Origin: Lentinus brumalis | Lineage: Eukaryota; Basidiomycota; Agaricomycetes; Polyporales; Polyporaceae | Assembly (NCBI GenBank): GCA_001792895.1 | Contig: MARA01000001.1 | Span: forward strand, 62,001 to 126,000 | Length of the DNA stretch: 64,000 nt | Direction of reading: 5' to 3' | Part shown: positions 1 through 64,000 of the stretch, piece by piece | Layout: every line of letters begins with the position of its first letter | Position numbering within the stretch: position 1 is the first letter of the stretch | Program-made: the position numbers and the translations under genes | The notes under the pieces: generated by a model | What the model was told of the DNA's origin: nothing | The model's input: only the letters and a program-made list of their open reading frames with translations | The model's database searches: none

Positions 1-130
1 CAGAAGCCAAGGCTTCTGAATCGTTCAAGTGCTCGACCATCGCGACGGGATCCATGCGAATCACGGCATAGCTATGCGTACGGGGACAGAACGGTGCCTC
101 AGAAGGAGCGGATACTGCATCGTCGGCCAT
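1..130 (-). CDS. Family B gene B0, first exon only (cut by window edge)
   Basis: The 5' end of a family B gene reading leftward out of the window. The ATG at 130 opens 43 visible codons that hold the start of the family N-box, 'YAVIRMDP' followed by 'MVEHL'. Paralogues continue with 'KKYLVYL' and a phase-0 intron, so about 25 nt of this exon lie outside the window. The gene is divergent from A1 and shares a 423-bp promoter with it, which makes it the first A/B pair. The short N-terminus before the box is unlike its paralogues, as is usual in this family. No biochemical function can be assigned. Confidence 0.75.
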   Translation of the reverse strand, partial: MADDAVSAPSEAPFCPRTHSYAVIRMDPVAMVEHLNDSEALAS

Positions 131-553
131 ACGAGCGGATAGTCGGTACAAGCTTCAAGTTAGAGAGTTGGACACCACCGAAGTTGCGGAGTGCTTCGCC
201 GGCGGATACACAGCAATGAGGGGGAGGGAAAAAGACCTTGGAGGACTTCAAGGCCTGAGCAAACGATGCACAAAAGAAAAAGGACCGACTTGATGGACGT
301 TGTTCTCATGATGATGCGTCGGCAACCGATGAAGGTCTTGTTAGGTGCCATCAACAATAAGCGCCCGTTCCTTGTCTTCTACGTTCACTCTAGTCCCAAT
401 CTGCCGACTCCAGCGCTACCATGGCAGCACGCTCCTTTTGTCTGTTGGACCTTTGTAGCTGAGCTCAGAACAACAAACTCGAGCTACCTCTAAAAGTCCC
501 ATCTGAATCACCGCGCTCGTCGCGCTCCGCGCTTCAACTTCCCCTCTGTCGCG
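131..553. promoter_or_regulatory. Divergent promoter of pair B0/A1
   Basis: A 423-bp intergenic stretch between two start codons that face away from each other. Both genes must be driven from here. I see no convincing TATA box. The A-rich stretch around 225-290 and the pyrimidine-rich tract before 554 fit fungal promoters. Unlike four of the other B promoters, it lacks the heptamer GTGGGCG. Confidence 0.6.
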
Positions 554-1588
554 ATGGATTCGTGCCAATGCTCTCACTCTCTCTATGTTGACACTCCTGT
601 CGCTCATTTACCTAATCATGCCTTATGTCCTGGCGACGTCTACTTCGTCAACGAGTCTATCTGTACTCCCATATACGACATCCTCCGGCAGCCCCAGTCA
701 AACTTAGAGCGCACACAATACATCCAGTCACAGCAATCATTCCACAGTATCTGCAGCAGAGATACTGCTACAAAGCACGAGAACGGGAGGCCGTGTATCG
801 TTATGCAGCACTATCGAGACCCCTTCACGCGGAGGATGTCACGCAAGGTCTGCCTTGTCACGACGTACAGCGGACGGCACATCTCCACGCTTCCGAAGAT
901 CTGCAAAGATTTCAGCGTACCCGTCTACCCGCACTACGCCATCACCCCCGACTCGGGGGACGATCACGTCCATTCGATGCCCCGATGGAGTAGGGAGAAT
1001 GCCTGGATTGTTGCGTGGATATTCACTACCAGCAGGCCGCTCATTCGCGCCTTGCGAGCCAGACGAGAGACAGGCCAACTGGGGGAAAACATCGCCTTTG
1101 GCGAGACCGCCATGGAATACATCTTGGAGACCTGCGAGAACTTGCGGGAGGAATGGTTCGACAAGTGCAAAAACCCGAAGTTCGCCGGTCCGTATAACAA
1201 GGAGTTCCACGTGAGTATGCGGTACCGCATCAGCACATATGGGATTTTGCGCTCACACTGTATACTTTCAGGCTCATCGGAAGGCCATCGAAGCAGCGGA
1301 GGCGGCGAGTAAGGTACAACTTCGTCTTCTCATTAATCCTTCAGCTCGCTCGTTGCTGAGATCGCCTGCAGTACTCCCTCGCTACAGAGGCAACCTATCG
1401 GACGACTCGGACACGTCACAGCGTGTACAAGGTACGTGTTTAGCGCACCGCTCAGAGACTCGGATCCCGCCGCTGACCAGCGTCATTGTTGTACCCCAGC
1501 CTACTATGCAGAACAGTCAGTATAAGTACTCCGTCTCACAAGCTAGGCATACTCACTGATATGTGCTCTGTCAGGGGCCGGCTACTAG
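554..1588 (+). CDS. Family A gene A1, unknown function
   Basis: Exon 1 (554-1210, 219 codons) carries the whole conserved A core: Cys4/Cys6 near the start, 'CPGDVYFVN' at about residue 25, 'RPCIVM' at about 79, 'LPKICKDFSVPVYPH' at about 111-125, 'HVHSMPRW' at about 137-144, and a Trp/Cys-containing end. The intron at 1211-1271 is in phase 0, at the same place as in A2-A4. Exon 2 (1272-1313) encodes 14 residues, the same length as A2 exon 2. Likely further exons are 1372-1431, 1500-1515 and 1575-1588, ending in TAG, but the last two are uncertain. The spacing of the first two Cys (CxC) differs from the CxxC of A2-A5. The partner is B0. I know no named family for it. Confidence 0.7.
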
Positions 1589-2575
1589 CTTATTCGTACG
1601 CGTGGTTGCCGAATCACGCTCTATATCCGCCCGGCGAGCCTTGGCCTCTTTGCAGTGTCATGGCTGGACCATACACGACCAATCACACGTTCCTTGTCGA
1701 CCGTCTGACATCTGTTGTATCTTGATATCAATCTCATGCAGCATAATCATGTCCGTCTCGTATCGACTGAGTCGTCTCCATAGTTAGACGTACACCGATA
1801 TCGCTCCCGCATGTGAGTAGGTGAAGCAATGGAGCTTACGACACGGTCCCATCCTGTCCCGGGGGACGTAAGACGTATGTTCGACCCGTCGACCGTTTAT
1901 CTTACCCCACTCAGAGTCTGGTCACCCGCGAGAACACGGTCATGCATTAGCTGCCTTGCAAATGGTCTACTGTACAATGGATGCGGTCGAATAGCGATAC
2001 ATGAGAATAGTCCCGAACGCTCGCGCATGTGGACGGTTCATGGACTCGCAGGATAGTACTAGTACATACTTGCCTCTACTCTCCTCGAGTCTATCTAAGT
2101 CAATCCGGCATGGCCTTTGCAAGGGCAAGGGCCGGTCGCCTCCTCAGATCTGGCCGGACATGTCAAAAACGCGGTGGGCGGCGGTGATCGTCACGCCTAG
2201 AAGCCGGTGTTGCGCCGCGGTTACCTTTCTTGTGACGGCGATTAGCGACCACATGCCACTGATCGTGTTCTTCGTCGGACTTGGAGCCAGCATGCGAAAC
2301 CTATCAGAACTCATGACTCTTCTGACGGTGAAGTAGACGAAGCAGTAAGACACTCACAGTCATAGCCGGGGGTTGCTGTCGCTTCGGAGAATTTCCGCGT
2401 TTCAAGGCGCCTGTGTCCATCTGCACGCAATGAGTTGACTAGGGCTGGACTTGAAACAAGGACACATACGTACGCTCAACAATATGGGACGGGAAGCCGC
2501 TCTCGAAGAAAGTGGACCCCCAAAATCCGACTCTCTAACGTAGTGTTCGGGGTGCTGATACTGAGGCTATTCGAG
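1589..2575. other. Intergenic, no gene recognised
   Basis: This stretch lies between the convergent 3' ends of A1 and B3. Open frames here are short and lack A or B motifs or a credible chain of splice sites. It is probably shared 3' flank. Confidence 0.4.
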
Positions 2576-3838
2576 TCAGTGAGTGTACCCGCCTTGTCCG
2601 GCCGTGTCGTCGATGTATCGCCGGGTGCTAGAGCTTCCTGGACAGATGACAATTGAGTGAGGCTTTGCAGCACAGTGAGGGTTCAGAACGATACTGACTG
2701 GTGTGTCCAAACCCTGAATGACAGACTGCACGCGTGAGTGATGTTGTCCGGAATTGGAAGTGTCCTCCTGGCGATTCAAGGGTACTGCCAGATGCGCAAG
2801 CTCGCCACTGCTGACTAGCTCCGCCTCTGAAACTAATCCGTTTGCCACAGCATGCCTCAGGAGCGCACGTTTGATGATCCTGCTTTTTTGTGTCAGTAGG
2901 TGCGAACTGAGCACAGCGGAAGTACGTACTCGACGGTATTGCGAATTTCTTCTTCCAGGTCAACAGGGTTTGGTATCTCGTCTTGCGCAAGGTGCTTATC
3001 GATATCGAGCCAGGCATCGACAAGAGGTAGAAGCGCAGTGGCGTAATCGCAGTTCCAGCCAAAGAGATCATCGTCGAACTGTGCGCTTCCATGACCATCT
3101 CCCCGAATTCGTTGCCGTAGCTTCCGAAAGGTATGGATGTCAGAAGCCCCCGTTGCTCGGCAATTTGGCGATACATTGCAGAGACTATAAGAGCTTTGAA
3201 TCTGTCGTGCTCACGGGGTACAGTGGCGGAGACTGATGATGTGGCGAACTCTCGCCTCCGTGTGCTCTCCGACTGCCGTCGTTCCTCCAGGGTTGCCATC
3301 ATGCGACGATACGCCTGCTGGAAGCGCTCTCCAAGCAGCGAATCTTCTCGTGAAGACAGAGAGATTGCATCGAGTTTGTTGTGACCTTCGTTGCGGACGC
3401 GGACTCGTACAGGTGTGTTGTTCCGGAACCAGTGATAGCAGTTCGAGAACGGGAAGGATGGTGTGGGGCGGACATATCCGCCGCGTACTTGTGCGTGTTG
3501 CTTGTTAGGGAAGATAGGAATGACCATATCACGAGTGATTCCTCGGACCCTATCTGGACGCCGCAGAGTAGTTCCGATGGGCATGACATCGTAGCGGCAC
3601 CATCTACTGGTCGGCATCGGAAGCTCTTCAGGCTGAAGGGAGAATGAGAGGAGATTTACTAAGATAACACTGGAGGTTGACTTACCCAGTCCAAGTAGAC
3701 GAGGTACTTCTTGGGAGCAATCGCACGAACCTCGGCCAGAGCCTCGGAGTCATCAAGACCTAGGTCCTTGAGCATCGTCGCTGGATCCATACGAATGACG
3801 GCGTAAGTAGATGGTGGTGGGAAGATGAGCAGACCCAT
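2576..3838 (-). pseudogene. Family B gene B3, apparent internal frameshift
   Basis: Exon 1 (3838-3686, 51 codons) has the N-box 'YAVIRMDPATMLKDL...KKYLVYLDW'; the phase-0 intron is 3685-3633. Exon 2 (3632-2930) has the core with 'RWCRY', 'GITRDMVIPI' and 'FPFSNCYHWF', and then the 'MYRQIAEQRGL' block. After this the conserved C-box ('DDDLFGWN...PLVDAWLDI..HL') continues in another frame near 3085-3105. I find no acceptable intron that would restore it without removing a conserved block, so an indel is likely. The phase-2 intron 2929-2880 and exon 3 (2879-2576, 'IIKRALLRHA') are normal, which suggests recent damage or a sequencing error. The gene is head-to-head with A2. The start at 3838 was chosen to match the short N-termini of paralogues; the frame stays open upstream to 4066. 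Confidence 0.7.
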
Positions 3839-4186
3839 TCTGAGGCGAAAGCACGCGTGAGGATATCGGAGGTCGAAAGTGTAGTAGGAGGAAGAAAGAG
3901 GACAACCTCCGAATCGCTCGCCTATTCCCCATATGAGCTTTGCGACTGTTTCGTACTGTGGGCGTCCCGGCGCCGATCGTGGGATGCCGGCCACGATGGT
4001 CGCCTTGCCGCGGGGCACCAGCATGGTACTTACACCAAGGCGCAGCGCCCGCTGTCGCCCACCCATCTTCGAATAATCATGTACTGTGCCGCCAGAACAG
4101 CGATACCGTGTGAGATCGTTACAGCCTCGGGGCTCTCATATAATGAATAGGCCCGCAGTCGCGCCCTCGTCTTTCTAGCTCTCCCC
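3839..4186. promoter_or_regulatory. Divergent promoter of pair B3/A2
   Basis: A 348-bp shared promoter, the shortest of the five. It holds the heptamer GTGGGCG at 3958-3964 (+) and at 4056-4062 (-), and an AT-rich 'CATATAATG' near 4136, about 45 bp before the A2 ATG, that may serve as a TATA element. Positions 3966-4053 are similar to 6367-6458 (see the repeat entry). Confidence 0.6.
3966..4053. repeat. Diverged repeat, copy 1 (copy 2 at 6367-6458)
   Basis: About 90 bp, roughly 70% alike by eye, with the shared block 'GCCGCGGGGCACCAG' in both. On the minus strand both copies read an open frame with 'LVPRGxAT' followed by 'GI.R..SP'. It may be a relic exon of a gene whose other copy lies at 6.2-7.4 kb, here left inside the B3/A2 promoter. 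Confidence 0.45.
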
Positions 4187-5823
4187 ATGTCCTACTTCGC
4201 CGTCACATCGCGACCTGTATTCCCGAATTCTCTGCCACAGCCGGCAGTCGACAAGGGGTGCCATGCCTGCAAAGATCCCTCATTCGAACCTATACGGTTC
4301 GACCGTGACCCAAAGACATACAATCCAGGCGACGTCCTCCTCATTGGCGATTCGGTCCATGCTCCGATCGACGTAGTCTTAGGGCTCACCCAACCCAACA
4401 GTCTCGACACAGCGAAGCCGGAAGGAAAATTGAGACCCGCTGTTCTCTGGGACGTCTGCAATCACGATCCTCCGACGGTCAGCTTGAATACCTCGTACAA
4501 GGATATCCACCACTATCGGTCCTTGCCTGTCATCTTGCGGGACCACTTCGCCATTCCCATGTCACCACACTGTGAGATATGTCCCGGCGACGACCATCTA
4601 CACACAGATCCGCAATGGCAGAAGTCGCATACGTGGGTCATCGCAATGAGGCATGCATCGAAGGCACAAATCGCCGGCCGATGGCTGTGGAGGCAGAACA
4701 CGGTGAAGATGCAACATCTTTCATTCGTTGTCGAGGCTACGGCGCTCGAAAAATTCAAGAGTGTATGCAACAAGAGGTGGCTCGCATGGACGGAGAAGTT
4801 GAAAGACGATCCGGAATATTTCTCCAGATGCCGCGACGAGTACCAGGTATGTCAACCTGCATGCGTACGCCGTCCGAGTTACCACTGAACGTTGTCATTA
4901 GATATTCAGGCGTCCAACGGAATGGCAAGGACACCTCGCAAAGGTACAGATTCTCCTCGTTACAGATGCTCGGATGTCCTGGTATATCGTTGCTAGCTAT
5001 CACGTCCGGTGGAAACGACCAGCCCCGTACCTCAGCCTCCAGGTCGGTACGCCGAGGCAGCCCGGCACGCCGTCAAGACTGCGTCAACAAGACATGAGCG
5101 ACTGGAAGTAAGCGCGTGGAGTACATGCTGAACGACGAACTCGCGCTGATTGAAGGCGCAGACCTCGCAGGGCAGCACGATCAACACCACTATCAGCGAA
5201 AGAAGGGAAGCGGCGACTGGTGTTGAAAAGGGCACCATGGAGAGAGCATCTCTATCCAGTTGGGTGCGTACAATGTTTCGCGCGACGTCACCCCTTCCGC
5301 CTACAACATGGTTCCGTCTCAGATGAGAGGCGCCGTTCCTGCGGAGCTCGTTGCCATCACAGCCAAGACCGGAGAAGTCATAGACGTAAGGGAAACTTCG
5401 CGCATCTCGACATTGAATGCAACCAATTGACGGCCCTTACTAAGGCTGTTCGAAACGGCGAAACAAAGGATGGAGCTGAAGCCGAATCGTCAACGGTACG
5501 CACCTTTCGCACTTGATACCATATTTGGTACAAACGTTGATGTCCTGGGTCTGCGGTAGCCCCCATCGGAGGGCGAGGATTGGACGATCGTGATGCCACG
5601 ACGACATGCAGGGCAGCGAGGTGGAGGCAATAGAGGTGTGGGAATGGGTGGTGGAAGTTCGAGAGGAGATGCAGATGTCCGACGAGGAAATGAGCGCGGC
5701 GGCACAGGCCCCGGAGCACCTGAGAAAGGTCAAACGCATGAAAGGAATCCCAGAGAAAGGAATGGACGAGGGCGAAGGGCGACTGGCCGTGCTTCACTTT
5801 CACACAGCGTTTATACTTCGTAG
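4187..5823 (+). CDS. Family A gene A2, unknown function
   Basis: Exon 1 (4187-4846, 220 codons) has the A core: 'CHACKD' (CxxC), 'NPGDVLLIGDSVHAPID', 'LRPAVLW', 'LPVILRDHFAIPMSPH' and 'HLHTDPQW'. The phase-0 intron is 4847-4901. Exon 2 (4902-4943) encodes 14 residues ending in Lys. Intron 4944-5035 is followed by exon 3 (5036-5107, 24 residues, parallel to A1 exon 3), again phase 0. Beyond this the splicing is not settled. Open blocks at about 5238-5383, 5460-5492 and 5562-5823 could join; the last in one frame gives an Arg/Gly-rich tail ending at 5823, while an overlapping frame stays open to 5911. The partner is B3. Exons 1-3 are firm and the end is not. Confidence 0.65.
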
Positions 5824-7444
5824 CACAGACGGAACACCCTATGTAGGTCCACGCAGAATCAGCGGAGAGAAGTCCACGTTCGCAAACCTAGAGCAGAAAG
5901 ACAGATGTTAATGAGCTGCAGATCGCGACATAACGAGTTGTGACAGACTTACGGCTTCGCTTCGATGACAGGGCGTGCCAAGTGTCATAGATATCACCGT
6001 TGTCGTCCGTCAACCCGCAGGGCAGCGGCTCACACAGGGCGGAAGCCATGAGATGCGTGCTCTGGCTTCCCAGATGATCCTGCAGACAGTTGTACAGTCA
6101 GCTGGGCGGCATCTGCACGACTCACACCGCACGACTCACCGCCTGACAGCGTCGATCTCCTCTAAGGACTCTAAAGGGCTCGTGATGTCTTCCTGCTTGA
6201 GGTGAGCTACCAGATCTAACCGTAGGTGGACGAGGGGCCGGAGCTCAATGTTGCTACTGCGATGTCCGAACATGCCCATCTCCGTCACGGTGTCGATAGG
6301 TTATAGGTGGAGTATGTAGGAGCGAATATTGATGTAGGCGTTCGTTTTCAGACAGCGAATCGCGTCCGGCGGGAGACGACACTCGTGATATGCCGGACAT
6401 GACGGTCGCATGGCCGCGGGGCACCAGGCATGCAAGATGGCGCAGCGCTCCTTGTTCGACCTGCTGGCGCATTCGTTAGGCGCTCGAGAGCAGCGAGACG
6501 TTGGTTCTCACTGCTAGCATCGAGGACAGCGATTCAGCGACTTTGTCGAGAAGTGAGTGAGGGGGAGGATGTCTTGAGAGAGAGTACGAATGTGAGCACG
6601 ATGTGCAGCCCGTAGGACGCAATATACGCACCGAGTATCGACCCTCCTTCCACTCCCCAAGCCAGTGCTCGAGGAGTCTTCGCCTCAACGATCTGATGAC
6701 CGAGATGTTCACCCGCCGAACAACCTGGAGAGACAGACAAGACTCACGTAGTGATTGTCGTAGTACGGGCAGTACTCCTCGCTCTCGTCCGTACTCCAGT
6801 ATGTCCTTCCGGAGCGCCGACTTGCATTCCGTAATGACAGAAGGCCATCTCGGTTATCTTCGCGACTGGCGAGCCGGTGGGACTACGTCTCCGTATGGCA
6901 TGGGCGTAGTCAGACCGGTGCTTGCAGCATGGCGAGCGGATCGCGCGTGTGGACAGCTTTCGAATTGAACGACGTTGAGCGCGACCTCGACTCCAAGACG
7001 CAGTGTGACCGCCGACTCACCACATACAGACTTATAGACTTCCGGAGAGCTGATGATTGCGCGTCCGCTGTGCGAAGGTGTCCGGTCGATCGAGGTCGCT
7101 GACGAGAATGACGGTGGCGGAGAAAAGCTTGAGCGCGCTGTCCTTGCCGTTCTCCTCCGTCCGAGTCTTCGCGGCCTCGCCTCGCCTCGCCTGCACCGTA
7201 GTCTGAGTCTCACGCACTCATCCTCTTGTCATTTCGTACGTTCCCAAACACGATGTCGGAGGTCGTCATGGCGTGAGGAGCAGGATTCATAGCCTCGCCG
7301 CGGAGCGTCCGAAGTCGTGATCTCGCTCGACATATCAGCGGCATCGGAGACGATTGCCCGCAAACTGCTCTTCCCTTCCCCCACCATCTTCGCCATTTCC
7401 CTCGCCTCGCGTGCGTTCGGGAACGCGTCCCAGGCACGCGGTGA
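5824..7444. other. Unresolved stretch with spliceable minus-strand fragments
   Basis: No complete gene can be built. On the minus strand, 6540-6740 reads a possible membrane segment ('WGVEGGSILGAYIASYGL') after an acceptor at about 6739. Positions 7032-7217 and 7260-7310 read further short open blocks ('FSATVILVSDLDRPD', 'TTSDIVFGNV'). These may be pieces of one decayed multi-spanning membrane protein gene, but this is weak. Confidence 0.3.
6367..6458. repeat. Diverged repeat, copy 2 (copy 1 at 3966-4053)
   Basis: This partner of the repeat in the B3/A2 promoter has the same minus-strand reading 'LVPRGHAT'. It lies next to other minus-strand coding-like fragments, so this copy is the more likely origin. 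Confidence 0.45.
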
Positions 7445-9404
7445 ATGGCATGCACCCCGACGCCAACTCAGACTCTTTATGAGGTCCTCACGACCACCTC
7501 CGTCTCGACCTCCTTCACGGACATCACAAGCACCATCCCGCCCGATATCAGCACGCTTTTGAGCACGTTTTGCGCAAGCTCGACCGTGGACGCAAATGAT
7601 ACCGACAGCGCCACAATATGTCTCTCGACGGGATCGGTGGAGGTGGTGACTACCTTACGAGGTGAGTAACATCTTGTTGCAAGGGTGGGATGCAAGCGCA
7701 GGGAAGTCCTCGATGGTCGGTGTGCGTGACAATTACCGGTGGAGAAAGCCCTGGAGACGCTTCATCAGCTCCTCCTTCTGCTCGGTATCCTTTCGCTCGG
7801 CGTGCTTGTGTACGGGCTGTGTGGATGGGGGCATCAAGCGACGAGCGACGAGCCGATAGGAAGACTGGTGCGAGCAATCAAGCGTCGAAGGCAGGAACGA
7901 GCAGGGGCAGTTCAAGTGGGGGCATGTAGCCGGCGAGTACGCTGCGACCAGGCCCGCTTGTTGCTGCACGTTAACTCGCAGTTCCGTCGACTGGGCGCGT
8001 TCCAAGTAAGATTAAGGTGCAAGATCTGCAGTCTTGATTGAGGGCGTCATCATGTTTCCTCCAGACTCGTTCGAAGGGTCGACAGCGACGCATACAATCA
8101 CTGCTAAACGCTAACGCATAATCTGTTGACAGATGAAGAGGTTACTACCATTCCGTCCCAAGTCGTGTTCTCGGTACCCGTTATCCTCAGCGAACCAACT
8201 TCCACTCTCTTTTCCACATGCCCGCCGGACAGCGGCATTTCGCACCCTCCGCCCCCTCCGCCTCCGCCTCCTTCCTCCTCTTCCACCTCTCAGACGTCGC
8301 AGACGTCCCAGGCACTGAGCTCACAACTCTCAGCCTCGGTGATCGTCTCGCAAGTCTCCTCGACCCTACCTGGTGGCTCAGTCGTTGTGACACTGGTCAC
8401 CTCCACGTCAACTATGCCCCCGGCAGTGTCCACCGCGTCGACACCCGGAGGAGGCGACTCTGGCAGTAACAACAACAACGCTAATCACGACAATATCAGG
8501 GAAGTCCTCGCACCCGCCATCGGCGGTGCAGTGGGAGGTTTCGTCGGCCTCATTGCTCTGGCCATGCTTATATGGTTCATCTGGTATGTCGTGCTTCAAC
8601 AGTCGCAGCCCGTGCGATTGCTCACAATTCTGCAGGCGCAAGCGCGACAGCATCCGTGCCATGTATGCCAAGGAACAAACACCCAAAATCGAGCCTGCGT
8701 TCTACGAGCGGTGGGGTCACCATGACAGAGCGGCTTCACCTCCTCTCGACGCAGAGCCAAAGCCGTACCAGTACGGTCTCGTCGGCCGCAGACCCGGATC
8801 GGCCTCCCGCACATCCTCACCGTCCACCTCCCCGCCTCCCACGCGCCCGCAGTCGCTCGCGTTCACTGGCGTGTCGCATTCTCCAGGCCCGTACTCAACC
8901 GGGTATCCTTACAACCCGCCCACGCCGAACAGTGCTAGCGGCCTCGCCCCCAGCCCGAGCCCATATTCGCCCTACTTTCCTCAGCAGCCCCCGTCCCCGG
9001 CTGCGAACGGTCTCCTTGCTCCGTGTGCGCCGCCGCATACACCTGTCTGGTCCGGCCCCACCACGTCTGCAGCTGTCACTCCCTCACCGCACACGCCACA
9101 GTCGCCGGAAGCGCAGCCTTCACCTGCCTTCCATCGCCAGTCGGACTCGATGACCTCGGTCGGCACGGCCGTGAGCTATCCGTTCCCGGTTCTGCCGCCA
9201 GAACGCAGGGAGGAGCGCGATGAGAGGAGGCACTCGGAGGACGAGTCGAGCGTGTCTGAGCGAGCGCAACGGCCGTTCAGGCTGTCGCTGACGCTCGCGA
9301 ACTGGAATCCGGAGACGGACGGGGAGCTGTTCCCGCGTGCGAGCACGGACGACGGGCGCCCTGAGCACGAGAACGCGGGGCATGAGGAGTCGGGACTACG
9401 CTGA
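7445..9404 (+). CDS. Ser/Thr/Pro-rich single-pass membrane protein
   Basis: A 478-aa model. Exon 1 is 7445-7661, phase 1. Exon 2 is 8133-8583 and exon 3 is 8636-9404. The first half is Ser/Thr-rich and carries a Pro run at about residue 105. One transmembrane segment follows at about residues 197-222 ('GGAVGGFVGLIALAMLIWFI'), then a basic stop-transfer 'RKR' created exactly at the exon 2/3 junction. The tail is a long Pro/Ser-rich cytoplasmic region. This layout is common among basidiomycete wall-stress-sensor-like or Mid2-like proteins, but I see no WSC or other named domain. No clear cleaved signal peptide is visible. Intron 1 (471 nt) is far longer than its neighbours, so a missed small exon is possible. 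Confidence 0.7.
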
Positions 9405-9877
9405 GTGATTCTGGTTTGTTCTCATATGGTTTTGCTCGTTCGACGTCATTCACGCAATTCTGGAGCTGTCTGTACCCAACCGGATGTTTCGCCCTGCTCA
9501 CTGCCAGTACGGATGCTTGTCGTCGATCATACTGATTCTGTGCATTCAGCATTACGTCGGTGGAACCGCCCTGTATTTGCGTTATCGGTCAGTGGTCCCT
9601 TCCATCAGACACGTCCCGTCACGGGTATGCCGCAGTGGCAGCCGCACGCAGTACGCACAGCTTTGCGAGGTGCTATAATGCGCAGTGGGTACAATCTGGA
9701 CACCTGGAGTTAGTTCTTGCCCAGGAGCTACGTGGCGCACAGCCTTCCCTGTACAGCTTGCAGACGGCGCCCCTATATCAATATCGCACTTAGGTTCCTG
9801 ACGTCGATCACGCCCAGCAGTGAGCTTTCCTCCCTCGCCGCTCGCTGACCTCCTCGCTACTCGAGCACTCATCACAC

Positions 9878-11097
9878 ATGATCGACCCTAAGCACGCAAT
9901 CACTGCAGACGACTTGACGATGCAAGATCCTCCCGCTCTACCGCAAGACGCTCCCCCTTCCTACGACACTCTAGAGACACAGTCCCTCCCTCTACCACAG
10001 GATGAGAAGGCAGAGCGGTCTAGGCGCTCCGGAGAGCTTCATCCACTCGCCTCTTCTTCTCCTCAGCCCAGCCCCTCGTCCGATTCGAAGTCGCACGCCG
10101 CGTCGAGCGCGTGGTGGAGTTCTTGGGTGGAGCCACCCGCAGTGAAGGAGGTACGGAAGACCATCGCGGGCTTGCTGCACGACCTCGTGCGAGGCGGCGA
10201 CGCGGAGTGTATTCTCGCAGTTCTCGACAGCTGCGCAGGCACGTGCAGGTCGTACGGCATCTCGCTCTCGTCCATCCTGCAAGAACGCTCCGCCGCCGGG
10301 CACACGCCGCTCTATTGGGCAGTCGTCAACCGTCCCCACCTCGTCCCCAGTGCGCAGGACATGGAGTACTTCCGTGCGATCCTCACGTACGCTGCGCCGC
10401 TGTCGACCGCCACGGTGGAGGACGTCCGCCTCGCGTGCCTGCACAGTCCGAACAACGTCCTGTTCCAGGGCCTGGGCCGCATCCCCGCGTTCTCCCCGCT
10501 GTCCGAGCAGGAGAAGCTCATCATGGGCCAGACCGTGCCGCTCGACGAGGTGGACGTGCAGGACTTTGAAGCGGACCTCCTGCACTTTTCGGTGAGGTTC
10601 AAGATCCCGATGTTCCAGAAGCGCATGCGCATCGCAGGGGATGTCACATTGGAGTTCATCGCTACAGGTGCGTGTTCGTTCCGTAGCCAAGATATGAGTG
10701 CTCATCCAGTATGTCTTCCTCAGGCCGGTTGTGGCAGTTCTCCATCCTGGTAGCAAGGCAGAACGACTACGACCGACTGGGCAACCTGAAGGTCACGCCT
10801 GGCCGCTTGGCCGTCAAGCTTACGCTTTTGCCCGGCAGCCCGCCCACGGGTCTCGTCTCCACGCTCGTGATCGAAGACCGAGCTGCACATGGGGTCTCCC
10901 CATCGGCTGCAAGCTCCCCCGAGTCGTCGTCCAAGTCGCCGTCATCGCCGTCTGTGGCGGTCAATCCCCCAATCCAGGTACAACTGCAGTCAGGCAAGAA
11001 GCAGCTGGTTCCCGGGTCGGGCTCGTGGGGATTAGGCGGGATGATTGCGGTCTCGTTGGAGTCCAACGACCAGGCGAATACCTTGCAGATTGAGTGA
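9878..11097 (+). CDS. Ankyrin-like protein with a PPxY motif, unknown function
   Basis: Two exons, 9878-10667 and 10724-11097 (phase-1 junction), give 387 aa. Residues 1-75 are acidic and Ser/Pro-rich and include 'APPSYDTL', a PPxY motif that could bind WW-domain proteins such as the Rsp5 ubiquitin ligase (known of the motif, inferred here). The middle region (about 90-200) is helical with one ankyrin-like turn, 'GHTPLYWAVVN'. The second exon encodes a beta-rich end with a Ser-rich insert. The ATG at 9878 follows an in-frame pyrimidine-rich leader. It reads the same way as the membrane protein gene 474 bp upstream. Confidence 0.75.
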
Positions 11098-11413
11098 GTG
11101 GCGAAATACTCTTCGGTGCGGGTGTAACTGATAAGTAGACATTCTTCTCAACAGCCGTTGCCCGTATGTTGGAAACGACGATACGTTGATTGCTAGCCTA
11201 AATGTAATGCTTGATGCGGCCTCGTAGCGTTTCCCTTTTGACCATGGGCTTCCTCTGGTCTGCCTCTCACTCCCAAGGCATAGTGGTAACGGCGCAAGAT
11301 ATGGTTCACCACGTATAGCTCATGGAATCCGACGTATTCCAGAAAGCGAGGTCGGAACCAAACTGTCTGAGAACTTGAGGAGTGGATAAAAAGAAGCCTC
11401 ATCGAGAAAACAT

Positions 11414-11486
11414 GGCCAACGCCGGGATCGAACCGACGACCTTGGCGTTATTAGCACCACGCTCTAACCAACTGAGCTAGTCGGCC
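11414..11486 (-). tRNA. tRNA-Ile (anticodon AAU)
   Basis: 73 nt, no intron. The acceptor stem is GGCCGAC paired with GTTGGCC with one G-U pair. The D arm is 'GCTC..GAGC', the anticodon loop is CTAATAA (anticodon AAT in DNA) in a 5-bp stem, and the T arm has TTCGATC. A TTTT run at 11407-11410, just past the 3' end, fits an RNA polymerase III terminator. The A box (TAGCTCAGTTGG) and B box (GGTTCGATCCC) are both intact. Confidence 0.95.
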
Positions 11487-11532
11487 TTGAGAAGATTAAT
11501 TTTTGTAATTTATACACTAATAACCTCTTGGT

Positions 11533-11886
11533 TTATATGCGCCGCTGCCGTGGTTCATCCAATATCACCTCCACCTTCTCCTCCACCGTCTCACACGCAA
11601 AAACAATTACATCCTGTGGCGTGCATATAGGTGTAAAATGGAGACGTCTGTACACTACAGTGAGTACATTGTGATCCTTGTCGGACAGCCCGAATATCAA
11701 TGCTTTCCGGTCAAGGAGCATAAGTAGTAACAGGGCCATCGGCCATCGATCGAGGGGGTGGAAGCTAACAGGGTAGCAGTTCGACTGCTTCGACACAAGT
11801 ACTGGCAACTTGCACAAGCCTCGGAGACTGAGTGACATAAGAACATGAAGGTGAGACTTGTTGTTCAGCCGCCTGCCAGCGCGCAT
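11533..11886 (-). CDS. Unassigned 117-codon open frame
   Basis: An open frame ending 'DEPRQRRI' that lies directly downstream of A3 on the same strand. Its last 60 codons look coding-like in composition. No start context or splice signal ties it to A3, whose stop at 11914 is solid. It could be the last exon of a decayed gene or a chance frame. Confidence 0.25.
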   Translation of the reverse strand: MRAGRRLNNKSHLHVLMSLSLRGLCKLPVLVSKQSNCYPVSFHPLDRWPMALLLLMLLDRKALIFGLSDKDHNVLTVVYRRLHFTPICTPQDVIVFACETVEEKVEVILDEPRQRRI

Positions 11887-11913
11887 AGGATTCTGGAAAG
11901 CTCACCAGGGATT

Positions 11914-13387
11914 TTACGCAGGCATCATCTCGCGGGCTGGTCTTCGCGCCGGCTGACTCGACGCCGCTCCAGCCTTCAACATTTGGGCATAGGTGGCTTT
12001 TGCCTTCGGCGGTACTGGTGCGGAGGGGCTCGTGGTTCCAACGAGCTCTGCAGCCTGAGATGCGAACGGTTTAAAAGTGAGTTCCCTCGCTCCGGGCTTG
12101 CTACACGTGACGGTGTGATGATCGTCGAAAGGCATAAGTACGTACCTCAGGCTTGGTGAGGATCTGAGCTGTCACCGGTGGGACACGCCCCGAGGACGAG
12201 GCGGCGCCGGCGGCAACGGATTGGGGCTTTGAGTTCAAGTTGTCATTGGCCACGCCGCCCAGCGGCGTGCTTCCGAGGTTGTCCTTCTTTGCAGACGCAG
12301 CGCTCTGATCTGTGAGTGGCCTCGCGAGCGATGGGTGTGCGAAGCTGATGGGCTTCTTCTGTAACATATTGATCGGAGGATCGCAGTGCTTAACATGCTG
12401 CTTGTGCTCCTATCCGAGGTTTCGTCACTCGTGTCTGTGCGATGACTATTCTCCATACATCAGACGCACCGTTGCGAGTGTTCGAGACGTCGACACTTTC
12501 TGAGCGATCGGAGTGGTGTTCTGCCACGGGTTCTGCTTGAGGGGAACCTGTCTCCAAAAGTTGGTCGTCTGACTCTGCATGCACACAGACGATGCGCTTA
12601 CCGGCATTCCGGTCTTCTTCCTGTAGTCGAAGAGTTCATTGCTGAACATCTGCAGAGAGGTTGAGCGGTCGTATACTGCGTTTACTGGAAGAAGCGATAG
12701 ATCACTCACCATATAGTCCTCGACGCACTTCGCCAAAGTCTCCGGGTCGGACTGACATGTTTGCGTCCATTCTTTCCAGGAGTCTCGGATGACATGTCTG
12801 AGGTCCGTTTGGTACTCCTCTTCGATGGTGAACGATGAGCAGGACCAGGGATGGACCCTATCCACATTCTTCCAATGTCCCCGCTCTGCCAGGTAACCCT
12901 CGAAGGGATATTCTCGGGCAATGAGCCATGCATTGGTTTCTTTCTTCCAAGATGAGTGCGTCCACTCGGGTCTAGTATGAAGATGCCACCTGAGAGGCTC
13001 TCCAGCGATCGTTGCGTGCCGGTATATCGCGACGCCGAAGCGCTGCAGAATCAGCGGCAGGTTCCGTCGTTGCTCGTACTGTCCCCAGTATGTAGCTGTG
13101 AGTAGGACCCGCGTGCGTACCGGCTCCTCGTTGGTGGGGAATAACTCCCCACTATCCAGTGCAAAAGCCGGCCGACCCTTGAAGTCTGTGTCGTCTAAAG
13201 AACGCTTCTCGAACACGTCTACCGTCGTCCCCTCGGGTCGGACCGTCCTGTTGAAAATCTCTTGCTCCACGGGATTATGGGCAGAGTCGATAACCGCCAG
13301 AGTATCGAACGGTGAGAACGTCGTTTTGCCGCCAGAGGGGAAGTATTCGTCGTCGATGGGACGTGCACACCGCCTGCAGTTGCTCAT
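11914..13387 (-). CDS. Family A gene A3, unknown function (best-resolved A model)
   Basis: Five exons, all junctions in phase 0: 13387-12710, 12649-12602, 12547-12470, 12358-12146 and 12054-11914, giving 385 aa. Exon 1 holds the core: 'CRRCARP' at residues 4-10, 'TLAVIDSAHNPVE', 'GRPAFAL', 'LPLILQRFGVAIYRH', 'LHTRPEW' and a closing Trp/Cys region. The other exons encode a low-complexity Ala/Pro/Ser/Lys tail that ends with 'ATYAQMLKAG' about 20 residues before the stop; similar motifs end A4, B14, B16 and B31. Introns are 54-111 nt with clean borders. It is head-to-head with B14 over 409 bp. Confidence 0.85.
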
Positions 13388-13796
13388 GTTAGAGGGACGA
13401 TGTCGGGGGAAAGGGACGACTCGCGATACCCTCCCATGTGGAGGCTCTTATCCCAGCCCACTGTGATTCTGAATCAATCAGCACACGCTTTCCAGGTACA
13501 CAGGCTTCCCCGGCGTGACTGTTGTACTTCTCTCCATGCATTCAGGCGAACCGCCCACGGGGCGGTGAGTGGGAGAGTTCGCCCACAATGCCAAATACGT
13601 CCCAAACAGTGCAGCCACAGCGCGTATATCATAGGTCTCAGGGCATCCCCAGGGAATGCTCTCCTCGTTCCTTCCAATATCGCTAGTCTACCTGCGTGCT
13701 CTTGCTTGCAGCTGAAAACTGACCCGCTATCGTTTCATTCGCTACCGACGTTGCAACCGACACACCTGTATCTGCCGACGCCTCTGACTAGTCACC
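13388..13796. promoter_or_regulatory. Divergent promoter of pair A3/B14
   Basis: A 409-bp shared promoter. GTGGGCG occurs twice on the minus strand (13552-13558 and 13580-13586). The segment at about 13560-13640, with 'CAGTGCAGCCACAGC', is repeated upstream of B16 at about 15765-15835, which shows that the promoter was copied along with the B gene. Confidence 0.6.
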
Positions 13797-15519
13797 ATGG
13801 GACCAGCTACGGCGCTCGAGATGGGGCCGCCCAAGAAGATATCTGCGAATAGGAAAAACGATTTGCGTCCACAGCGGAAGATAACTGTTCTTCCTACAGG
13901 ACAACAGTTTGCTGTGGTTCGCATGGATCCGTTGGCGATGGTGTTGCATCTCAATCTGGACTCTGTCGCAATTGAAGAAGCGACAGCGATGAAACCGAAG
14001 AAGTACTTGGTGTACGTCGACTCCGTACGTCCTTCCTTTGTGCATTCCGGCCTCTGGTTCTGAATATACTGCAGCCACAGGATCTCCCTTTTCCTCAGAG
14101 TCAGTGGTGTCGCTACTGGGTTGAGCCAGTTGCAACGACTCTACGACCTGCCGTCCCCGAGAAGGGCATCACCTCGGACATGGTCTTGCCCATCCATCCC
14201 AACACCCAGTATGCTAAAGGACGACAACCTGTCGTCTGCACTCCTCAATTCCCTTTCCCTGACTGCTACTTCTGGATCAAGAGCACCATGTCCCTGCGTG
14301 TGCGGACGAAGCGGGGAGCATACGTCTACGACAACGACAAAGCGATGACGGTCAGTACTCGGCAGCACGTCGCCTTCATGAGCGCCTGGAATGAGGACTC
14401 TCGTCGTATGTTTGCTCTACGACGGGCGTACTCTCCCAGCCCCAGTGGGCCGACTCCAGTGTCAGACCGGGAGGGACGCGATTCCCCGCCTCCTCAACTG
14501 GTGCAGCGGCCCGGTGATCACCTCCCTTCATCTGCCACACCCTTGAGCCCGCCACCTCTTCGTTTGTACCGTCAAGAGAGCACCTCCTCGGACGATGAGG
14601 AGTCTTCAGCGTCTCAGACGTCGGTTGATGTCGAGGCTGCAACTGCACCGACCCTCCCGCCCGTTCCGCCACTTATGGAGATGGCAATCGACATGGACGT
14701 CTTCGGGTGGGCTGCCGATCCGAAGGTGCCCTTCATTCCACTAGTTGACCTCTGGTTTGAACTCGAGGATCATCTCTCGCGGGACGATATACCTAGTCCC
14801 ACGGAACTTTGGAGGGAACAAGAGACGATCGGCAGGTAAGTGCTCAACGAAGGGTATTCGCACAAGGCGCAACTGACACATTATGTGTACCGCAGCATCA
14901 TCGAAGCAGCGTTGAAGAGACGGGCCACCGCCACAGCCCCGCCGCAAGCGCCACCTCCGCCGCATGGCGATTCTCAGAAGTCACAACGGCCAGCTGTATT
15001 ACCTCCACATGCGACTGATCAGTCCTCGCGACCCGGGCCAAGTTCTGAAGTTCACAGCAGTACGAGTCAGGGCGACGAGGCGACCCACAATTGCGTCCAC
15101 TCGACGCCTCCGCCTTCGTCCATACGTATCCTACCAGAACCCTCGCGTCCTATGCCAACACCGATGCCTGATGGCGGACTCAAGGAAGAGGGGCAGGTAA
15201 CGCCAGCGACCAGTTTTGCCAGTCTCTTGCAGTCCGCGAAGCCCCTGGGGCACCACGTAGCTTCATGGGGCTTCCGTTCACCGCTCAGTTCTTCTCCGCG
15301 TCATGCGCCTGCACCCCGTTCGGACTTTAGGCCGCAGTTGTCCACGGCACCACGATTGGTCGCGGGGAATCCTGGCACGGGTCGGCTACGAGCAAGTGCG
15401 TATGCTCTCTTGCTGAAGATATTCCTGGGCTGACATAGTGCTGCACCACAGATGAGTCCATCCGTCGGCATAAGGCTGATCTGTTAACGGGAATAAGCCA
15501 CCGCACCTCATCCAAGTAG
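13797..15519 (+). CDS. Family B gene B14, unknown function
   Basis: Exons 13797-14024, 14075-14835, 14896-15395 and 15452-15519 give 518 aa. The N-box is 'QFAVVRMDPLAMV...KKYLVYVDS' (residues ~36-76), preceded by a basic Lys/Arg-rich leader. The core (~77-160) has 'QWCRYWVEP', 'GITSDMVLPIHPN', 'FPFPDCYFWI' and 'RVRTKRG'. A Ser/Pro linker is followed by the C-box 'VFGWAADP...PLVDLWFELEDHL' (~300-325). Exon 3 opens with the family tail start 'IIEAALKRR', is otherwise disordered, and holds 'TSFASLLQSAK' and 'SWGFRSPL'. The protein ends in 'RTSSK'. Introns fall at the family positions, phases 0 and 2. It pairs with A3 and is a close tandem paralogue of B16. Confidence 0.85.
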
Positions 15520-15991
15520 TCGTAGTCGGCGTTGTCGCGACGAGGTGCCCTCGTGCCCTACCTTAGGAAGTTCTCGTACCGTTCTGCGCCATTACGCTGT
15601 AGCTATGTGTGCGCTATCATTCCTCGGTTCACGGAATCATCATACGATCTTCAATCCATTACCATGTTGCTCCGAAGCTTCGCAGGGCTGCACACAGTGA
15701 GATCGTTGGAATTCGTTTGCATAGAGATCTCCTGGAGTCCTGGCGGAGCACATTGCCTATATCGGGTGGTGAGCGGGAGGTACGCCCACACGGCCAAATA
15801 CAGGTAAGCAGTGCAGCCACAGCATGTACAAGTACAAGAAGGCCTGTTTCACGGAGCGCTCTCGTTTTTCCTCTCCATATAGCTAGCTTTCTCTGCCTGA
15901 CTTGCACTCGTAGCCTCCGAACGCTAGTATTTCTGTTACTCCTGACGCCGACTTCACGAACTAACCACAGTACTTGGGAGCACCGACTGAA
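15520..15991. promoter_or_regulatory. B16 upstream region, copy of the A3/B14 promoter without an A gene
   Basis: The part at 15765-15835 matches 13560-13640 in order and includes a GTGGGCG heptamer (15783-15789, minus strand). No A-core motif is found upstream, so the tandem duplication either did not include the A gene or that copy was lost. Confidence 0.6.
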
Positions 15992-17730
15992 ATGGGACCT
16001 CGCCGCAACAGTGGAAAGCCGAACATGAGTCGTATGCAGAGCAAGCATCCCCTGAACGAGTCTTTGACATACAAACCTCCGCAAAACCGACCTCCGCAAG
16101 ACAAACCTCCGCAAGACAAGCCTCCGCAAGACAGACCCTCGCGACGAAAAATAACAATTTTACCTACAGCGCGCCAGTTTGCAGTGGTTCGCATGGATCC
16201 TATATCCATGGTGTCGCATCTGAACTTGGATTGTGTCGCGATTGAAGAAGCCACGGCGATGAGACCGAAGAAATATCTTGTCTACTTAGACGCTGTACGT
16301 GCTCTTCCCCCGGGACGCGGTGGACAGTTTACTGACTACTTCATAGCCGCAAGACCTTCCATTGCCTGGAAGCCAGTGGTGTCGATATTGGGTACAGCCG
16401 ATTGCCACCACTCTACGACCTGCCGTGCCCGAGGAGGGCATTACCTCGGACATGGTCTTACCCGTCCACCCTAACACCCAGCATGCTAAAGGAAGACAAC
16501 CTATGGCCTGCACTCCCCAGTTTCCTTTCCCCCACTGTTACTTCTGGATACGGAGCATGATGTCTCTACGCGTACGAACCAAACGGGGGGCGGACGTCTA
16601 CGATAATGACAAAGCGATAACGGTCAGTATTGATTCACACGTCGCCTTCATGAGCGCATGGAACGAGGACTCCCGCCGTATGTACGCTCGTCGCAGAGAG
16701 GCATCTCGCCGATATAGTGCGGCGCACTCTCCGAATGCGATACAGGGCACTGCGCGCCACGCCGCTTCACCTGCTGCGCCCTCTATTCCCCCCACTCTCC
16801 GTGAATATACTGAGAGCGCATCGTCTGAATTGTCGGACGAGGACGATGGAAGTGACAGCACACCGTCCGATGGTGGCGCAGGGTTTGCCCCGGCACCGAC
16901 ACTCCCACCCATTCCACCACTTCTGGAGTTGGCGATTGACACGGACGTTTTCGGTTGGGCCGCCGATCCGAAGGTTCCCTTCATTCCTCTCGTAGACCTC
17001 TGGTTCGAATTGGAGGACCATCTCTCATTCGAAACTATACCGAGTCCCACCGAGCTCTGGAGAGAACAGGAGACGATCGGCACGTAAGTCGTCAGCAATC
17101 ACAGCGTGTTCAGTCTCGGGCGTCACTCACACATACTGCAGGATCATCGAAGCAGCGCTGAAGAGGCGGGCAGCCGCCACCGCACTGCCGCAAGCACCAC
17201 CAACTCCGAGAGGCGTTCACTCCTCGCCACCGGAGCCAATTCAAAATCTCCATGACAACACGCGTCAGGATGCGGCGACACACCAGCGTCTTGACTTGAC
17301 GTCTCCTCCTCACCGAGAACGTCCGCCTGCGCGAGCCCGTTTGGAATCGATATCCTCGCTGCCGAAGCCTGACAGCAGCGAGTCGGCGAAGGAACAGGTA
17401 CAGGCCCGGGTAACGCCACCGCCCACTTTTGCGAGTCTCTTCCGGTCAGTGGCGCCCCCAGGAAACCAGATAGCTTCATGGGGCTTCCGTTCGCCGCTCA
17501 AGTCTTCTCGGCCTTCCTCTACCGCCCCCACAACCGGCTTGTGGACGCAGTCGCCCGCGTCACGGCCCCTCGCGGAGCGCGCAAAGGCCTTCCGCGACAA
17601 GGTGCGTACGGTCACATCCTGCACATCTTCCCGAGCGACTGAGATGTGTCTGTGTTGGGATGTACCACAGACAACCGTTGCTCTGGAACAGAGTCGAAAG
17701 ACGAGCAGGGAGCGCACTACGTCGAAATAG
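15992..17730 (+). CDS. Family B gene B16, unknown function
   Basis: Exons 15992-16294, 16347-17083, 17142-17601 and 17671-17730 give 519 aa. It is a near neighbour of B14 in every block: N-box 'QFAVVRMDPISMV', core 'QWCRYWVQPIATTLRP', 'FPFPHCYFWI', C-box 'VFGWAADPKVPFIPLVD', tail 'IIEAALKRR', then 'PTFASLFRSV', 'SWGFRSPL' and the end 'RTTSK'. It differs by an extra N-terminal stretch of Pro/Gln/Asp pentapeptides (residues ~29-48). Introns match those of B14 in position; the last one changes from phase 1 to phase 0. No A partner stands upstream. Confidence 0.85.
16076..16135. repeat. 15-bp coding minisatellite (4 units)
   Basis: Four tandem copies of a 15-bp unit beginning CCTCCGCAA. They encode PPQ(N/D)(R/K) pentapeptides in the B16 leader and are absent from B14, so they expanded after the tandem duplication. 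Confidence 0.9.
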
Positions 17731-18440
17731 CAAACAGTCCCTGTCAGCTTCAGGTTTTCTGAGATGGATGTCTCACCAGTGCCTTGACAACTTTGCGCGC
17801 GAGTTCTTCTTATGTACTATACGTCTCTCCGCTCCGGTTACCCGCACAATGATCATCCCGTATCTGCGGGCAATTCCAGGATTGCGTACACCACCTTCGC
17901 GACATCGCCGCCACAGCACACACGGGGACCTCTGTCTCTGTATGAAGACGTGTCAGATCTATTAGGTATTAAGACATTAAGTATAGGGCGAACTTAGCAT
18001 TGACGAAGTGCACTGCTCACTGGTGTTGAACGTTCACCGTTCGTCAGTCGTACACCCGTATCTCGGCGCCAGGCTGCGTCCTGGACCGCGCTTAGGACTT
18101 CTACGAGTATTCGACATGTTCCTTGTGTCGTCACCGAACCTGACAGGTGCGGCGAGATCGTCACCCTATGGGCGAACGTTGACGCGTTGACGCGTGACGC
18201 CTGGCTGCGCGAGTCAGCTTGAGGATCCCACCCTGAGTGTTTCAGCCGCGCGTATGCTCAGACGAGAAGCGAGCGTGTACCGGAGTTCAACAATGCTGAA
18301 TTGCGCTGTCAGAGCGAGAGGAAAACAAGTAAGACACCCAGGCTAATGTGGCGGAGGAGGCGATGACGATGACGATAAGTAGTAGACTGGGGATACATAC
18401 GGGATCCATAGATCGTACAAGGCTGATGAACCAAGACGGT
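17731..18440. other. Intergenic, no gene recognised
   Basis: Convergent 3' flanks of B16 and the SR-rich gene. No supported open frame is seen. Confidence 0.5.
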
Positions 18441-19643
18441 TCAACCATCGAACATCGACCCATCCATACGCACGCCCATGTTGTGCTTGATGTCCATCCC
18501 AAGCAGCTTCATCTTGCCAGCCTGCGTCCGACGCGAATACGTCAGCACGCCTTTCCTGATCAGTCAGAGAAATTACGCACCTCTATACGCTCATTCTGCA
18601 CTCTGCGCAGTTCCATGAGCTGCTCCTTGCTCATGTACGTGTCCTGCTCGACCGGGCGGCGCTTGTGGCTGCTAGCGAGCGCACGCATGTCCGCAGCCGG
18701 GTCGTAGGAGTCGTCCGCGGGTGGGAGGTACTCGCCCGCGCGAAGAGCGGTCATGCGGCGCTCGTATTGTTCCATGTGGTAGAATTTCTCGTGGGGCAGC
18801 GTTGCTGGATGTGGCGTCGGAACGGTGCTCGGGGGATAACGAAGGAGACAGAAGGTTGTTAGACGTACCAGTGTTGTAGTCCTCCACGAACCGCGCGAAC
18901 TCCTTCTTCGTCTGGTCCTTCGAGATAGTCTCCGGGTTGATCTTCCGCTCCTCGACCAGCCATGAGCGAAACTCCTGTTCCTTGTTGTACAAACTGTGTC
19001 CGTCGGTGAGCAAGGGGTTCAAGAAGAGCATGCGCATGGGACATACTCTGACTCGTTGATGATACCGTACTTGCCCCACTGGTGGTGGCCGACAGCACCA
19101 GTTTTGTGCTTCTACATGCCCGACCGCGACACTGTCAGACTTCATCCAGCGTGACACGCAGAACAAACGTTCACGCACCTTCTTCTCCTTCTTGCTCTTC
19201 TTCTTCTCCTTCCGATCCCTACTCCTGCTCCGCTTCTTCTTGTGCTTGTCCTTCTTCCGCTTATGCCGCCTGTGGTCGGAGGAACTCGACGACGCACTGG
19301 AGACAGATCGCGAGCGCGACCGAGACCGCGACCGCCTCCTCTTCTCGCGCGAGCGATCTCGTCTCCGGCTCCTACTCCTGCTGCGGTCGTCGTCCCTCGA
19401 GCGCGAACGTGACGTTGACCTCCCGCGTCTCCTCTCTGGGGGGTCGTTCCTGTCCTTCTTCCCAGAGCCCAAATTCGAACGTGACGGTGACTGATGTCTC
19501 CGTGGACTGGGTGACCGGCGTCGTGGTGATCTTGAGCGAGAACGTTGTCGTTTGCGTGTGTGGTCGTCGGGTGAGCGCGAGCGAGACCTCCGGCGGTCGT
19601 CGCCCCTCGAACGTCCGTAGTCCCTGGGCCTGTCCCTGTCCAT
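18441..19643 (-). CDS. SR-rich nuclear protein with WGKYGII domain (SCI1-like)
   Basis: Five exons, 19643-19179, 19111-19047, 18993-18869, 18804-18581 and 18521-18441, give 319 aa. Residues 1-155 are almost entirely Arg/Ser/Asp/Lys repeats of the SR type, ending in a poly-Lys patch. The conserved part follows: 'GHHQWGKYGIINESD' (~160-175), 'FRSWLVEE', 'FARFVEDYNTATLPHEKFY' and the end 'MKLLGMDIKHNMGV'. This order matches the eukaryotic family that includes plant SCI1 and related nuclear, splicing-linked proteins (from memory). The likely place is the nucleus, with a role in RNA processing or cell-cycle control by analogy only. The small conserved exons are split by introns of 53-67 nt. It appears intact and single-copy. 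Confidence 0.8.
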
Positions 19644-20956
19644 TTCTCCGTCGTGTTCTTATGAAGGAGAGGCGCGAGCGGAGTCGTTCAGCTAATAGCG
19701 GTGGACGATGGTGGTGGTGGGTCGCAGGAAGGTCTGGTAAGCGCCATGGCCAAGCGAACTCAGCGTTCACCACAACCCACCACGACGATGAGACACACTT
19801 TCCGTACTTGAGCATCTCTGCAGCAATTATCTATCAAGGACTGCACTACTCATCGTGTTCGCTATGACTCGATCTCGTCTGGGTACTCGTGGCGCTGTGG
19901 GACCGACGGACGTCCGTGAAAACTTCGTTCTTGATTTTGCGTGGATTGTCGGATCTGTGAGTGCATAAGTATCTTTGCTATATCTCTCGCACAGCTGAGA
20001 TCTGAAGCTTGAGACTGACTGAGACCCTACCATGCCAAAGTCCGGACTACGATGTCCCGCGACGGTCTCCACCTAGACTGGATCAGTGGATGCAATCCTG
20101 AGCACCCCGGAGCCTCCTACGCAACAATATCTTTTATCAAGATGACTGGCTACTCTCGATGCATCTCCTGAATTGCGTTTCTCCTCCTGGACCGCCTGCA
20201 GGCTGGTAGTTCGTATCCGTCATGCCCGCCGTCGATGCCCACTCATGTTACACCAGACGGAGGCTGACACAAGCACGATGGCCCTGAAGCAAGCTCGCAC
20301 CAGCGGGCACGAATCAATCCATCCTCATCGCCGCTCGCTGCAATTCCGCAGGCGATGCCTCCTCTCTCTACCCTGGGCCAGGACTTGCGCAGTTCGACAC
20401 GTTCTACGCTGATGACGTCGCGGGAAGATAAGGCCCTTGCTCGGCTGTGACTCGCCGGACCGCAGATATATGGTGAGTCCTCTCTCCCCTTCATGAGGTG
20501 CACTGGCAAAGGTGTTGCGACTCCGAGCATCGGATTCCGCGTCCTTCTACTCTCATGCGTGCACTCTGTCGTCTGGCCTTGCACAGCGGGTCTGTCTCCT
20601 CACATCAACCCCTTCTCGGAAGTTGAGTTATCTGAATTTCGTTGCATTTTTGATTTCTCGCCGATGCACGTACATAGCAAATACTACCGGAGTGCCTAAC
20701 GGTACATGCATCAGGGTCTCTGAAACTACGATGTGGGGGGCGGAAGGTATGCGGGGTACACTGCTGCCAGGCGAGCATCAGCTAGTTGTGACGATGCTGC
20801 ACTCGATGTTCAGCCGGCGTACTAACGCATCAACAATGAGCTCTTACCTTGTCGCCCTTGCGACCAATTCCGAAATGCTTGATAGGTTGGAGAACTCGGA
20901 CTATGGCAAGAAACGGCCAGTACAAGACGCGCTGCTTCCGTGGCCGATCAGAACGC
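19644..20956. other. Intergenic, no gene recognised
   Basis: Between the 5' end of the SR-rich gene and the 3' end of B22. Open frames opposite the SR repeats are shadows of that gene, and the rest are short and without motif. Confidence 0.45.
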
Positions 20957-22356
20957 TCAACGGAGTCTGGCCGTTCTGTTGCGGCGAGTCAGTGGCAGGA
21001 AAAAAGGGCTACTGAGATGTGACGAACCTTTTCGCTTCATGGGTGCCGTTGAGTCCAACTGCTCGCTGCCACTCCTCTGACCATCTTCACGTGGAATTGG
21101 CAGCTCGTGTTGGGTCGTCGCTACGATGTGGTCGCGATGTGGATGGGATTCAACCGCTATTGCAGCATCACTGCGAAGTCCTGGCCCTGCCGTAGAAAGG
21201 AGCGGCGATGCACCAGACGCCTGGGCACCAATGTCCATAGAGTGCGTCAGGGCATCATCTCCTGTGGCGGCGAAGGAGTTACACGGGGCAGCGAAACGAC
21301 CTGATTTGATCATTCTTCTTAATGATCGTTCGATGATGCTGCGCGAAGTATGAGTCCGAACAGCGGCCACATGAGTACGAAGCGTAGACTCACCTTTTCA
21401 CCGCTTCCTGCTCCTCGTAGAACTCGAGTGGACTGGGAATGTTATCCTCCTCAAGGTGGTCTTGCAACTCGAACCACAGGTCGACGAGCGGAAGGAACAA
21501 GGTCTTGGGATCAGGGTCCCATCCGAACAGGTTGCAGCGACGGAGATCGGAGAGTGAAGACGAGGCGCTGCAGTCGCTGCAGTCGTCAGGAGACTCGAAG
21601 TGAGGCTCTAACCTGGTTCTGCTACGAGCGGATCCTCCCTCCGAGTCAGAAGAGATGGATGGGGACGGAAGGCAATCCGCAGAGGATGACGGGGAGCCCT
21701 GATACAACCCATGCTCAAGAGAACGGGCGGTCTGCCCGTCCTCTCGATTCGTTGCCACGTCCTCTGGGTGCGTGGCGTTGTATTCCTCGATGATCTGGAT
21801 CATGCGGGGGTCCTCGTCGTCCCAGCACGATAGCAGATCGCAGTGATCGTCCGAAGTCAGCTTCGTCGCCCGTGAGTCGTCGTACCCCTCCTTCCTAACC
21901 TTCACACGCAGTAGAATCATGCTATCCATCCAGAAGAAACAATTGTTGAACGGGAAAGATGGTTGTGGGGTGAGTGCGGGACGTCCTCTCAAGTGCTGAG
22001 TGTTCGGAGCTATAGGCATTACCATGTCTGGGGCTATCCCTTGCCGTGGGTCTGCCGGTCGCAGAGTCGACGCTACGGGGTCTGTGCCGTATCGGCACCA
22101 AGGGCTCGTGGGGGAGGGGAGATCCATAGGCTTGAATGAGGTTCGTCAATGCTACGATTGTATCTTATTTGAACTGACTTACCGTGCTCAGATACATCAG
22201 ATACTTCTTCGGCTTCATCGCCCTAGCCTCTGCCAAAGCCTGCGGGTCTTGCAGAGGCTGGACCATGGCGATGGGGTCTATCCGCAATACTGCAAATTGG
22301 TTTGGCATTGGAAATGGCAGATTGAAAGGCACGTCTCGGTAGCTAGGTATGAACAT
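20957..22356 (-). CDS. Family B gene B22, unknown function (no A partner)
   Basis: Exons 22356-22183, 22130-21394 and 21338-20957 give 430 aa. The N-box is 'QFAVLRIDPIAMVQPLQDP...KKYLMYLST'. The core has 'PWCRYGTDPVASTLRP', 'GIAPDMVMPIAPN', 'FPFNNCFFWM' and 'RVKVRKEGYDD'. The linker is Ser/Asp-rich. The C-box is 'NLFGWDPDPKTLFLPLVDLWFEL' and the tail starts 'IIERSLRRM'. Introns 22182-22131 (phase 0) and 21393-21339 (phase 2) are at the family positions. It is closest to B28 within the window by N-box wording ('VQPLQDP' and 'VEPLKDP'). The tail lacks the [ST]YA motif in this model, so a last exon may be missing. Confidence 0.8.
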
Positions 22357-23769
22357 CGTCGTTGGTAACAGTCACAGTGGCGGATGGTGCGGCGTTCCAG
22401 GTGACGTGATGTGGACCGTAGACTTGTCGTGAGGGAAGCGTGGGGTAAGTTACAGATATGATCAGTGAGCAGGCATGGGTTAGTGGAAGGGAGGAGGACG
22501 AAGGCGATGAAGGGCACGGATGTGATCGGTAACTCCGCCTCGGATTCGGTTTTGTTTGTTGACGTGGGTGCACACTCCCTTGTCGCGGCGCCGGAACCAC
22601 ATGAGCGAAGCGAATTATCGCCGCACTCGTCCCGATGCCTTGAACCTAGCTGAACGGCGGTGTGCGACGTCCGGAACCTCACGTCTCCGAGTCGGATGCC
22701 TGTTATTCTTTGGCTGAGCTCCCATACTTTGCCGCAATGGGCAGGGTAGTAATCCGGACAGCCCATATACACTTCCAGTGCAGGATGCGACGTGGGTATG
22801 TTTACTTGTACCGTCGTTGATGGTGATCAGAATCATTAGAAGGTGCTCAAGGCCGAGACTGCTGCGAGTCGCGGGTCAAACTGCGAGACTATACCTGCTT
22901 GCTGGCGCGGGCGAGGCGCTTTTTGGCTAGATCTACAGCGCGACGCGTGCACTGTGTTGCAGTGTTCGTGTCAGCGGCCATACGAGTTCGACCGCCTCCA
23001 GTGCAACTGGCGGACTGATGGCGGGATGTCCGCCACACGCCCAACCTCCGCCGGACGCCGCTCTACCCGCATATCATGGAAGATGAGAATGAACTATGCT
23101 ACAGTATATCGTACATCTTACACTCTATCACCTATTCATCTTTGACAACAAAGCACCGGACACGTTGTGATTTGCGACGACACCACAATCGAGACTCGAG
23201 GCCTACCACCCGTCCATCTCGTATTTGCCGCGAGAGCTCGGCACCGGCTTCCTGCGTTCGTGTTGGACGAACCACCCAGGATCGTCCGAATAATCATCCG
23301 TGTTCGGAGCCTGTTGTGTATGTTAGCTTCAGGCAATGACATCGGTCCCAGTTACACATGTGCGACTCACTGTGTGTACGTTGAGTCGTCGTGAAACTTG
23401 ACAAGCCGGTAACTTGGAGTTCCCCTAAAGCCTCGAATTCAGCCTTCATGAACTCGGAACAACGTCAAGAGATTGACGTCAGTAGACACTTACCAACTTC
23501 GCGAAGTGGGGAGACGACGTGTGGGGAGTATTTTGCCTGCCGCTCACTGCTTTGCGCCTCACGTCATTTTGCTTGACAGCGATTTTGGAAGGCTTGCCGT
23601 TAACTGGGACCTGGCCGGGACACCGTTAGCATCAGTCGGTCTTATCAAGATACCAGACGTCATACGGTGACACGCAAAAGCTGTGGATGTGCGACCTTAG
23701 GGTTGCCAGTTTGGGAACTCTTAGCCACTGTCTGCGCATAGGACCTCTTTATTGGCTATGTCGAATTCG
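22357..23769. other. Intergenic, no gene recognised
   Basis: Lies upstream of B22 and downstream of B24. I searched both strands for A-core words (PGD, SVH.PI, HTxPEW) and found none, so B22 has no visible divergent partner. Confidence 0.45.
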
Positions 23770-25072
23770 TCAATTCTGGTGTGAGAAGCACGTTGCAATC
23801 GGAGCGCTTACTTGAGTAGCACTGGCGCTCGGGAGGTTATCTGTCCCTGCAGAGTTCGGGCCTGCCTTGCTCTCGGACGTTGACGATACTGGCACAGCCT
23901 TGCGCTCCTGCTTGGGGATGTCGGCCGATCGTTGAGCGAGAGCGTAGCGGGCCAGTCCGCGTCGCATGACCCTAGTTGCCATGTATGTGAGCGGACGAAT
24001 GGACGACGTAGAAAACCACTTACGATCGGATGGCTCCCACCTCCTCGTACAACTCCAATGGACTCGGTATCTCCTCCTGAGTGAGGTGATTCGCTATGTC
24101 CAGCCATAAGTCCGCGAGTGGCAACAGAGGTGTCTCCGGGTCGGGGCTCCAGCCGAACACGTCGATCGAACCGAAGGGATTATGCGCATGATCGGAGACC
24201 GAAGTACCCGTTGAGAATGCGGATATATCGGACTCGGAGCTTGCACAAGAAGTTCCTGCCGAGGCGGTATCGGACGAAACGGAAGTAGATGACGCTGCTT
24301 TGAGGCGGATGGTGTTAGTACGGGTTGGAAGTGAAATAGGACGAGCGGTTTCGTTCGGAGGAACAGATGTCATGAGTCGTCGTATGGATGCCAGATGCCA
24401 GCATGTGGCGGAAACGACTTCCAACGGGACGCAGTCAACCTCATCCGTATCACGACCACGTGGACATAACGGGAGCGGTGTCGCTGATGGAGACTCTGGT
24501 CGATTATCTTGAAGTTCGGGATGCTTCGCCACAAACTCGACGGTGCGGTGGAAGTCGTCATCGAATCCCTCTTCTAAGGCCATTTCCTGGTCCGATGATA
24601 GGTTGATAGCTCCCTCGTGTTCGAATCCTATATCAGGTGTCCGCACCCGTATGCGCACAGGGTCACTCTCGAACCAATGTACACAGTTGGAGAATGGGAA
24701 GGAAGGATCCGGGTGTAAGGTCCTACGGCCACGTATCGAGTTGGGTGCGATCGGAAGGACCATATCAGAAGTGATACCTGTCTTGGCGACGGGTGGACGA
24801 GGAGTAGTAGCAATCGCCGTCACAACGTAACGGCACCACCTGCTGTACGGCATTGGGAGTTCGTCAGGCTGTGAAAGTGGTCAGGAGGGATACTGGAATA
24901 GACTATGTCATCAACGCACGCAATCCAAGTAGATCAGGTATTTCTTGGGATGAATCTTGGAGACCTCCTCCAAGGTCGCGGCATCATCAATCCCAAGATC
25001 TCGTACCATGCTTTGTGGATCAAATCGAATGACGGCGTAATGAGCTGGTGCCGGTGCTTGAAGCACGACCAT
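23770..25072 (-). CDS. Family B gene B24, unknown function
   Basis: Exons 25072-24920 (51 codons), 24868-24024 and 23971-23770 give about 399 aa. The N-box is 'HYAVIRFDPQSMVRDLGI...KKYLIYLDC'. The core has 'RWCRYVVTAIATT', 'GITSDMVLPIAPN', 'FPFSNCVHWF' and 'RIRVRTP'. A long Ser/Thr-rich linker leads to the C-box 'DVFGWSPDPETPLLPLADLWLDI' and the tail start 'VMRRGLARYALAQR', like B35, B38 and B41. Introns are in phases 0 and 2. A good donor (GTAAGC) at 23811 means that the last 14 residues read here could be intron and a further exon may lie downstream. It is head-to-head with A4. Confidence 0.8.
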
Positions 25073-25479
25073 GGCGAAGCCACGGGGACTGGGAACGATG
25101 TTTGTCTCGGGCAAGCGTGCTTTGGGAATGGCGAGCACTGCACAGCGACAGTGGACGCGGCGGAAGGAGGGGATTAGGAGAAAGCAGCGCCCGCGCAGCG
25201 GACTGCTAAGTATCGTCACCATTGTTTTCGCGTGTTAGGATATGTGGGCGGTTTAGCGCCGTGCCCCGTCCAGCCCGCGGGGCCGCTGGAGGCGCTGCAA
25301 AACCACACACCATCTGCATGGGCGCGCCCTAGCTCTGATAGCTCCCACCAGGCACCTCATGTAGCGGGTGTTGTATCTCACGCATTGAGCGGTCGCATCA
25401 TGAATGCCTTAAGTATGGCCGGGCCAAGCACGGACTTCAAGTCACGATCACCCACTCTTGCACTCTGACCCTTACCCCC
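25073..25479. promoter_or_regulatory. Divergent promoter of pair B24/A4
   Basis: A 407-bp shared promoter. It holds TGTTAGGATATGTGGGCGG (25233-25251), containing GTGGGCG at 25244-25250. A similar string, TGTTAGGTTATGTGGCAG, lies 241 bp upstream of the B41 start. Confidence 0.6.
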
Positions 25480-26964
25480 ATGGCCCCCGTTGCTCTCAAA
25501 GACTCTGCCTGCTTACACTGTACTCAGCCGAGTACTCAGCTATATTCTGTTGACGGCAAGAATTTCTTTCGCGGGGATATCGTCCAACTTCACGAAAGCG
25601 TTCATGCACCCATCCTCGCTGCTCTGGCGGACCCAAACAACAATCCTGCCGAGTCTACCTACAGCACGGGTAGCTATGACTCTTGCGTTACCTTAAATGG
25701 GAGGGTGAGACCCGCGCTCATGTGGAAGGGTATGCGACTACCAAGGGAGAGCCGATTTGTGCGGACTTCTCTGTGCACCACGTACAACAGTACATTCTAT
25801 CTCCGCAACATGCCTATCATACTTAGGGACCATTTCGCTGTCCCTATCTCTCCACACTGCGAGATCCGGGCTCAGGGACACCATCTGCATACTTCCCCCG
25901 AGTGGCAGAGGGATCACGCGTGGTTCATAGCCGTCGGCTTCCATTCGTCCGGCAGGGTGAAAGGTCACTGGAAATATCGAGACGAAACGGGCGAGCAACA
26001 GTCCAACCTTTCCTTTAAGGTGGAACCACGCAGCATCGGAGCCATCAACGAAATTTGCCGGCGGAGATGGCGGGCCTGGGGCGAACAGTGCAGAACCGAT
26101 CCGGCCTACTTAGTCTGGTGCCGATGGGAATATGAGGTGAGTGCGACGCTTCATCTGTCCGTGAATCAGGAGTCAATCCCCAGAAGATGTTCATGGATCC
26201 TGATCCCGATAAGTCTCGATGGAAGAGCTATCTCAAGGTCCCTCACACTTCCCCTGTTTTCCTTATCAAGCATGCTAACTCGTCTGTAAGTGGCGGGAAT
26301 CTCAACCTGATACGATGGACCTGTGGCTATCCGCAGGAATAAATGCATCACAGGACGCAAGAGATGAGCTTACGGTGAGTACATCACAGCACCGGAGCTC
26401 TCGGCATTGTTGGCGTGCTTCCTCACATTGATGTCCTGCGTAGGGCAATGCATATGACTCCCGCAGCTCGCACGATGGAGGAGCGGCATCAATCACAGAG
26501 GACAAAGAGCCTAAGGGTATAAGGAAAACAGGAAACGTCTGGGCAAGTCGGCCGTTGGTCAAACTTGCCATTCAAGCGCCTCGCATTGACGCAGGGCGTT
26601 GTTTCAGACCACCGTCGCAGGAATACCGAGTCCTCCCCTATCACAGCTCTGCAACGTAAGTCAAGCATTACGTACTTCGATCCCACATCCGCCATGCTAA
26701 TCAGAGGCACATAGGGCCCTCATGCGAACGGCGTCGATGTCAAGTTGCCACACGCCGCCGTGGAAGCGGTCACATTCCCAGCAGACATTCTGCCTGTACG
26801 ACACTTCTCCCTCTCTCTCTTTTCTACTCGAGCTCATGCGTTGCAAGCCTCGTCCAACTTCTCAAATTGCTCAGGGAAGGTCGTATGCTGCAGCCGTCAC
26901 GAACGATACATCGCAAGATGTCGTACGTAGCCCCGACGTTCCGACTCCATTCGTCACAATTTGA
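25480..26964 (+). CDS. Family A gene A4, unknown function
   Basis: Exon 1 (25480-26136, 219 codons) has 'CLHCTQP', 'RGDIVQLHESVHAPI', 'VRPALMW', 'LRNMPIILRDHFAVPISPH', 'HLHTSPEW' and an end rich in Trp and Cys. Exon 2 (26184-26237, 18 residues) and exon 3 (26291-26374, 28 residues) follow with phase-0 introns. An exon from 26444 is open to 26655. The last part, with possible exons at about 26717-26797 and 26852-26964, reads 'GRSYAAAVTND' close to the stop at 26964, the same tail motif as in A3. The exact joins after 26655 are not resolved because the phases do not fit simply. The A core is most like A2. The partner is B24. Confidence 0.7.
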
Positions 26965-27596
26965 CGTCGAGCATGGCTTATGATAGGGAACTAGACCGCG
27001 CGCAAAGACCCTTCCCGTGGTAAGTAGCCTGGTACTAGCAAGCCGTGTCTAGCCGGACTAACGTCATCAATAGCCGGTGCAATCGGTCACAGCGGGTCCG
27101 CCGAGGAAGCCACGAAGACGCGAGACAATACTAGTTGTACAAGCCCTTCAAGTGGGCAGGCGGCGATGAGGAACACGAGAGAAGGAGTTCAAGTTATTCG
27201 CGACAACCGGATGAAGCTAGCCCTTCCGCTCTATCCGAACTGTTGCGATGATACGCCCCTGGCAGGTGCAGTCTATGCACAATCTTCCTCCTGCGACTGT
27301 ACTATCTGTCCTGTGTAAAACTCGACGAGGACGCAATGTACGTAACGACTGACAATGTCTGGCATTGGTCAAGGCGAACGACCCGTAAACGGACATGTGA
27401 ATCGGGTATGGTCATTCTGCCGATAATTGTCGAGCTCAAGCTGCATGTCGAACAAAGTGGGAGTGCTGCTTTCAAAGAGGAATCCGGGTGCTACAAGTAC
27501 AAAGTGATATGTGATCCGACATGCGACATACTGAGAACTCTTGTGACGGACTCGCCACAACAAACTGCGGGCAAGTCCATAGCGAAAACGCGATTG
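26965..27596. other. Intergenic, no gene recognised
   Basis: Convergent 3' flanks of A4 and B28. No supported frame is seen. Confidence 0.5.
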
Positions 27597-28806
27597 TCAA
27601 TGCGACGGCTTTCCGCTGACATCTCCACACCTGCAGCTGTCTCCGACTCCGCCACAATGCAGGCAAGGACCTCCGCGACCTGAGCTTCCTTCCTGAGAAT
27701 GAATCAGCTTGGGGAAAGACGTCGACGGGACCGGAAGTGTCTGGGTGCACTGTGAAGAGTCCTGCACCGATCGTCTCTGGAGGGCTGCTATCATAATCCT
27801 GGTATGTCATGAGTCTACGTTAGGCCGAGCAAATGAGGAACCCAAGGACGACTTACAGCGCAATCGCTGCCTGCTCCTCGTAGAAGTCAACGGGACTGGG
27901 TATCTCCGCCGCGCTCAGGTGCTCTTCAAGGTCGAGCCACAGATCGACCAGTGGAAGAAACATCTCCTTGGGATCACGGTCCCACCCAAAAGGGTTCAGT
28001 GCGAAGAGCTGCTTGAGCTCCGCCAGATGGTCTGACGCTGCTGTCAAGCTTAGATGGTCGTCACCGTCATATTGGGTGTTTCCTAGATGAACGTCCGTTT
28101 CGTCGTCGTCGTCGTCGTGGTCCTGAAATTGGTGCCCGGGTGGCGGTATATAGTATGAGGGTGTGATGATGGGGGAGGGTAGCCCGCGCAAGATCGCTGA
28201 CGGAGGAGATGCAGAATGTCCCGCTTCCGCGTACTCCAAGTAAGACTCCATAGGTTCGAAGTCATTTGACCAACACCTCGATACGGCGAGGTGCTCTCGA
28301 GCGCCAACCGTTATGGCTTTTCCGCCGTCATAACCGGCCGGGTTGACCTTCACGCAGACCGACATTTTATTCTCTATCCAGAAGAAGCAGTTGTCGTAGG
28401 GGAACTTAGGACTTGCTTTAATGGGGTCGCGGCCTCTGAGGTGCTCGGTATTGGGATGAATAGGCATGACCATGTCCGGCGTGACACCGTTCTCCACGTC
28501 AGCCGGCCTGAGACAGGTGGCGACCGGCTTCACCGAGTAGCGACATTCCTTACTTTTCGGCATAGGCAGGTCTCTAGGCTGCAAATGAGACTTCAGTGGG
28601 TGCCGGAAACATGGATGTATCACAGAGAGGGTACTCACCGCCTCGAGGAAAACGAGGTACTTTTTACACTGCATGGACCTCGCTGCTTCAAGAGCGACTG
28701 GATCTTTCAACGGTTCGACCATCGCGAGGGGATCGATCCGTATCACCGCAAACTGCAATGCGTCGGGGAACAGGAGCTGTTGGTTCATGAGCGACGGATA
28801 GACCAT
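27597..28806 (-). CDS. Family B gene B28, unknown function (no A partner)
   Basis: Exons 28806-28639, 28578-27857 and 27798-27597 give about 363 aa. The N-box is 'QFAVIRIDPLAMVEPLKDP...KKYLVFLEA'. The core has 'ECRYSVKPVATCLRP', 'GVTPDMVMPIHPN', 'FPYDNCFFWI' and 'CVKVNPAGYD'. The linker carries a run of Asp coded by a GTC repeat on the plus strand (about 28099-28116). The C-box is 'NPFGWDRDPKEMFLPLVDLWLDLEEHL' and the tail start is 'LIMIAALQRRS'. The first intron (28638-28579) is in frame, so it can be mistaken for coding sequence. An in-frame ATG lies 12 codons further upstream at 28842. The conserved Trp of 'WCRY' is Glu here. Confidence 0.8.
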
Positions 28807-29201
28807 GGTGTGGCGGGTAGAGCCCAGAGTGGCGACGGTCACGTTGACTTCGAATTGAGAGCCTATAAATGCAGGCGAAGCGCACTTGGGAGGATCGTTG
28901 CGGAGAACAATAGAGAGAAAGGGTAGAGAATAGCGAGATTCGGAAGCCCGGTAGAGCTAAGGTGTCTGGTTCTGATGTTGTCTGTGAATATCGGCAGCCC
29001 TGGACAGGCTATGTCATCTTGTGTATCCTCCAGGTAGACATAGTGCGGGTTCATCGGAGACACGAACAATTACCTGACCAGACCAGAGCAACGCCAACGT
29101 GTCAGACTTGACGGTCGGCATCGCATGAGCGGAACAGGATAACCGGTCAGTAACCCGCATGTTGACCCGTCTAGATGTTCGGATCTTTATCGTCGTTCCC
29201 A
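28807..29201. other. Intergenic, no gene recognised
   Basis: Upstream of B28 and downstream of A5. The two genes read the same way, so this is not a divergent pair promoter. Confidence 0.5.
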
Positions 29202-30899
29202 CTCAGTTTCGCGGCGGTCGCTGCTGCCCCGCGCCCGCGCCTCTCCCCGCCTGCTTCTTGCCTCGGACTACAGCCTGCGCACACGACGGTCGCGCAGGTG
29301 ACCGATTCTGTGCAACCTGTGGCGTCTATTGGAATAAAGGTCAAAACATGCGCATCCCGTGGCAATCGCCGGATATAAACTCACGGGGGCGAGATCTGGA
29401 GACTCCGAGGCTGGAGGCGTCAGAGCGCTCCCATTTGCCACTTGGTGTGCACTCGTTGGTGCCGAGGTCCCGGGGCCGCGAATCGCAGTTGGTCGGCTCT
29501 GTGCAGTCTGGGGCATCTGATACGGTCAGAGAACAAACAATCTACGTATTGCAGTCACAGGATAAACTCACAGCGGGCAGACTCGGGAAGTCCGAGGCGG
29601 GAAGAGGCCCCGTAGTGGACGGCAGAGCGCTCCCATTGGCCACTCGTGGCGCAGCCGGTCGAGACCAGGCCGATTGCGGCGCGGACTTCCCAGGCACGGT
29701 AGAAGAACCTGCGGCGACGGGGACGTTTGCAGGAACGGAGGAAGTAGGAGGTGAAGATGGCTTGGCAGCGGGTCGTGCGCTCCCGTTACCAGCGTGCACT
29801 ATTGGCATCGGCGCGTTCGTGGTGCTCTGTACCGGCGCACCTCGGGCTCCGTGTGCCAAGGTGTTGGCTGGATTGCGAGTTGCCGACGTCGCCCAGGGTG
29901 TCAGTGGGCTTGGTAATGGTACACCACGATCAATCTGGCTCAGATGTTAACACAGCAAGTTCATTCGTGACGACCAAAGGAAAATGCGTACGGGAGATGT
30001 GATTGAAGGCGATCTCGCTGACGGAGTGGCGTTGCGTGTTCTCGAGGGCTGCGAGGCGAGTCTGAATTAGGAGATCACAGCATGAACGCTCAAATTCGGC
30101 TCACCGAGGAAGGGTTATAATGATGCAACTTGTTGCGGAAATCCTGTCAACAACCACACAAAAGAGGTCAACACAAAGACTCGGTGAGTGTCAATTTCGA
30201 TTTTTTCCGACTCACACTGTAATCGTTCCTGTACGTGTACAAACGCTGTGGGTCTTGTTCGCAACTCGCGACCCACTCATCCCACTTCTCTTCGACGATC
30301 TCGAGCAGCTTCATGCGCGTCTCGTGATCAATCGTGAAAGACGACTCCGAGTCCCAGCTGCTTCGATTGGCGTTCTTCCACCGACCCTTTGTGGGCTTCG
30401 TGGATGTGAACTGGCGGGCGATTAGCCAACCGTGGAGATCAGTCGCGTCCTTCTTTGAATGAGACCACTCCGGAGATGTGTGCAAATGAAAGACTCCCGC
30501 TTCGTCCTCCGCGATCGTGCTGTGTGGGTATACCGCGATGCAGAAGAACTGGAGGACGAGAGGCAGATGGCTCCGGAGGCGGTAGTCGCCTTCGTACGTT
30601 GCTAGGAGCAGTACGACCGTTTCCTCCGATCCGTCTGGCGATTCAATCGGTCGGTGCTCGAGCACGATGGCAGGACGTCCGCCTCGACCGTTGTCAAGCC
30701 AAACGCGCGAGCCATTGCTGAGGTTCGAACCTCTGCGAGAGCTCGCGTCACGGTGCCGGTTGTTGAGGACGTGGTGGAAGATAGGGACATGGACAGAGTC
30801 TTGGATGGCGATGATGTCGCCGGGATTGTACGTGTCGCAGTCGGCGTCTGGGATGTGCTCTTCGTTCACCAAAGCTTGGCAGCGAGAGCAATTGGCCAT
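29202..30899 (-). CDS. Family A gene A5, unknown function
   Basis: Exon 1 (30899 to about 30216) has 'CSRCQAL', 'NPGDIIAIQDSVHVPIF', 'GRPAIVL', 'LPLVLQFFCIAVYPH', 'FHLHTSPEW' and a closing region with 'W..W...C'. One or two small exons lie between 30144 and 30000, but their phases are ambiguous. Then come a long Ala/Pro/Ser-rich exon (to about 29570), a similar shorter exon (about 29516-29388) and a last exon ending at the TGA 29204-29202, which reads 'RPSCAQAVVRGKK' and a basic Gly/Arg end. The two middle exons are tandem duplicates of each other (shared 'VANGSAL'). It is head-to-head with B31. Confidence 0.7.
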
Positions 30900-31379
30900 G
30901 ACAGATAGGATTGCGATGCGGAGAGATTGGAACAGTCACGGACTCATGAGTTGAGAATCAGGAGGGGAGACAGGAAGTCGAGTGCATGCTCGCCGACTCG
31001 GATGAACATACAATGAGTCAATGCCGAGGACAAAGAATGCCGTAATAGTCGGGCGAAGAAGCAGATGAGAAGGCGGCCCTTCCCGTGTCGAACATGTGGA
31101 CCACGTGGTCGCGCTGGTGGGCGTCGGGCGAGTCGACCGGCGACCATGCGTCCCTATCGTCCTCGCATCTTCTGTAGGGATGCTGGAGGTTCGTATGAAG
31201 GTGTGAGCTGTAGCAGTACTTACGACGAAGTGATGTCGTGGCAAGTCGCAGGAACTCGATCAAGTTCGTGGGAATATGCTGCTGCTGCCTTATGGGCGCC
31301 CTTACCGCATAGCCATCGTGGCTTCCAACCACCACCATCTCTAACACACCTGGTTGCTCGGGCCTTCTTGCCGACTTCG
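30900..31379. promoter_or_regulatory. Divergent promoter of pair A5/B31
   Basis: A 480-bp shared promoter, the longest of the five, with GTGGGCG at 31117-31123 (+). The frame continuous with B31 exon 1 is open back to 31065, but paralogues place the start at 31380. Confidence 0.6.
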
Positions 31380-33414
31380 ATGTCAATGAAGGTGTCTTCG
31401 TTCCCGAAAGCAAGACGCTTCGCGGTGGTCCGCATGGACCCAGTCGCGATGGTGGAACATCTACAGGATCCACTAGCGACGGGGGCGGCCAAGGAGATGC
31501 GTACGCAGAAGTACTTAGTGTACTTAGATTTTGTGAGTGTCATCATGTCTCGTCTATGCTGTTGTCTGACAATTTTGCAGCCTCAGGATCTCCCTATGCC
31601 AGACAGCGAATACTGCCGGTATCGTGTCAACGTGGTCGCCACAGAACTACGTCCGGCCGTCCCAGAAAAGGGAATCTCAAGGGACATGGTGATCCCTATC
31701 CATCCCAACACCCAACATGCTCGAGCTGGTGCGAAGGTCACAGTTACCCCCGCCTTCCCCTTCTCGAACTGCTACTTTTGGATTGACGGACGTCTGTCTC
31801 TTCGTGTTCGCGTCAGTCGCGACCGCAGATACGACAACGACAAGGCGTATCAGCTCAGCATTCCGCAACATGTCTCTCTCTCCGACGCTTTTGAGCACGA
31901 CTTTGCTCGTATCAACCGCTTCTGGCGCGAGAGGCATACCGTGTACGCTGAGGAGCACATTGTCGAGGTTTCTAGCTTGACAACATTCGGGGAACCTGAT
32001 GACGTCTTATTCGCGGCCATGTCCTCTTCCTTCTACACCGAAGAGTCTGCCTTGGCCGAAGAGTTCGACTCTTCTCCCGACTTCAGCCACGAAAGAGACT
32101 CTTCTCCGAGCAGCACGCCGCCTGTTCCTCCATCTATCACAGATCTTCTGTCGATGAACCTCTTCGGGTGGGACGAGGACCCGAGCTTCCAGTTCATCCC
32201 ACTCGTCGACCTCTGGCTGGACCTTGACGAACATCTCACCGAAAGCTCTATACCAAACCCGGTAGGTTTGTGGAAAGAGCAGGAGAAGGTTGGCTTGTGA
32301 GTTTTCGTCCACTGTCATACCCGGGACCGCGTGTACTGAAACTCTCTCAGGATCATCAAGGACTCGCTGGAGAGGAGTCTCGTCTCGTTGAGCCGCACCG
32401 ACCACAGCCGTCCTCTGGACGATCCGGGTGTTTCCGGCAGACATGTCTCGAAGTCACAGTCGAGAGGACGTAGTGAGCGCCGACCGGTGCAGAAAAGCCC
32501 GTCGGTGACTGTCACTCAGAGGTGCGAACCTCTGATACTGTTCAATGAGAGCATACTGATGTCCTCCGAGCAGTAAACCCGTGTCTGCGCTCGCACCAAC
32601 GCGTCCCCCACCATCTACCATCACACAAGACTACCGCAGCTGGTTGGGTGACATCCGCCACCATGATGCGGTCGCCCTTGCAACACCGCCTGCGGAGGAA
32701 ACGCTGCACGGTGTAGCATCTGTGCGCTCTCCTGAAAGCCGTGCCGCTGATGCCTCACCCGCGCCGACGTATTCGACCCACGCCACCTCCATGACGCCGC
32801 CTGCCTCCTATGCGAGCCTGCTCAAGGATGCCGGTGCACCTGCGCCTCGTCCTTCCGGCGGCTTGAGAGCGGCGGTGTGGCCAACGCAGCATCCGTCTCC
32901 CCTCCTGGAGATGGCAGCTTCGACGTCACTCCGCCAAGGTCGGTCACGGAAGCGAGCCGTCAAGGACGGACGACGGGCTGAGGACCGCGAGCGCACAGGA
33001 CGACCTCAGCGGGGCCGTGGCTCACGCTCTTCGCAAAGCGGTACAGGCCCAAGTTCACGCTCGAACACGGTCGTCCACTCCTACTCGTTCTCGTACGTGC
33101 AGGAGACCGTCATCCAGGGAAGCATACGCCACCATGATCCGTGTACGAGCCCCGAGGACGGCCGGCTGCCCGCGAAGGAGCGTCCTGTTCCGAGTCAGAG
33201 CAGGGGCAGCGGGATGAAGGGCCGTCCGACTTCGAGCCGCACGGACCCAGCCTCTGACAACTCGCGGGAGCTCGCGCGGTTCATGACGGGTGTGCGGCTT
33301 TCGGGGAAGATGAGCCACTTGACGGCTTTCCGTGCCGACGATCTACACGCTGGGAAGAATGTTACTGGGCGTCCGTCGGCGTCGGCGAACGCGAGGCGTG
33401 GCAGGGCTGCTTAA
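31380..33414 (+). CDS. Family B gene B31, unknown function
   Basis: Exons 31380-31532 (51 codons), 31581-32296, 32351-32521 and 32574-33414 give about 626 aa, the longest B model. The N-box is 'RFAVVRMDPVAMVEHLQDP...QKYLVYLDF'. The core has 'EYCRYRVNVVATELRP', 'GISRDMVIPIHPN', 'FPFSNCYFWI' and 'RVRVSRDRRYDNDKA'. The C-box is 'NLFGWDEDPSFQFIPLVDLWLDLDEHL' and the tail start is 'IIKDSLERSL'. The last exon is disordered, carries 'PASYASLLKDAG' at about residue 445, and then an Arg/Ser-rich end. Introns are in phases 0, 2 and 2. A further intron inside the last exon is possible. It pairs with A5. Confidence 0.8.
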
Positions 33415-33666
33415 GGCTATCGTGAGTCAGTCGTATTTGCGTCCGTGTCGCTTGTCTCTTGTTGTATATCCCTTGAAATGTCATACCCACTGCTGTATCA
33501 TTCACATGCGTTCGCGTCATGTACTATTACAGATTACTTACCCTTGATGGATGGCTCTTCGCAAGCGCACTTTATCTGTTTGGAAGAAGCTGGGAAAGAT
33601 TGACTGCGACAATCGGTGCTATTTTATTTCGAGTCCTATGCTATCCCCTCACACGTTTACAGACAC

Positions 33667-34960
33667 CTACGGCACATTTTCCAGACCCACGGCAGAAACA
33701 TACTGATGTTCCTCAAGCTCCCGGGCGTGTGGCGGAGGCACGTAATTGTCTCGAAGATCGCGCCACAGGTTCCCAACTATCGTTTTCCAGTGTGCGGCCT
33801 CCGGTGTGCGTGGCCAGTAGTAGGTCTTCCTCGTATCCACGGGGAGCTCCACGTCGCTGACTGGATGCTTCTCCTTGATTTGACTTGGTGTCAGCTGGGA
33901 GACCACAAACCTTTCAAGACCTCGTTCGATGATTCTGCACGTCGTGTGAGATATACATTGCGCAACGAGACGACGAAGTGACTCACTTTTTGATCTGAAT
34001 GATCTCCTCTTGCAGATCCAGCGGGCTCGGTATCTCATGCTCCTTGAGATGCTGCTCGATGTCGAGCCACACATCCACCAAAGGGATAATCGCTGTGGCG
34101 GAGTCGGGGTCCCACCCGAAGACATCCATAGCAGCCGCCGAGACCGAGGTGGCTGGAGTCATAGTAGATTTCCCAGTTTGATTGCAATCGAAGAGGTCTC
34201 CCGAAGAGCCACAAGGGCTTCGCTGGGACTCATCATCGGTCTCTGAGGGAAGCGCGGAATTTCGCAGACGCCTCTGCGTAACGAGCCGAAGATATGTGTT
34301 GGTGAGGGCGGGCGCCGCCGTATTCACCTCCTCAGCTGATGCAGCGACGTCGATAGCAGAGGAGGCCTCAGCCGGCTGTAGTGGTCCGGCGGACGGATTG
34401 AAGTCTCTAGGGCGAGAAGAGGCGATGTGCGTGAAATCTGCGCTAAACCTGTCCTTGATTGCGCTGTGCTCGGCTGGTGATAACCTGATGGCGCCCTCAT
34501 GCTCAACGCCTTCCTCATGGACACGCACGCGCACCGAGGTGCTGGTCTGTATCCAGTGGTAGCAGTTCGAGTATGGGAAGGGCGCCTTAGGGTGAACTGG
34601 ACGGCGATCATCGGTGTGGGACTTGTTGGGCGCAATCGGGACGACCATATCGGAAGTGATACCGTGCGCCGCATCCGGGGGTCGCAGCGTGGTCCCTATC
34701 GGAGACACTCTGTAACGACAACATCTCACTTGCGCCATAGGGAGCTCATCCGGCTGTGTAAGAGTTACATCAGTGATTACAATCAACGTCGGACGACGAG
34801 AACGTACCCAATCGAGATACACCAAGTATTTCTTCACCGACATCTGTCGGACCTCATCAAGGGTTGCAGCATCATCAAGCCCAAGGTCTTTGACCATAGC
34901 TTCGGGGTCCATACGAAGCACGGCGTAGTGGAAAGGTAGAGGTGCTACCGCTCGAACCAT
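33667..34960 (-). CDS. Family B gene B35, unknown function (no A partner)
   Basis: Exons 34960-34808 (51 codons), 34753-33987 and 33934-33667 give 395 aa with a clean stop. The N-box is 'HYAVLRMDPEAMVKDLGL...KKYLVYLDW'. The core has 'RCCRYRVSPIGTTLRP', 'GITSDMVVPIAPN', 'FPYSNCYHWI' and 'RVRVHEEGVEHEGAI'. A block 'TYLRLVTQRRL' in the linker is shared with B38, B41 and (as 'MYRQIAEQRGL') B3, which marks a subfamily. The C-box is 'DVFGWDPDSATAIIPLVDVWLDI' and the tail 'IIERGLERFVVSQ..PSQIKEKHPVSD' is partly conserved in B38 and B41. No A-like gene lies upstream. Confidence 0.85.
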
Positions 34961-37055
34961 TGTGGGAAGTGGCGCGTATATTGATCTGACTTCAGGGAGG
35001 ACGCGCAAGCGAAGATGGGAGTCTTGACTGACACTGGAGGGTTGGATGATAAGCCGGGCAAGAAGGGATGAGAGGAGGGAGATGGTGAGAGGAGAGAATG
35101 AGATGAGAGAAGATAGAAAGAGGGACGGTCACGCACCGTGGCGGCATGGCCGTGAAACTCGTTGCTACTTGTTGTGCTTACAGCTATTTCCAGAACAAGT
35201 GGCCGGGCGCCATTTACGCACTGCACTTTTGACGCAGGAAATTCGAAAAATGCGTGAAATCATGGTGCCCTCTCGGGCGTGCGGAGTCGAACCTATGAGT
35301 ATAGAAGAGTGCTGAGTGGCCTAGCAATGGCTTGAAACGAAAGTTTGGCACGGAGAGACTGCTCTGAAGGGGCAAGGAGGCGGCCTTCGCATTTGGCGCC
35401 TATGCTCCCCGGTGACCACTGACGAGGTTCGTATGGGGCGAGCAACACCTCTCTGAGAGGCCCATAGAGCCCTCAGATAGACAGAAGAGGCTCTATGTGT
35501 GGAATTGGGGTCATAAAAGGGGTGAAAGTTAGAGGAAATGTCGCGTGAGATGCATTCGGAACGATACATGACCTACGTATAGAGCGTGCCAATGCGCACT
35601 CATCACAGAAACGGCGCAGAAGTTGCAAGGGTGAAGATTATTTGATACAATATATGTGACTACTATCCATGAAATACTTACTGAACGCTGTGACTAAGTA
35701 GTAAGGCTTACCAGTTATTCCGCGGCAATTGTAACCTATTGTAACCGTCGCGATTATTGTGCTGATTGCTCCCCCCTTGCGGCTCTCTTCCATCTCACTT
35801 GCAGTATCCTTGCCAGGCAGCAGAATCTCCATCTTGCTTGCGACGTCCTCTGAAGCTCGGCGCTCTATTGGTTGCGTACTCGGCAACCATGATCAGAACT
35901 GTACAGTTCCTCGCTGGGTTTGAAACACCTGGTACGTCGTCGTCAAGTCATCGTTCTCCCCTCGTCTCGTGCACTACACCCTCCCCGAGTCCCTCAAGGT
36001 CTCATCCTTCCCCTCCTCTTCCCCACGGTGACGTCGACCGTCCAAATGCTCGATGTGACTGCTCGCTGCAAGTTGCTCCGTGGCCCTTCAACTTCACGGG
36101 CTGTCTCCCCGAGGGCGTGTTGTTGCTGTTCACTGGGTCTCGCGCTGTCTGGTCGCTGGGTCTCGTGCTGTCTAGTCGCTAGGTCTCGGGCTGTCAAGCT
36201 GGCACTACCTGTTCAATCTGGGGCTTTCTGGTGCTATGTTCTCTTCGTGCGCACGCCTGACTTGTTCTGGTACTCTGGCGCTCTTAGCTGGCCCTTAGCC
36301 TTCGTCTGGTGCTCAGTCATGGCTTCCTCGACACCTCATCCAAGGAGTTCTCATGCGTCCGTAGGTCTGTCGGCAATTGCCAACGCTCGCAGGTGCCTTC
36401 GTTATTTGTAGTAGTAGTACTATGCATGTAGCTTGTTGAGACAATAAAATCACTTTTCTTTTATATGTGATGCTCGAGTTCCACGACGAGTCTGGAAGTC
36501 CCTACCGCAACGCAATTTGACATTTTGGAGAGCTTACAACTGGCTGCAATGACCTCTGGCTCGGTTGGCCTTGCAAGTTGTGGAATAATTGTACCGATTG
36601 CATGATGCTTGCAAGCAGCGCCATGCGATTAAAAGGGCCTTTTGATGGATTGTGTATACACGATTGTTACCGACATGATAAGCCATTATAACAGATTGTA
36701 TACCCGTTGTAATTTGTGGTAATCCGGGGCAAGATCCGCGCCAAATCTGTGATGCTCCTATGACACCCCCTCGGTCTCAGAACATCCATCGAGCTGGGAG
36801 GTGTCTTGCATGTTCTTCTGGCACCACTCAAGAGACGTATAAAGAGACATACCCAGCTGCGACGAATTTTTGAATTGTTTGGGTTTTTCGCGTCAAAAGT
36901 GTAACTCGCGCCGCGCGGCCACTTGTTTTGGAAATAGCTGTAGTAGGTGACAGGCGCGCGCAATTCGTCGCGGCGGGTGAACGGATACGATAGTGAAACA
37001 ATAACGATACAAACAACTTCCGTATGAAAGTGCATAATGCGGCTTACTCTGATTA
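34961..37055. other. Gene-free stretch with possible transposon remnants
   Basis: No gene is supported. Parts of it (35640-35760 and 36400-36900) are clearly more AT-rich than the surroundings and contain related words such as 'ATTGTAACC' (about 35727-35745) and 'GATTGTTACC' (about 36663-36672), reminiscent of terminal or subterminal repeats of hAT-like elements. No transposase frame is present. A polyadenylation-like AATAAAA is at about 36444. Confidence 0.35.
36136..36197. repeat. 23-bp minisatellite (about 2.7 units)
   Basis: Tandem units of the form GGTCTCGYGCTGTCTRGTCG, two full and one partial, with a few substitutions. Confidence 0.8.
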
Positions 37056-38770
37056 TCATAGCCCGTCAAGAGAAGTGCTGCAAGACGGATGTGGCTTTGG
37101 AGTGCACTCGACGCTAGATCCTAGACGCGGTGCGACTTGCGGTCCCTGTAAAGCCGAGTAAGCGCACGCGAACAGCGACGTCGCCCATAGGAACGTACGT
37201 GAACGTAACAACAACGCCTCCGCAGCTCTTTGATACGCCCGTGAGGGCTGTACTATCGAATCGAACGGGCTTCTGCCTCTGTAAGCAGACGGGGGCGCGT
37301 CAGAGATTCGCATAGGTGGGTTTGTGGGGTGGCTCATCGGAGATCGAGTGAGATGAGCCGGATGGTGGAGAGATGCTCCGACGGAAGATGATCTCGTCCT
37401 CGGGCCACTTGCATCGTCGATTTCGGAGGAGACGACTCTGGATACAGGGTGAGGCCTGACTCTGAGTTCCGGTGCCCCTGGTTGAGGTGTTCGGACCGAT
37501 GAAGTGGATTCTGAATGTCCCGATGCCACAGGGACATTCAACCGTTGGATATACTTAAATAGAGCGTCCAGCTCCATCATGCTGGAAGGATGTCCCTCTG
37601 GCCAGTAGTTCTCTGGCTCGATGGTTAGGTCTGAGTCGGTGCTCATGACAGGGTGCTCTTCCTTGATCTGCAACACCGTCTTCTGCAATGACGCGAGCCT
37701 CACGAGACCTTGCGTGATGATTCTGTTGTTCGGTCAGTAATGCAGAATATATGAGATGACGCTGACTCACGAGTGGATCTTCACAACCTCCTCTCTCAGC
37801 TCAAGAGGATTCGGAATCTCGTCCTCGCTGAGGTACTGGCCAACGTTGAGCCATGCGTCGACCAGAGGTATCACGGCGGCAGAAGGATCTGGGTTCCATC
37901 CAAAAAGGTCCAACCCCGCGAGCGAACTCATAGTTGATGCCCATGTTACCATGTCCGAGCCGTCAGCATTCAGTTCTGAGCCGATCTCGCTGGGAGGGTC
38001 AGAAGTCTTCAGACCCCTTGTTGTCACAAGTCTGAGGTATGTCTCCGCAAGGACATCTGGACGGATAGACGGTTCGCCTTCCGCAAGTGCTCCCAGGGCC
38101 GAGCGGGCGCTATTCATCGAGTCTTGTCGCTTGGGGGCCGGCTTGGCGCTGGAACCGCCTTCCGCAGGCACGGTCATGGCGGGGATGGCGACGGCGGAGA
38201 GCTCTTCCTTCGCCACACGGAAGGCAGCAAGCCGCTTGCGGTCTTGAGAAAACCCATGGTTGAGAGCGAGGTGCTCCGCCCCAGGTAACATGAAGCCACC
38301 GTCGTGATCGAACCCGCCCTCCCTGGTACGTACACGTATTTTGATATGGTTCCGAAACCAGTGGTAGCAGTTGGAGAAGGGGAAAGAAGGATGAGGATGT
38401 ACAGGGCGCCGCTCGCCTGTGTAGTTCTTGTTGGGCACGATCGGGATGACCATGTCGGAAGTGATGCCACTGCCCTCATCCGGGGGGCGCAGAGTAGTTC
38501 CGATTATTTCGGCATCGTAGCGGCACCATCTCATGTCCGGCATGAACAGGTCGAAAGGCTGCGTGCAAGAGTAGGTCAGTGAGATAGGAATGAGTGTTAC
38601 AGAGCGGAGCGTACCCAGTGCAAGTAGACAAGGTACCGCTTGGTCACCATCTGCTTCGCCTCAGCCAGCGTGATAGGATCGTCTAGTCCTAGATCCAAGA
38701 CCATGGCTATGGGATCCACACGTATGACGGCGTAGTAGTTAGGTCCGGGGGCCACACCTATTGTCGGCAT
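37056..38770 (-). CDS. Family B gene B38, unknown function (no A partner)
   Basis: Exons 38770-38615 (52 codons), 38558-37771 and 37722-37056 give 536 aa. The N-box is 'YYAVIRVDPIAMVLDLGLDDP...KRYLVYLHW'. The core has 'RWCRYDAEIIGTTLRP', 'GITSDMVIPIVPN', 'FPFSNCYHWF' and 'RVRTREGGFDHDG'. 'TYLRLVTTRGL' stands in the linker. The C-box is 'LDLFGWNPDPSAAVIPLVDAWL' and the tail is 'IITQGLVRLASLQKTVLQIKEEHPV'. Introns are at the family positions (phases 0 and 2). The end of the tail is uncertain, because an alternative frame near 37310 reads 'TYANL', like the terminal motif of other members, so a last intron may be missed. Confidence 0.8.
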
Positions 38771-39326
38771 ACTGAGGTCGAGACGCAATCTACGATGGGT
38801 CAGCAAGAGGGCGCGGACAGTTTCCGCAAGACTAGGTAGGACGAGAGCTAGAGAATAGTGGAGTAGGCTAAACGGGGCAAACGAGGTGGGGGCTTTGGTA
38901 GACCGTAGAACGGCATGGTGGCTGCAGCGGCTGGTTGTGTACCTTTATTACGTCAGGTGGCTGCGCGCCAGCACACAATAAGGATACTTACTTTCTGTCA
39001 ACAATGACCGTCCATATACTTCAAATGCTTCTTTGAAGACAATGCGCAAGGCCGACGAACTGGGACGATGGAATCAGCGGACTTCTATGACAAAACTGCG
39101 ACGGGACGGATGACCTGAGACACTATGGAGCGCGAAAATGCAATCAGTCCACGCCATCCGGCTTGCAGATACTAAGTGCCGTGGAGATGGCTTGCTCACT
39201 GCTGGCAGGTCGAGGGACGAAGCCTGTTGTTTGCGTTGTTTCAACTTTCAACGTCGTCAGATAGCAGACAATAAGGATACAGATAGATCATTAACGAACA
39301 TCGACTCGTGTAGTCGTGCAGGGTCG
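38771..39326. other. Intergenic, no gene recognised
   Basis: Upstream of B38 and downstream of B41, which read the same way. No frame with A or B motifs is found. Confidence 0.5.
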
Positions 39327-41242
39327 TCAAGGCAGCAACGCGCGTGAAAGAAGGGCGACGAGTCCGACAAGCCGTGCGAGGCAACCTATAGAGCGCGAAA
39401 AGGGCGAAAGCATGTTGCGCCAACGTCTTTGTGCATGAGGTCTGCAGGTAGTCAATAGACCTGACCAACCCGACCGGGGTGTACGAAGTTCATGAACTTC
39501 GCACGCAGCTGATGGTACACAGTAGTAGCTCGACTGCGACCTGTGAATTTGGCTGTTAGCACACTCTCCAGGAGCAAGCAGGAAGAAGCACGTACGACGC
39601 TGAGGTGTAGGCTGTGGTTGGGCGACATTTGTGATGCTGCGTAAGGGCGTGAAGGACTGCGGTGGGACGGTCCCTGGAGGTTGCTGTGGCGGCGCGCCGT
39701 TGAGGGTGGTAATCGCAGGACGCTGTGCGGGTGCGACGAAACGCGTTTTTAGAGGGCGTCCAGACGATGTGAGGTGCCGGCCGAGTGGCTCGACGTCAGA
39801 ACCGCAAGCTGCGAGATCAACGTCTGTCTTGGCAGATGGACGAAGGGTATCAGATCCCGCTGCAACGTCATCTGGAAGCGGTATGACGTCATCCTCGGGA
39901 AGAGGAGACAGCGGGATGAACGTACCAGCCTCGATTGAGAGCGGTGGTACAGACGAGTCGACGAGATCTACTGAGGCCGGGATTGTAAGCACCGGGAAGG
40001 GAGGGTCTCCGGAAGAAGGCGAGTTTTTGAATTGCGTTCGGAGGTCCTTCCAGAGACCGTTGAGGTGGTTAGTCTCTTCCAGTTCCTCGGGCCACACAGG
40101 GAGCTCGGTGTCGCTGACCGGGTGCTCCTCCTGGATCTGCTCAGAGGTCTTTTGAGCTAACGCAAACTGCGCAAGTCCTCGCGAGATTATCCTGTGTGTC
40201 ATACTCACCATGAGATAGTGTCAAACCGAGAATACATAACGACTTACGAAGTGATCTGCGCGATCTCTTTCTGAAGCTCTAGGGGCTCGCAATGTCGTCT
40301 TCTGAGAGATGTTTGTCGATGTCGAGCCAGGCATCAACCAAAGGGATCCTAGCCGTGTTGGGGTGAGGGTTCCAGCCGAAGACGTCTATCCCCGAGTCCC
40401 TGGATGTTACTGGGGTCACAGTGGACTGCTTCTGCGCTTCCGGGACAGAACTTGTCACGTCCTCGGACGTATGAGTCTGACTCTGTTCAGACGCCTTGGC
40501 GTCACTATGCGGACCAGATTTACGCAGTCCCCGTTGTGTGACGAGCCGCAGGTATGTGTCAGTAAGGACATCGGTGCGACCTCCGCCAAGGGCGGACTCT
40601 GGTCTCGCATCTAAGAATCCCGGTTTACAAGTGTCGTCCCGGTGGAAGGTTTCGCGTCTTCTCTTGCTGCCGATGACGCACGACGAGGGTTATCGTGGAG
40701 GAACCTACTGATGCGCTGACGGTCTGGAGAGAAACCCTTGTTCAGGGCATAGCGCTCAGCAGGGGGCAACTTGATAGCACCATCATGCTCGACTCCCTCC
40801 TCGCGCACGCGCACACGCACGGTGACGTTGTTCATGATCCAGTGATAGCAGTTGGAGAATGGAAAGGAGGGCGTTGGGCGTAGAGAGCGGCGTTCTCCAG
40901 TGTAGTGCTTGTTGGGGGCAATCGGGATCACCATGTCGGGAGTGATGCCTCGAGTCTCATCCGACGGGCGGAGGGTCGTACCGATTGGAGCCACCTCGTA
41001 TCGGCACCACCTCATATCCGGCATGGGAAGCTCTTCAGGCTGAAGTCAAGCAATTAGCAACGCCGCCACAAGTCATTGTTTGCACTCACCCATTGCAGGA
41101 ACACCAGATATTTCTTTCGAGACATACTTCTGACCTCATGCAGAGTCTCGGCATCCTCCAATCCTAGGTCCTTCACCGTGGCTTCTGGGTCGATGCGGAT
41201 CACTGCGTAGTGACTAGGCAAAGGGATCAGAGGGTGAGCCAT
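39327..41242 (-). pseudogene. Family B gene B41, at least two frameshifts
   Basis: Exon 1 (41242-41090, 51 codons, 'HYAVIRIDPEATVKDLGLEDA...KKYLVFLQW') and the start of exon 2 (from 41039, 'RWCRYEVAPIGTTLRP', 'FPFSNCYHWI') are intact. The frame then stops at 40611. The expected 'TYLRLVTQRGL' block and the C-box 'DVFGWNPH..ARIPLVDAWLDI' follow in another frame, and a second shift is needed near 40285 to read '..ELQKEIAQI' up to the normal phase-2 donor. The last exon (from 40191) is open: 'IISRGLAQFALAQKTSEQIQEEHPVSD'. Two separate indels in one copy argue for decay rather than sequencing error. No A partner. Confidence 0.75.
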
Positions 41243-42432
41243 CCAACGATTGGCGTGGAACGGTCGATCGGGGTCGTCTGCAGTCCACTGAGGAGGAGCG
41301 GGGCGAAACGGAGACGGTGGTAGGAGACAGCGAAGAGCTGGAGTATAGACTGAATTTGAACAGGCCAGACCAAGATAGAGTAACGTCGACGAGGAATCAG
41401 GAGAAGCAGAGGATAAAGATATGCACGCAAGGGACACGAGCGCGGCCACTGGCGAGTCGAGGCCGTATCAACTATCGACACCTGTTAGGTTATGTGGCAG
41501 ACAGGCGCTGAAGGCGCTGATAGTCTATAGAAGAACCATGAGCGATGGACCGGCCACAAGCGATGCAGCGGAACAAAAGGAATGGTCATAGCTCTGAGTG
41601 CAGACGACAAAGACCAGATACATCTGGTACGTGGGACATGAGCGGACCCGCGTGAATCATGCTCATCGCTTCTTCTCGAGACTCATTCCTCAGGCCAATG
41701 TGGTGACGGAAAACCAACGCGACTGCGAACAACAGAAAACTCACCATATATAGACCATGTGCCCTTGTTTTTGCTCTCCCCCGGCTCTTGCAAGGGTGGC
41801 GGAGTCAACCACCCTACAGTTCCCTCCTCCGCATTCCCAGTAGATCGACACGGGTGCTTGAGCTTGAGGTTCGAACAGTGTGGTTCAAGTCAGTCGAATT
41901 ACTTATGCTCGATAAGGGCCCTTTAGGCGGGCGTTCTTCAATGCCCGGGGTTCAGGAAGGCAGGCAGTTCTTAATAATGCAAAGTAGGTCATGCTGTGTC
42001 GCATGGATATGGTGAGGGGAAACGATGAAGTTGCGATGAAGGATCGTTCGCTATGGGCGCCTGTCGCCCGACGCTGAGCGGAGATTGCCGAACCGCTCTT
42101 CCGACGTTCTGGTCGAGGTTACTGAACAAGACTGCCCCGGTGTTGACCTACTAGGCTGAAGAGCTCAGTCACTAGTGCGGCAATAGTCTATGCGAGACTG
42201 CGATATTTACTGAAGGATGATCACTCTGCGGTCGGAGAGACGGCAGTGTGGCGCACAATGAGTATTGCCCCGAGCTGAGGCCGGAGAGGCTTGACCGAAG
42301 GCAACAGTAGTCTATCCCACGTAGACAATCGGTTACACCATGCATCAAGACGAGTCAGTGGTACATAAATACAGGCGGCGAAGTTACACGATAGGCAGAC
42401 GAACAGACGACTCCGAGTTGTACGCTAGAAGT
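41243..42432. other. Intergenic, no gene recognised
   Basis: It contains the B41 promoter side, including a string at 41483-41500 like one in the B24/A4 promoter. No open frame with support is seen. Confidence 0.45.
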
Positions 42433-42865
42433 TCAAGTCTCGGATGCCGCTACCACTATCTTTCCCACTTTCACCAGATAGGCCTTAGCAGCAGTGTTCA
42501 TGGCGTCGGTCTTCGTCGGACCCTCACCCTCCGCTTGCTCCACCCCGTTGACTGGGCATAGGAAGACTCAGTAACGTGCGTACAACTGAGAAGCAAGCGG
42601 GAACACTCACTCTTGCAGATCGCCTTCCACCTGGTGGCAGAGTGAGTTACTTTACTGTCGTATGGCAGCCACGAGAGGATGTAAGGAGCATTGCAAATGG
42701 GGTCCTGCAGGTCTGTACAAGAATCATAAGGAGACCGCTTGACGAAAACAAGGACATGGACCAGGACTCACAGTTGTTGAGTTGCGTGGTGTAGGAATCG
42801 GCTATCGTGTCGCGGTTAGTAGGAGGGTCAGCAGAGGAACGCACGTCCCACGTACTGTTAGACAT
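42433..42865 (-). CDS. Small hypothetical protein (104 aa)
   Basis: Three exons, 42865-42772, 42712-42611 and 42551-42433, with both introns 59 nt and in phase 1. The protein starts 'MSNSTWDVRSSADPP', has 'YLQDPICNAPYILSWLPYD' in the middle and ends 'AAKAYLVKVGKIVVAASET'. No signal peptide or membrane span is visible. The clean exon chain and a TATAAAA box 109 bp upstream make this a real gene. I do not recognise the family. Confidence 0.7.
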
Positions 42866-44172
42866 GATGGACGTCGGACGGTGTGAGTGAGGTAGCGAGG
42901 GGTGAACGATCGGTGGAGGATGAGGCTTGGTTGTGAGTGCTGTCGATGAGGGAAAGGGGAAGACTCACCCCCATTTTATACCACCGACCTATGTTCGCCA
43001 CCTTGTAGAGATGAGTAGGAGGTGCAGGGAGGACAACGCCTCCCATCGCTGCGTTCACCTCGTCGGCGGCGACATTCGAGGCTGGAGACAGAGCGGAAGA
43101 CGACATCGTGGTAGGGAGGAAGGGGCACCAGCGGCGACGATGCGTTGCACCGGTGCCCGCGGCACGCAGGGCAACCTGGAGGTGGACGGGACACTAGCAG
43201 GGGAGGCGGCGAGTGTGGAGGTCAATCGCCACACATATGATGCGGAGGCAGTCGTCTTCGATGGCTCGCAGCGGCAGTCGCCTCCTGGTCCGACGCTGCA
43301 TGTGACAATGCTGATAGTTATTTTCGGCTGCTTCACCCGTTACGGTGGGGCCAGACTGGACGTATATGTCGGCTTGAACGGCGTTGACGGCTCGGGGGCT
43401 GGGTTGGCACCAAGGGCACCGGGCCCGAATTACAACGCGATATATTCAGGTAAAGAATGATTCATGACACACATAAACAATTCCCAAACACTGAGAGTAG
43501 GAAACGCACCGTGATACGCGGATTATTCTCTGTCAGGGGTTGTCTTGCACGTGGACTTGCGGGCGACCGGTGGAGATGAATGCGGCATGCTAGACCGCCG
43601 TGTCCGGCGAGCTTCGTCAAGGTCCGTTCAGCATCCGAGTGCGGCGGTCGCATGAGCGTCGAGTCAGATGGGAGACTGCGGGGATGGCCGGGCTGGAGCA
43701 TGTATGAGGCGAGGAGGGAGCGGACGGAGAGACAACGGCACACTTCAAGACTCGCTCGTCGCAGCATGAGGGGCGACAGCAAATATTTTCCATAGCAACG
43801 GAGCACTCGAGCCCGCTGGCTGTCAAGCAACTATATTTGGGGACAGCTAAACGCACCTTAACTCTTCAGTGTGCTCCGTCCGCCTCTGATCGGCCGAGCA
43901 CGAGCCCGGTGCCTTTAGCGCAACAGCACCTCGATTCGCCGCGCACTCCTCAGGAAGCGGAATGCAGCAAGCAACGTGCCGTCGTCGTCGTCGTCGCAGT
44001 GTTGTGTGAGTAACACAGCGGTAGCGCGGTCAATATACGACTCGGACGTGATCTATAGTTTGAACTCTATCTGTGATGCAAGTCGTTTCAGCGGACGCGG
44101 TGCCCGTGCGCTTACTCGACTCACCTCTATGTGACACGTGTACAACCTCCGCCTTCCTCCCTCTACCTACTA
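42866..44172. other. Upstream region, no further gene supported
   Basis: Between the 104-aa gene's start and the 3' end of the FSH1 gene. A 177-codon plus-strand frame (42927-43460) lacks motifs and start context, so I do not call it. A short GTC repeat lies at about 43982-43996. Confidence 0.4.
42974..42980 (-). promoter_or_regulatory. TATA box of the 104-aa gene
   Basis: TATAAAA on the minus strand, 109 bp before the ATG at 42865, in an otherwise GC-rich region. Confidence 0.55.
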
Positions 44173-44690
44173 TCATGATGACGGCGTCATGGGCGTTGCT
44201 GCCCCAGATGCAAGCTGTGATGCGGTGGCGGGCACCGGCGGTGGCACGTCTCCCAGAGGATCCTTCATGTACGCCTTGAGAAAGTTGCGCCAGCTCGCTT
44301 TCGAGGGGACGAAGTGACCTGCTCAACACCAGAGGTCAAACCCGCTGCATCACCCGGTAGGTAGCCTTCACGTACCCCCGTCGTGGTACTCGACACGCTT
44401 GTTCGCGGAGATGTCTATCAATCTCTGGGAATACTCCTCGGGCACGAGTGTATCCGCGCCTCCGATGATATGTAGAGTGGGCGTCGAGTAGCTAGGCAGA
44501 AATATAGAGTCGCATAGCGGACTCTCCTGCCGGAAGCCAGCCGCAGATATGCAAAATGTCCTGGAAGATGGCGCTGAGTCAGGTAAAATAATCGTCGAAA
44601 GGCGGCCTAACACTCACACCGGAGGATGCGGCGGCTTTCCGTCCACCAGAAAAGGTGGGAATACTTCTGGCTTCTCGAGCTGTTGGATAG
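44173..44690 (-). CDS. FSH1-family serine hydrolase, 3' half (split by a retrotransposon)
   Basis: The 3' exons of the gene that starts at 51381. Reading leftward they encode 'LEKPEVFPPFLVDGKPPHPP', then (after an intron with a GTGAGTG donor) 'FCISAAGFRQESPLCD' and 'TPTLHIIGGADTLVPEEYS', and then, after an intron starting at about 44382, 'HFVPSKASWRNFLKAYMKD' and the stop at 44173. The Asp of 'GGADTLV' and the His of 'GHFVPS' are the second and third members of the alpha/beta-hydrolase triad; the Ser lies in the 5' half. FSH1 proteins (yeast Fsh1, human OVCA2) are small esterase-like hydrolases. All exons here are intact. Confidence 0.85.
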
Positions 44691-44955
44691 TGTAAGTCGT
44701 CCACCGGACGACTCCACTAGAAGATCACGCAAGCGGGAGAACAGGTACAAGCTGCGATGTCCAAGTAAGAACTAACTAATACATGAGTGAGCACAACGGA
44801 CGGGGCGTACCTGCGATGTCCAAGTAAGAACTAAGGAACATCGCAGGCGGCGAGAGCGGTATATATAGAGGCGCAGTTCCAGGAAAGGGAATCTACGGTA
44901 CGAATAAGGCAGGAAGGCAGACGCTCGCGTGGTAACACACGGCGCGTGTGTTACA
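44691..44955 (-). repeat. 3' LTR
   Basis: 265 bp, identical to the 5' LTR. On the plus strand it starts TGTAAGTCG and ends GTGTTACA. Both ends hold palindromes: GTCGTCC..GGACGAC, and GTAACACAC..GTGTGTTAC. A block TGCGATGTCCAAGTAAGAAC occurs twice about 70 bp apart, and a TATATATA element lies between the second copy and the outer palindrome. Confidence 0.97.
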
Positions 44956-44967
44956 CTCTTCCCCATC
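44956..44967 (-). other. Polypurine tract (plus-strand primer)
   Basis: GATGGGGAAGAG on the minus strand, directly next to the 3' LTR: the usual primer site for plus-strand DNA synthesis in LTR elements. Confidence 0.8.
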
Positions 44968-45030
44968 CACCGAGAAGAGCGCGTACCAGAGGGAGGGGAG
45001 CGGAGAACAGGAAAGCAAGGAACGAATGGT

Positions 45031-48000
45031 CTAAGCGGAAAGGGAATGATCGTGAAGGAAAGTGTCTAGAGCTTCGAGCTCAGAGACTTCAGAACCGGCG
45101 AGCCAGGTGTCCGCGCCAGGACCGTAGCCGCGCCAGCGAACTAGATATTGCCAACCGCGACCGCGTCGCCGACGGTCAAGGATGCGATCGACGAAGAATT
45201 CTTCTTGGCCGTCGGGGGTGACGATGGGGCCAGGCTCGTCGTGAACGCGTGAGGGGAAGAGTTGGTCGTCGTTCGGGATGAATGGACGGAGGAGGGACGC
45301 GTGGAAGGTGGGGTGGACGTTGGTCGAGGCCGGCAGGTCAAGGGTGTAGTTCGAAGTTGCTGGATTCGATCTGACGACGGTGTGCGGGCCGTCGTAGCGA
45401 ACCATGAACTTTGCTGTGCGTCCGTCTCCTCGTTGACAGAAGTCGCGGCGGCGGTGGAATGTAGACAAGAGCACCTGATCTCCAACGGCATACGGCATCT
45501 CCGGACCTCGGTGAGTGTTTGCGTTCATCGCTTGCTGCGTCTTCGCGAGTAGTAGATTGTCTTGAGCTTCAAGAACGTCATTTTCGATGCGTTGCAGCAG
45601 TGCCCGGGCACGCTCGCCCTCCTCCGCAAAATCTGCGAGGAGCTCGTCAGCGGAACTCTGTACAAGCGGAGGGATTACGCGGGGAGAGGCGCCATGACGC
45701 AGCTGGAAGGGAGTGAAACCCGTGGACGCGTTAGGAGTGTTCATAATCTGGAAACGAATGAGTGGTAATGCGCGCGACCACCCCGTCTGGTTGCGTTCGA
45801 CGTGGTAACGAATCATCTGAATAACTGTACGATTAGTGCGTTCGCTGGAACCATCGGTTTCAGGATGGTAAGATGTCGACATCTTCAAGTCGACACCTGT
45901 GAGCCGGTGAAGAGCCTTCCAGAAGCGGCTGAGGAATAGTTTATCGCGATCCGAGACGATATCGACAGGGAGCCCGTTTTCGCAGTACCAGTGGACGAAG
46001 AAGAGTTCAGCAAACTCTTCGGCGGACATGTCGTAGTGGCAGGGAATCAGGCGGACTTCAGATCCGAGGCGGCAGGTGATAGTGCAAAGACAGTCGTAGC
46101 CGTTGTCGAGAGGTAGCTTGCCAACAAAGTCGATAGAGATGCGCTGGCCTTTCCAGGTCGGTACGGGCAAGGGATGTAGAGGTCCGCGAGGTTTGGTAGT
46201 AGGGGACTTGTTGCGTTGACAGGGTTCGCAACCAGGGACGTAAAGCTTCTCCAGGTCGCGACGCATATGAGGCCAGTAATACGCGTCACGGAGGGATGCG
46301 TAGGACTTTTCCGCACCGAAATGACCCATGGAGTCATGAGCGATGCGATAGAGTGCCTCACGAATCTCCGTGACGCGTGGAACGCAGAGACGGTCGCCGA
46401 CGAAGAGGAGTCCGTCGCGCACTGAGACACCGGCGACTGAAGCGCCGTCGAGGAGGCCAGCACGGAGGGAGGGAATAGGGTCGCTGTTGTCAGTCGTGAG
46501 TGAGCGGAGCAGACGAAGACACCAGCGATCGTCCGTGTAGCCGTCGCGGATACGAGTGAGCCAGGCCGGGTCGGAGGCAATAGTGAGAGTGCCGAGGGCA
46601 GTGACAGGAGCTGAAACGGGCGGTGGTAGGCTTGAAGAAATGAGCGCGCGGTTCGCACGTCGCAGGAGACGAAGAGCGGCGATTGGGTAAGGTGGGCAAG
46701 GTTCCGGGCAAGGGTCAGACGAGGCAGGAGGTGCGAGACGTGAGAGCGCGTCCGCGACGGAGTTATCGGCACCCTTGAGGTAGGTGATGACGAAGTCGTA
46801 TTGGCCAAGGAATTCTTGCCAGCGTGCTTGACGGCGGGAGAGATGTTTTTGGTGATTGAAATTCTCGAGTGTTCGATGATCAGTGAAGACCACGAACGGG
46901 ACCCCGAGGAGATCAACTCGCCATTTTTTGAGTGCGCGTACGATAGCAAGGAGTTCCTTCTCATGTACGGGGTAGTTAAGTTCGGCGCCGGAGAGCTGGG
47001 CGGATTCGAATGCGACAGGGCGTGCGGAGTCCAGAGTGGGGCCATAGGATAGTACAGCTCCAGTACAGTAGTCGCTTGCGTCAGTAGATACAAAGATGCG
47101 ATTGTCGCCTAAGTTCGAGTGGTCGATAGTCGTGAGACATTCGTGAGAGACCACGAGGAGCTTGGTGGCTTCGAATGCGCAGTTGTGTGCGGGTGTCCAT
47201 ACGAAGTCGCGCTCGGCTTCCTTCGAAGTGAGAGGATTCAGCAGGGCGGTGTGGTGCGCGAGACCAGGAAGAAAATTGGAGATGTATCGCACGAGTCCCA
47301 GAAAGGAGCGCACATCTTGTGCAGATTTCGGAGTCGGCCAGGAGACGACCTTATCGACTTTAGAGCCATCGGGAGTGATTCCGTCTCGGGAGATGTGATG
47401 TCCGAGGAAGGTCAGGTCGACGCAGAAGAGGTCGGTCTTCTTCAAGGAGCAGAATAGATTGTTCTTGCGCAGCGCGTTGAGGATCGTTTCGACGTTCTGT
47501 TTGTGTTCCTCGAGAGTCTGCGACCAGATGATAATATCATCTAGGTAGACGTGACAAATGTTACCGATGTACTGGCGCAATGCCGAGTACATGCGACGTT
47601 GATGCGTGCTGGGGGCGTTGCGACAGCCTTGCGGCATCACTGTCCATTCGTATAAACCGAAGGGGGTAGTTATCGCGGTGTACTTGATGTGGTCGGGATG
47701 AACGCGCGTCTGGAAGAATGAATTCGTCATGTCGAGTTTACCCCAGATCTTTCCGCGACCGCAGTCCGAGAGAATCTCTTGTATGCTCGGCAGAGGGTGG
47801 ACGTCGGGGACCATGTTCTCGTTGAGGGCACGGTAGTCGTTGACCCATCTGGGAAGGGCAGTAGGATCAGCTTTCGGGACGAGGAAGCAAGGGGAGGCAT
47901 ATGGGGATGAAGACTCTCGCAGGCGACCGGCCTCGAGATGTTGAGTGAGAAGCGTTTTGAAGGCCTCCCGGTATTTCTTCGGGCAGTCGTATTGACGGCG

Positions 48001-50361
48001 AACGATGGTCATGTTTGCGTCCTTCAGATTGATCTCGTGATAGATATCTGAAGGTAGATGATCAAGGTGCGGGATATCGGACGGGAAACAATCAGAAAAC
48101 TTAGCCTTGAAAGCTGCGTCTTCTGATTGAAGCTTTTCCAAGAAGGCTAGCTCTTCGACGCGTTGTCGAACTGCGGCGATCGCGGGAGGCGGGCCGGGGA
48201 GATCAGGCTCGGCGACGGTTGCGGGGATGTTCAGTTTGATGTCGCGGAGGAGGTCGCGGTGTTGCGCGAGCCGGAGGTGGTCGCGCAGGAGATCTTCTTC
48301 GCGTTTGAAAGCGCGTCGAAGGGAGGCAGAGACGGGTGGGGAGGCAGGTTGTGGGATGGAGGGACGGAGGATGTTCACATTGTCTTCGGTCCACAGCGCG
48401 CGGCGGCTTACGTCGACGAGAAGCTTGTTCTGCGACAGGAATGGAACACCGAGTATGACAGGATAGCATAATGTGGGGACAATAACAGCACAGATCGCTC
48501 GGGAAGAATAAGAGCCATCAGGAGCAGTGACTAAGAACTTACACCACTCCGTTGCCTGCTGCTCCTTCCCCGCGAAAGCGTCCGTGAATGGCCACGGTTT
48601 GTGGAGCGGTCGACGGCGTAGGTTGTGAGCTTGCACGGTCGCTTCGCTGACCAGATTAACTGGAGCGCCCGTGTCAATCAGCCCATCAACAGCGTCGAGG
48701 ACAGACGAAGAAGCGATGTGCATGTTCCAGAGGAGGTGGGGAGCGGTTGGAGGGGATACGTACTCGGAGTACCAGACATCGTCCTCATCCGTTCCGAGGG
48801 CGGCGACAGCGTAAGCCGAAGCGGCGTACACAGCGGCGACAGGAGCCGTCGGCATGTAGGCTAGTTCTCCAGCGTCGTCGTCGTCGTCGCTGTCGATGTT
48901 GGAGAGAGAGGCGTCAGGTCCGGAGATGGCCGCGACCTTGTGCGGCCTCTTCCCTTTCTCGTCGAGTTTCTGCGCGGAGAGAGCATCGGCGAGTGTGAGG
49001 GTCTTGATGCCGCGATCCGGCCAGTCCTTGCAGTCGCGCTGGAGGTGCCCGGCGTAGAACTTGCGACAACGGAAGCAGCCCTTGTGGTCGCGCAAGAGTT
49101 GACGTTCGGCTTCGGTGAGACCGGGGACATGGACGCGGAGTTCCGAGTTGGCAGGGGCGGTGACAGATGAGGCTGGGAGACGAGAGGCGTTGTTCGGGTA
49201 GGCAGGAGGCTGGGAACTGGCGGAGAGCTTGGCGAATTTGGCGTGCATGAGGGAGAGTTCCTGGACCTCGGCAGAGCGTTTGGCGGACCAGATCTTGTCC
49301 TCTTGCACCATCGCGCGTTTCCACTTGTTGTAGTCGGTGATCGCGAGGACGGTGTCCGTGTATGCGTGCACTTGGAGGCGGTCAGAGAGTCGCGCGGTGA
49401 TCTGTTCGCGAAGTGCAGCGTCATTGAAGTGGAGAAGCGTGCCGGCGAGGAGGATATTGCGCATCTCGAAGTCGCGGACGTAGTTAGCGAACGTCACGCC
49501 CGGACGCATGCGGAGCGCAAGCATCTGTGAGCGGATGTTTCGATCCCAGTTGTCCTCGAGGAAGGTGGCGCGGATCTCGTTGAGGAACTCAGTCCATGAC
49601 AGGGCGTTCAGGGCGGTGTTGTTCGTATTGAACCAGGCTTGTACGAGAGGGTCTTGGAAACCTGCGGAGACGAATTCGATGCGCTCGGAGACGGCGACGC
49701 CCTTGTGTGTGAAGTAGCGTTGGCAGGAACTGTCCCACTGGACGAGAACCTCTGGGGTGATCTCGCCAGGCGTGAGGATCGGCGGTTGTTTGAGAACGGG
49801 ATGTAGGACTTGTGCGTGACCGTTGTTCGTTGCCATGGTAGGTATATGCGGGTGATGGAGGTCGGCGAGGACGAAGGAAGAACTTGATGATGAAGAGGAG
49901 TTCTGAGGGGCTTTGCTCGGTATATGCGTGAATGGGGGCGGGAACGAATAGAACAGAGATCGTAGCGGCGGGTGCGGGACGTGGTTTTGCGTGGGTTTAT
50001 GTTGAACTTCGTTCGGCGATGACGAGAGAGAAGGTGGGAGGGAGGGAAAGAGGGGAGGAGAACGTTCGACTGTGGAAGACTCAACGAGTTCTTGATCCTG
50101 GAGGTTGTCGTCTAGAGCGTCCGCGAGATCGGCGGATGTGCGCGACGAGAGCTCCGTAAGGGGACTGAGAGCGGGCTCCGGACTTGCAGATGTCGTGTTG
50201 AGGGTCCGCCGTGTGAGCGAACGGGTGAGGAGAGAGCGGGGAGTAGAGGGCGGTTGACGGGAGAACGACAGGTTGGGCAGCGGGAGACGGGTGAACGGGA
50301 AGAGTCTGGACGGTATGTCCAACTCTGACGGGTTTATAACGGGAGGACGGGTGTTCGCCAA
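45031..50361 (-). CDS. Gag-Pol polyprotein with C-terminal chromodomain (1776 aa)
   Basis: One frame without stops. The gag region (about 180-420) is followed by a zinc knuckle with 'CFRC' and 'GHLQRDC' (~428-444; six residues between the second Cys and the His instead of four). The protease has 'LIDTGAP' at ~560. Reverse transcriptase spans about 780-1010, with 'YLDDIIIW' at ~937. RNase H begins at ~1090 with 'STDAS'. The integrase has an HHCC zinc domain, then 'SIDFVG' and 'VSDRDK', and 'SSERTNR' as the D,D,E residues (~1408, 1468, 1505). The end (~1714-1776) is a chromodomain ('ILDRR...YLVRWRGYGP..DTW'), which in chromoviruses steers integration towards marked chromatin. No frameshift or stop separates gag and pol. 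All key catalytic residues are present. Confidence 0.95.
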   Translation of the reverse strand: MANTRPPVINPSELDIPSRLFPFTRLPLPNLSFSRQPPSTPRSLLTRSLTRRTLNTTSASPEPALSPLTELSSRTSADLADALDDNLQDQELVESSTVERSPPLFPSLPPSLSSSPNEVQHKPTQNHVPHPPLRSLFYSFPPPFTHIPSKAPQNSSSSSSSSFVLADLHHPHIPTMATNNGHAQVLHPVLKQPPILTPGEITPEVLVQWDSSCQRYFTHKGVAVSERIEFVSAGFQDPLVQAWFNTNNTALNALSWTEFLNEIRATFLEDNWDRNIRSQMLALRMRPGVTFANYVRDFEMRNILLAGTLLHFNDAALREQITARLSDRLQVHAYTDTVLAITDYNKWKRAMVQEDKIWSAKRSAEVQELSLMHAKFAKLSASSQPPAYPNNASRLPASSVTAPANSELRVHVPGLTEAERQLLRDHKGCFRCRKFYAGHLQRDCKDWPDRGIKTLTLADALSAQKLDEKGKRPHKVAAISGPDASLSNIDSDDDDDAGELAYMPTAPVAAVYAASAYAVAALGTDEDDVWYSEYVSPPTAPHLLWNMHIASSSVLDAVDGLIDTGAPVNLVSEATVQAHNLRRRPLHKPWPFTDAFAGKEQQATEWCKFLVTAPDGSYSSRAICAVIVPTLCYPVILGVPFLSQNKLLVDVSRRALWTEDNVNILRPSIPQPASPPVSASLRRAFKREEDLLRDHLRLAQHRDLLRDIKLNIPATVAEPDLPGPPPAIAAVRQRVEELAFLEKLQSEDAAFKAKFSDCFPSDIPHLDHLPSDIYHEINLKDANMTIVRRQYDCPKKYREAFKTLLTQHLEAGRLRESSSPYASPCFLVPKADPTALPRWVNDYRALNENMVPDVHPLPSIQEILSDCGRGKIWGKLDMTNSFFQTRVHPDHIKYTAITTPFGLYEWTVMPQGCRNAPSTHQRRMYSALRQYIGNICHVYLDDIIIWSQTLEEHKQNVETILNALRKNNLFCSLKKTDLFCVDLTFLGHHISRDGITPDGSKVDKVVSWPTPKSAQDVRSFLGLVRYISNFLPGLAHHTALLNPLTSKEAERDFVWTPAHNCAFEATKLLVVSHECLTTIDHSNLGDNRIFVSTDASDYCTGAVLSYGPTLDSARPVAFESAQLSGAELNYPVHEKELLAIVRALKKWRVDLLGVPFVVFTDHRTLENFNHQKHLSRRQARWQEFLGQYDFVITYLKGADNSVADALSRLAPPASSDPCPEPCPPYPIAALRLLRRANRALISSSLPPPVSAPVTALGTLTIASDPAWLTRIRDGYTDDRWCLRLLRSLTTDNSDPIPSLRAGLLDGASVAGVSVRDGLLFVGDRLCVPRVTEIREALYRIAHDSMGHFGAEKSYASLRDAYYWPHMRRDLEKLYVPGCEPCQRNKSPTTKPRGPLHPLPVPTWKGQRISIDFVGKLPLDNGYDCLCTITCRLGSEVRLIPCHYDMSAEEFAELFFVHWYCENGLPVDIVSDRDKLFLSRFWKALHRLTGVDLKMSTSYHPETDGSSERTNRTVIQMIRYHVERNQTGWSRALPLIRFQIMNTPNASTGFTPFQLRHGASPRVIPPLVQSSADELLADFAEEGERARALLQRIENDVLEAQDNLLLAKTQQAMNANTHRGPEMPYAVGDQVLLSTFHRRRDFCQRGDGRTAKFMVRYDGPHTVVRSNPATSNYTLDLPASTNVHPTFHASLLRPFIPNDDQLFPSRVHDEPGPIVTPDGQEEFFVDRILDRRRRGRGWQYLVRWRGYGPGADTWLAGSEVSELEALDTFLHDHSLSA

Positions 50362-50451
50362 AGGCGGGGAAGCCGGCGGCGTGTTCTAGATGGATGTTCG
50401 AGAAGTTGTTGTGCTCGCGGTTGATCAGCCTGCACGGTGTTCAAAAAAAAG

Positions 50452-50716
50452 TGTAAGTCGTCCACCGGACGACTCCACTAGAAGATCACGCAAGCGGGAG
50501 AACAGGTACAAGCTGCGATGTCCAAGTAAGAACTAACTAATACATGAGTGAGCACAACGGACGGGGCGTACCTGCGATGTCCAAGTAAGAACTAAGGAAC
50601 ATCGCAGGCGGCGAGAGCGGTATATATAGAGGCGCAGTTCCAGGAAAGGGAATCTACGGTACGAATAAGGCAGGAAGGCAGACGCTCGCGTGGTAACACA
50701 CGGCGCGTGTGTTACA
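50452..50716 (-). repeat. 5' LTR
   Basis: 265 bp, the same as the left LTR at every base I compared. It carries the promoter of the element (TATATATA). The 90 bp between this LTR and the gag start begin with CTTTTTTTTGAACACC (minus strand), with no TGG-starting tRNA primer site in the first 20 nt. Confidence 0.97.
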
Positions 50717-50721
50717 GATAG

Positions 50722-51381
50722 TCAGAAGACGACGAGCAGATGGCTGCTAGAGCGTGCTCACCAATGCTGCCATGATCGCAGCCATACCCGCACCCTGACT
50801 TGACCAACATGAGAAGGATGTGCGATAGTATCAGCAGGTCAGAGTAAAATCCCTCGAGCCCACCTGAATCCAAAGATACCGTCGTACTGGTCCTTCCTCA
50901 AGATGTCTCGGAGATACAGTATCGAATCTTCCAGTCCGACAGTCTCAGTACGGGTTGCGTCGGTCTTCCACCAGCCCCGCGGAGCAAGCGCAGGATCGGA
51001 GTCTGTCGAGGCCTCCGATGCGCCCAGATCGTTGAGTGATGACTCCTCCGACTTGTTGAAAGCCGCCGCAAGGTCTGCCGGCGTCAAGACATGGGGAGCA
51101 TCCACGAAAACTGCGGTGGATTGCATGAGTAAGAGGAGGCATCCTGTCCGTGTTGGAAAGGCATACCGAGCTCGACATCCTTTCCACACGCCTTTCGTAG
51201 TGCTGACATCTACCGCGAATGAGTCAAAGCATTGCTGCACGGACGATGTCGGGACTGACTCTCTTGCTGAATATCAGCGCATTCTGGGCGTACCTGGAGG
51301 AATAGAGTAAGCCGGAGCGACAAATTCCTTATTTGCGACTCGGAGCACGCACCCATGTAGCACAAGCACTTTCTTGGACAT
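50722..51381 (-). CDS. FSH1-family serine hydrolase, 5' half (split by a retrotransposon)
   Basis: Exon 1 (51381-51353) encodes 'MSKKVLVLHG', the standard FSH1 start; the intron is 51352-51294. Exon 2 (51293 to about 51256) gives 'YAQNALIFSKR'. Then come 'LRKACGKDVEL' and, after another intron, 'VFVDAPHVLTPADL', an acidic loop, 'PRGWWKTD', 'YDGIFGF' and, over a further intron, 'SQGAGMAAIMAAL'. The nucleophile Ser is in GFSQG (GxSxG). The last exon ends at a GTGAGC donor at about 50765; the rest of this original 51-bp intron up to CTATC adjoins the element. If the 6-kb intron is spliced, the product is a full-length FSH1; if not, the gene is lost. Confidence 0.85.
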
Positions 51382-52032
51382 GTTTCGTGGGTCACAAAAC
51401 TACGGACGATGAGAGATGGTGGTAATAAAGAGTCAAGCTTCGGAGGTACGTGCCGAACGCCGGTTACCGGGATCTCCGGCGCTTCACAGCCTCTGGACCA
51501 AACCGCCATCACTCGAACTCCGCAGACTCCTCCTGCTCACTTCAACTTCTCCGAGCCTTCAGCACTACCGTGATCAAGCACGAGTCGGCTAGACAACATG
51601 ATAGGAATGCGACACACAAGTCAGGTTACCGCAGGTGCAAGAACCGCCCAATGTTCGACGCCGACATATTGATTTTAAGTAATGTAAGTAATTGGCATCC
51701 GTCTGCGTTGGAGCCTCCGTTGCCCTCCGTCGCCATGATTCAACCGCTCGCTCTGGAGGTGTAGAACAATAGCAAGAGCTACATAAGACACCTCTGCGAG
51801 TCAGTGGACGCAGGAGCTACACAAGGGCGTCTTTTCACTGTTGCGACCTGCGCCAGGCGCTGATTGCCTCCTTCATCCGAGCAGGCTCGGTTATATACTG
51901 CCTGCATGGCCATTTGTTACTAGAGAACCTTCTTATTCAGTTATAAGAGTCTCCGCGCATTCACCCCCACAACTCGAACCCACTCCGGCGTCAGCCAACG
52001 CATCCTCACCCAGACCCTTCGACGCCGCCACA
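51382..52032. other. Intergenic between divergent genes
   Basis: Promoter region of the FSH1 gene (leftward) and the 258-aa gene (rightward). No frame is supported. Confidence 0.5.
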
Positions 52033-53061
52033 ATGGGAAATGACTCGGAATTGCTCTACGCCTGTGCGCTCACGGAGCGTGTTGTACCCATAACTTCGCC
52101 AGACCTTCCTCCGGAAATGGTCATTCAGCTGATCGATGCCGCTCTTCCGTAAGTCTAGCGTCAAGCCTCGCCGCCACCATGCTGACGATAGGCAAAACTC
52201 AAGTCACTTGGACAATGCCCTGGCGACTGCGAAGGTCATGTTGAAAGCTCAGCGCATACTTGCAGTGGCGAGGAAAGAATACAAAGAGAGCAACCGTGTC
52301 GGAATGTCCGCTGCTGGTCGTGAGCTGGACAGTGCAAGTACAGAGACGGTACATCGTCCAGTCTGGGTCACAACAATTGCTCACGCATACTTGTAGACAT
52401 ATGGCGATCAAGGGGCTGCTGCACCCACTTATCTGTCGGGGAACAATACGGAACTAGAAGTTGACCTATGGATGACGGATCCGGTTCAGCATCCAGTAGG
52501 TACCCCGTAACTTGATCGTAGTATCCTCGCTGATGTCCAACGCAGAAGACAAAGACCCGACAGCATGTCCGTAGTGTTACAACCCCACGACAGCCCCCTT
52601 TCACAGCTGCGCGCCACGCCGCCACACCCGGCCGAGACAGCGCAGGTACGAAGGTGGCGGGAAAGGACGGCTCCCAGGTTCGCAAGCAGTTGAGGCCTGC
52701 ACCCCCGGGCTTCATGCGCGGTGTGAGTATTGTAGTGCTTCTCGGATGCCGCTTCACTGACGATGCCGCACAGGTCGTCATATATAACCAGCAGGAGAAC
52801 ATCCCTCGCCATCAGAGCGGACTCGAGAAAATCCAAACACAGTGAGTACTGGTACTTCATCCGAGGTCGCGGCAAACGACTGACAGCGTTCCCGGTCACA
52901 GGCAGGAAAAGGAAAAGGATCATGGGAGATTGTTGCACGCAAGAAGAGCTGTCGCGTTCAAGGTTTCGATTGACTTCGCGGTCGTCATGGTCTCTGTCCG
53001 TGCTCATGTTATCTGGTATTATGAATGGAAGGTCCTAGGCTTTGTGATCACGGTTGTATAG
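52033..53061 (+). CDS. Hypothetical protein with hydrophobic C-terminus (258 aa)
   Basis: Six exons, 52033-52148, 52192-52348, 52397-52495, 52546-52722, 52774-52841 and 52902-53061. All introns are 43-60 nt with clean borders and the phases add up to one frame. The ATG is in a good CACAATGG context. The N-terminus has 'SPDLPPEMVIQLIDAALP', similar in wording to the start of fungal F-box-like proteins but too short to call. A helical Lys-rich part and a basic Gln/Arg-rich middle follow. The end ('FKVSIDFAVVMVSVRAHVIW' and onward) is hydrophobic and could be one or two membrane spans. I do not recognise the family. Confidence 0.65.
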
Positions 53062-53081
53062 TACACTACTTGCTCTACAGG

Positions 53082-53590
53082 CATGGCTAGCACGTCCAAC
53101 CCTGCGTCTCCTCCGCATATCCTGGAAGTTTGTGAGCCCATCATCCGAACACAATGGCGACCCGTCACTGGATATGCCGAAGGCAGTGATCACCCAGCGA
53201 TCAATATCTGTCCGGTGGCACATACAGGGCGCACCTAAAAAGCCTCAAGGCTCACAGCGAACAAAGGATCGCCGCTCGCGCCAGTCCACGACGCCGTGCA
53301 TGCAAAGGGATAATTGTCATCGGTGCCGCCAAAGAACATCCGAGTATACAGAGGTGATTACTGGGAGACGTCGATTTGCCACGTGGATTGCATCCATTGT
53401 GCCACCGAGCGAAAAGAATACCGATCAAAGCACGTCCGTTAGCGGAGCTCGCAACAAACCGTCGCCCTTGCATCATCAACCCCGATGGACAGAAGTCCCC
53501 TCAACGACTACGAAGAACCATCCAGGAGCCCGCCACTCCACAGACGCGCTCTCGCCGACTCTGCGAGTCTAAGCACGAGGACGCACTCCG
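53082..53590 (+). repeat. Diverged duplicated coding module, copy 1
   Basis: Alignable by eye to about 55190-55640. It opens with an ATG frame of 51 codons ('MASTSNPASPPHILEVCEP'), then has 'GIIVIGAAKE', and 'IINPDGQK.P..LRRTIQE' in a frame ending at about 53597. These may be exons of a gene of unknown kind. No splice chain joining them all was found, so it may be decayed. Confidence 0.4.
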
Positions 53591-53593
53591 AAG

Positions 53594-54600
53594 CTAAGCA
53601 ATCAAGAATAGCTTTGTCAGAACGCTACGTGGCCACAGAACAAACACGAAAACATACACTCTGTCCCGCTCGGCCTCGAATGACGCCAAGTCGCCGTAGT
53701 TGCTGGTAGAAAAATGCTCCCCATTGACATCGAAGTTGAGTGTGGCGGGAATTGCTCTCTCGTAATGAAGGAGAAGCTGAGTGGAGGTTTCGAGGACGTC
53801 AATTGCGTCTTGTCCTTCAGGTGTCGCCATTCCCAGTTGGTCCGATTCCCGTTGTAAAATGGTCCGATAGCGATCGCTGCACAATGACAGGTCTTCAGGA
53901 TTGACAGCCATGAGCTCTGTGCCCTCAACTGGCAGCGTATATATCTCCACGATAAATTCGCTACCAACGCAGTGAACGAAGTCGGCAAGGTTGGGGTCTT
54001 GTGCGCATGGAACTGAGAGGGTGTCGGTCGGGCCTTGAGAGTGCTGAGGCTGATCTCTGCACACCGGACGAATCAGGCATCTCCACTTTTCACCCGACTT
54101 CTCTACTGCCTGTGGCGCAAGAATCAGAGGATTGTTTGATGAGTGCTGCGGCAAAGCGTGGCATACATACCACCAGAGAGACGAGATGGAGCCGTTGTGA
54201 TCCGCGGAATTGTAATACGGCGTACTTGTGTAGCACTGGTAGGTTCGGTGATGTGTGGGCCATGGTGCGGGTGGCGTATTAATGCGTTCGGTGATTGGGA
54301 AGAAGGGGCAGCGTCGAGGCGAGTGGGGCCAAGTACGAGGTGGATGAGGTTGTGGATTGGGTTGTTGCCCATGCGCAAGTTCATATACCTCGGATACACG
54401 GGCCACCCTTGAGCACCGCATTTGCTATGGTAATTGCTCTCCCGTTGTCTGACTGGACCTGTCGGAAAAAGATTTGTGGCCACATCTTCAAGAGGGCATC
54501 TGCACGAGGGTGGCCTTGGGGAACAGTGGCGTCGCGAATAATGAAAGAAGCCACCATTCCCCGGTAGAGCAATTGTTGTCATAGGTTTCGTCACGTTCAC
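53594..54600 (-). CDS. Hypothetical multi-exon protein
   Basis: The 3' exon, from an acceptor near 54120 to the stop at 53594, is open for about 175 codons and looks globular: 'FVHCVGSEFIVEIYTLPVEG', 'LCSDRYRTILQRESDQLG' and 'QLLLHYERAIPATLNFDVNG'. A likely upstream exon (54600 to about 54170) ends at a GTATGT donor after 'ITIPRITTAPSRLSG'. The start is not settled. It lies between the two copies of the duplicated module, on the other strand. I recognise no domain. Confidence 0.4.
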
Positions 54601-55189
54601 AGCAGTGATTCGGTTGTGTTGCTCTCACCAAAGCCTGCATGAAGCCTGGTATCCGCCTTGTTGCAAGTGGTTAAATACGCACAAGGAAAATCGAGCCCTG
54701 CCGTATGGATAGCCTACTATAGCAGGTGTCTAAGCGTCGGTATGAGCAAAATTATTCATGAGTTGTCCTATGATACTGGAGAAGTGGAGGTTGCTTGTTG
54801 ACCTCGAGCCTCAAGAGTAAGGGACGTGCGCTGAAGCGCCCAAGTGGACGTCCCTCGCCCAGCTCTCACACGCTCCCGCCAACTCTCCCGCCTCAAACGT
54901 CAACAACCCACTCTTCCGCCTCAAAATTCAGAAATGATCAACGTGAACTTTGCAGTAGCTGAATGCATTGCCACCTTACGACCAAGCGCAGTCTTACGCC
55001 ATAGGCGGGATTCCCAAGCTTAGCGTGGTGCTATACATATACGCTCACGCCTTAGTGAAGCGTCTCGTATCCCCAACTCTTGTAGACACACCAACATCGC
55101 ATTTAAATGGGCGGCCTTGTCGGAGCGTAGTGCAACAGCCTTGTGGCCATGCCCTGGCTAGGACCGACCAGCACAACGTCGCGCCGAGG
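54601..55189. other. Intergenic, no gene recognised
   Basis: No supported open frame. It contains short direct repeats of an A/C-rich phrase near 54870-54930 ('CTCCCGCCAACTCT' and 'CTCCCGCCTCAAA' variants). Confidence 0.4.
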
Positions 55190-55640
55190 TCTTGCAGACA
55201 TGCTCGGCACATCTTAAGCTACTCCTCTGCCGCGAATGCGAGCCCAGACTATGAAACAAACGGCAATCCATCTTGGACAAACCTCAGACAACCGAACTGT
55301 CGTCAGTGGCACGACACATAGCCATTTCGTGGAACAGATGCACAGGCATGATTGCTATCAGTGCCGCCAAGGAGACCGGGACTCAGGTGCTCTGTCCGTT
55401 TATTAGGAGGCATCGATAGTAGCCACCCAACTGCCTAATCTGCAACCAATGTGCCACCGAGCGTGTAGCATACGTATAAAGCCATGTCCGTCAACGGGTT
55501 TTGCGACCAACTAACACGCCCCGGAATCACCAACCTCGATGAACAAAAATATCCTTCACAGCTACGAGCAAGCCTCCAGAAGCGAAGCTCCGGAGCGTCG
55601 GCCAACCGACGCTTGGGCGCCGAAGGTCGGGCATCGATTC
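55190..55640 (+). repeat. Diverged duplicated coding module, copy 2
   Basis: Matches copy 1 in order: 'GMIAISAAKE', 'TGCCACCGAGCG' at both places, and 'GITNLDEQKYPSQLRASLQ' facing 'CIINPDGQKSPQRLRRTIQ'. The first part has stop codons where copy 1 is open, so this copy is degenerate at its 5' end. It overlaps the start of the gene at 55539. Confidence 0.45.
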
Positions 55641-56016
55641 TGGCTGCTGCGTAGGCTGGTGACACCAGACGAAGACGAAGACGAAGAGAGGACGGTACGC
55701 GGTCGGAAGCGTTCCTACGAAGCGCAGTCTGCAGACTCACCTGTATATCCCGACCCAGGATGCACAGTCGAACTCCTGGTGCGAAATTGAGACTCGCGAC
55801 ACACTGGTCGAAAGGCCTGCCGATCCAGCGCCCATGAGGATTCCCGAGGGAACATCATTCGTGAGTGCATGACTTCAGTAGCCGTATGGCGTGAGGGGAG
55901 ACTCACCTCGTGCCAAGCAGATCTCAAAGCTGAAGGGCGGTCGTATCCACAGGCCGTCATTGAGTGACCTGTACCGCAAGGCTCGTAGGGCTCTGCGAAA
56001 GCTGAAGCGTTTGTGA
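55539..56016 (+). CDS. Hypothetical basic-tailed protein (117 aa)
   Basis: Exons 55539-55694, 55759-55860 and 55921-56016 with two phase-0 introns (64 and 60 nt, good borders). The protein has an acidic patch 'DEDEDEERT', a middle with 'RDTLVERPADPAPMRIPEG' and a strongly basic helical end ('YRKARRALRKLKRL'). Its first exon overlaps the duplicated module, where another frame is also open, so the reading frame of exon 1 is in doubt while exons 2 and 3 look sound. Unknown family. Confidence 0.4.
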
Positions 56017-56377
56017 TAGACGTTGATGACGGATCAGCGAGGAGGGAGAGGCGTTCGAAGGTTGACCGAATGATGGTTGACCGTGGTGTGTTGGGCAACT
56101 GTCCTGCAGATGTGTCGTGTAGAGGGCAAGCTTACAATGTACGAGGTCGCCAGGTCTAAATAGTTGATGGAGGTCACGCACCTTCGCTACAATTTACCAT
56201 CAAGTTCCCTCAACGCAACGTCCAAGGACCTGTGGTAAGCCAAGTCAACGTGTAGCAAGAGCCTGATGACCTCCCTTGATACGTTCATCCGCCTCTTGCG
56301 CCGCCCCACGATCTGTCTGGACGTTCAAAGCGAAACAATAAATAGACGGAAACCTCACATCCAGAAGCGTCCGACAA
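56017..56377. other. Intergenic, 3' flank of USO1
   Basis: No gene seen. It is the convergent flank of the 117-aa gene and USO1. Confidence 0.5.
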
Positions 56378-59300
56378 TCACTCCTCTTCCTCTTCCTCCT
56401 CGTCCTCATCACCATCATCCTCCGCCTCGTCTTCCGACACCTCCAATCCAGCCTGCCGCATGCGTTCCTTGTCCCTCCGCCGCTTGCTGTTGAGTTCGTC
56501 CAGCAGCACGAGCAGATCCTCCTGCTCCTTCTCGACATCGCGTTTCCGCTCGTCGCTGCTCTGCAGCTGCTCCGTCAGGGATGCGACTTGTGCGCGCAAG
56601 GCCTCTTGCTGCTCGGACATGACAAATGTTAGCCACAATGACGATTCGAACTGAGACGAGACGTACCTCGCTGGAGGTCGTCGACAGTGTCTTGAGCTGG
56701 CTCTGGAGCCTCTCGATCTCTGCCGCTTGATTGCGGATCACATCGCGGAGGGATGCAACGAGCATGGCGTTCTCTTGACCTGGGCAGAAGAATCAACTTT
56801 AGGTCTCACATATACTGACCCGTCTACACGTAATCCGTACCAGCCGCGGACGAGACAGAGTTCGGATCGACAACGATGGCCTTCTGAATCGTATCTACAT
56901 CGCCAGCACCACCACCGGTCAGCATACATGAACGACTTAGCCACGATGCACACTCACAGTAGTTCGACTTCCAGAAGTCGACAAACGCCCAATCGAACCA
57001 GATCTCGCCTTCCTCCACATCCTGCTGCGGCACGCCAGCCGATGGAGGACCTTGGTGCGGGTGATGTGTAGGCGCGTGCGAGCTCGGTGCCGGAACGACG
57101 ATGGTGTCTGGGCCAACTGCCTTGAACCGATCGTCGTCGCGTAGATGAATGATACGTCCAGACAGCATGTCAATGCCGAGACGGGTCAAGATGGGGTATA
57201 TGATCGCCCTGTGCGGCCTTAGCACGAATCGACCACATCGCTAGATGGAACGGACGTACCGCGTCACTTCTCCCGGTTCCCTGTTGAACTCGTAGCATAC
57301 TCCAAGCAGGAACGCACAGAGACCCGGGATCATCGCATCTTCTTCAGCGGTCTGGTTGATGGGTTCTACGAGCTGCATAGCGACACAGCGACGTTCAGCA
57401 GGCAGTCAAAGAGATGAGGGGGAATGCTTACCACGCCCAGCGCACCGGCCTCCAAGAACTCGCGCACCGCAGCGGGGTCCTCCCACAACCACTGGATAAG
57501 CAGGCACAGGTACCCGACGCACAACCTGTCCCACTCGCGGGCCTCGCGGGCCGGGATATCCTCGCGCGCTCGAGCCAGGAACGCCAACGAGAGGTGTTCG
57601 CTCAGTATCTGCAGCAAAGTCTGCGGCTCATCCTCGTCCGCTTCTGCGGCATCCGCCGCACCGCCGGCCGGGGGAGGTCCGCCATCTGCAGGAACGAAGA
57701 AGGCTCCGCTGTTCTGGCTAGACGCAACTCCAGCCTGTGGGACGATGGATCGTGCGAGCGCCTTAGCTCGTGGAGAGTAGCGGAGGAGATGAGCGAAGAG
57801 CAGGGTCGCGAAATGCGTCGACGTGACCGAGGAGAAGTTCAAAGGTGACACGGGTACGGTGGTGAGCGCATATAGCAGGGGCGTCACGGGTGCTTGAGAA
57901 CCTGGACGGCGGCCTTCAGCACATCGACGGAAGCTCGGGCAGAAGGACATACCTGGTTGTGAGATCATCGCCTGCACAATGGCCTCCGAGATCTCCTCTT
58001 TCTGCACGAAGTTCTGGGTGAAAGACACGGTCAGACTCCGCGAATAATGCAAATGTGGGGTTCCTGGTGGACGAACCTGGAAGATACCCAAAGCAGCGCC
58101 TCGCAGTTCCATCCCGTCCTTGGTCCGCCGCTCGCCGTCGATGATGGCATTGTATTCACCGTGAAGAATGAGCTCGACGAGAGCGTCCAAAGCCGAGGAC
58201 GGTTCGAGCCGGTCCCATTCCTCTCCGTTGGAGTCTGGAACTGGCATATACGGTGTTACTATCATCTCCGCCAGAGGCAGAGCCGACAGGTTGGAAGGGA
58301 CCAGACGGAGGGCCTGTCACATTCATTGTCAGCAGTGACGCTGCCGCGCATGGCCTGTATGATGTGAGTACGCACCTGCGTCTTGATATGTGTAGGAGCA
58401 TTCGATGAGAGGCCGAGTTCAGTCAGGCACCGTGTGCACGCAATAGACAGCCCATCTGGGGGCTGCGTTTCACGCGAAGTCAGTACAAGTGACGCAGCGA
58501 TGACATCGCTACTCACACCAGCGTGCCGCGCGAGCAGACCGATGATACCGACGGCGAGTGACACGTTCGCACGTTTCTGCGGGACGTCCCACAGTTGAAG
58601 AGCGAACTGCTGTGGAGTAGGCGTGTTGAACGGCAGGGAAGGAGGGAAGCCCACGAGGGACAGGAGCACAGGCGGGAGAGCAGACCCGCGGAAATAGCTC
58701 TGCGAGGGTAGGGTTTACCGGATCGCGCGCAAGGAGGCCGCACGAGGGAAGCTCGTCAGAGCGGGCGCATAAGCAGAGCATGACGGCAGTTCGTACTTGG
58801 TTCGATTGGTTGAAGCGGAGTAGGCCGTCTATACAAGTCAGCGCGTCTTGCACTACCACACCTCCCTCCAAACCCTGCTCGTTCACGATGATGTTGAACA
58901 GCTTCTCGAACGCGCCCTCAAACGCCATAATCTTCTGGATCTCCGGGCTTTGCGTGATGAGCGACTGGATGGTGAATATCGCCTCTGTGGGAGCATTAGA
59001 GTGTATCCAACTGGGAAGCGACTGCACTAGTGATAGGGAGACGCATGCACATTCATGTTACGGCAGTCAGGATCGCGAAGCCCAGAATTGCGACTATGGG
59101 TATGGACACTCCTCGGGACGGAGATCGTCTGAGCGACTTCGTCCGGCGGACTGCCCGCCAGACCATCCGCCCGCCAAAGGACGTCGAGTCCTGCCCAAAA
59201 GCCACAAAAGGTCACAGTGACGGATGCGACAGCCCACACTTTGCTCACTACCACGGCCGACCTCATTCGGCTGGTCAGCAGGACTGGCATATACGCTACG

Positions 59301-60121
59301 TGATATGCTAATCTTCATGTCCTGGATCTATGCCACCGCTGTGAACTTGCTTGACAGCGCGACGCTGCGTACACTTGACACCGGCAATTCCACACCGGGC
59401 TTCATACTTCCGGTGACCCCTGCCAGGAGTCAAAAGTTGGCATGATATGATAGTGGGGAGCGTCGGGCAGGGCTTGCGGATGACGGGGTGCATTACGGGT
59501 GGTCGCGCCGCCGTTACATGTCCAGAAGACTTCATAGACACCCTGGCCGCAGCATACAATCAACATAGAGCACGCACCATTTCGAATGATCTCCCGTTTG
59601 TCTTCTAGCAAAGCAATCAAGCTGGTGACCCCGACAGGTGCCTTCAGGAAGTACGCCTGCACGACCTGCCTCCGGTTCTGCAGGAGTGTCGAGAGAAACT
59701 GGAGTGCCGAGTACCTCAGGTAGAACGAGTGGTCGGCGAGCAGAGTAAACAGTTTCTGAGGGACCTTCTCCTCGGCCAGAACAGTGTCGGTATTCTTGTA
59801 GCCAAGCTCGCGGGACGCTGCCGGCGCGTTCTCCTCGACTTCGCAGAGGGTGATCAGGGTCTCGAGCACGGCCTTCCCGATGTCCGCATCCACCTCCGCG
59901 TCGTTCTGCAGCACATCTATGAGGCCAGGGAGAGCAAGTTCCGCGACGTCGGCCTTGCAGTCGCGAGCGAGGCCCTTGAGCGCAAGTACTGCTGCGCGCC
60001 GGTCGGCGAGGAGTGTCGACGGCGAGAGACGATCAGCGAGACGAGAGATGGTGTCTGCAGCAGACTGAGGCTGTCCAGTAGGGCCGCGGAGTGCGATGTT
60101 AATCTGAGAGAGGAACTCCAT
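56378..60121 (-). CDS. USO1: Vesicle-tethering factor Uso1/p115
   Basis: Twelve exons (60121-59578, 58984-58797, 58699-58517, 58462-58376, 58313-58077, 58013-57953, 57901-57432, 57372-57260, 57208-56958, 56894-56841, 56779-56667, 56608-56378) give 843 aa. Residues 1-~680 are the armadillo-type globular head: 'MEFLSQINIALRGPTGQPQS' opens it, with 'AFEGAFEKLFNII' and 'TPQQFALQLWDVPQKRANV' further on. A coiled coil follows (~735-820) and the protein ends in a run of Glu/Asp, as in animal p115, where the acidic end binds GM130. Uso1/p115 tethers ER-derived COPII vesicles to the Golgi with Ypt1/Rab1. The protein is shorter than human p115 (962 aa) and much shorter than yeast Uso1 (1790 aa), mostly in the coil. 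The first intron (593 nt) is ten times longer than the others. Confidence 0.92.
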
Positions 60122-63100
60122 GAGTCGTGCTCGTCGTGGCCGACGATGAGGTCGAGCTTGAGCTCGCTGCGCAGCTCGACGCACGCGCCGATGCTCACGA
60201 GCGCCAATCATGACGCCACGTGGTTAGGCGGTACGCGTTTTCGATCCCCCATCGTCGAGCTTTTCGAACCTACTTTCGTCTCCATCCACTTCGCTTTCCT
60301 TCTTCTCCCTCACACTTTGCTCACACTGGCAAAACTGAGGTACATACCTCCTCCAATATCCAGGATATTTTCTACGCCTAATGAGCTCGTGAATCTTTGT
60401 TTGCTGCCGTCGTCCTCGTGAATACGGACGGGAGATTCAAGTAGATGGGGTTCGTGGCACTGGGATGCGCACCGGAATGTGACGTTGACCACAGTTGACG
60501 GAGCAGAAGGCTCGCATGACTTGTCAAGAAGATATCACGATCATAGCACGACAAGATCGACGTGTCCGCTCGTTTCCGAAGACTTCTGCGTTCAAGTTCG
60601 CCTGTCCCGACGTAGCAGGATGTGATCATCTGGTAGCTGCGATCCTACTCGCCTTTCTGACTGTTCGGCTCTACAGGGGTAAGACGTTGACTAACCCATG
60701 AACCTGTGGATCCGGCGGGATGCATGCGTTAAAGCCGATCCCTCCAACGTGGCATCCGACCGAGTTCGCCACATCTCAGGTTCGATCATGGATCGATCGA
60801 AGTAGCGGTCGTACCAGTAAGACTCTTGGAACGTGCGGCCAAGTACGGCTCCTCCTTCAAACTGCAAGAACATGGGGAGCAGCGAAGCACATAGTACCTG
60901 CTCATGTACAACACGGGCTAGCTCCTGCTCTCGAGCCCCGTGCCGGTCCCGGTCAATGACGACTGGATGCTTCTGAGATGCAAAAGTCCTTGACAAATGA
61001 CCCTGAGCATCTGTGCTGGAAGCACAAGTTTCCTTTCAGTCAGCATCGCTGCTGACTCGGAGTGGCCCTACAGCATATGGGTCCGCGCAGCCAAGGCTGC
61101 GGAGACTCCCATTCATCTGACACAGCGAACAGCTATCCCTATGCAGGTTAGACATCCCATCCCTGAGCCCTCCGATCAGACCGTCAGAAATCTGTGGTGG
61201 CACCGCTAGATGGTGGAGTACGGCGTTACGCTATACTGACGGCGAGGTAATTGATAAAACATGAGAAGCCGGTCCTCGGAAGATACGTAAAGTATGCACT
61301 CTTTCTGGATACTCGTCTACCGGAGGTTTTCATCCGACTGACGCTCCCTGCAGGTCAGTACAGCCGAGGAAAAGTTGGTTCCCACCTGCTTGTCGTGACA
61401 TCATCTGCAGAGGAACCGCAGTCCGCCTTCTATTGTGTCTCGGCGCACAACGACCTTCTCGCACTAGTCTGGGCGGTGAGCAATGCCAAACGCTTGTCCA
61501 TGTGCCACTGACATAGGCCACTATTTCAAAAGTCAGGGATTTCCACTTCTCCGGCACCCAAGCTGGACCCTCTCGGGGCCCAGGGAATGAGATGACCGCT
61601 GGCAGCCTTGCATCATCGTCCTCGCCTGGATGTGCCATCGTACCCGAATGATAGCCACTCGAGCAGAACCGAGCGAGCGATCGTCTCTCTTCCTGACCGT
61701 CAAAACTCGGCCTCCGGGTGTCAGCCTACCTCCACGCTGCGTCATTGTTGCTGCCACCCGCCCGGTTGCACCATCTTCACTACCCGCCGCCCTTCGGATC
61801 CACGGACGCGATTCATGGCGCGAACGTGGCCCCCACCAGCACCAGCACCGATCATTTCTGCCGCTGCCGAACACCTGTCTGCATGTCGTCTTGCAAGATG
61901 TAGCGAGATACAGCAACTCCCCGCGTTCACGCGTATCTCTTCGGCCCGTATCCTGCGTCAAGCACCATCTCTCAACGAGCTAGTGCGAGCACGCAGGACG
62001 CCTACCGGCGCGATCTCCCTCCACCGCGCATTATCCCCACTCGCCGGACAGACGTCTAACCAACCTGAAGGCCCGAAGCCGTATCGACATCTCCTTTTGT
62101 TCCTGACGCACGCTGATGCTGAACCTTGCACTTAAGCAGCGCCACCAAGTGTTCTAGCTCCCCGAATCTGTCGACGCCTCTGGCGCGCTCGATCGAGGTA
62201 GGCATAGCCTGTTTTTTATCAGCACGACCTATCTCGCCCTCGAACTTCTCAGCAGGGTCCCCCGCCCCGCGTGGAACAGTACCCGCCCGGGCGTACCGCT
62301 GAGCGCGTCGGACACCGAAACCAAACGGCGCACGCCCCACGCCGCCCTCGGGTCCCCCCACACACGCCATCTGGGCACCGTCAAACGCCCCCACAAGTGA
62401 CACACTCAAACGCGTCGCACGACCCCACCGAACCCCAGCTGCGATCGCCGTGTCCGCCGAGCTCGGAAACGGTAAACCCAGCCGGCCGCCCCGCCGACCG
62501 TGCCGCTCCGCGATCGCCCAGCGTCCATCCTCCGCGGGAGCAAAACAATCAAGTCGACTGCCTTCCACGTATAGTCTGGCACCGAAGCCCTGTCCCGAAC
62601 ATGCCGAAACAGTCCGCCTCGCACCCAGTCTACTTATGTGCGCCAGAGAATCAGAGATCCAGCCACATCGGAAGCCTCCTCCCTCGATCACCGATCTGGG
62701 GAAGCCCGCGAGCCACGACACACAGGGGCCCCCGTCTCCCCGCTCGGTTTGTTTCGCGTTGTCAGCGCGGGTCGCCCACAGAGGTCGCACTCTTCCCGTT
62801 CTGTGCGCAGGAGGACACGTGGCTACTCGACGCCGCGCATCTCAGAGCATCAGAGCGAACTGGACGTAGCCTCCAGGTCCTGCGCCGCGCGGTCGGTCCA
62901 GTTGAGACCACACGGATGTTCTCACCGTCTGTCAGCCTAGCTGAACCTACCCTCGACCAGGCGTTTCGAGCGAGCGGGGCGTGTCCCTTGGCGTCAGTGT
63001 CCCCGGAGAGTCGGATGAGAAGTCATATTCAGTATATACTCAACATACATGGTTAGATGCTACAGACCGTGACGCATACGAGGGATCAGCGGAGGCGGGA

Positions 63101-63366
63101 CACGCAGTATGATACAAATCCGGGAGCGGTGGAGAGAGACTAGGAAGACTGCAGACTAGTGCGATCGCCAAACATAGTAAGGCGGTAAATAATGCTATCC
63201 AAGATGTGCGGGGTGGTGTCGATGATGAAGGGAAGGGAAGGGGATGGTGGGATGAATGCAGGCGGAGTCCATGATGATGATGATAATGCATAGGCCAAGG
63301 TCCGGAGCCAGGCCGTCGAACGCGGAGCGATGCCATAAGGGCAGCCAGAGCAAGAGAGGCTCGGAA
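60122..63366. other. Long gene-poor stretch
   Basis: No gene with a credible start and exon chain is found. The longest minus-strand frame, 62056-62790 (245 codons), covers a very GC-rich block (about 62150-62850) where long frames arise on both strands by chance; its last 60 codons ('RFGELEHLVALLKCKVQHQ') look slightly coding-like. The 5' part is the promoter of USO1. AT-rich DNA with ATG/GAT triplet repeats (about 63270-63290) lies near the right end. Confidence 0.35.
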
Positions 63367-64000
63367 TCAGAGAGCCACGCCGGTTTTGTCACCGAGCCAC
63401 TCCTCCCAGAGCGCGCTCCGTGCGATATCGGTAGCCATGAGCTTCGCAAACTCGATCACGCGCCACACGTCCCTGAAGTCGCTGGCGAGGCCGAGGCTGA
63501 TGCGCACCACGCCGAGCTCGCGGCCCATCCGCTGCTCAAACGCACGAAGTGTCGCGTCGCATGGCAGGTCGGACATGGCCTGCCGCAGCCCCAGAAGAGC
63601 CGCGGCACCGCCGGGATTGCACATGCAGCCCGTGCGTAACGAAATGTTGTGCTGCTGTGCGGCGTACTCGACGAACGAGTTCGGGATCATCTGTCCGGAA
63701 GGCTGTTGACAGAAGCGTAAGCACGCTTGCGGACAGGTATCAGAATAGATCTGGACGTACGAAGAGGAAGAGAAGCGCGACGACCGAGCCGGAGTCGGAC
63801 TGTTCGCCGACACTTCGGACGACTTTGCTCGGTTGGCGGGAGAGGATCTGGACGACAGGTGCGCCAGTTGTGTCGTGTCGCAGTTCGGATAGTGACGTAA
63901 TGAGGTGGCGCGTGAGTGAAGAGAGGCGCAGAGGAAGGAAGGGGAGGTATGCGGAGAGGAAACGCAGGCCGTCGGTGATTGCAGGTAGGTTTAGATAGTT
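63367..64000 (-). CDS. PLP-dependent aminotransferase class V, molybdenum-cofactor-sulfurase-like (3' end)
   Basis: C-terminal part of a gene that enters from the right edge. The exon from 64000 to about 63763 reads 'ITDGLRFLSAYLPFL' and onward to 'SVVALLFLF'. A phase-0 intron starting GTACGTCC is followed by the last exon (about 63704-63367), with 'FVEYAAQQHNISLRTGCMCNPGGAAALL' split around the key Cys, then 'RISLGLASDFRDVWRVIEF' and the stop at 63367. The 'RTGCMCNPG' motif is the signature of the NifS-like domain of molybdenum cofactor sulfurases and related fungal class V transferases. The PLP-lysine lies outside the window. There is no C-terminal MOSC domain after it, so this is the MOSC-less type common in basidiomycetes. 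Confidence 0.8.

Follow-up and report, generated by a model that had tools for sequence, protein, structure and literature searches.

The window, i.e. the whole stretch of 64,000 nucleotides analysed here, corresponds to C1:62001-126000 of the Lentinus brumalis assembly (53.4 Mb in 136 contigs). It contains genes of two families, A and B. All five A genes of the window start opposite a B gene in divergent orientation, with A on the plus strand in three pairs and on the minus strand in two. Gaps between starts, measured from the in-frame ATG nearest to each conserved core, range from 348 to 486 bp. This agrees, in both orientations, with the preliminary description of the locus, according to which five A genes start 348-480 bp from a divergent B gene; the largest gap becomes 480 bp when the alternative ATG of its B gene is used. 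The features are listed below in window positions, together with the number of matched columns in A (205 columns) or B (285 columns) profiles.

1..130, minus: first part of B0, paired with A1; profile match C1:61201-62088, 274/285 columns, extending beyond the window to C1:61201; ATG at 130
131..553, no strand: B0/A1 start-to-start stretch, presumed two-way promoter; 423 bp
554..1210, plus: A1 exon 1, predicted barrel domain; 200/205 A columns; ATG at 554
2941..3838, minus: B3, paired with A2; 236/285 B columns; ATG at 3838
3839..4186, no strand: B3/A2 start-to-start stretch; 348 bp
4187..4846, plus: A2 exon 1; 184/205 A columns; ATG at 4187
6145..6297, minus: B fragment, C-terminal part only; 51/285 B columns
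12710..13387, minus: A3 exon 1, paired with B14; 201/205 A columns; ATG at 13387
13388..13820, no strand: A3/B14 start-to-start stretch; 433 bp
13821..14830, plus: B14, paired with A3, two exons; 284/285 B columns; ATG at 13821, another at 13797
16163..17078, plus: B16, solo B; 284/285 B columns; no A upstream
21399..22314, minus: B21, solo B; 284/285 B columns; no A upstream
24029..25072, minus: B24, paired with A4; 282/285 B columns; ATG at 25072
25073..25479, no strand: B24/A4 start-to-start stretch; 407 bp
25480..26136, plus: A4 exon 1; 196/205 A columns; ATG at 25480
27862..28770, minus: B27, solo B; 280/285 B columns; no A upstream
29206..30899, minus: A5; exon 1 about 30216-30899, 205/205 A columns; low-complexity tail exon region 29206-30054, matched by relative P0051
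30900..31385, no strand: A5/B31 start-to-start stretch; 486 bp
31380..32291, plus: B31, paired with A5, two exons; 285/285 B columns; ATG at 31386 or 31380
33992..34945, minus: B34, solo B just past the pair region; 284/285 B columns; no A upstream
37776..38752, minus: B38, solo B; 283/285 B columns; duplicate of the paired B at C1:147.6k without its A
40282..41227, minus: B40, solo B; 257/285 B columns; no A upstream

In a search for a promoter motif common to the intergenic stretches, 7- to 10-mers were no more widespread than in shuffles. A short motif in the tails, which named relatives had led us to suspect, was found in one of 13 A and five of 36 B downstream stretches, versus none and two, respectively, on the other strand, and was dropped. 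A 45-base repeat (84% identical) occurs at 3977-4021, within the B3/A2 intergenic stretch, and at 6383-6427. The second copy is located upstream of the B fragment at 6145-6297, at a distance of 86 bases, and this fragment looks like what is left of a decayed pair.

Outside the A and B genes, the window harbours an LTR retrotransposon (44689-50716). Its minus-strand frame of 1784 aa, which carries reverse transcriptase, RNase H, integrase zinc-binding and chromo domains, lies between two direct repeats of 267 bases that are 100% identical. Identity of its ends suggests recent insertion. Another minus-strand frame (57369-58316) carries Uso1/p115 vesicle-tether head domain, and two 71-base direct repeats (53389-53459 and 55441-55511, 72% identical) are located 2052 bases apart.

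Distribution of both families in the genome was determined by profile searches of fetched stretches, along with six single-protein queries against the whole assembly. The query proteins were A5 and A1, one Trametes relative and three copies on C98 and C71 that are deeply diverged. Thirteen near-complete A genes, defined by at least 150 of 205 columns, and one fragment were detected; nine of the 13 are located on C1, three on C98 and one on C71. Among the telomere repeats listed, which begin with contig C4, none is on C1. Each whole-assembly query recovered 7 to 13 of these genes and otherwise the fragment alone; such searches score best candidates only, and very diverged A genes could escape them. 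A divergent B core is found 431-643 bp from A in all 13 cases, with ATG gaps of 348-594 bp across the pairs. Near-complete A is thus in 13 of 13 cases part of an adjacent two-gene module, as in type II toxin-antitoxin systems, though a divergent one, and no near-complete A without B was found in this genome. The only A sequence lacking an adjoining B is the fragment (C1:38380-38556, 58/205 columns), which is decayed. Two of the paired A copies (C1:53479-53967 and C1:48445-49061) have a frame that is broken or departs from the family, so that some pairs may carry a dead A.

B is more numerous. Fetched stretches contain 43 B matches, 36 of which cover at least 200 of 285 columns; 13 of these are paired and 23 solo. 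Further matches outside the 36 lie at C71:37-43k, C71:1.16 Mb, C1:1.48 Mb, C64 and C115, in stretches that were not fetched. When up to 2 kb upstream of the 36 B genes were scanned with relaxed settings, A was detected at 13/13 paired genes and at 0/23 solo ones.

Distances between A proteins were compared with those between their partner B proteins. The two sets are strongly correlated (Mantel r = 0.892 over 13 pairs), a value that was not reached in any of 20,000 permutations (null mean 0.00, sd 0.12). The A fragment (one of 14 matches) and seven of the 43 B matches, with fewer than 200 columns, were left out of this comparison. A and B trees, compared by eye, largely group the same pairs, and solo B genes are dispersed among paired ones. 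The pairs are deeply diverged, with A identities down to 15%. B38 and the paired B at C1:147.6k are 90.5% identical in DNA over approximately 1.66 kb; the duplicated stretch comprises the B gene and little of the intergenic stretch, with the A gene excluded. Rough estimates for these two copies (dN 0.026 versus dS 0.099, in a stretch that includes a short in-frame intron) suggest that B is under some constraint. Co-divergence of the pairs, together with the B-only copy, indicates that the unit duplicates as a pair and that B is also able to multiply by itself. That a two-gene unit was co-duplicated repeatedly had been proposed from the window, on the understanding that a genome in which most A genes do not lie beside B would speak against it. 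The co-divergence upholds the proposal, and in this one genome 13/13 A genes adjoin B.

We wondered if A and B are themselves related. They were originally described as having no core motif in common, which holds for plain sequence but not at profile level: comparison of both profiles aligned 50 columns (E 0.0021, probability 13.5%), and none of 300 shuffles scored as high. Untrimmed alignments matched in an overlapping region (probability 4.7%). When single B sequences were compared with the A profile, the best six of 36 beat all 101 decoys, their alignments starting at A columns 91-115. Thirteen of the 36 lay above the 95% mark of the decoys (expectation about two), B sequences not being independent of each other. 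The converse comparison of the B profile with 13 A sequences was weak (2/13 above the mark). In our reading, strand order in A and B models fits the profile register. Since the profiles align and both models are similar to the same MazF-type barrel, A and B are probably ancient paralogues.

Models of both proteins consist of a predicted barrel with C-terminal helices. Their structural match to MazF, a comparison of SH3-like barrels, is middling. CcdB, CptIN and AbiQ are listed along with MazF for A, and CcdB and CptIN for B, always with lower Z; these toxins belong to the MazF fold group, and their likeness to A and B is one of structure comparison only. The Foldseek list for A includes BAH-domain barrels as well. 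In a second structure comparison of A, two BAH or other unrelated matches rank below the MazF group.

Sequence profiles point in the same direction for A. Its profile aligns with a profile of eight bacterial MazF/PemK proteins over 28 columns (E about 0.001, probability 18-22%), a region that spans the Arg-Pro strand through the strand ending in Thr. This score was matched by 0/300 column-shuffled MazF profiles, and the reversed profile scored lower, too. Single MazF sequences gave weaker results. Of 101 decoys (E. coli reading frames), no more than 14 scored as high against A as the MazF sequence in seven of the eight comparisons; no MazF sequence beat all decoys, and six of those seven align to A at the Arg-Pro site. 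No alignment with MazF was obtained for B: 208 of 300 shuffles scored as high, as did 40 to 94 of the 101 decoys.

Key catalytic residues of MazF are described as Arg25 and Thr48, with Lys and Ser at those sites in two relatives (PMC7354611). The corresponding columns of A were counted in 28 sequences (all 15 external hits plus the 13 genes of this genome). Arg is present in 28/28 and Pro in 27/28, and the next site is occupied by Thr in 18 and Ser in nine, with one gap. At the sequence level, A thus appears to retain the catalytic Arg and Thr/Ser. Four other columns of A (His, His, Pro and Trp) are invariant in 28/28 each and unmatched to MazF. In B, with columns equated by eye, the Arg-equivalent is Lys in 42 and Arg in five of 68 sequences, and the Thr-equivalent is Thr in 48, Ser in three and Pro in 18 of 75; by this equivalence the combination of catalytic Arg and Thr/Ser is mostly not kept in B. 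It is likely that A and B are both MazF-type barrels derived from one ancestor, A with an active-site signature. B contains a second conserved block (IPLVDLW...IPSP, residues 237-290 of P0001), which lies after a disordered linker and for which model confidence is high; its role is not accounted for by the MazF comparison.

Searches against known families were performed with both proteins. Pfam returned chance-level matches only for 19 A and 39 B sequences (best E 0.014, none PemK) and likewise for eight window frames. NCBIfam, scanned with A alone, gave two chance-level matches, and PADLOC gave no match for five proteins. The statement of the preliminary description that no described family has these blocks therefore stands for Pfam (A and B), NCBIfam (A only) and PADLOC (five proteins). 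PF02452 had no match over cut-off in the genome, while three control genomes gave matches. Sequence search of solved structures retrieved nothing for A and one match at E 0.46 for B, and the B model had none at E 0.001 in a viral structure library. No account of basidiomycete MazF- or PemK-like proteins or of A/B pairs was found in open-licence literature searched by title and abstract.

Homologs do occur in other fungi. A single-sequence search identified 44 B and five A relatives, and an alignment search 15 A relatives. B31 has its closest match in a protein of Lentinus brumalis (95% identity). Named relatives come from Lentinus, Polyporus, Cerioporus, Trametes, Cubamyces, Lenzites, Earliella, Daedaleopsis, Fomes and Ganoderma, all of which we take to be polypores. 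Identities of the best A5 and B31 relatives are near each other, at 78 and 68% in Lentinus tigrinus, 56 and 52% in Fomes, and 52 and 53% in Daedaleopsis, respectively. Listing on equal-sized contigs suggests that A and B relatives are linked in Fomes, in Daedaleopsis and on one contig of 8,004 bases; best A and best B of Lentinus tigrinus are listed with different longest contigs. Most named relatives carry the source label "hypothetical protein". For one B relative (P0037) the source gives aspartic protease, a name that nothing in our analysis supports.

Among known systems, PemK/MazF type II toxins (PF02452) share with the A/B pair the predicted fold (a barrel plus C-terminal helices), Arg-Pro and Thr sites in the case of A, and organization as a two-gene unit. 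Unlike them, A and B are without PF02452 match and, as fungal genes with introns, have roughly double the length; a second barrel takes the place of AbrB-type MazE as partner, and the genes are arranged head to head, not in an operon. Since the PF02452 model was tested and does not match, we do not assign the pair to this family; it may work like a MazF-fold pair. HD1/HD2 homeodomain pairs of Agaricomycete mating-type loci are similar to A/B in being divergently transcribed and in consisting of two gene types. HD1 and HD2 products are described to heterodimerise, and extra and remnant single copies occur (PMC8305134). We do not regard A/B as such a pair: no homeodomain match was obtained for 19 A and 39 B sequences, and the only homeodomain match over cut-off in the genome lies at C1:2730165, approximately 2.5 Mb from the C1 cluster.

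In the explanation that we tentatively prefer, and to which we give slightly less than an even chance, A and B are anciently diverged PemK/MazF-like barrel families, whose divergent pair is duplicated as a unit and works as a heteromer. A and B would be co-expressed from the shared stretch of 0.35-0.6 kb, and their products would join in a heteromer, probably a pseudo-dimer resembling that of MazF. A would bind or cut RNA, and B would complete, aim or restrain that site. Because the families are restricted to polypores and clustered, with fragments and strong divergence, the pair may be used in a conflict setting, e.g. in defence or self/non-self. Of toxin/antidote, receptor/ligand and subunit pairs, the options considered at the outset, a subunit pair fits best.

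It might be argued that A is an intracellular RNase poison neutralised by B, its active-site-less paralogue, with the pair spreading or persisting as a selfish, killer or incompatibility element. Because A carries the MazF active-site signature, this deserves a place among the explanations, and expansion of the genes is lineage-limited. Occurrence of B without A, but not of near-complete A without B, is as expected were A alone harmful; the same distribution fits an A subunit dependent on B. On the other hand, B has no Pfam match and thus belongs to no known type of antitoxin, an antidote has no need to stand alone as 23 of 36 B genes do, and the pairs look old, kept through deep divergence, rather than mobile. 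We consider a poison with its antidote unlikely, and place the subunit pair ahead of it since B keeps the scaffold of A like a dimer partner and no antitoxin-type domain was found.

About as probable is a non-catalytic pair, in which both SH3-type barrels would act as a regulator by binding RNA, DNA or protein, Arg and Thr of A having a structural role. BAH-domain barrels in the Foldseek list, the middling fold match and the four invariant residues of A unmatched to MazF are in favour of such a regulator, whereas the columns aligned with MazF are exactly the catalytic ones, invariant or Thr/Ser, and BAH or unrelated structures rank below the MazF group. Still less probable is passive linkage by common promoter and segmental duplication, with products that do not work together: joint duplication by itself would yield co-divergence and no conserved intergenic motif was found, but solo A genes would then also be expected, and near-complete A is never away from B in 13 deeply diverged pairs, one decayed fragment being the only A without B, yet B has been copied without A.

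A more far-reaching reading, which we regard as a long shot, would be a eukaryotic MazF-fold system with A as RNA-cleaving barrel and B as active-site-less paralogue pairing with it. Such divergent pairs would form a polypore-expanded recognition or antiviral arsenal, silent when A and B are matched and cutting RNA when triggered or mismatched.

It is unusual for genes without assigned function to stay strictly paired in 13 copies that have diverged deeply, and this gives experimenters ready partners. The MazF-like barrel has been described from bacteria (PMC7180214, PMC7354611). If our reading of the fold is true, this barrel enters a large fungal gene family, with a paralogue in the place of the antitoxin. 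The co-diverged pairs represent a natural set for asking how two-subunit specificity evolves.
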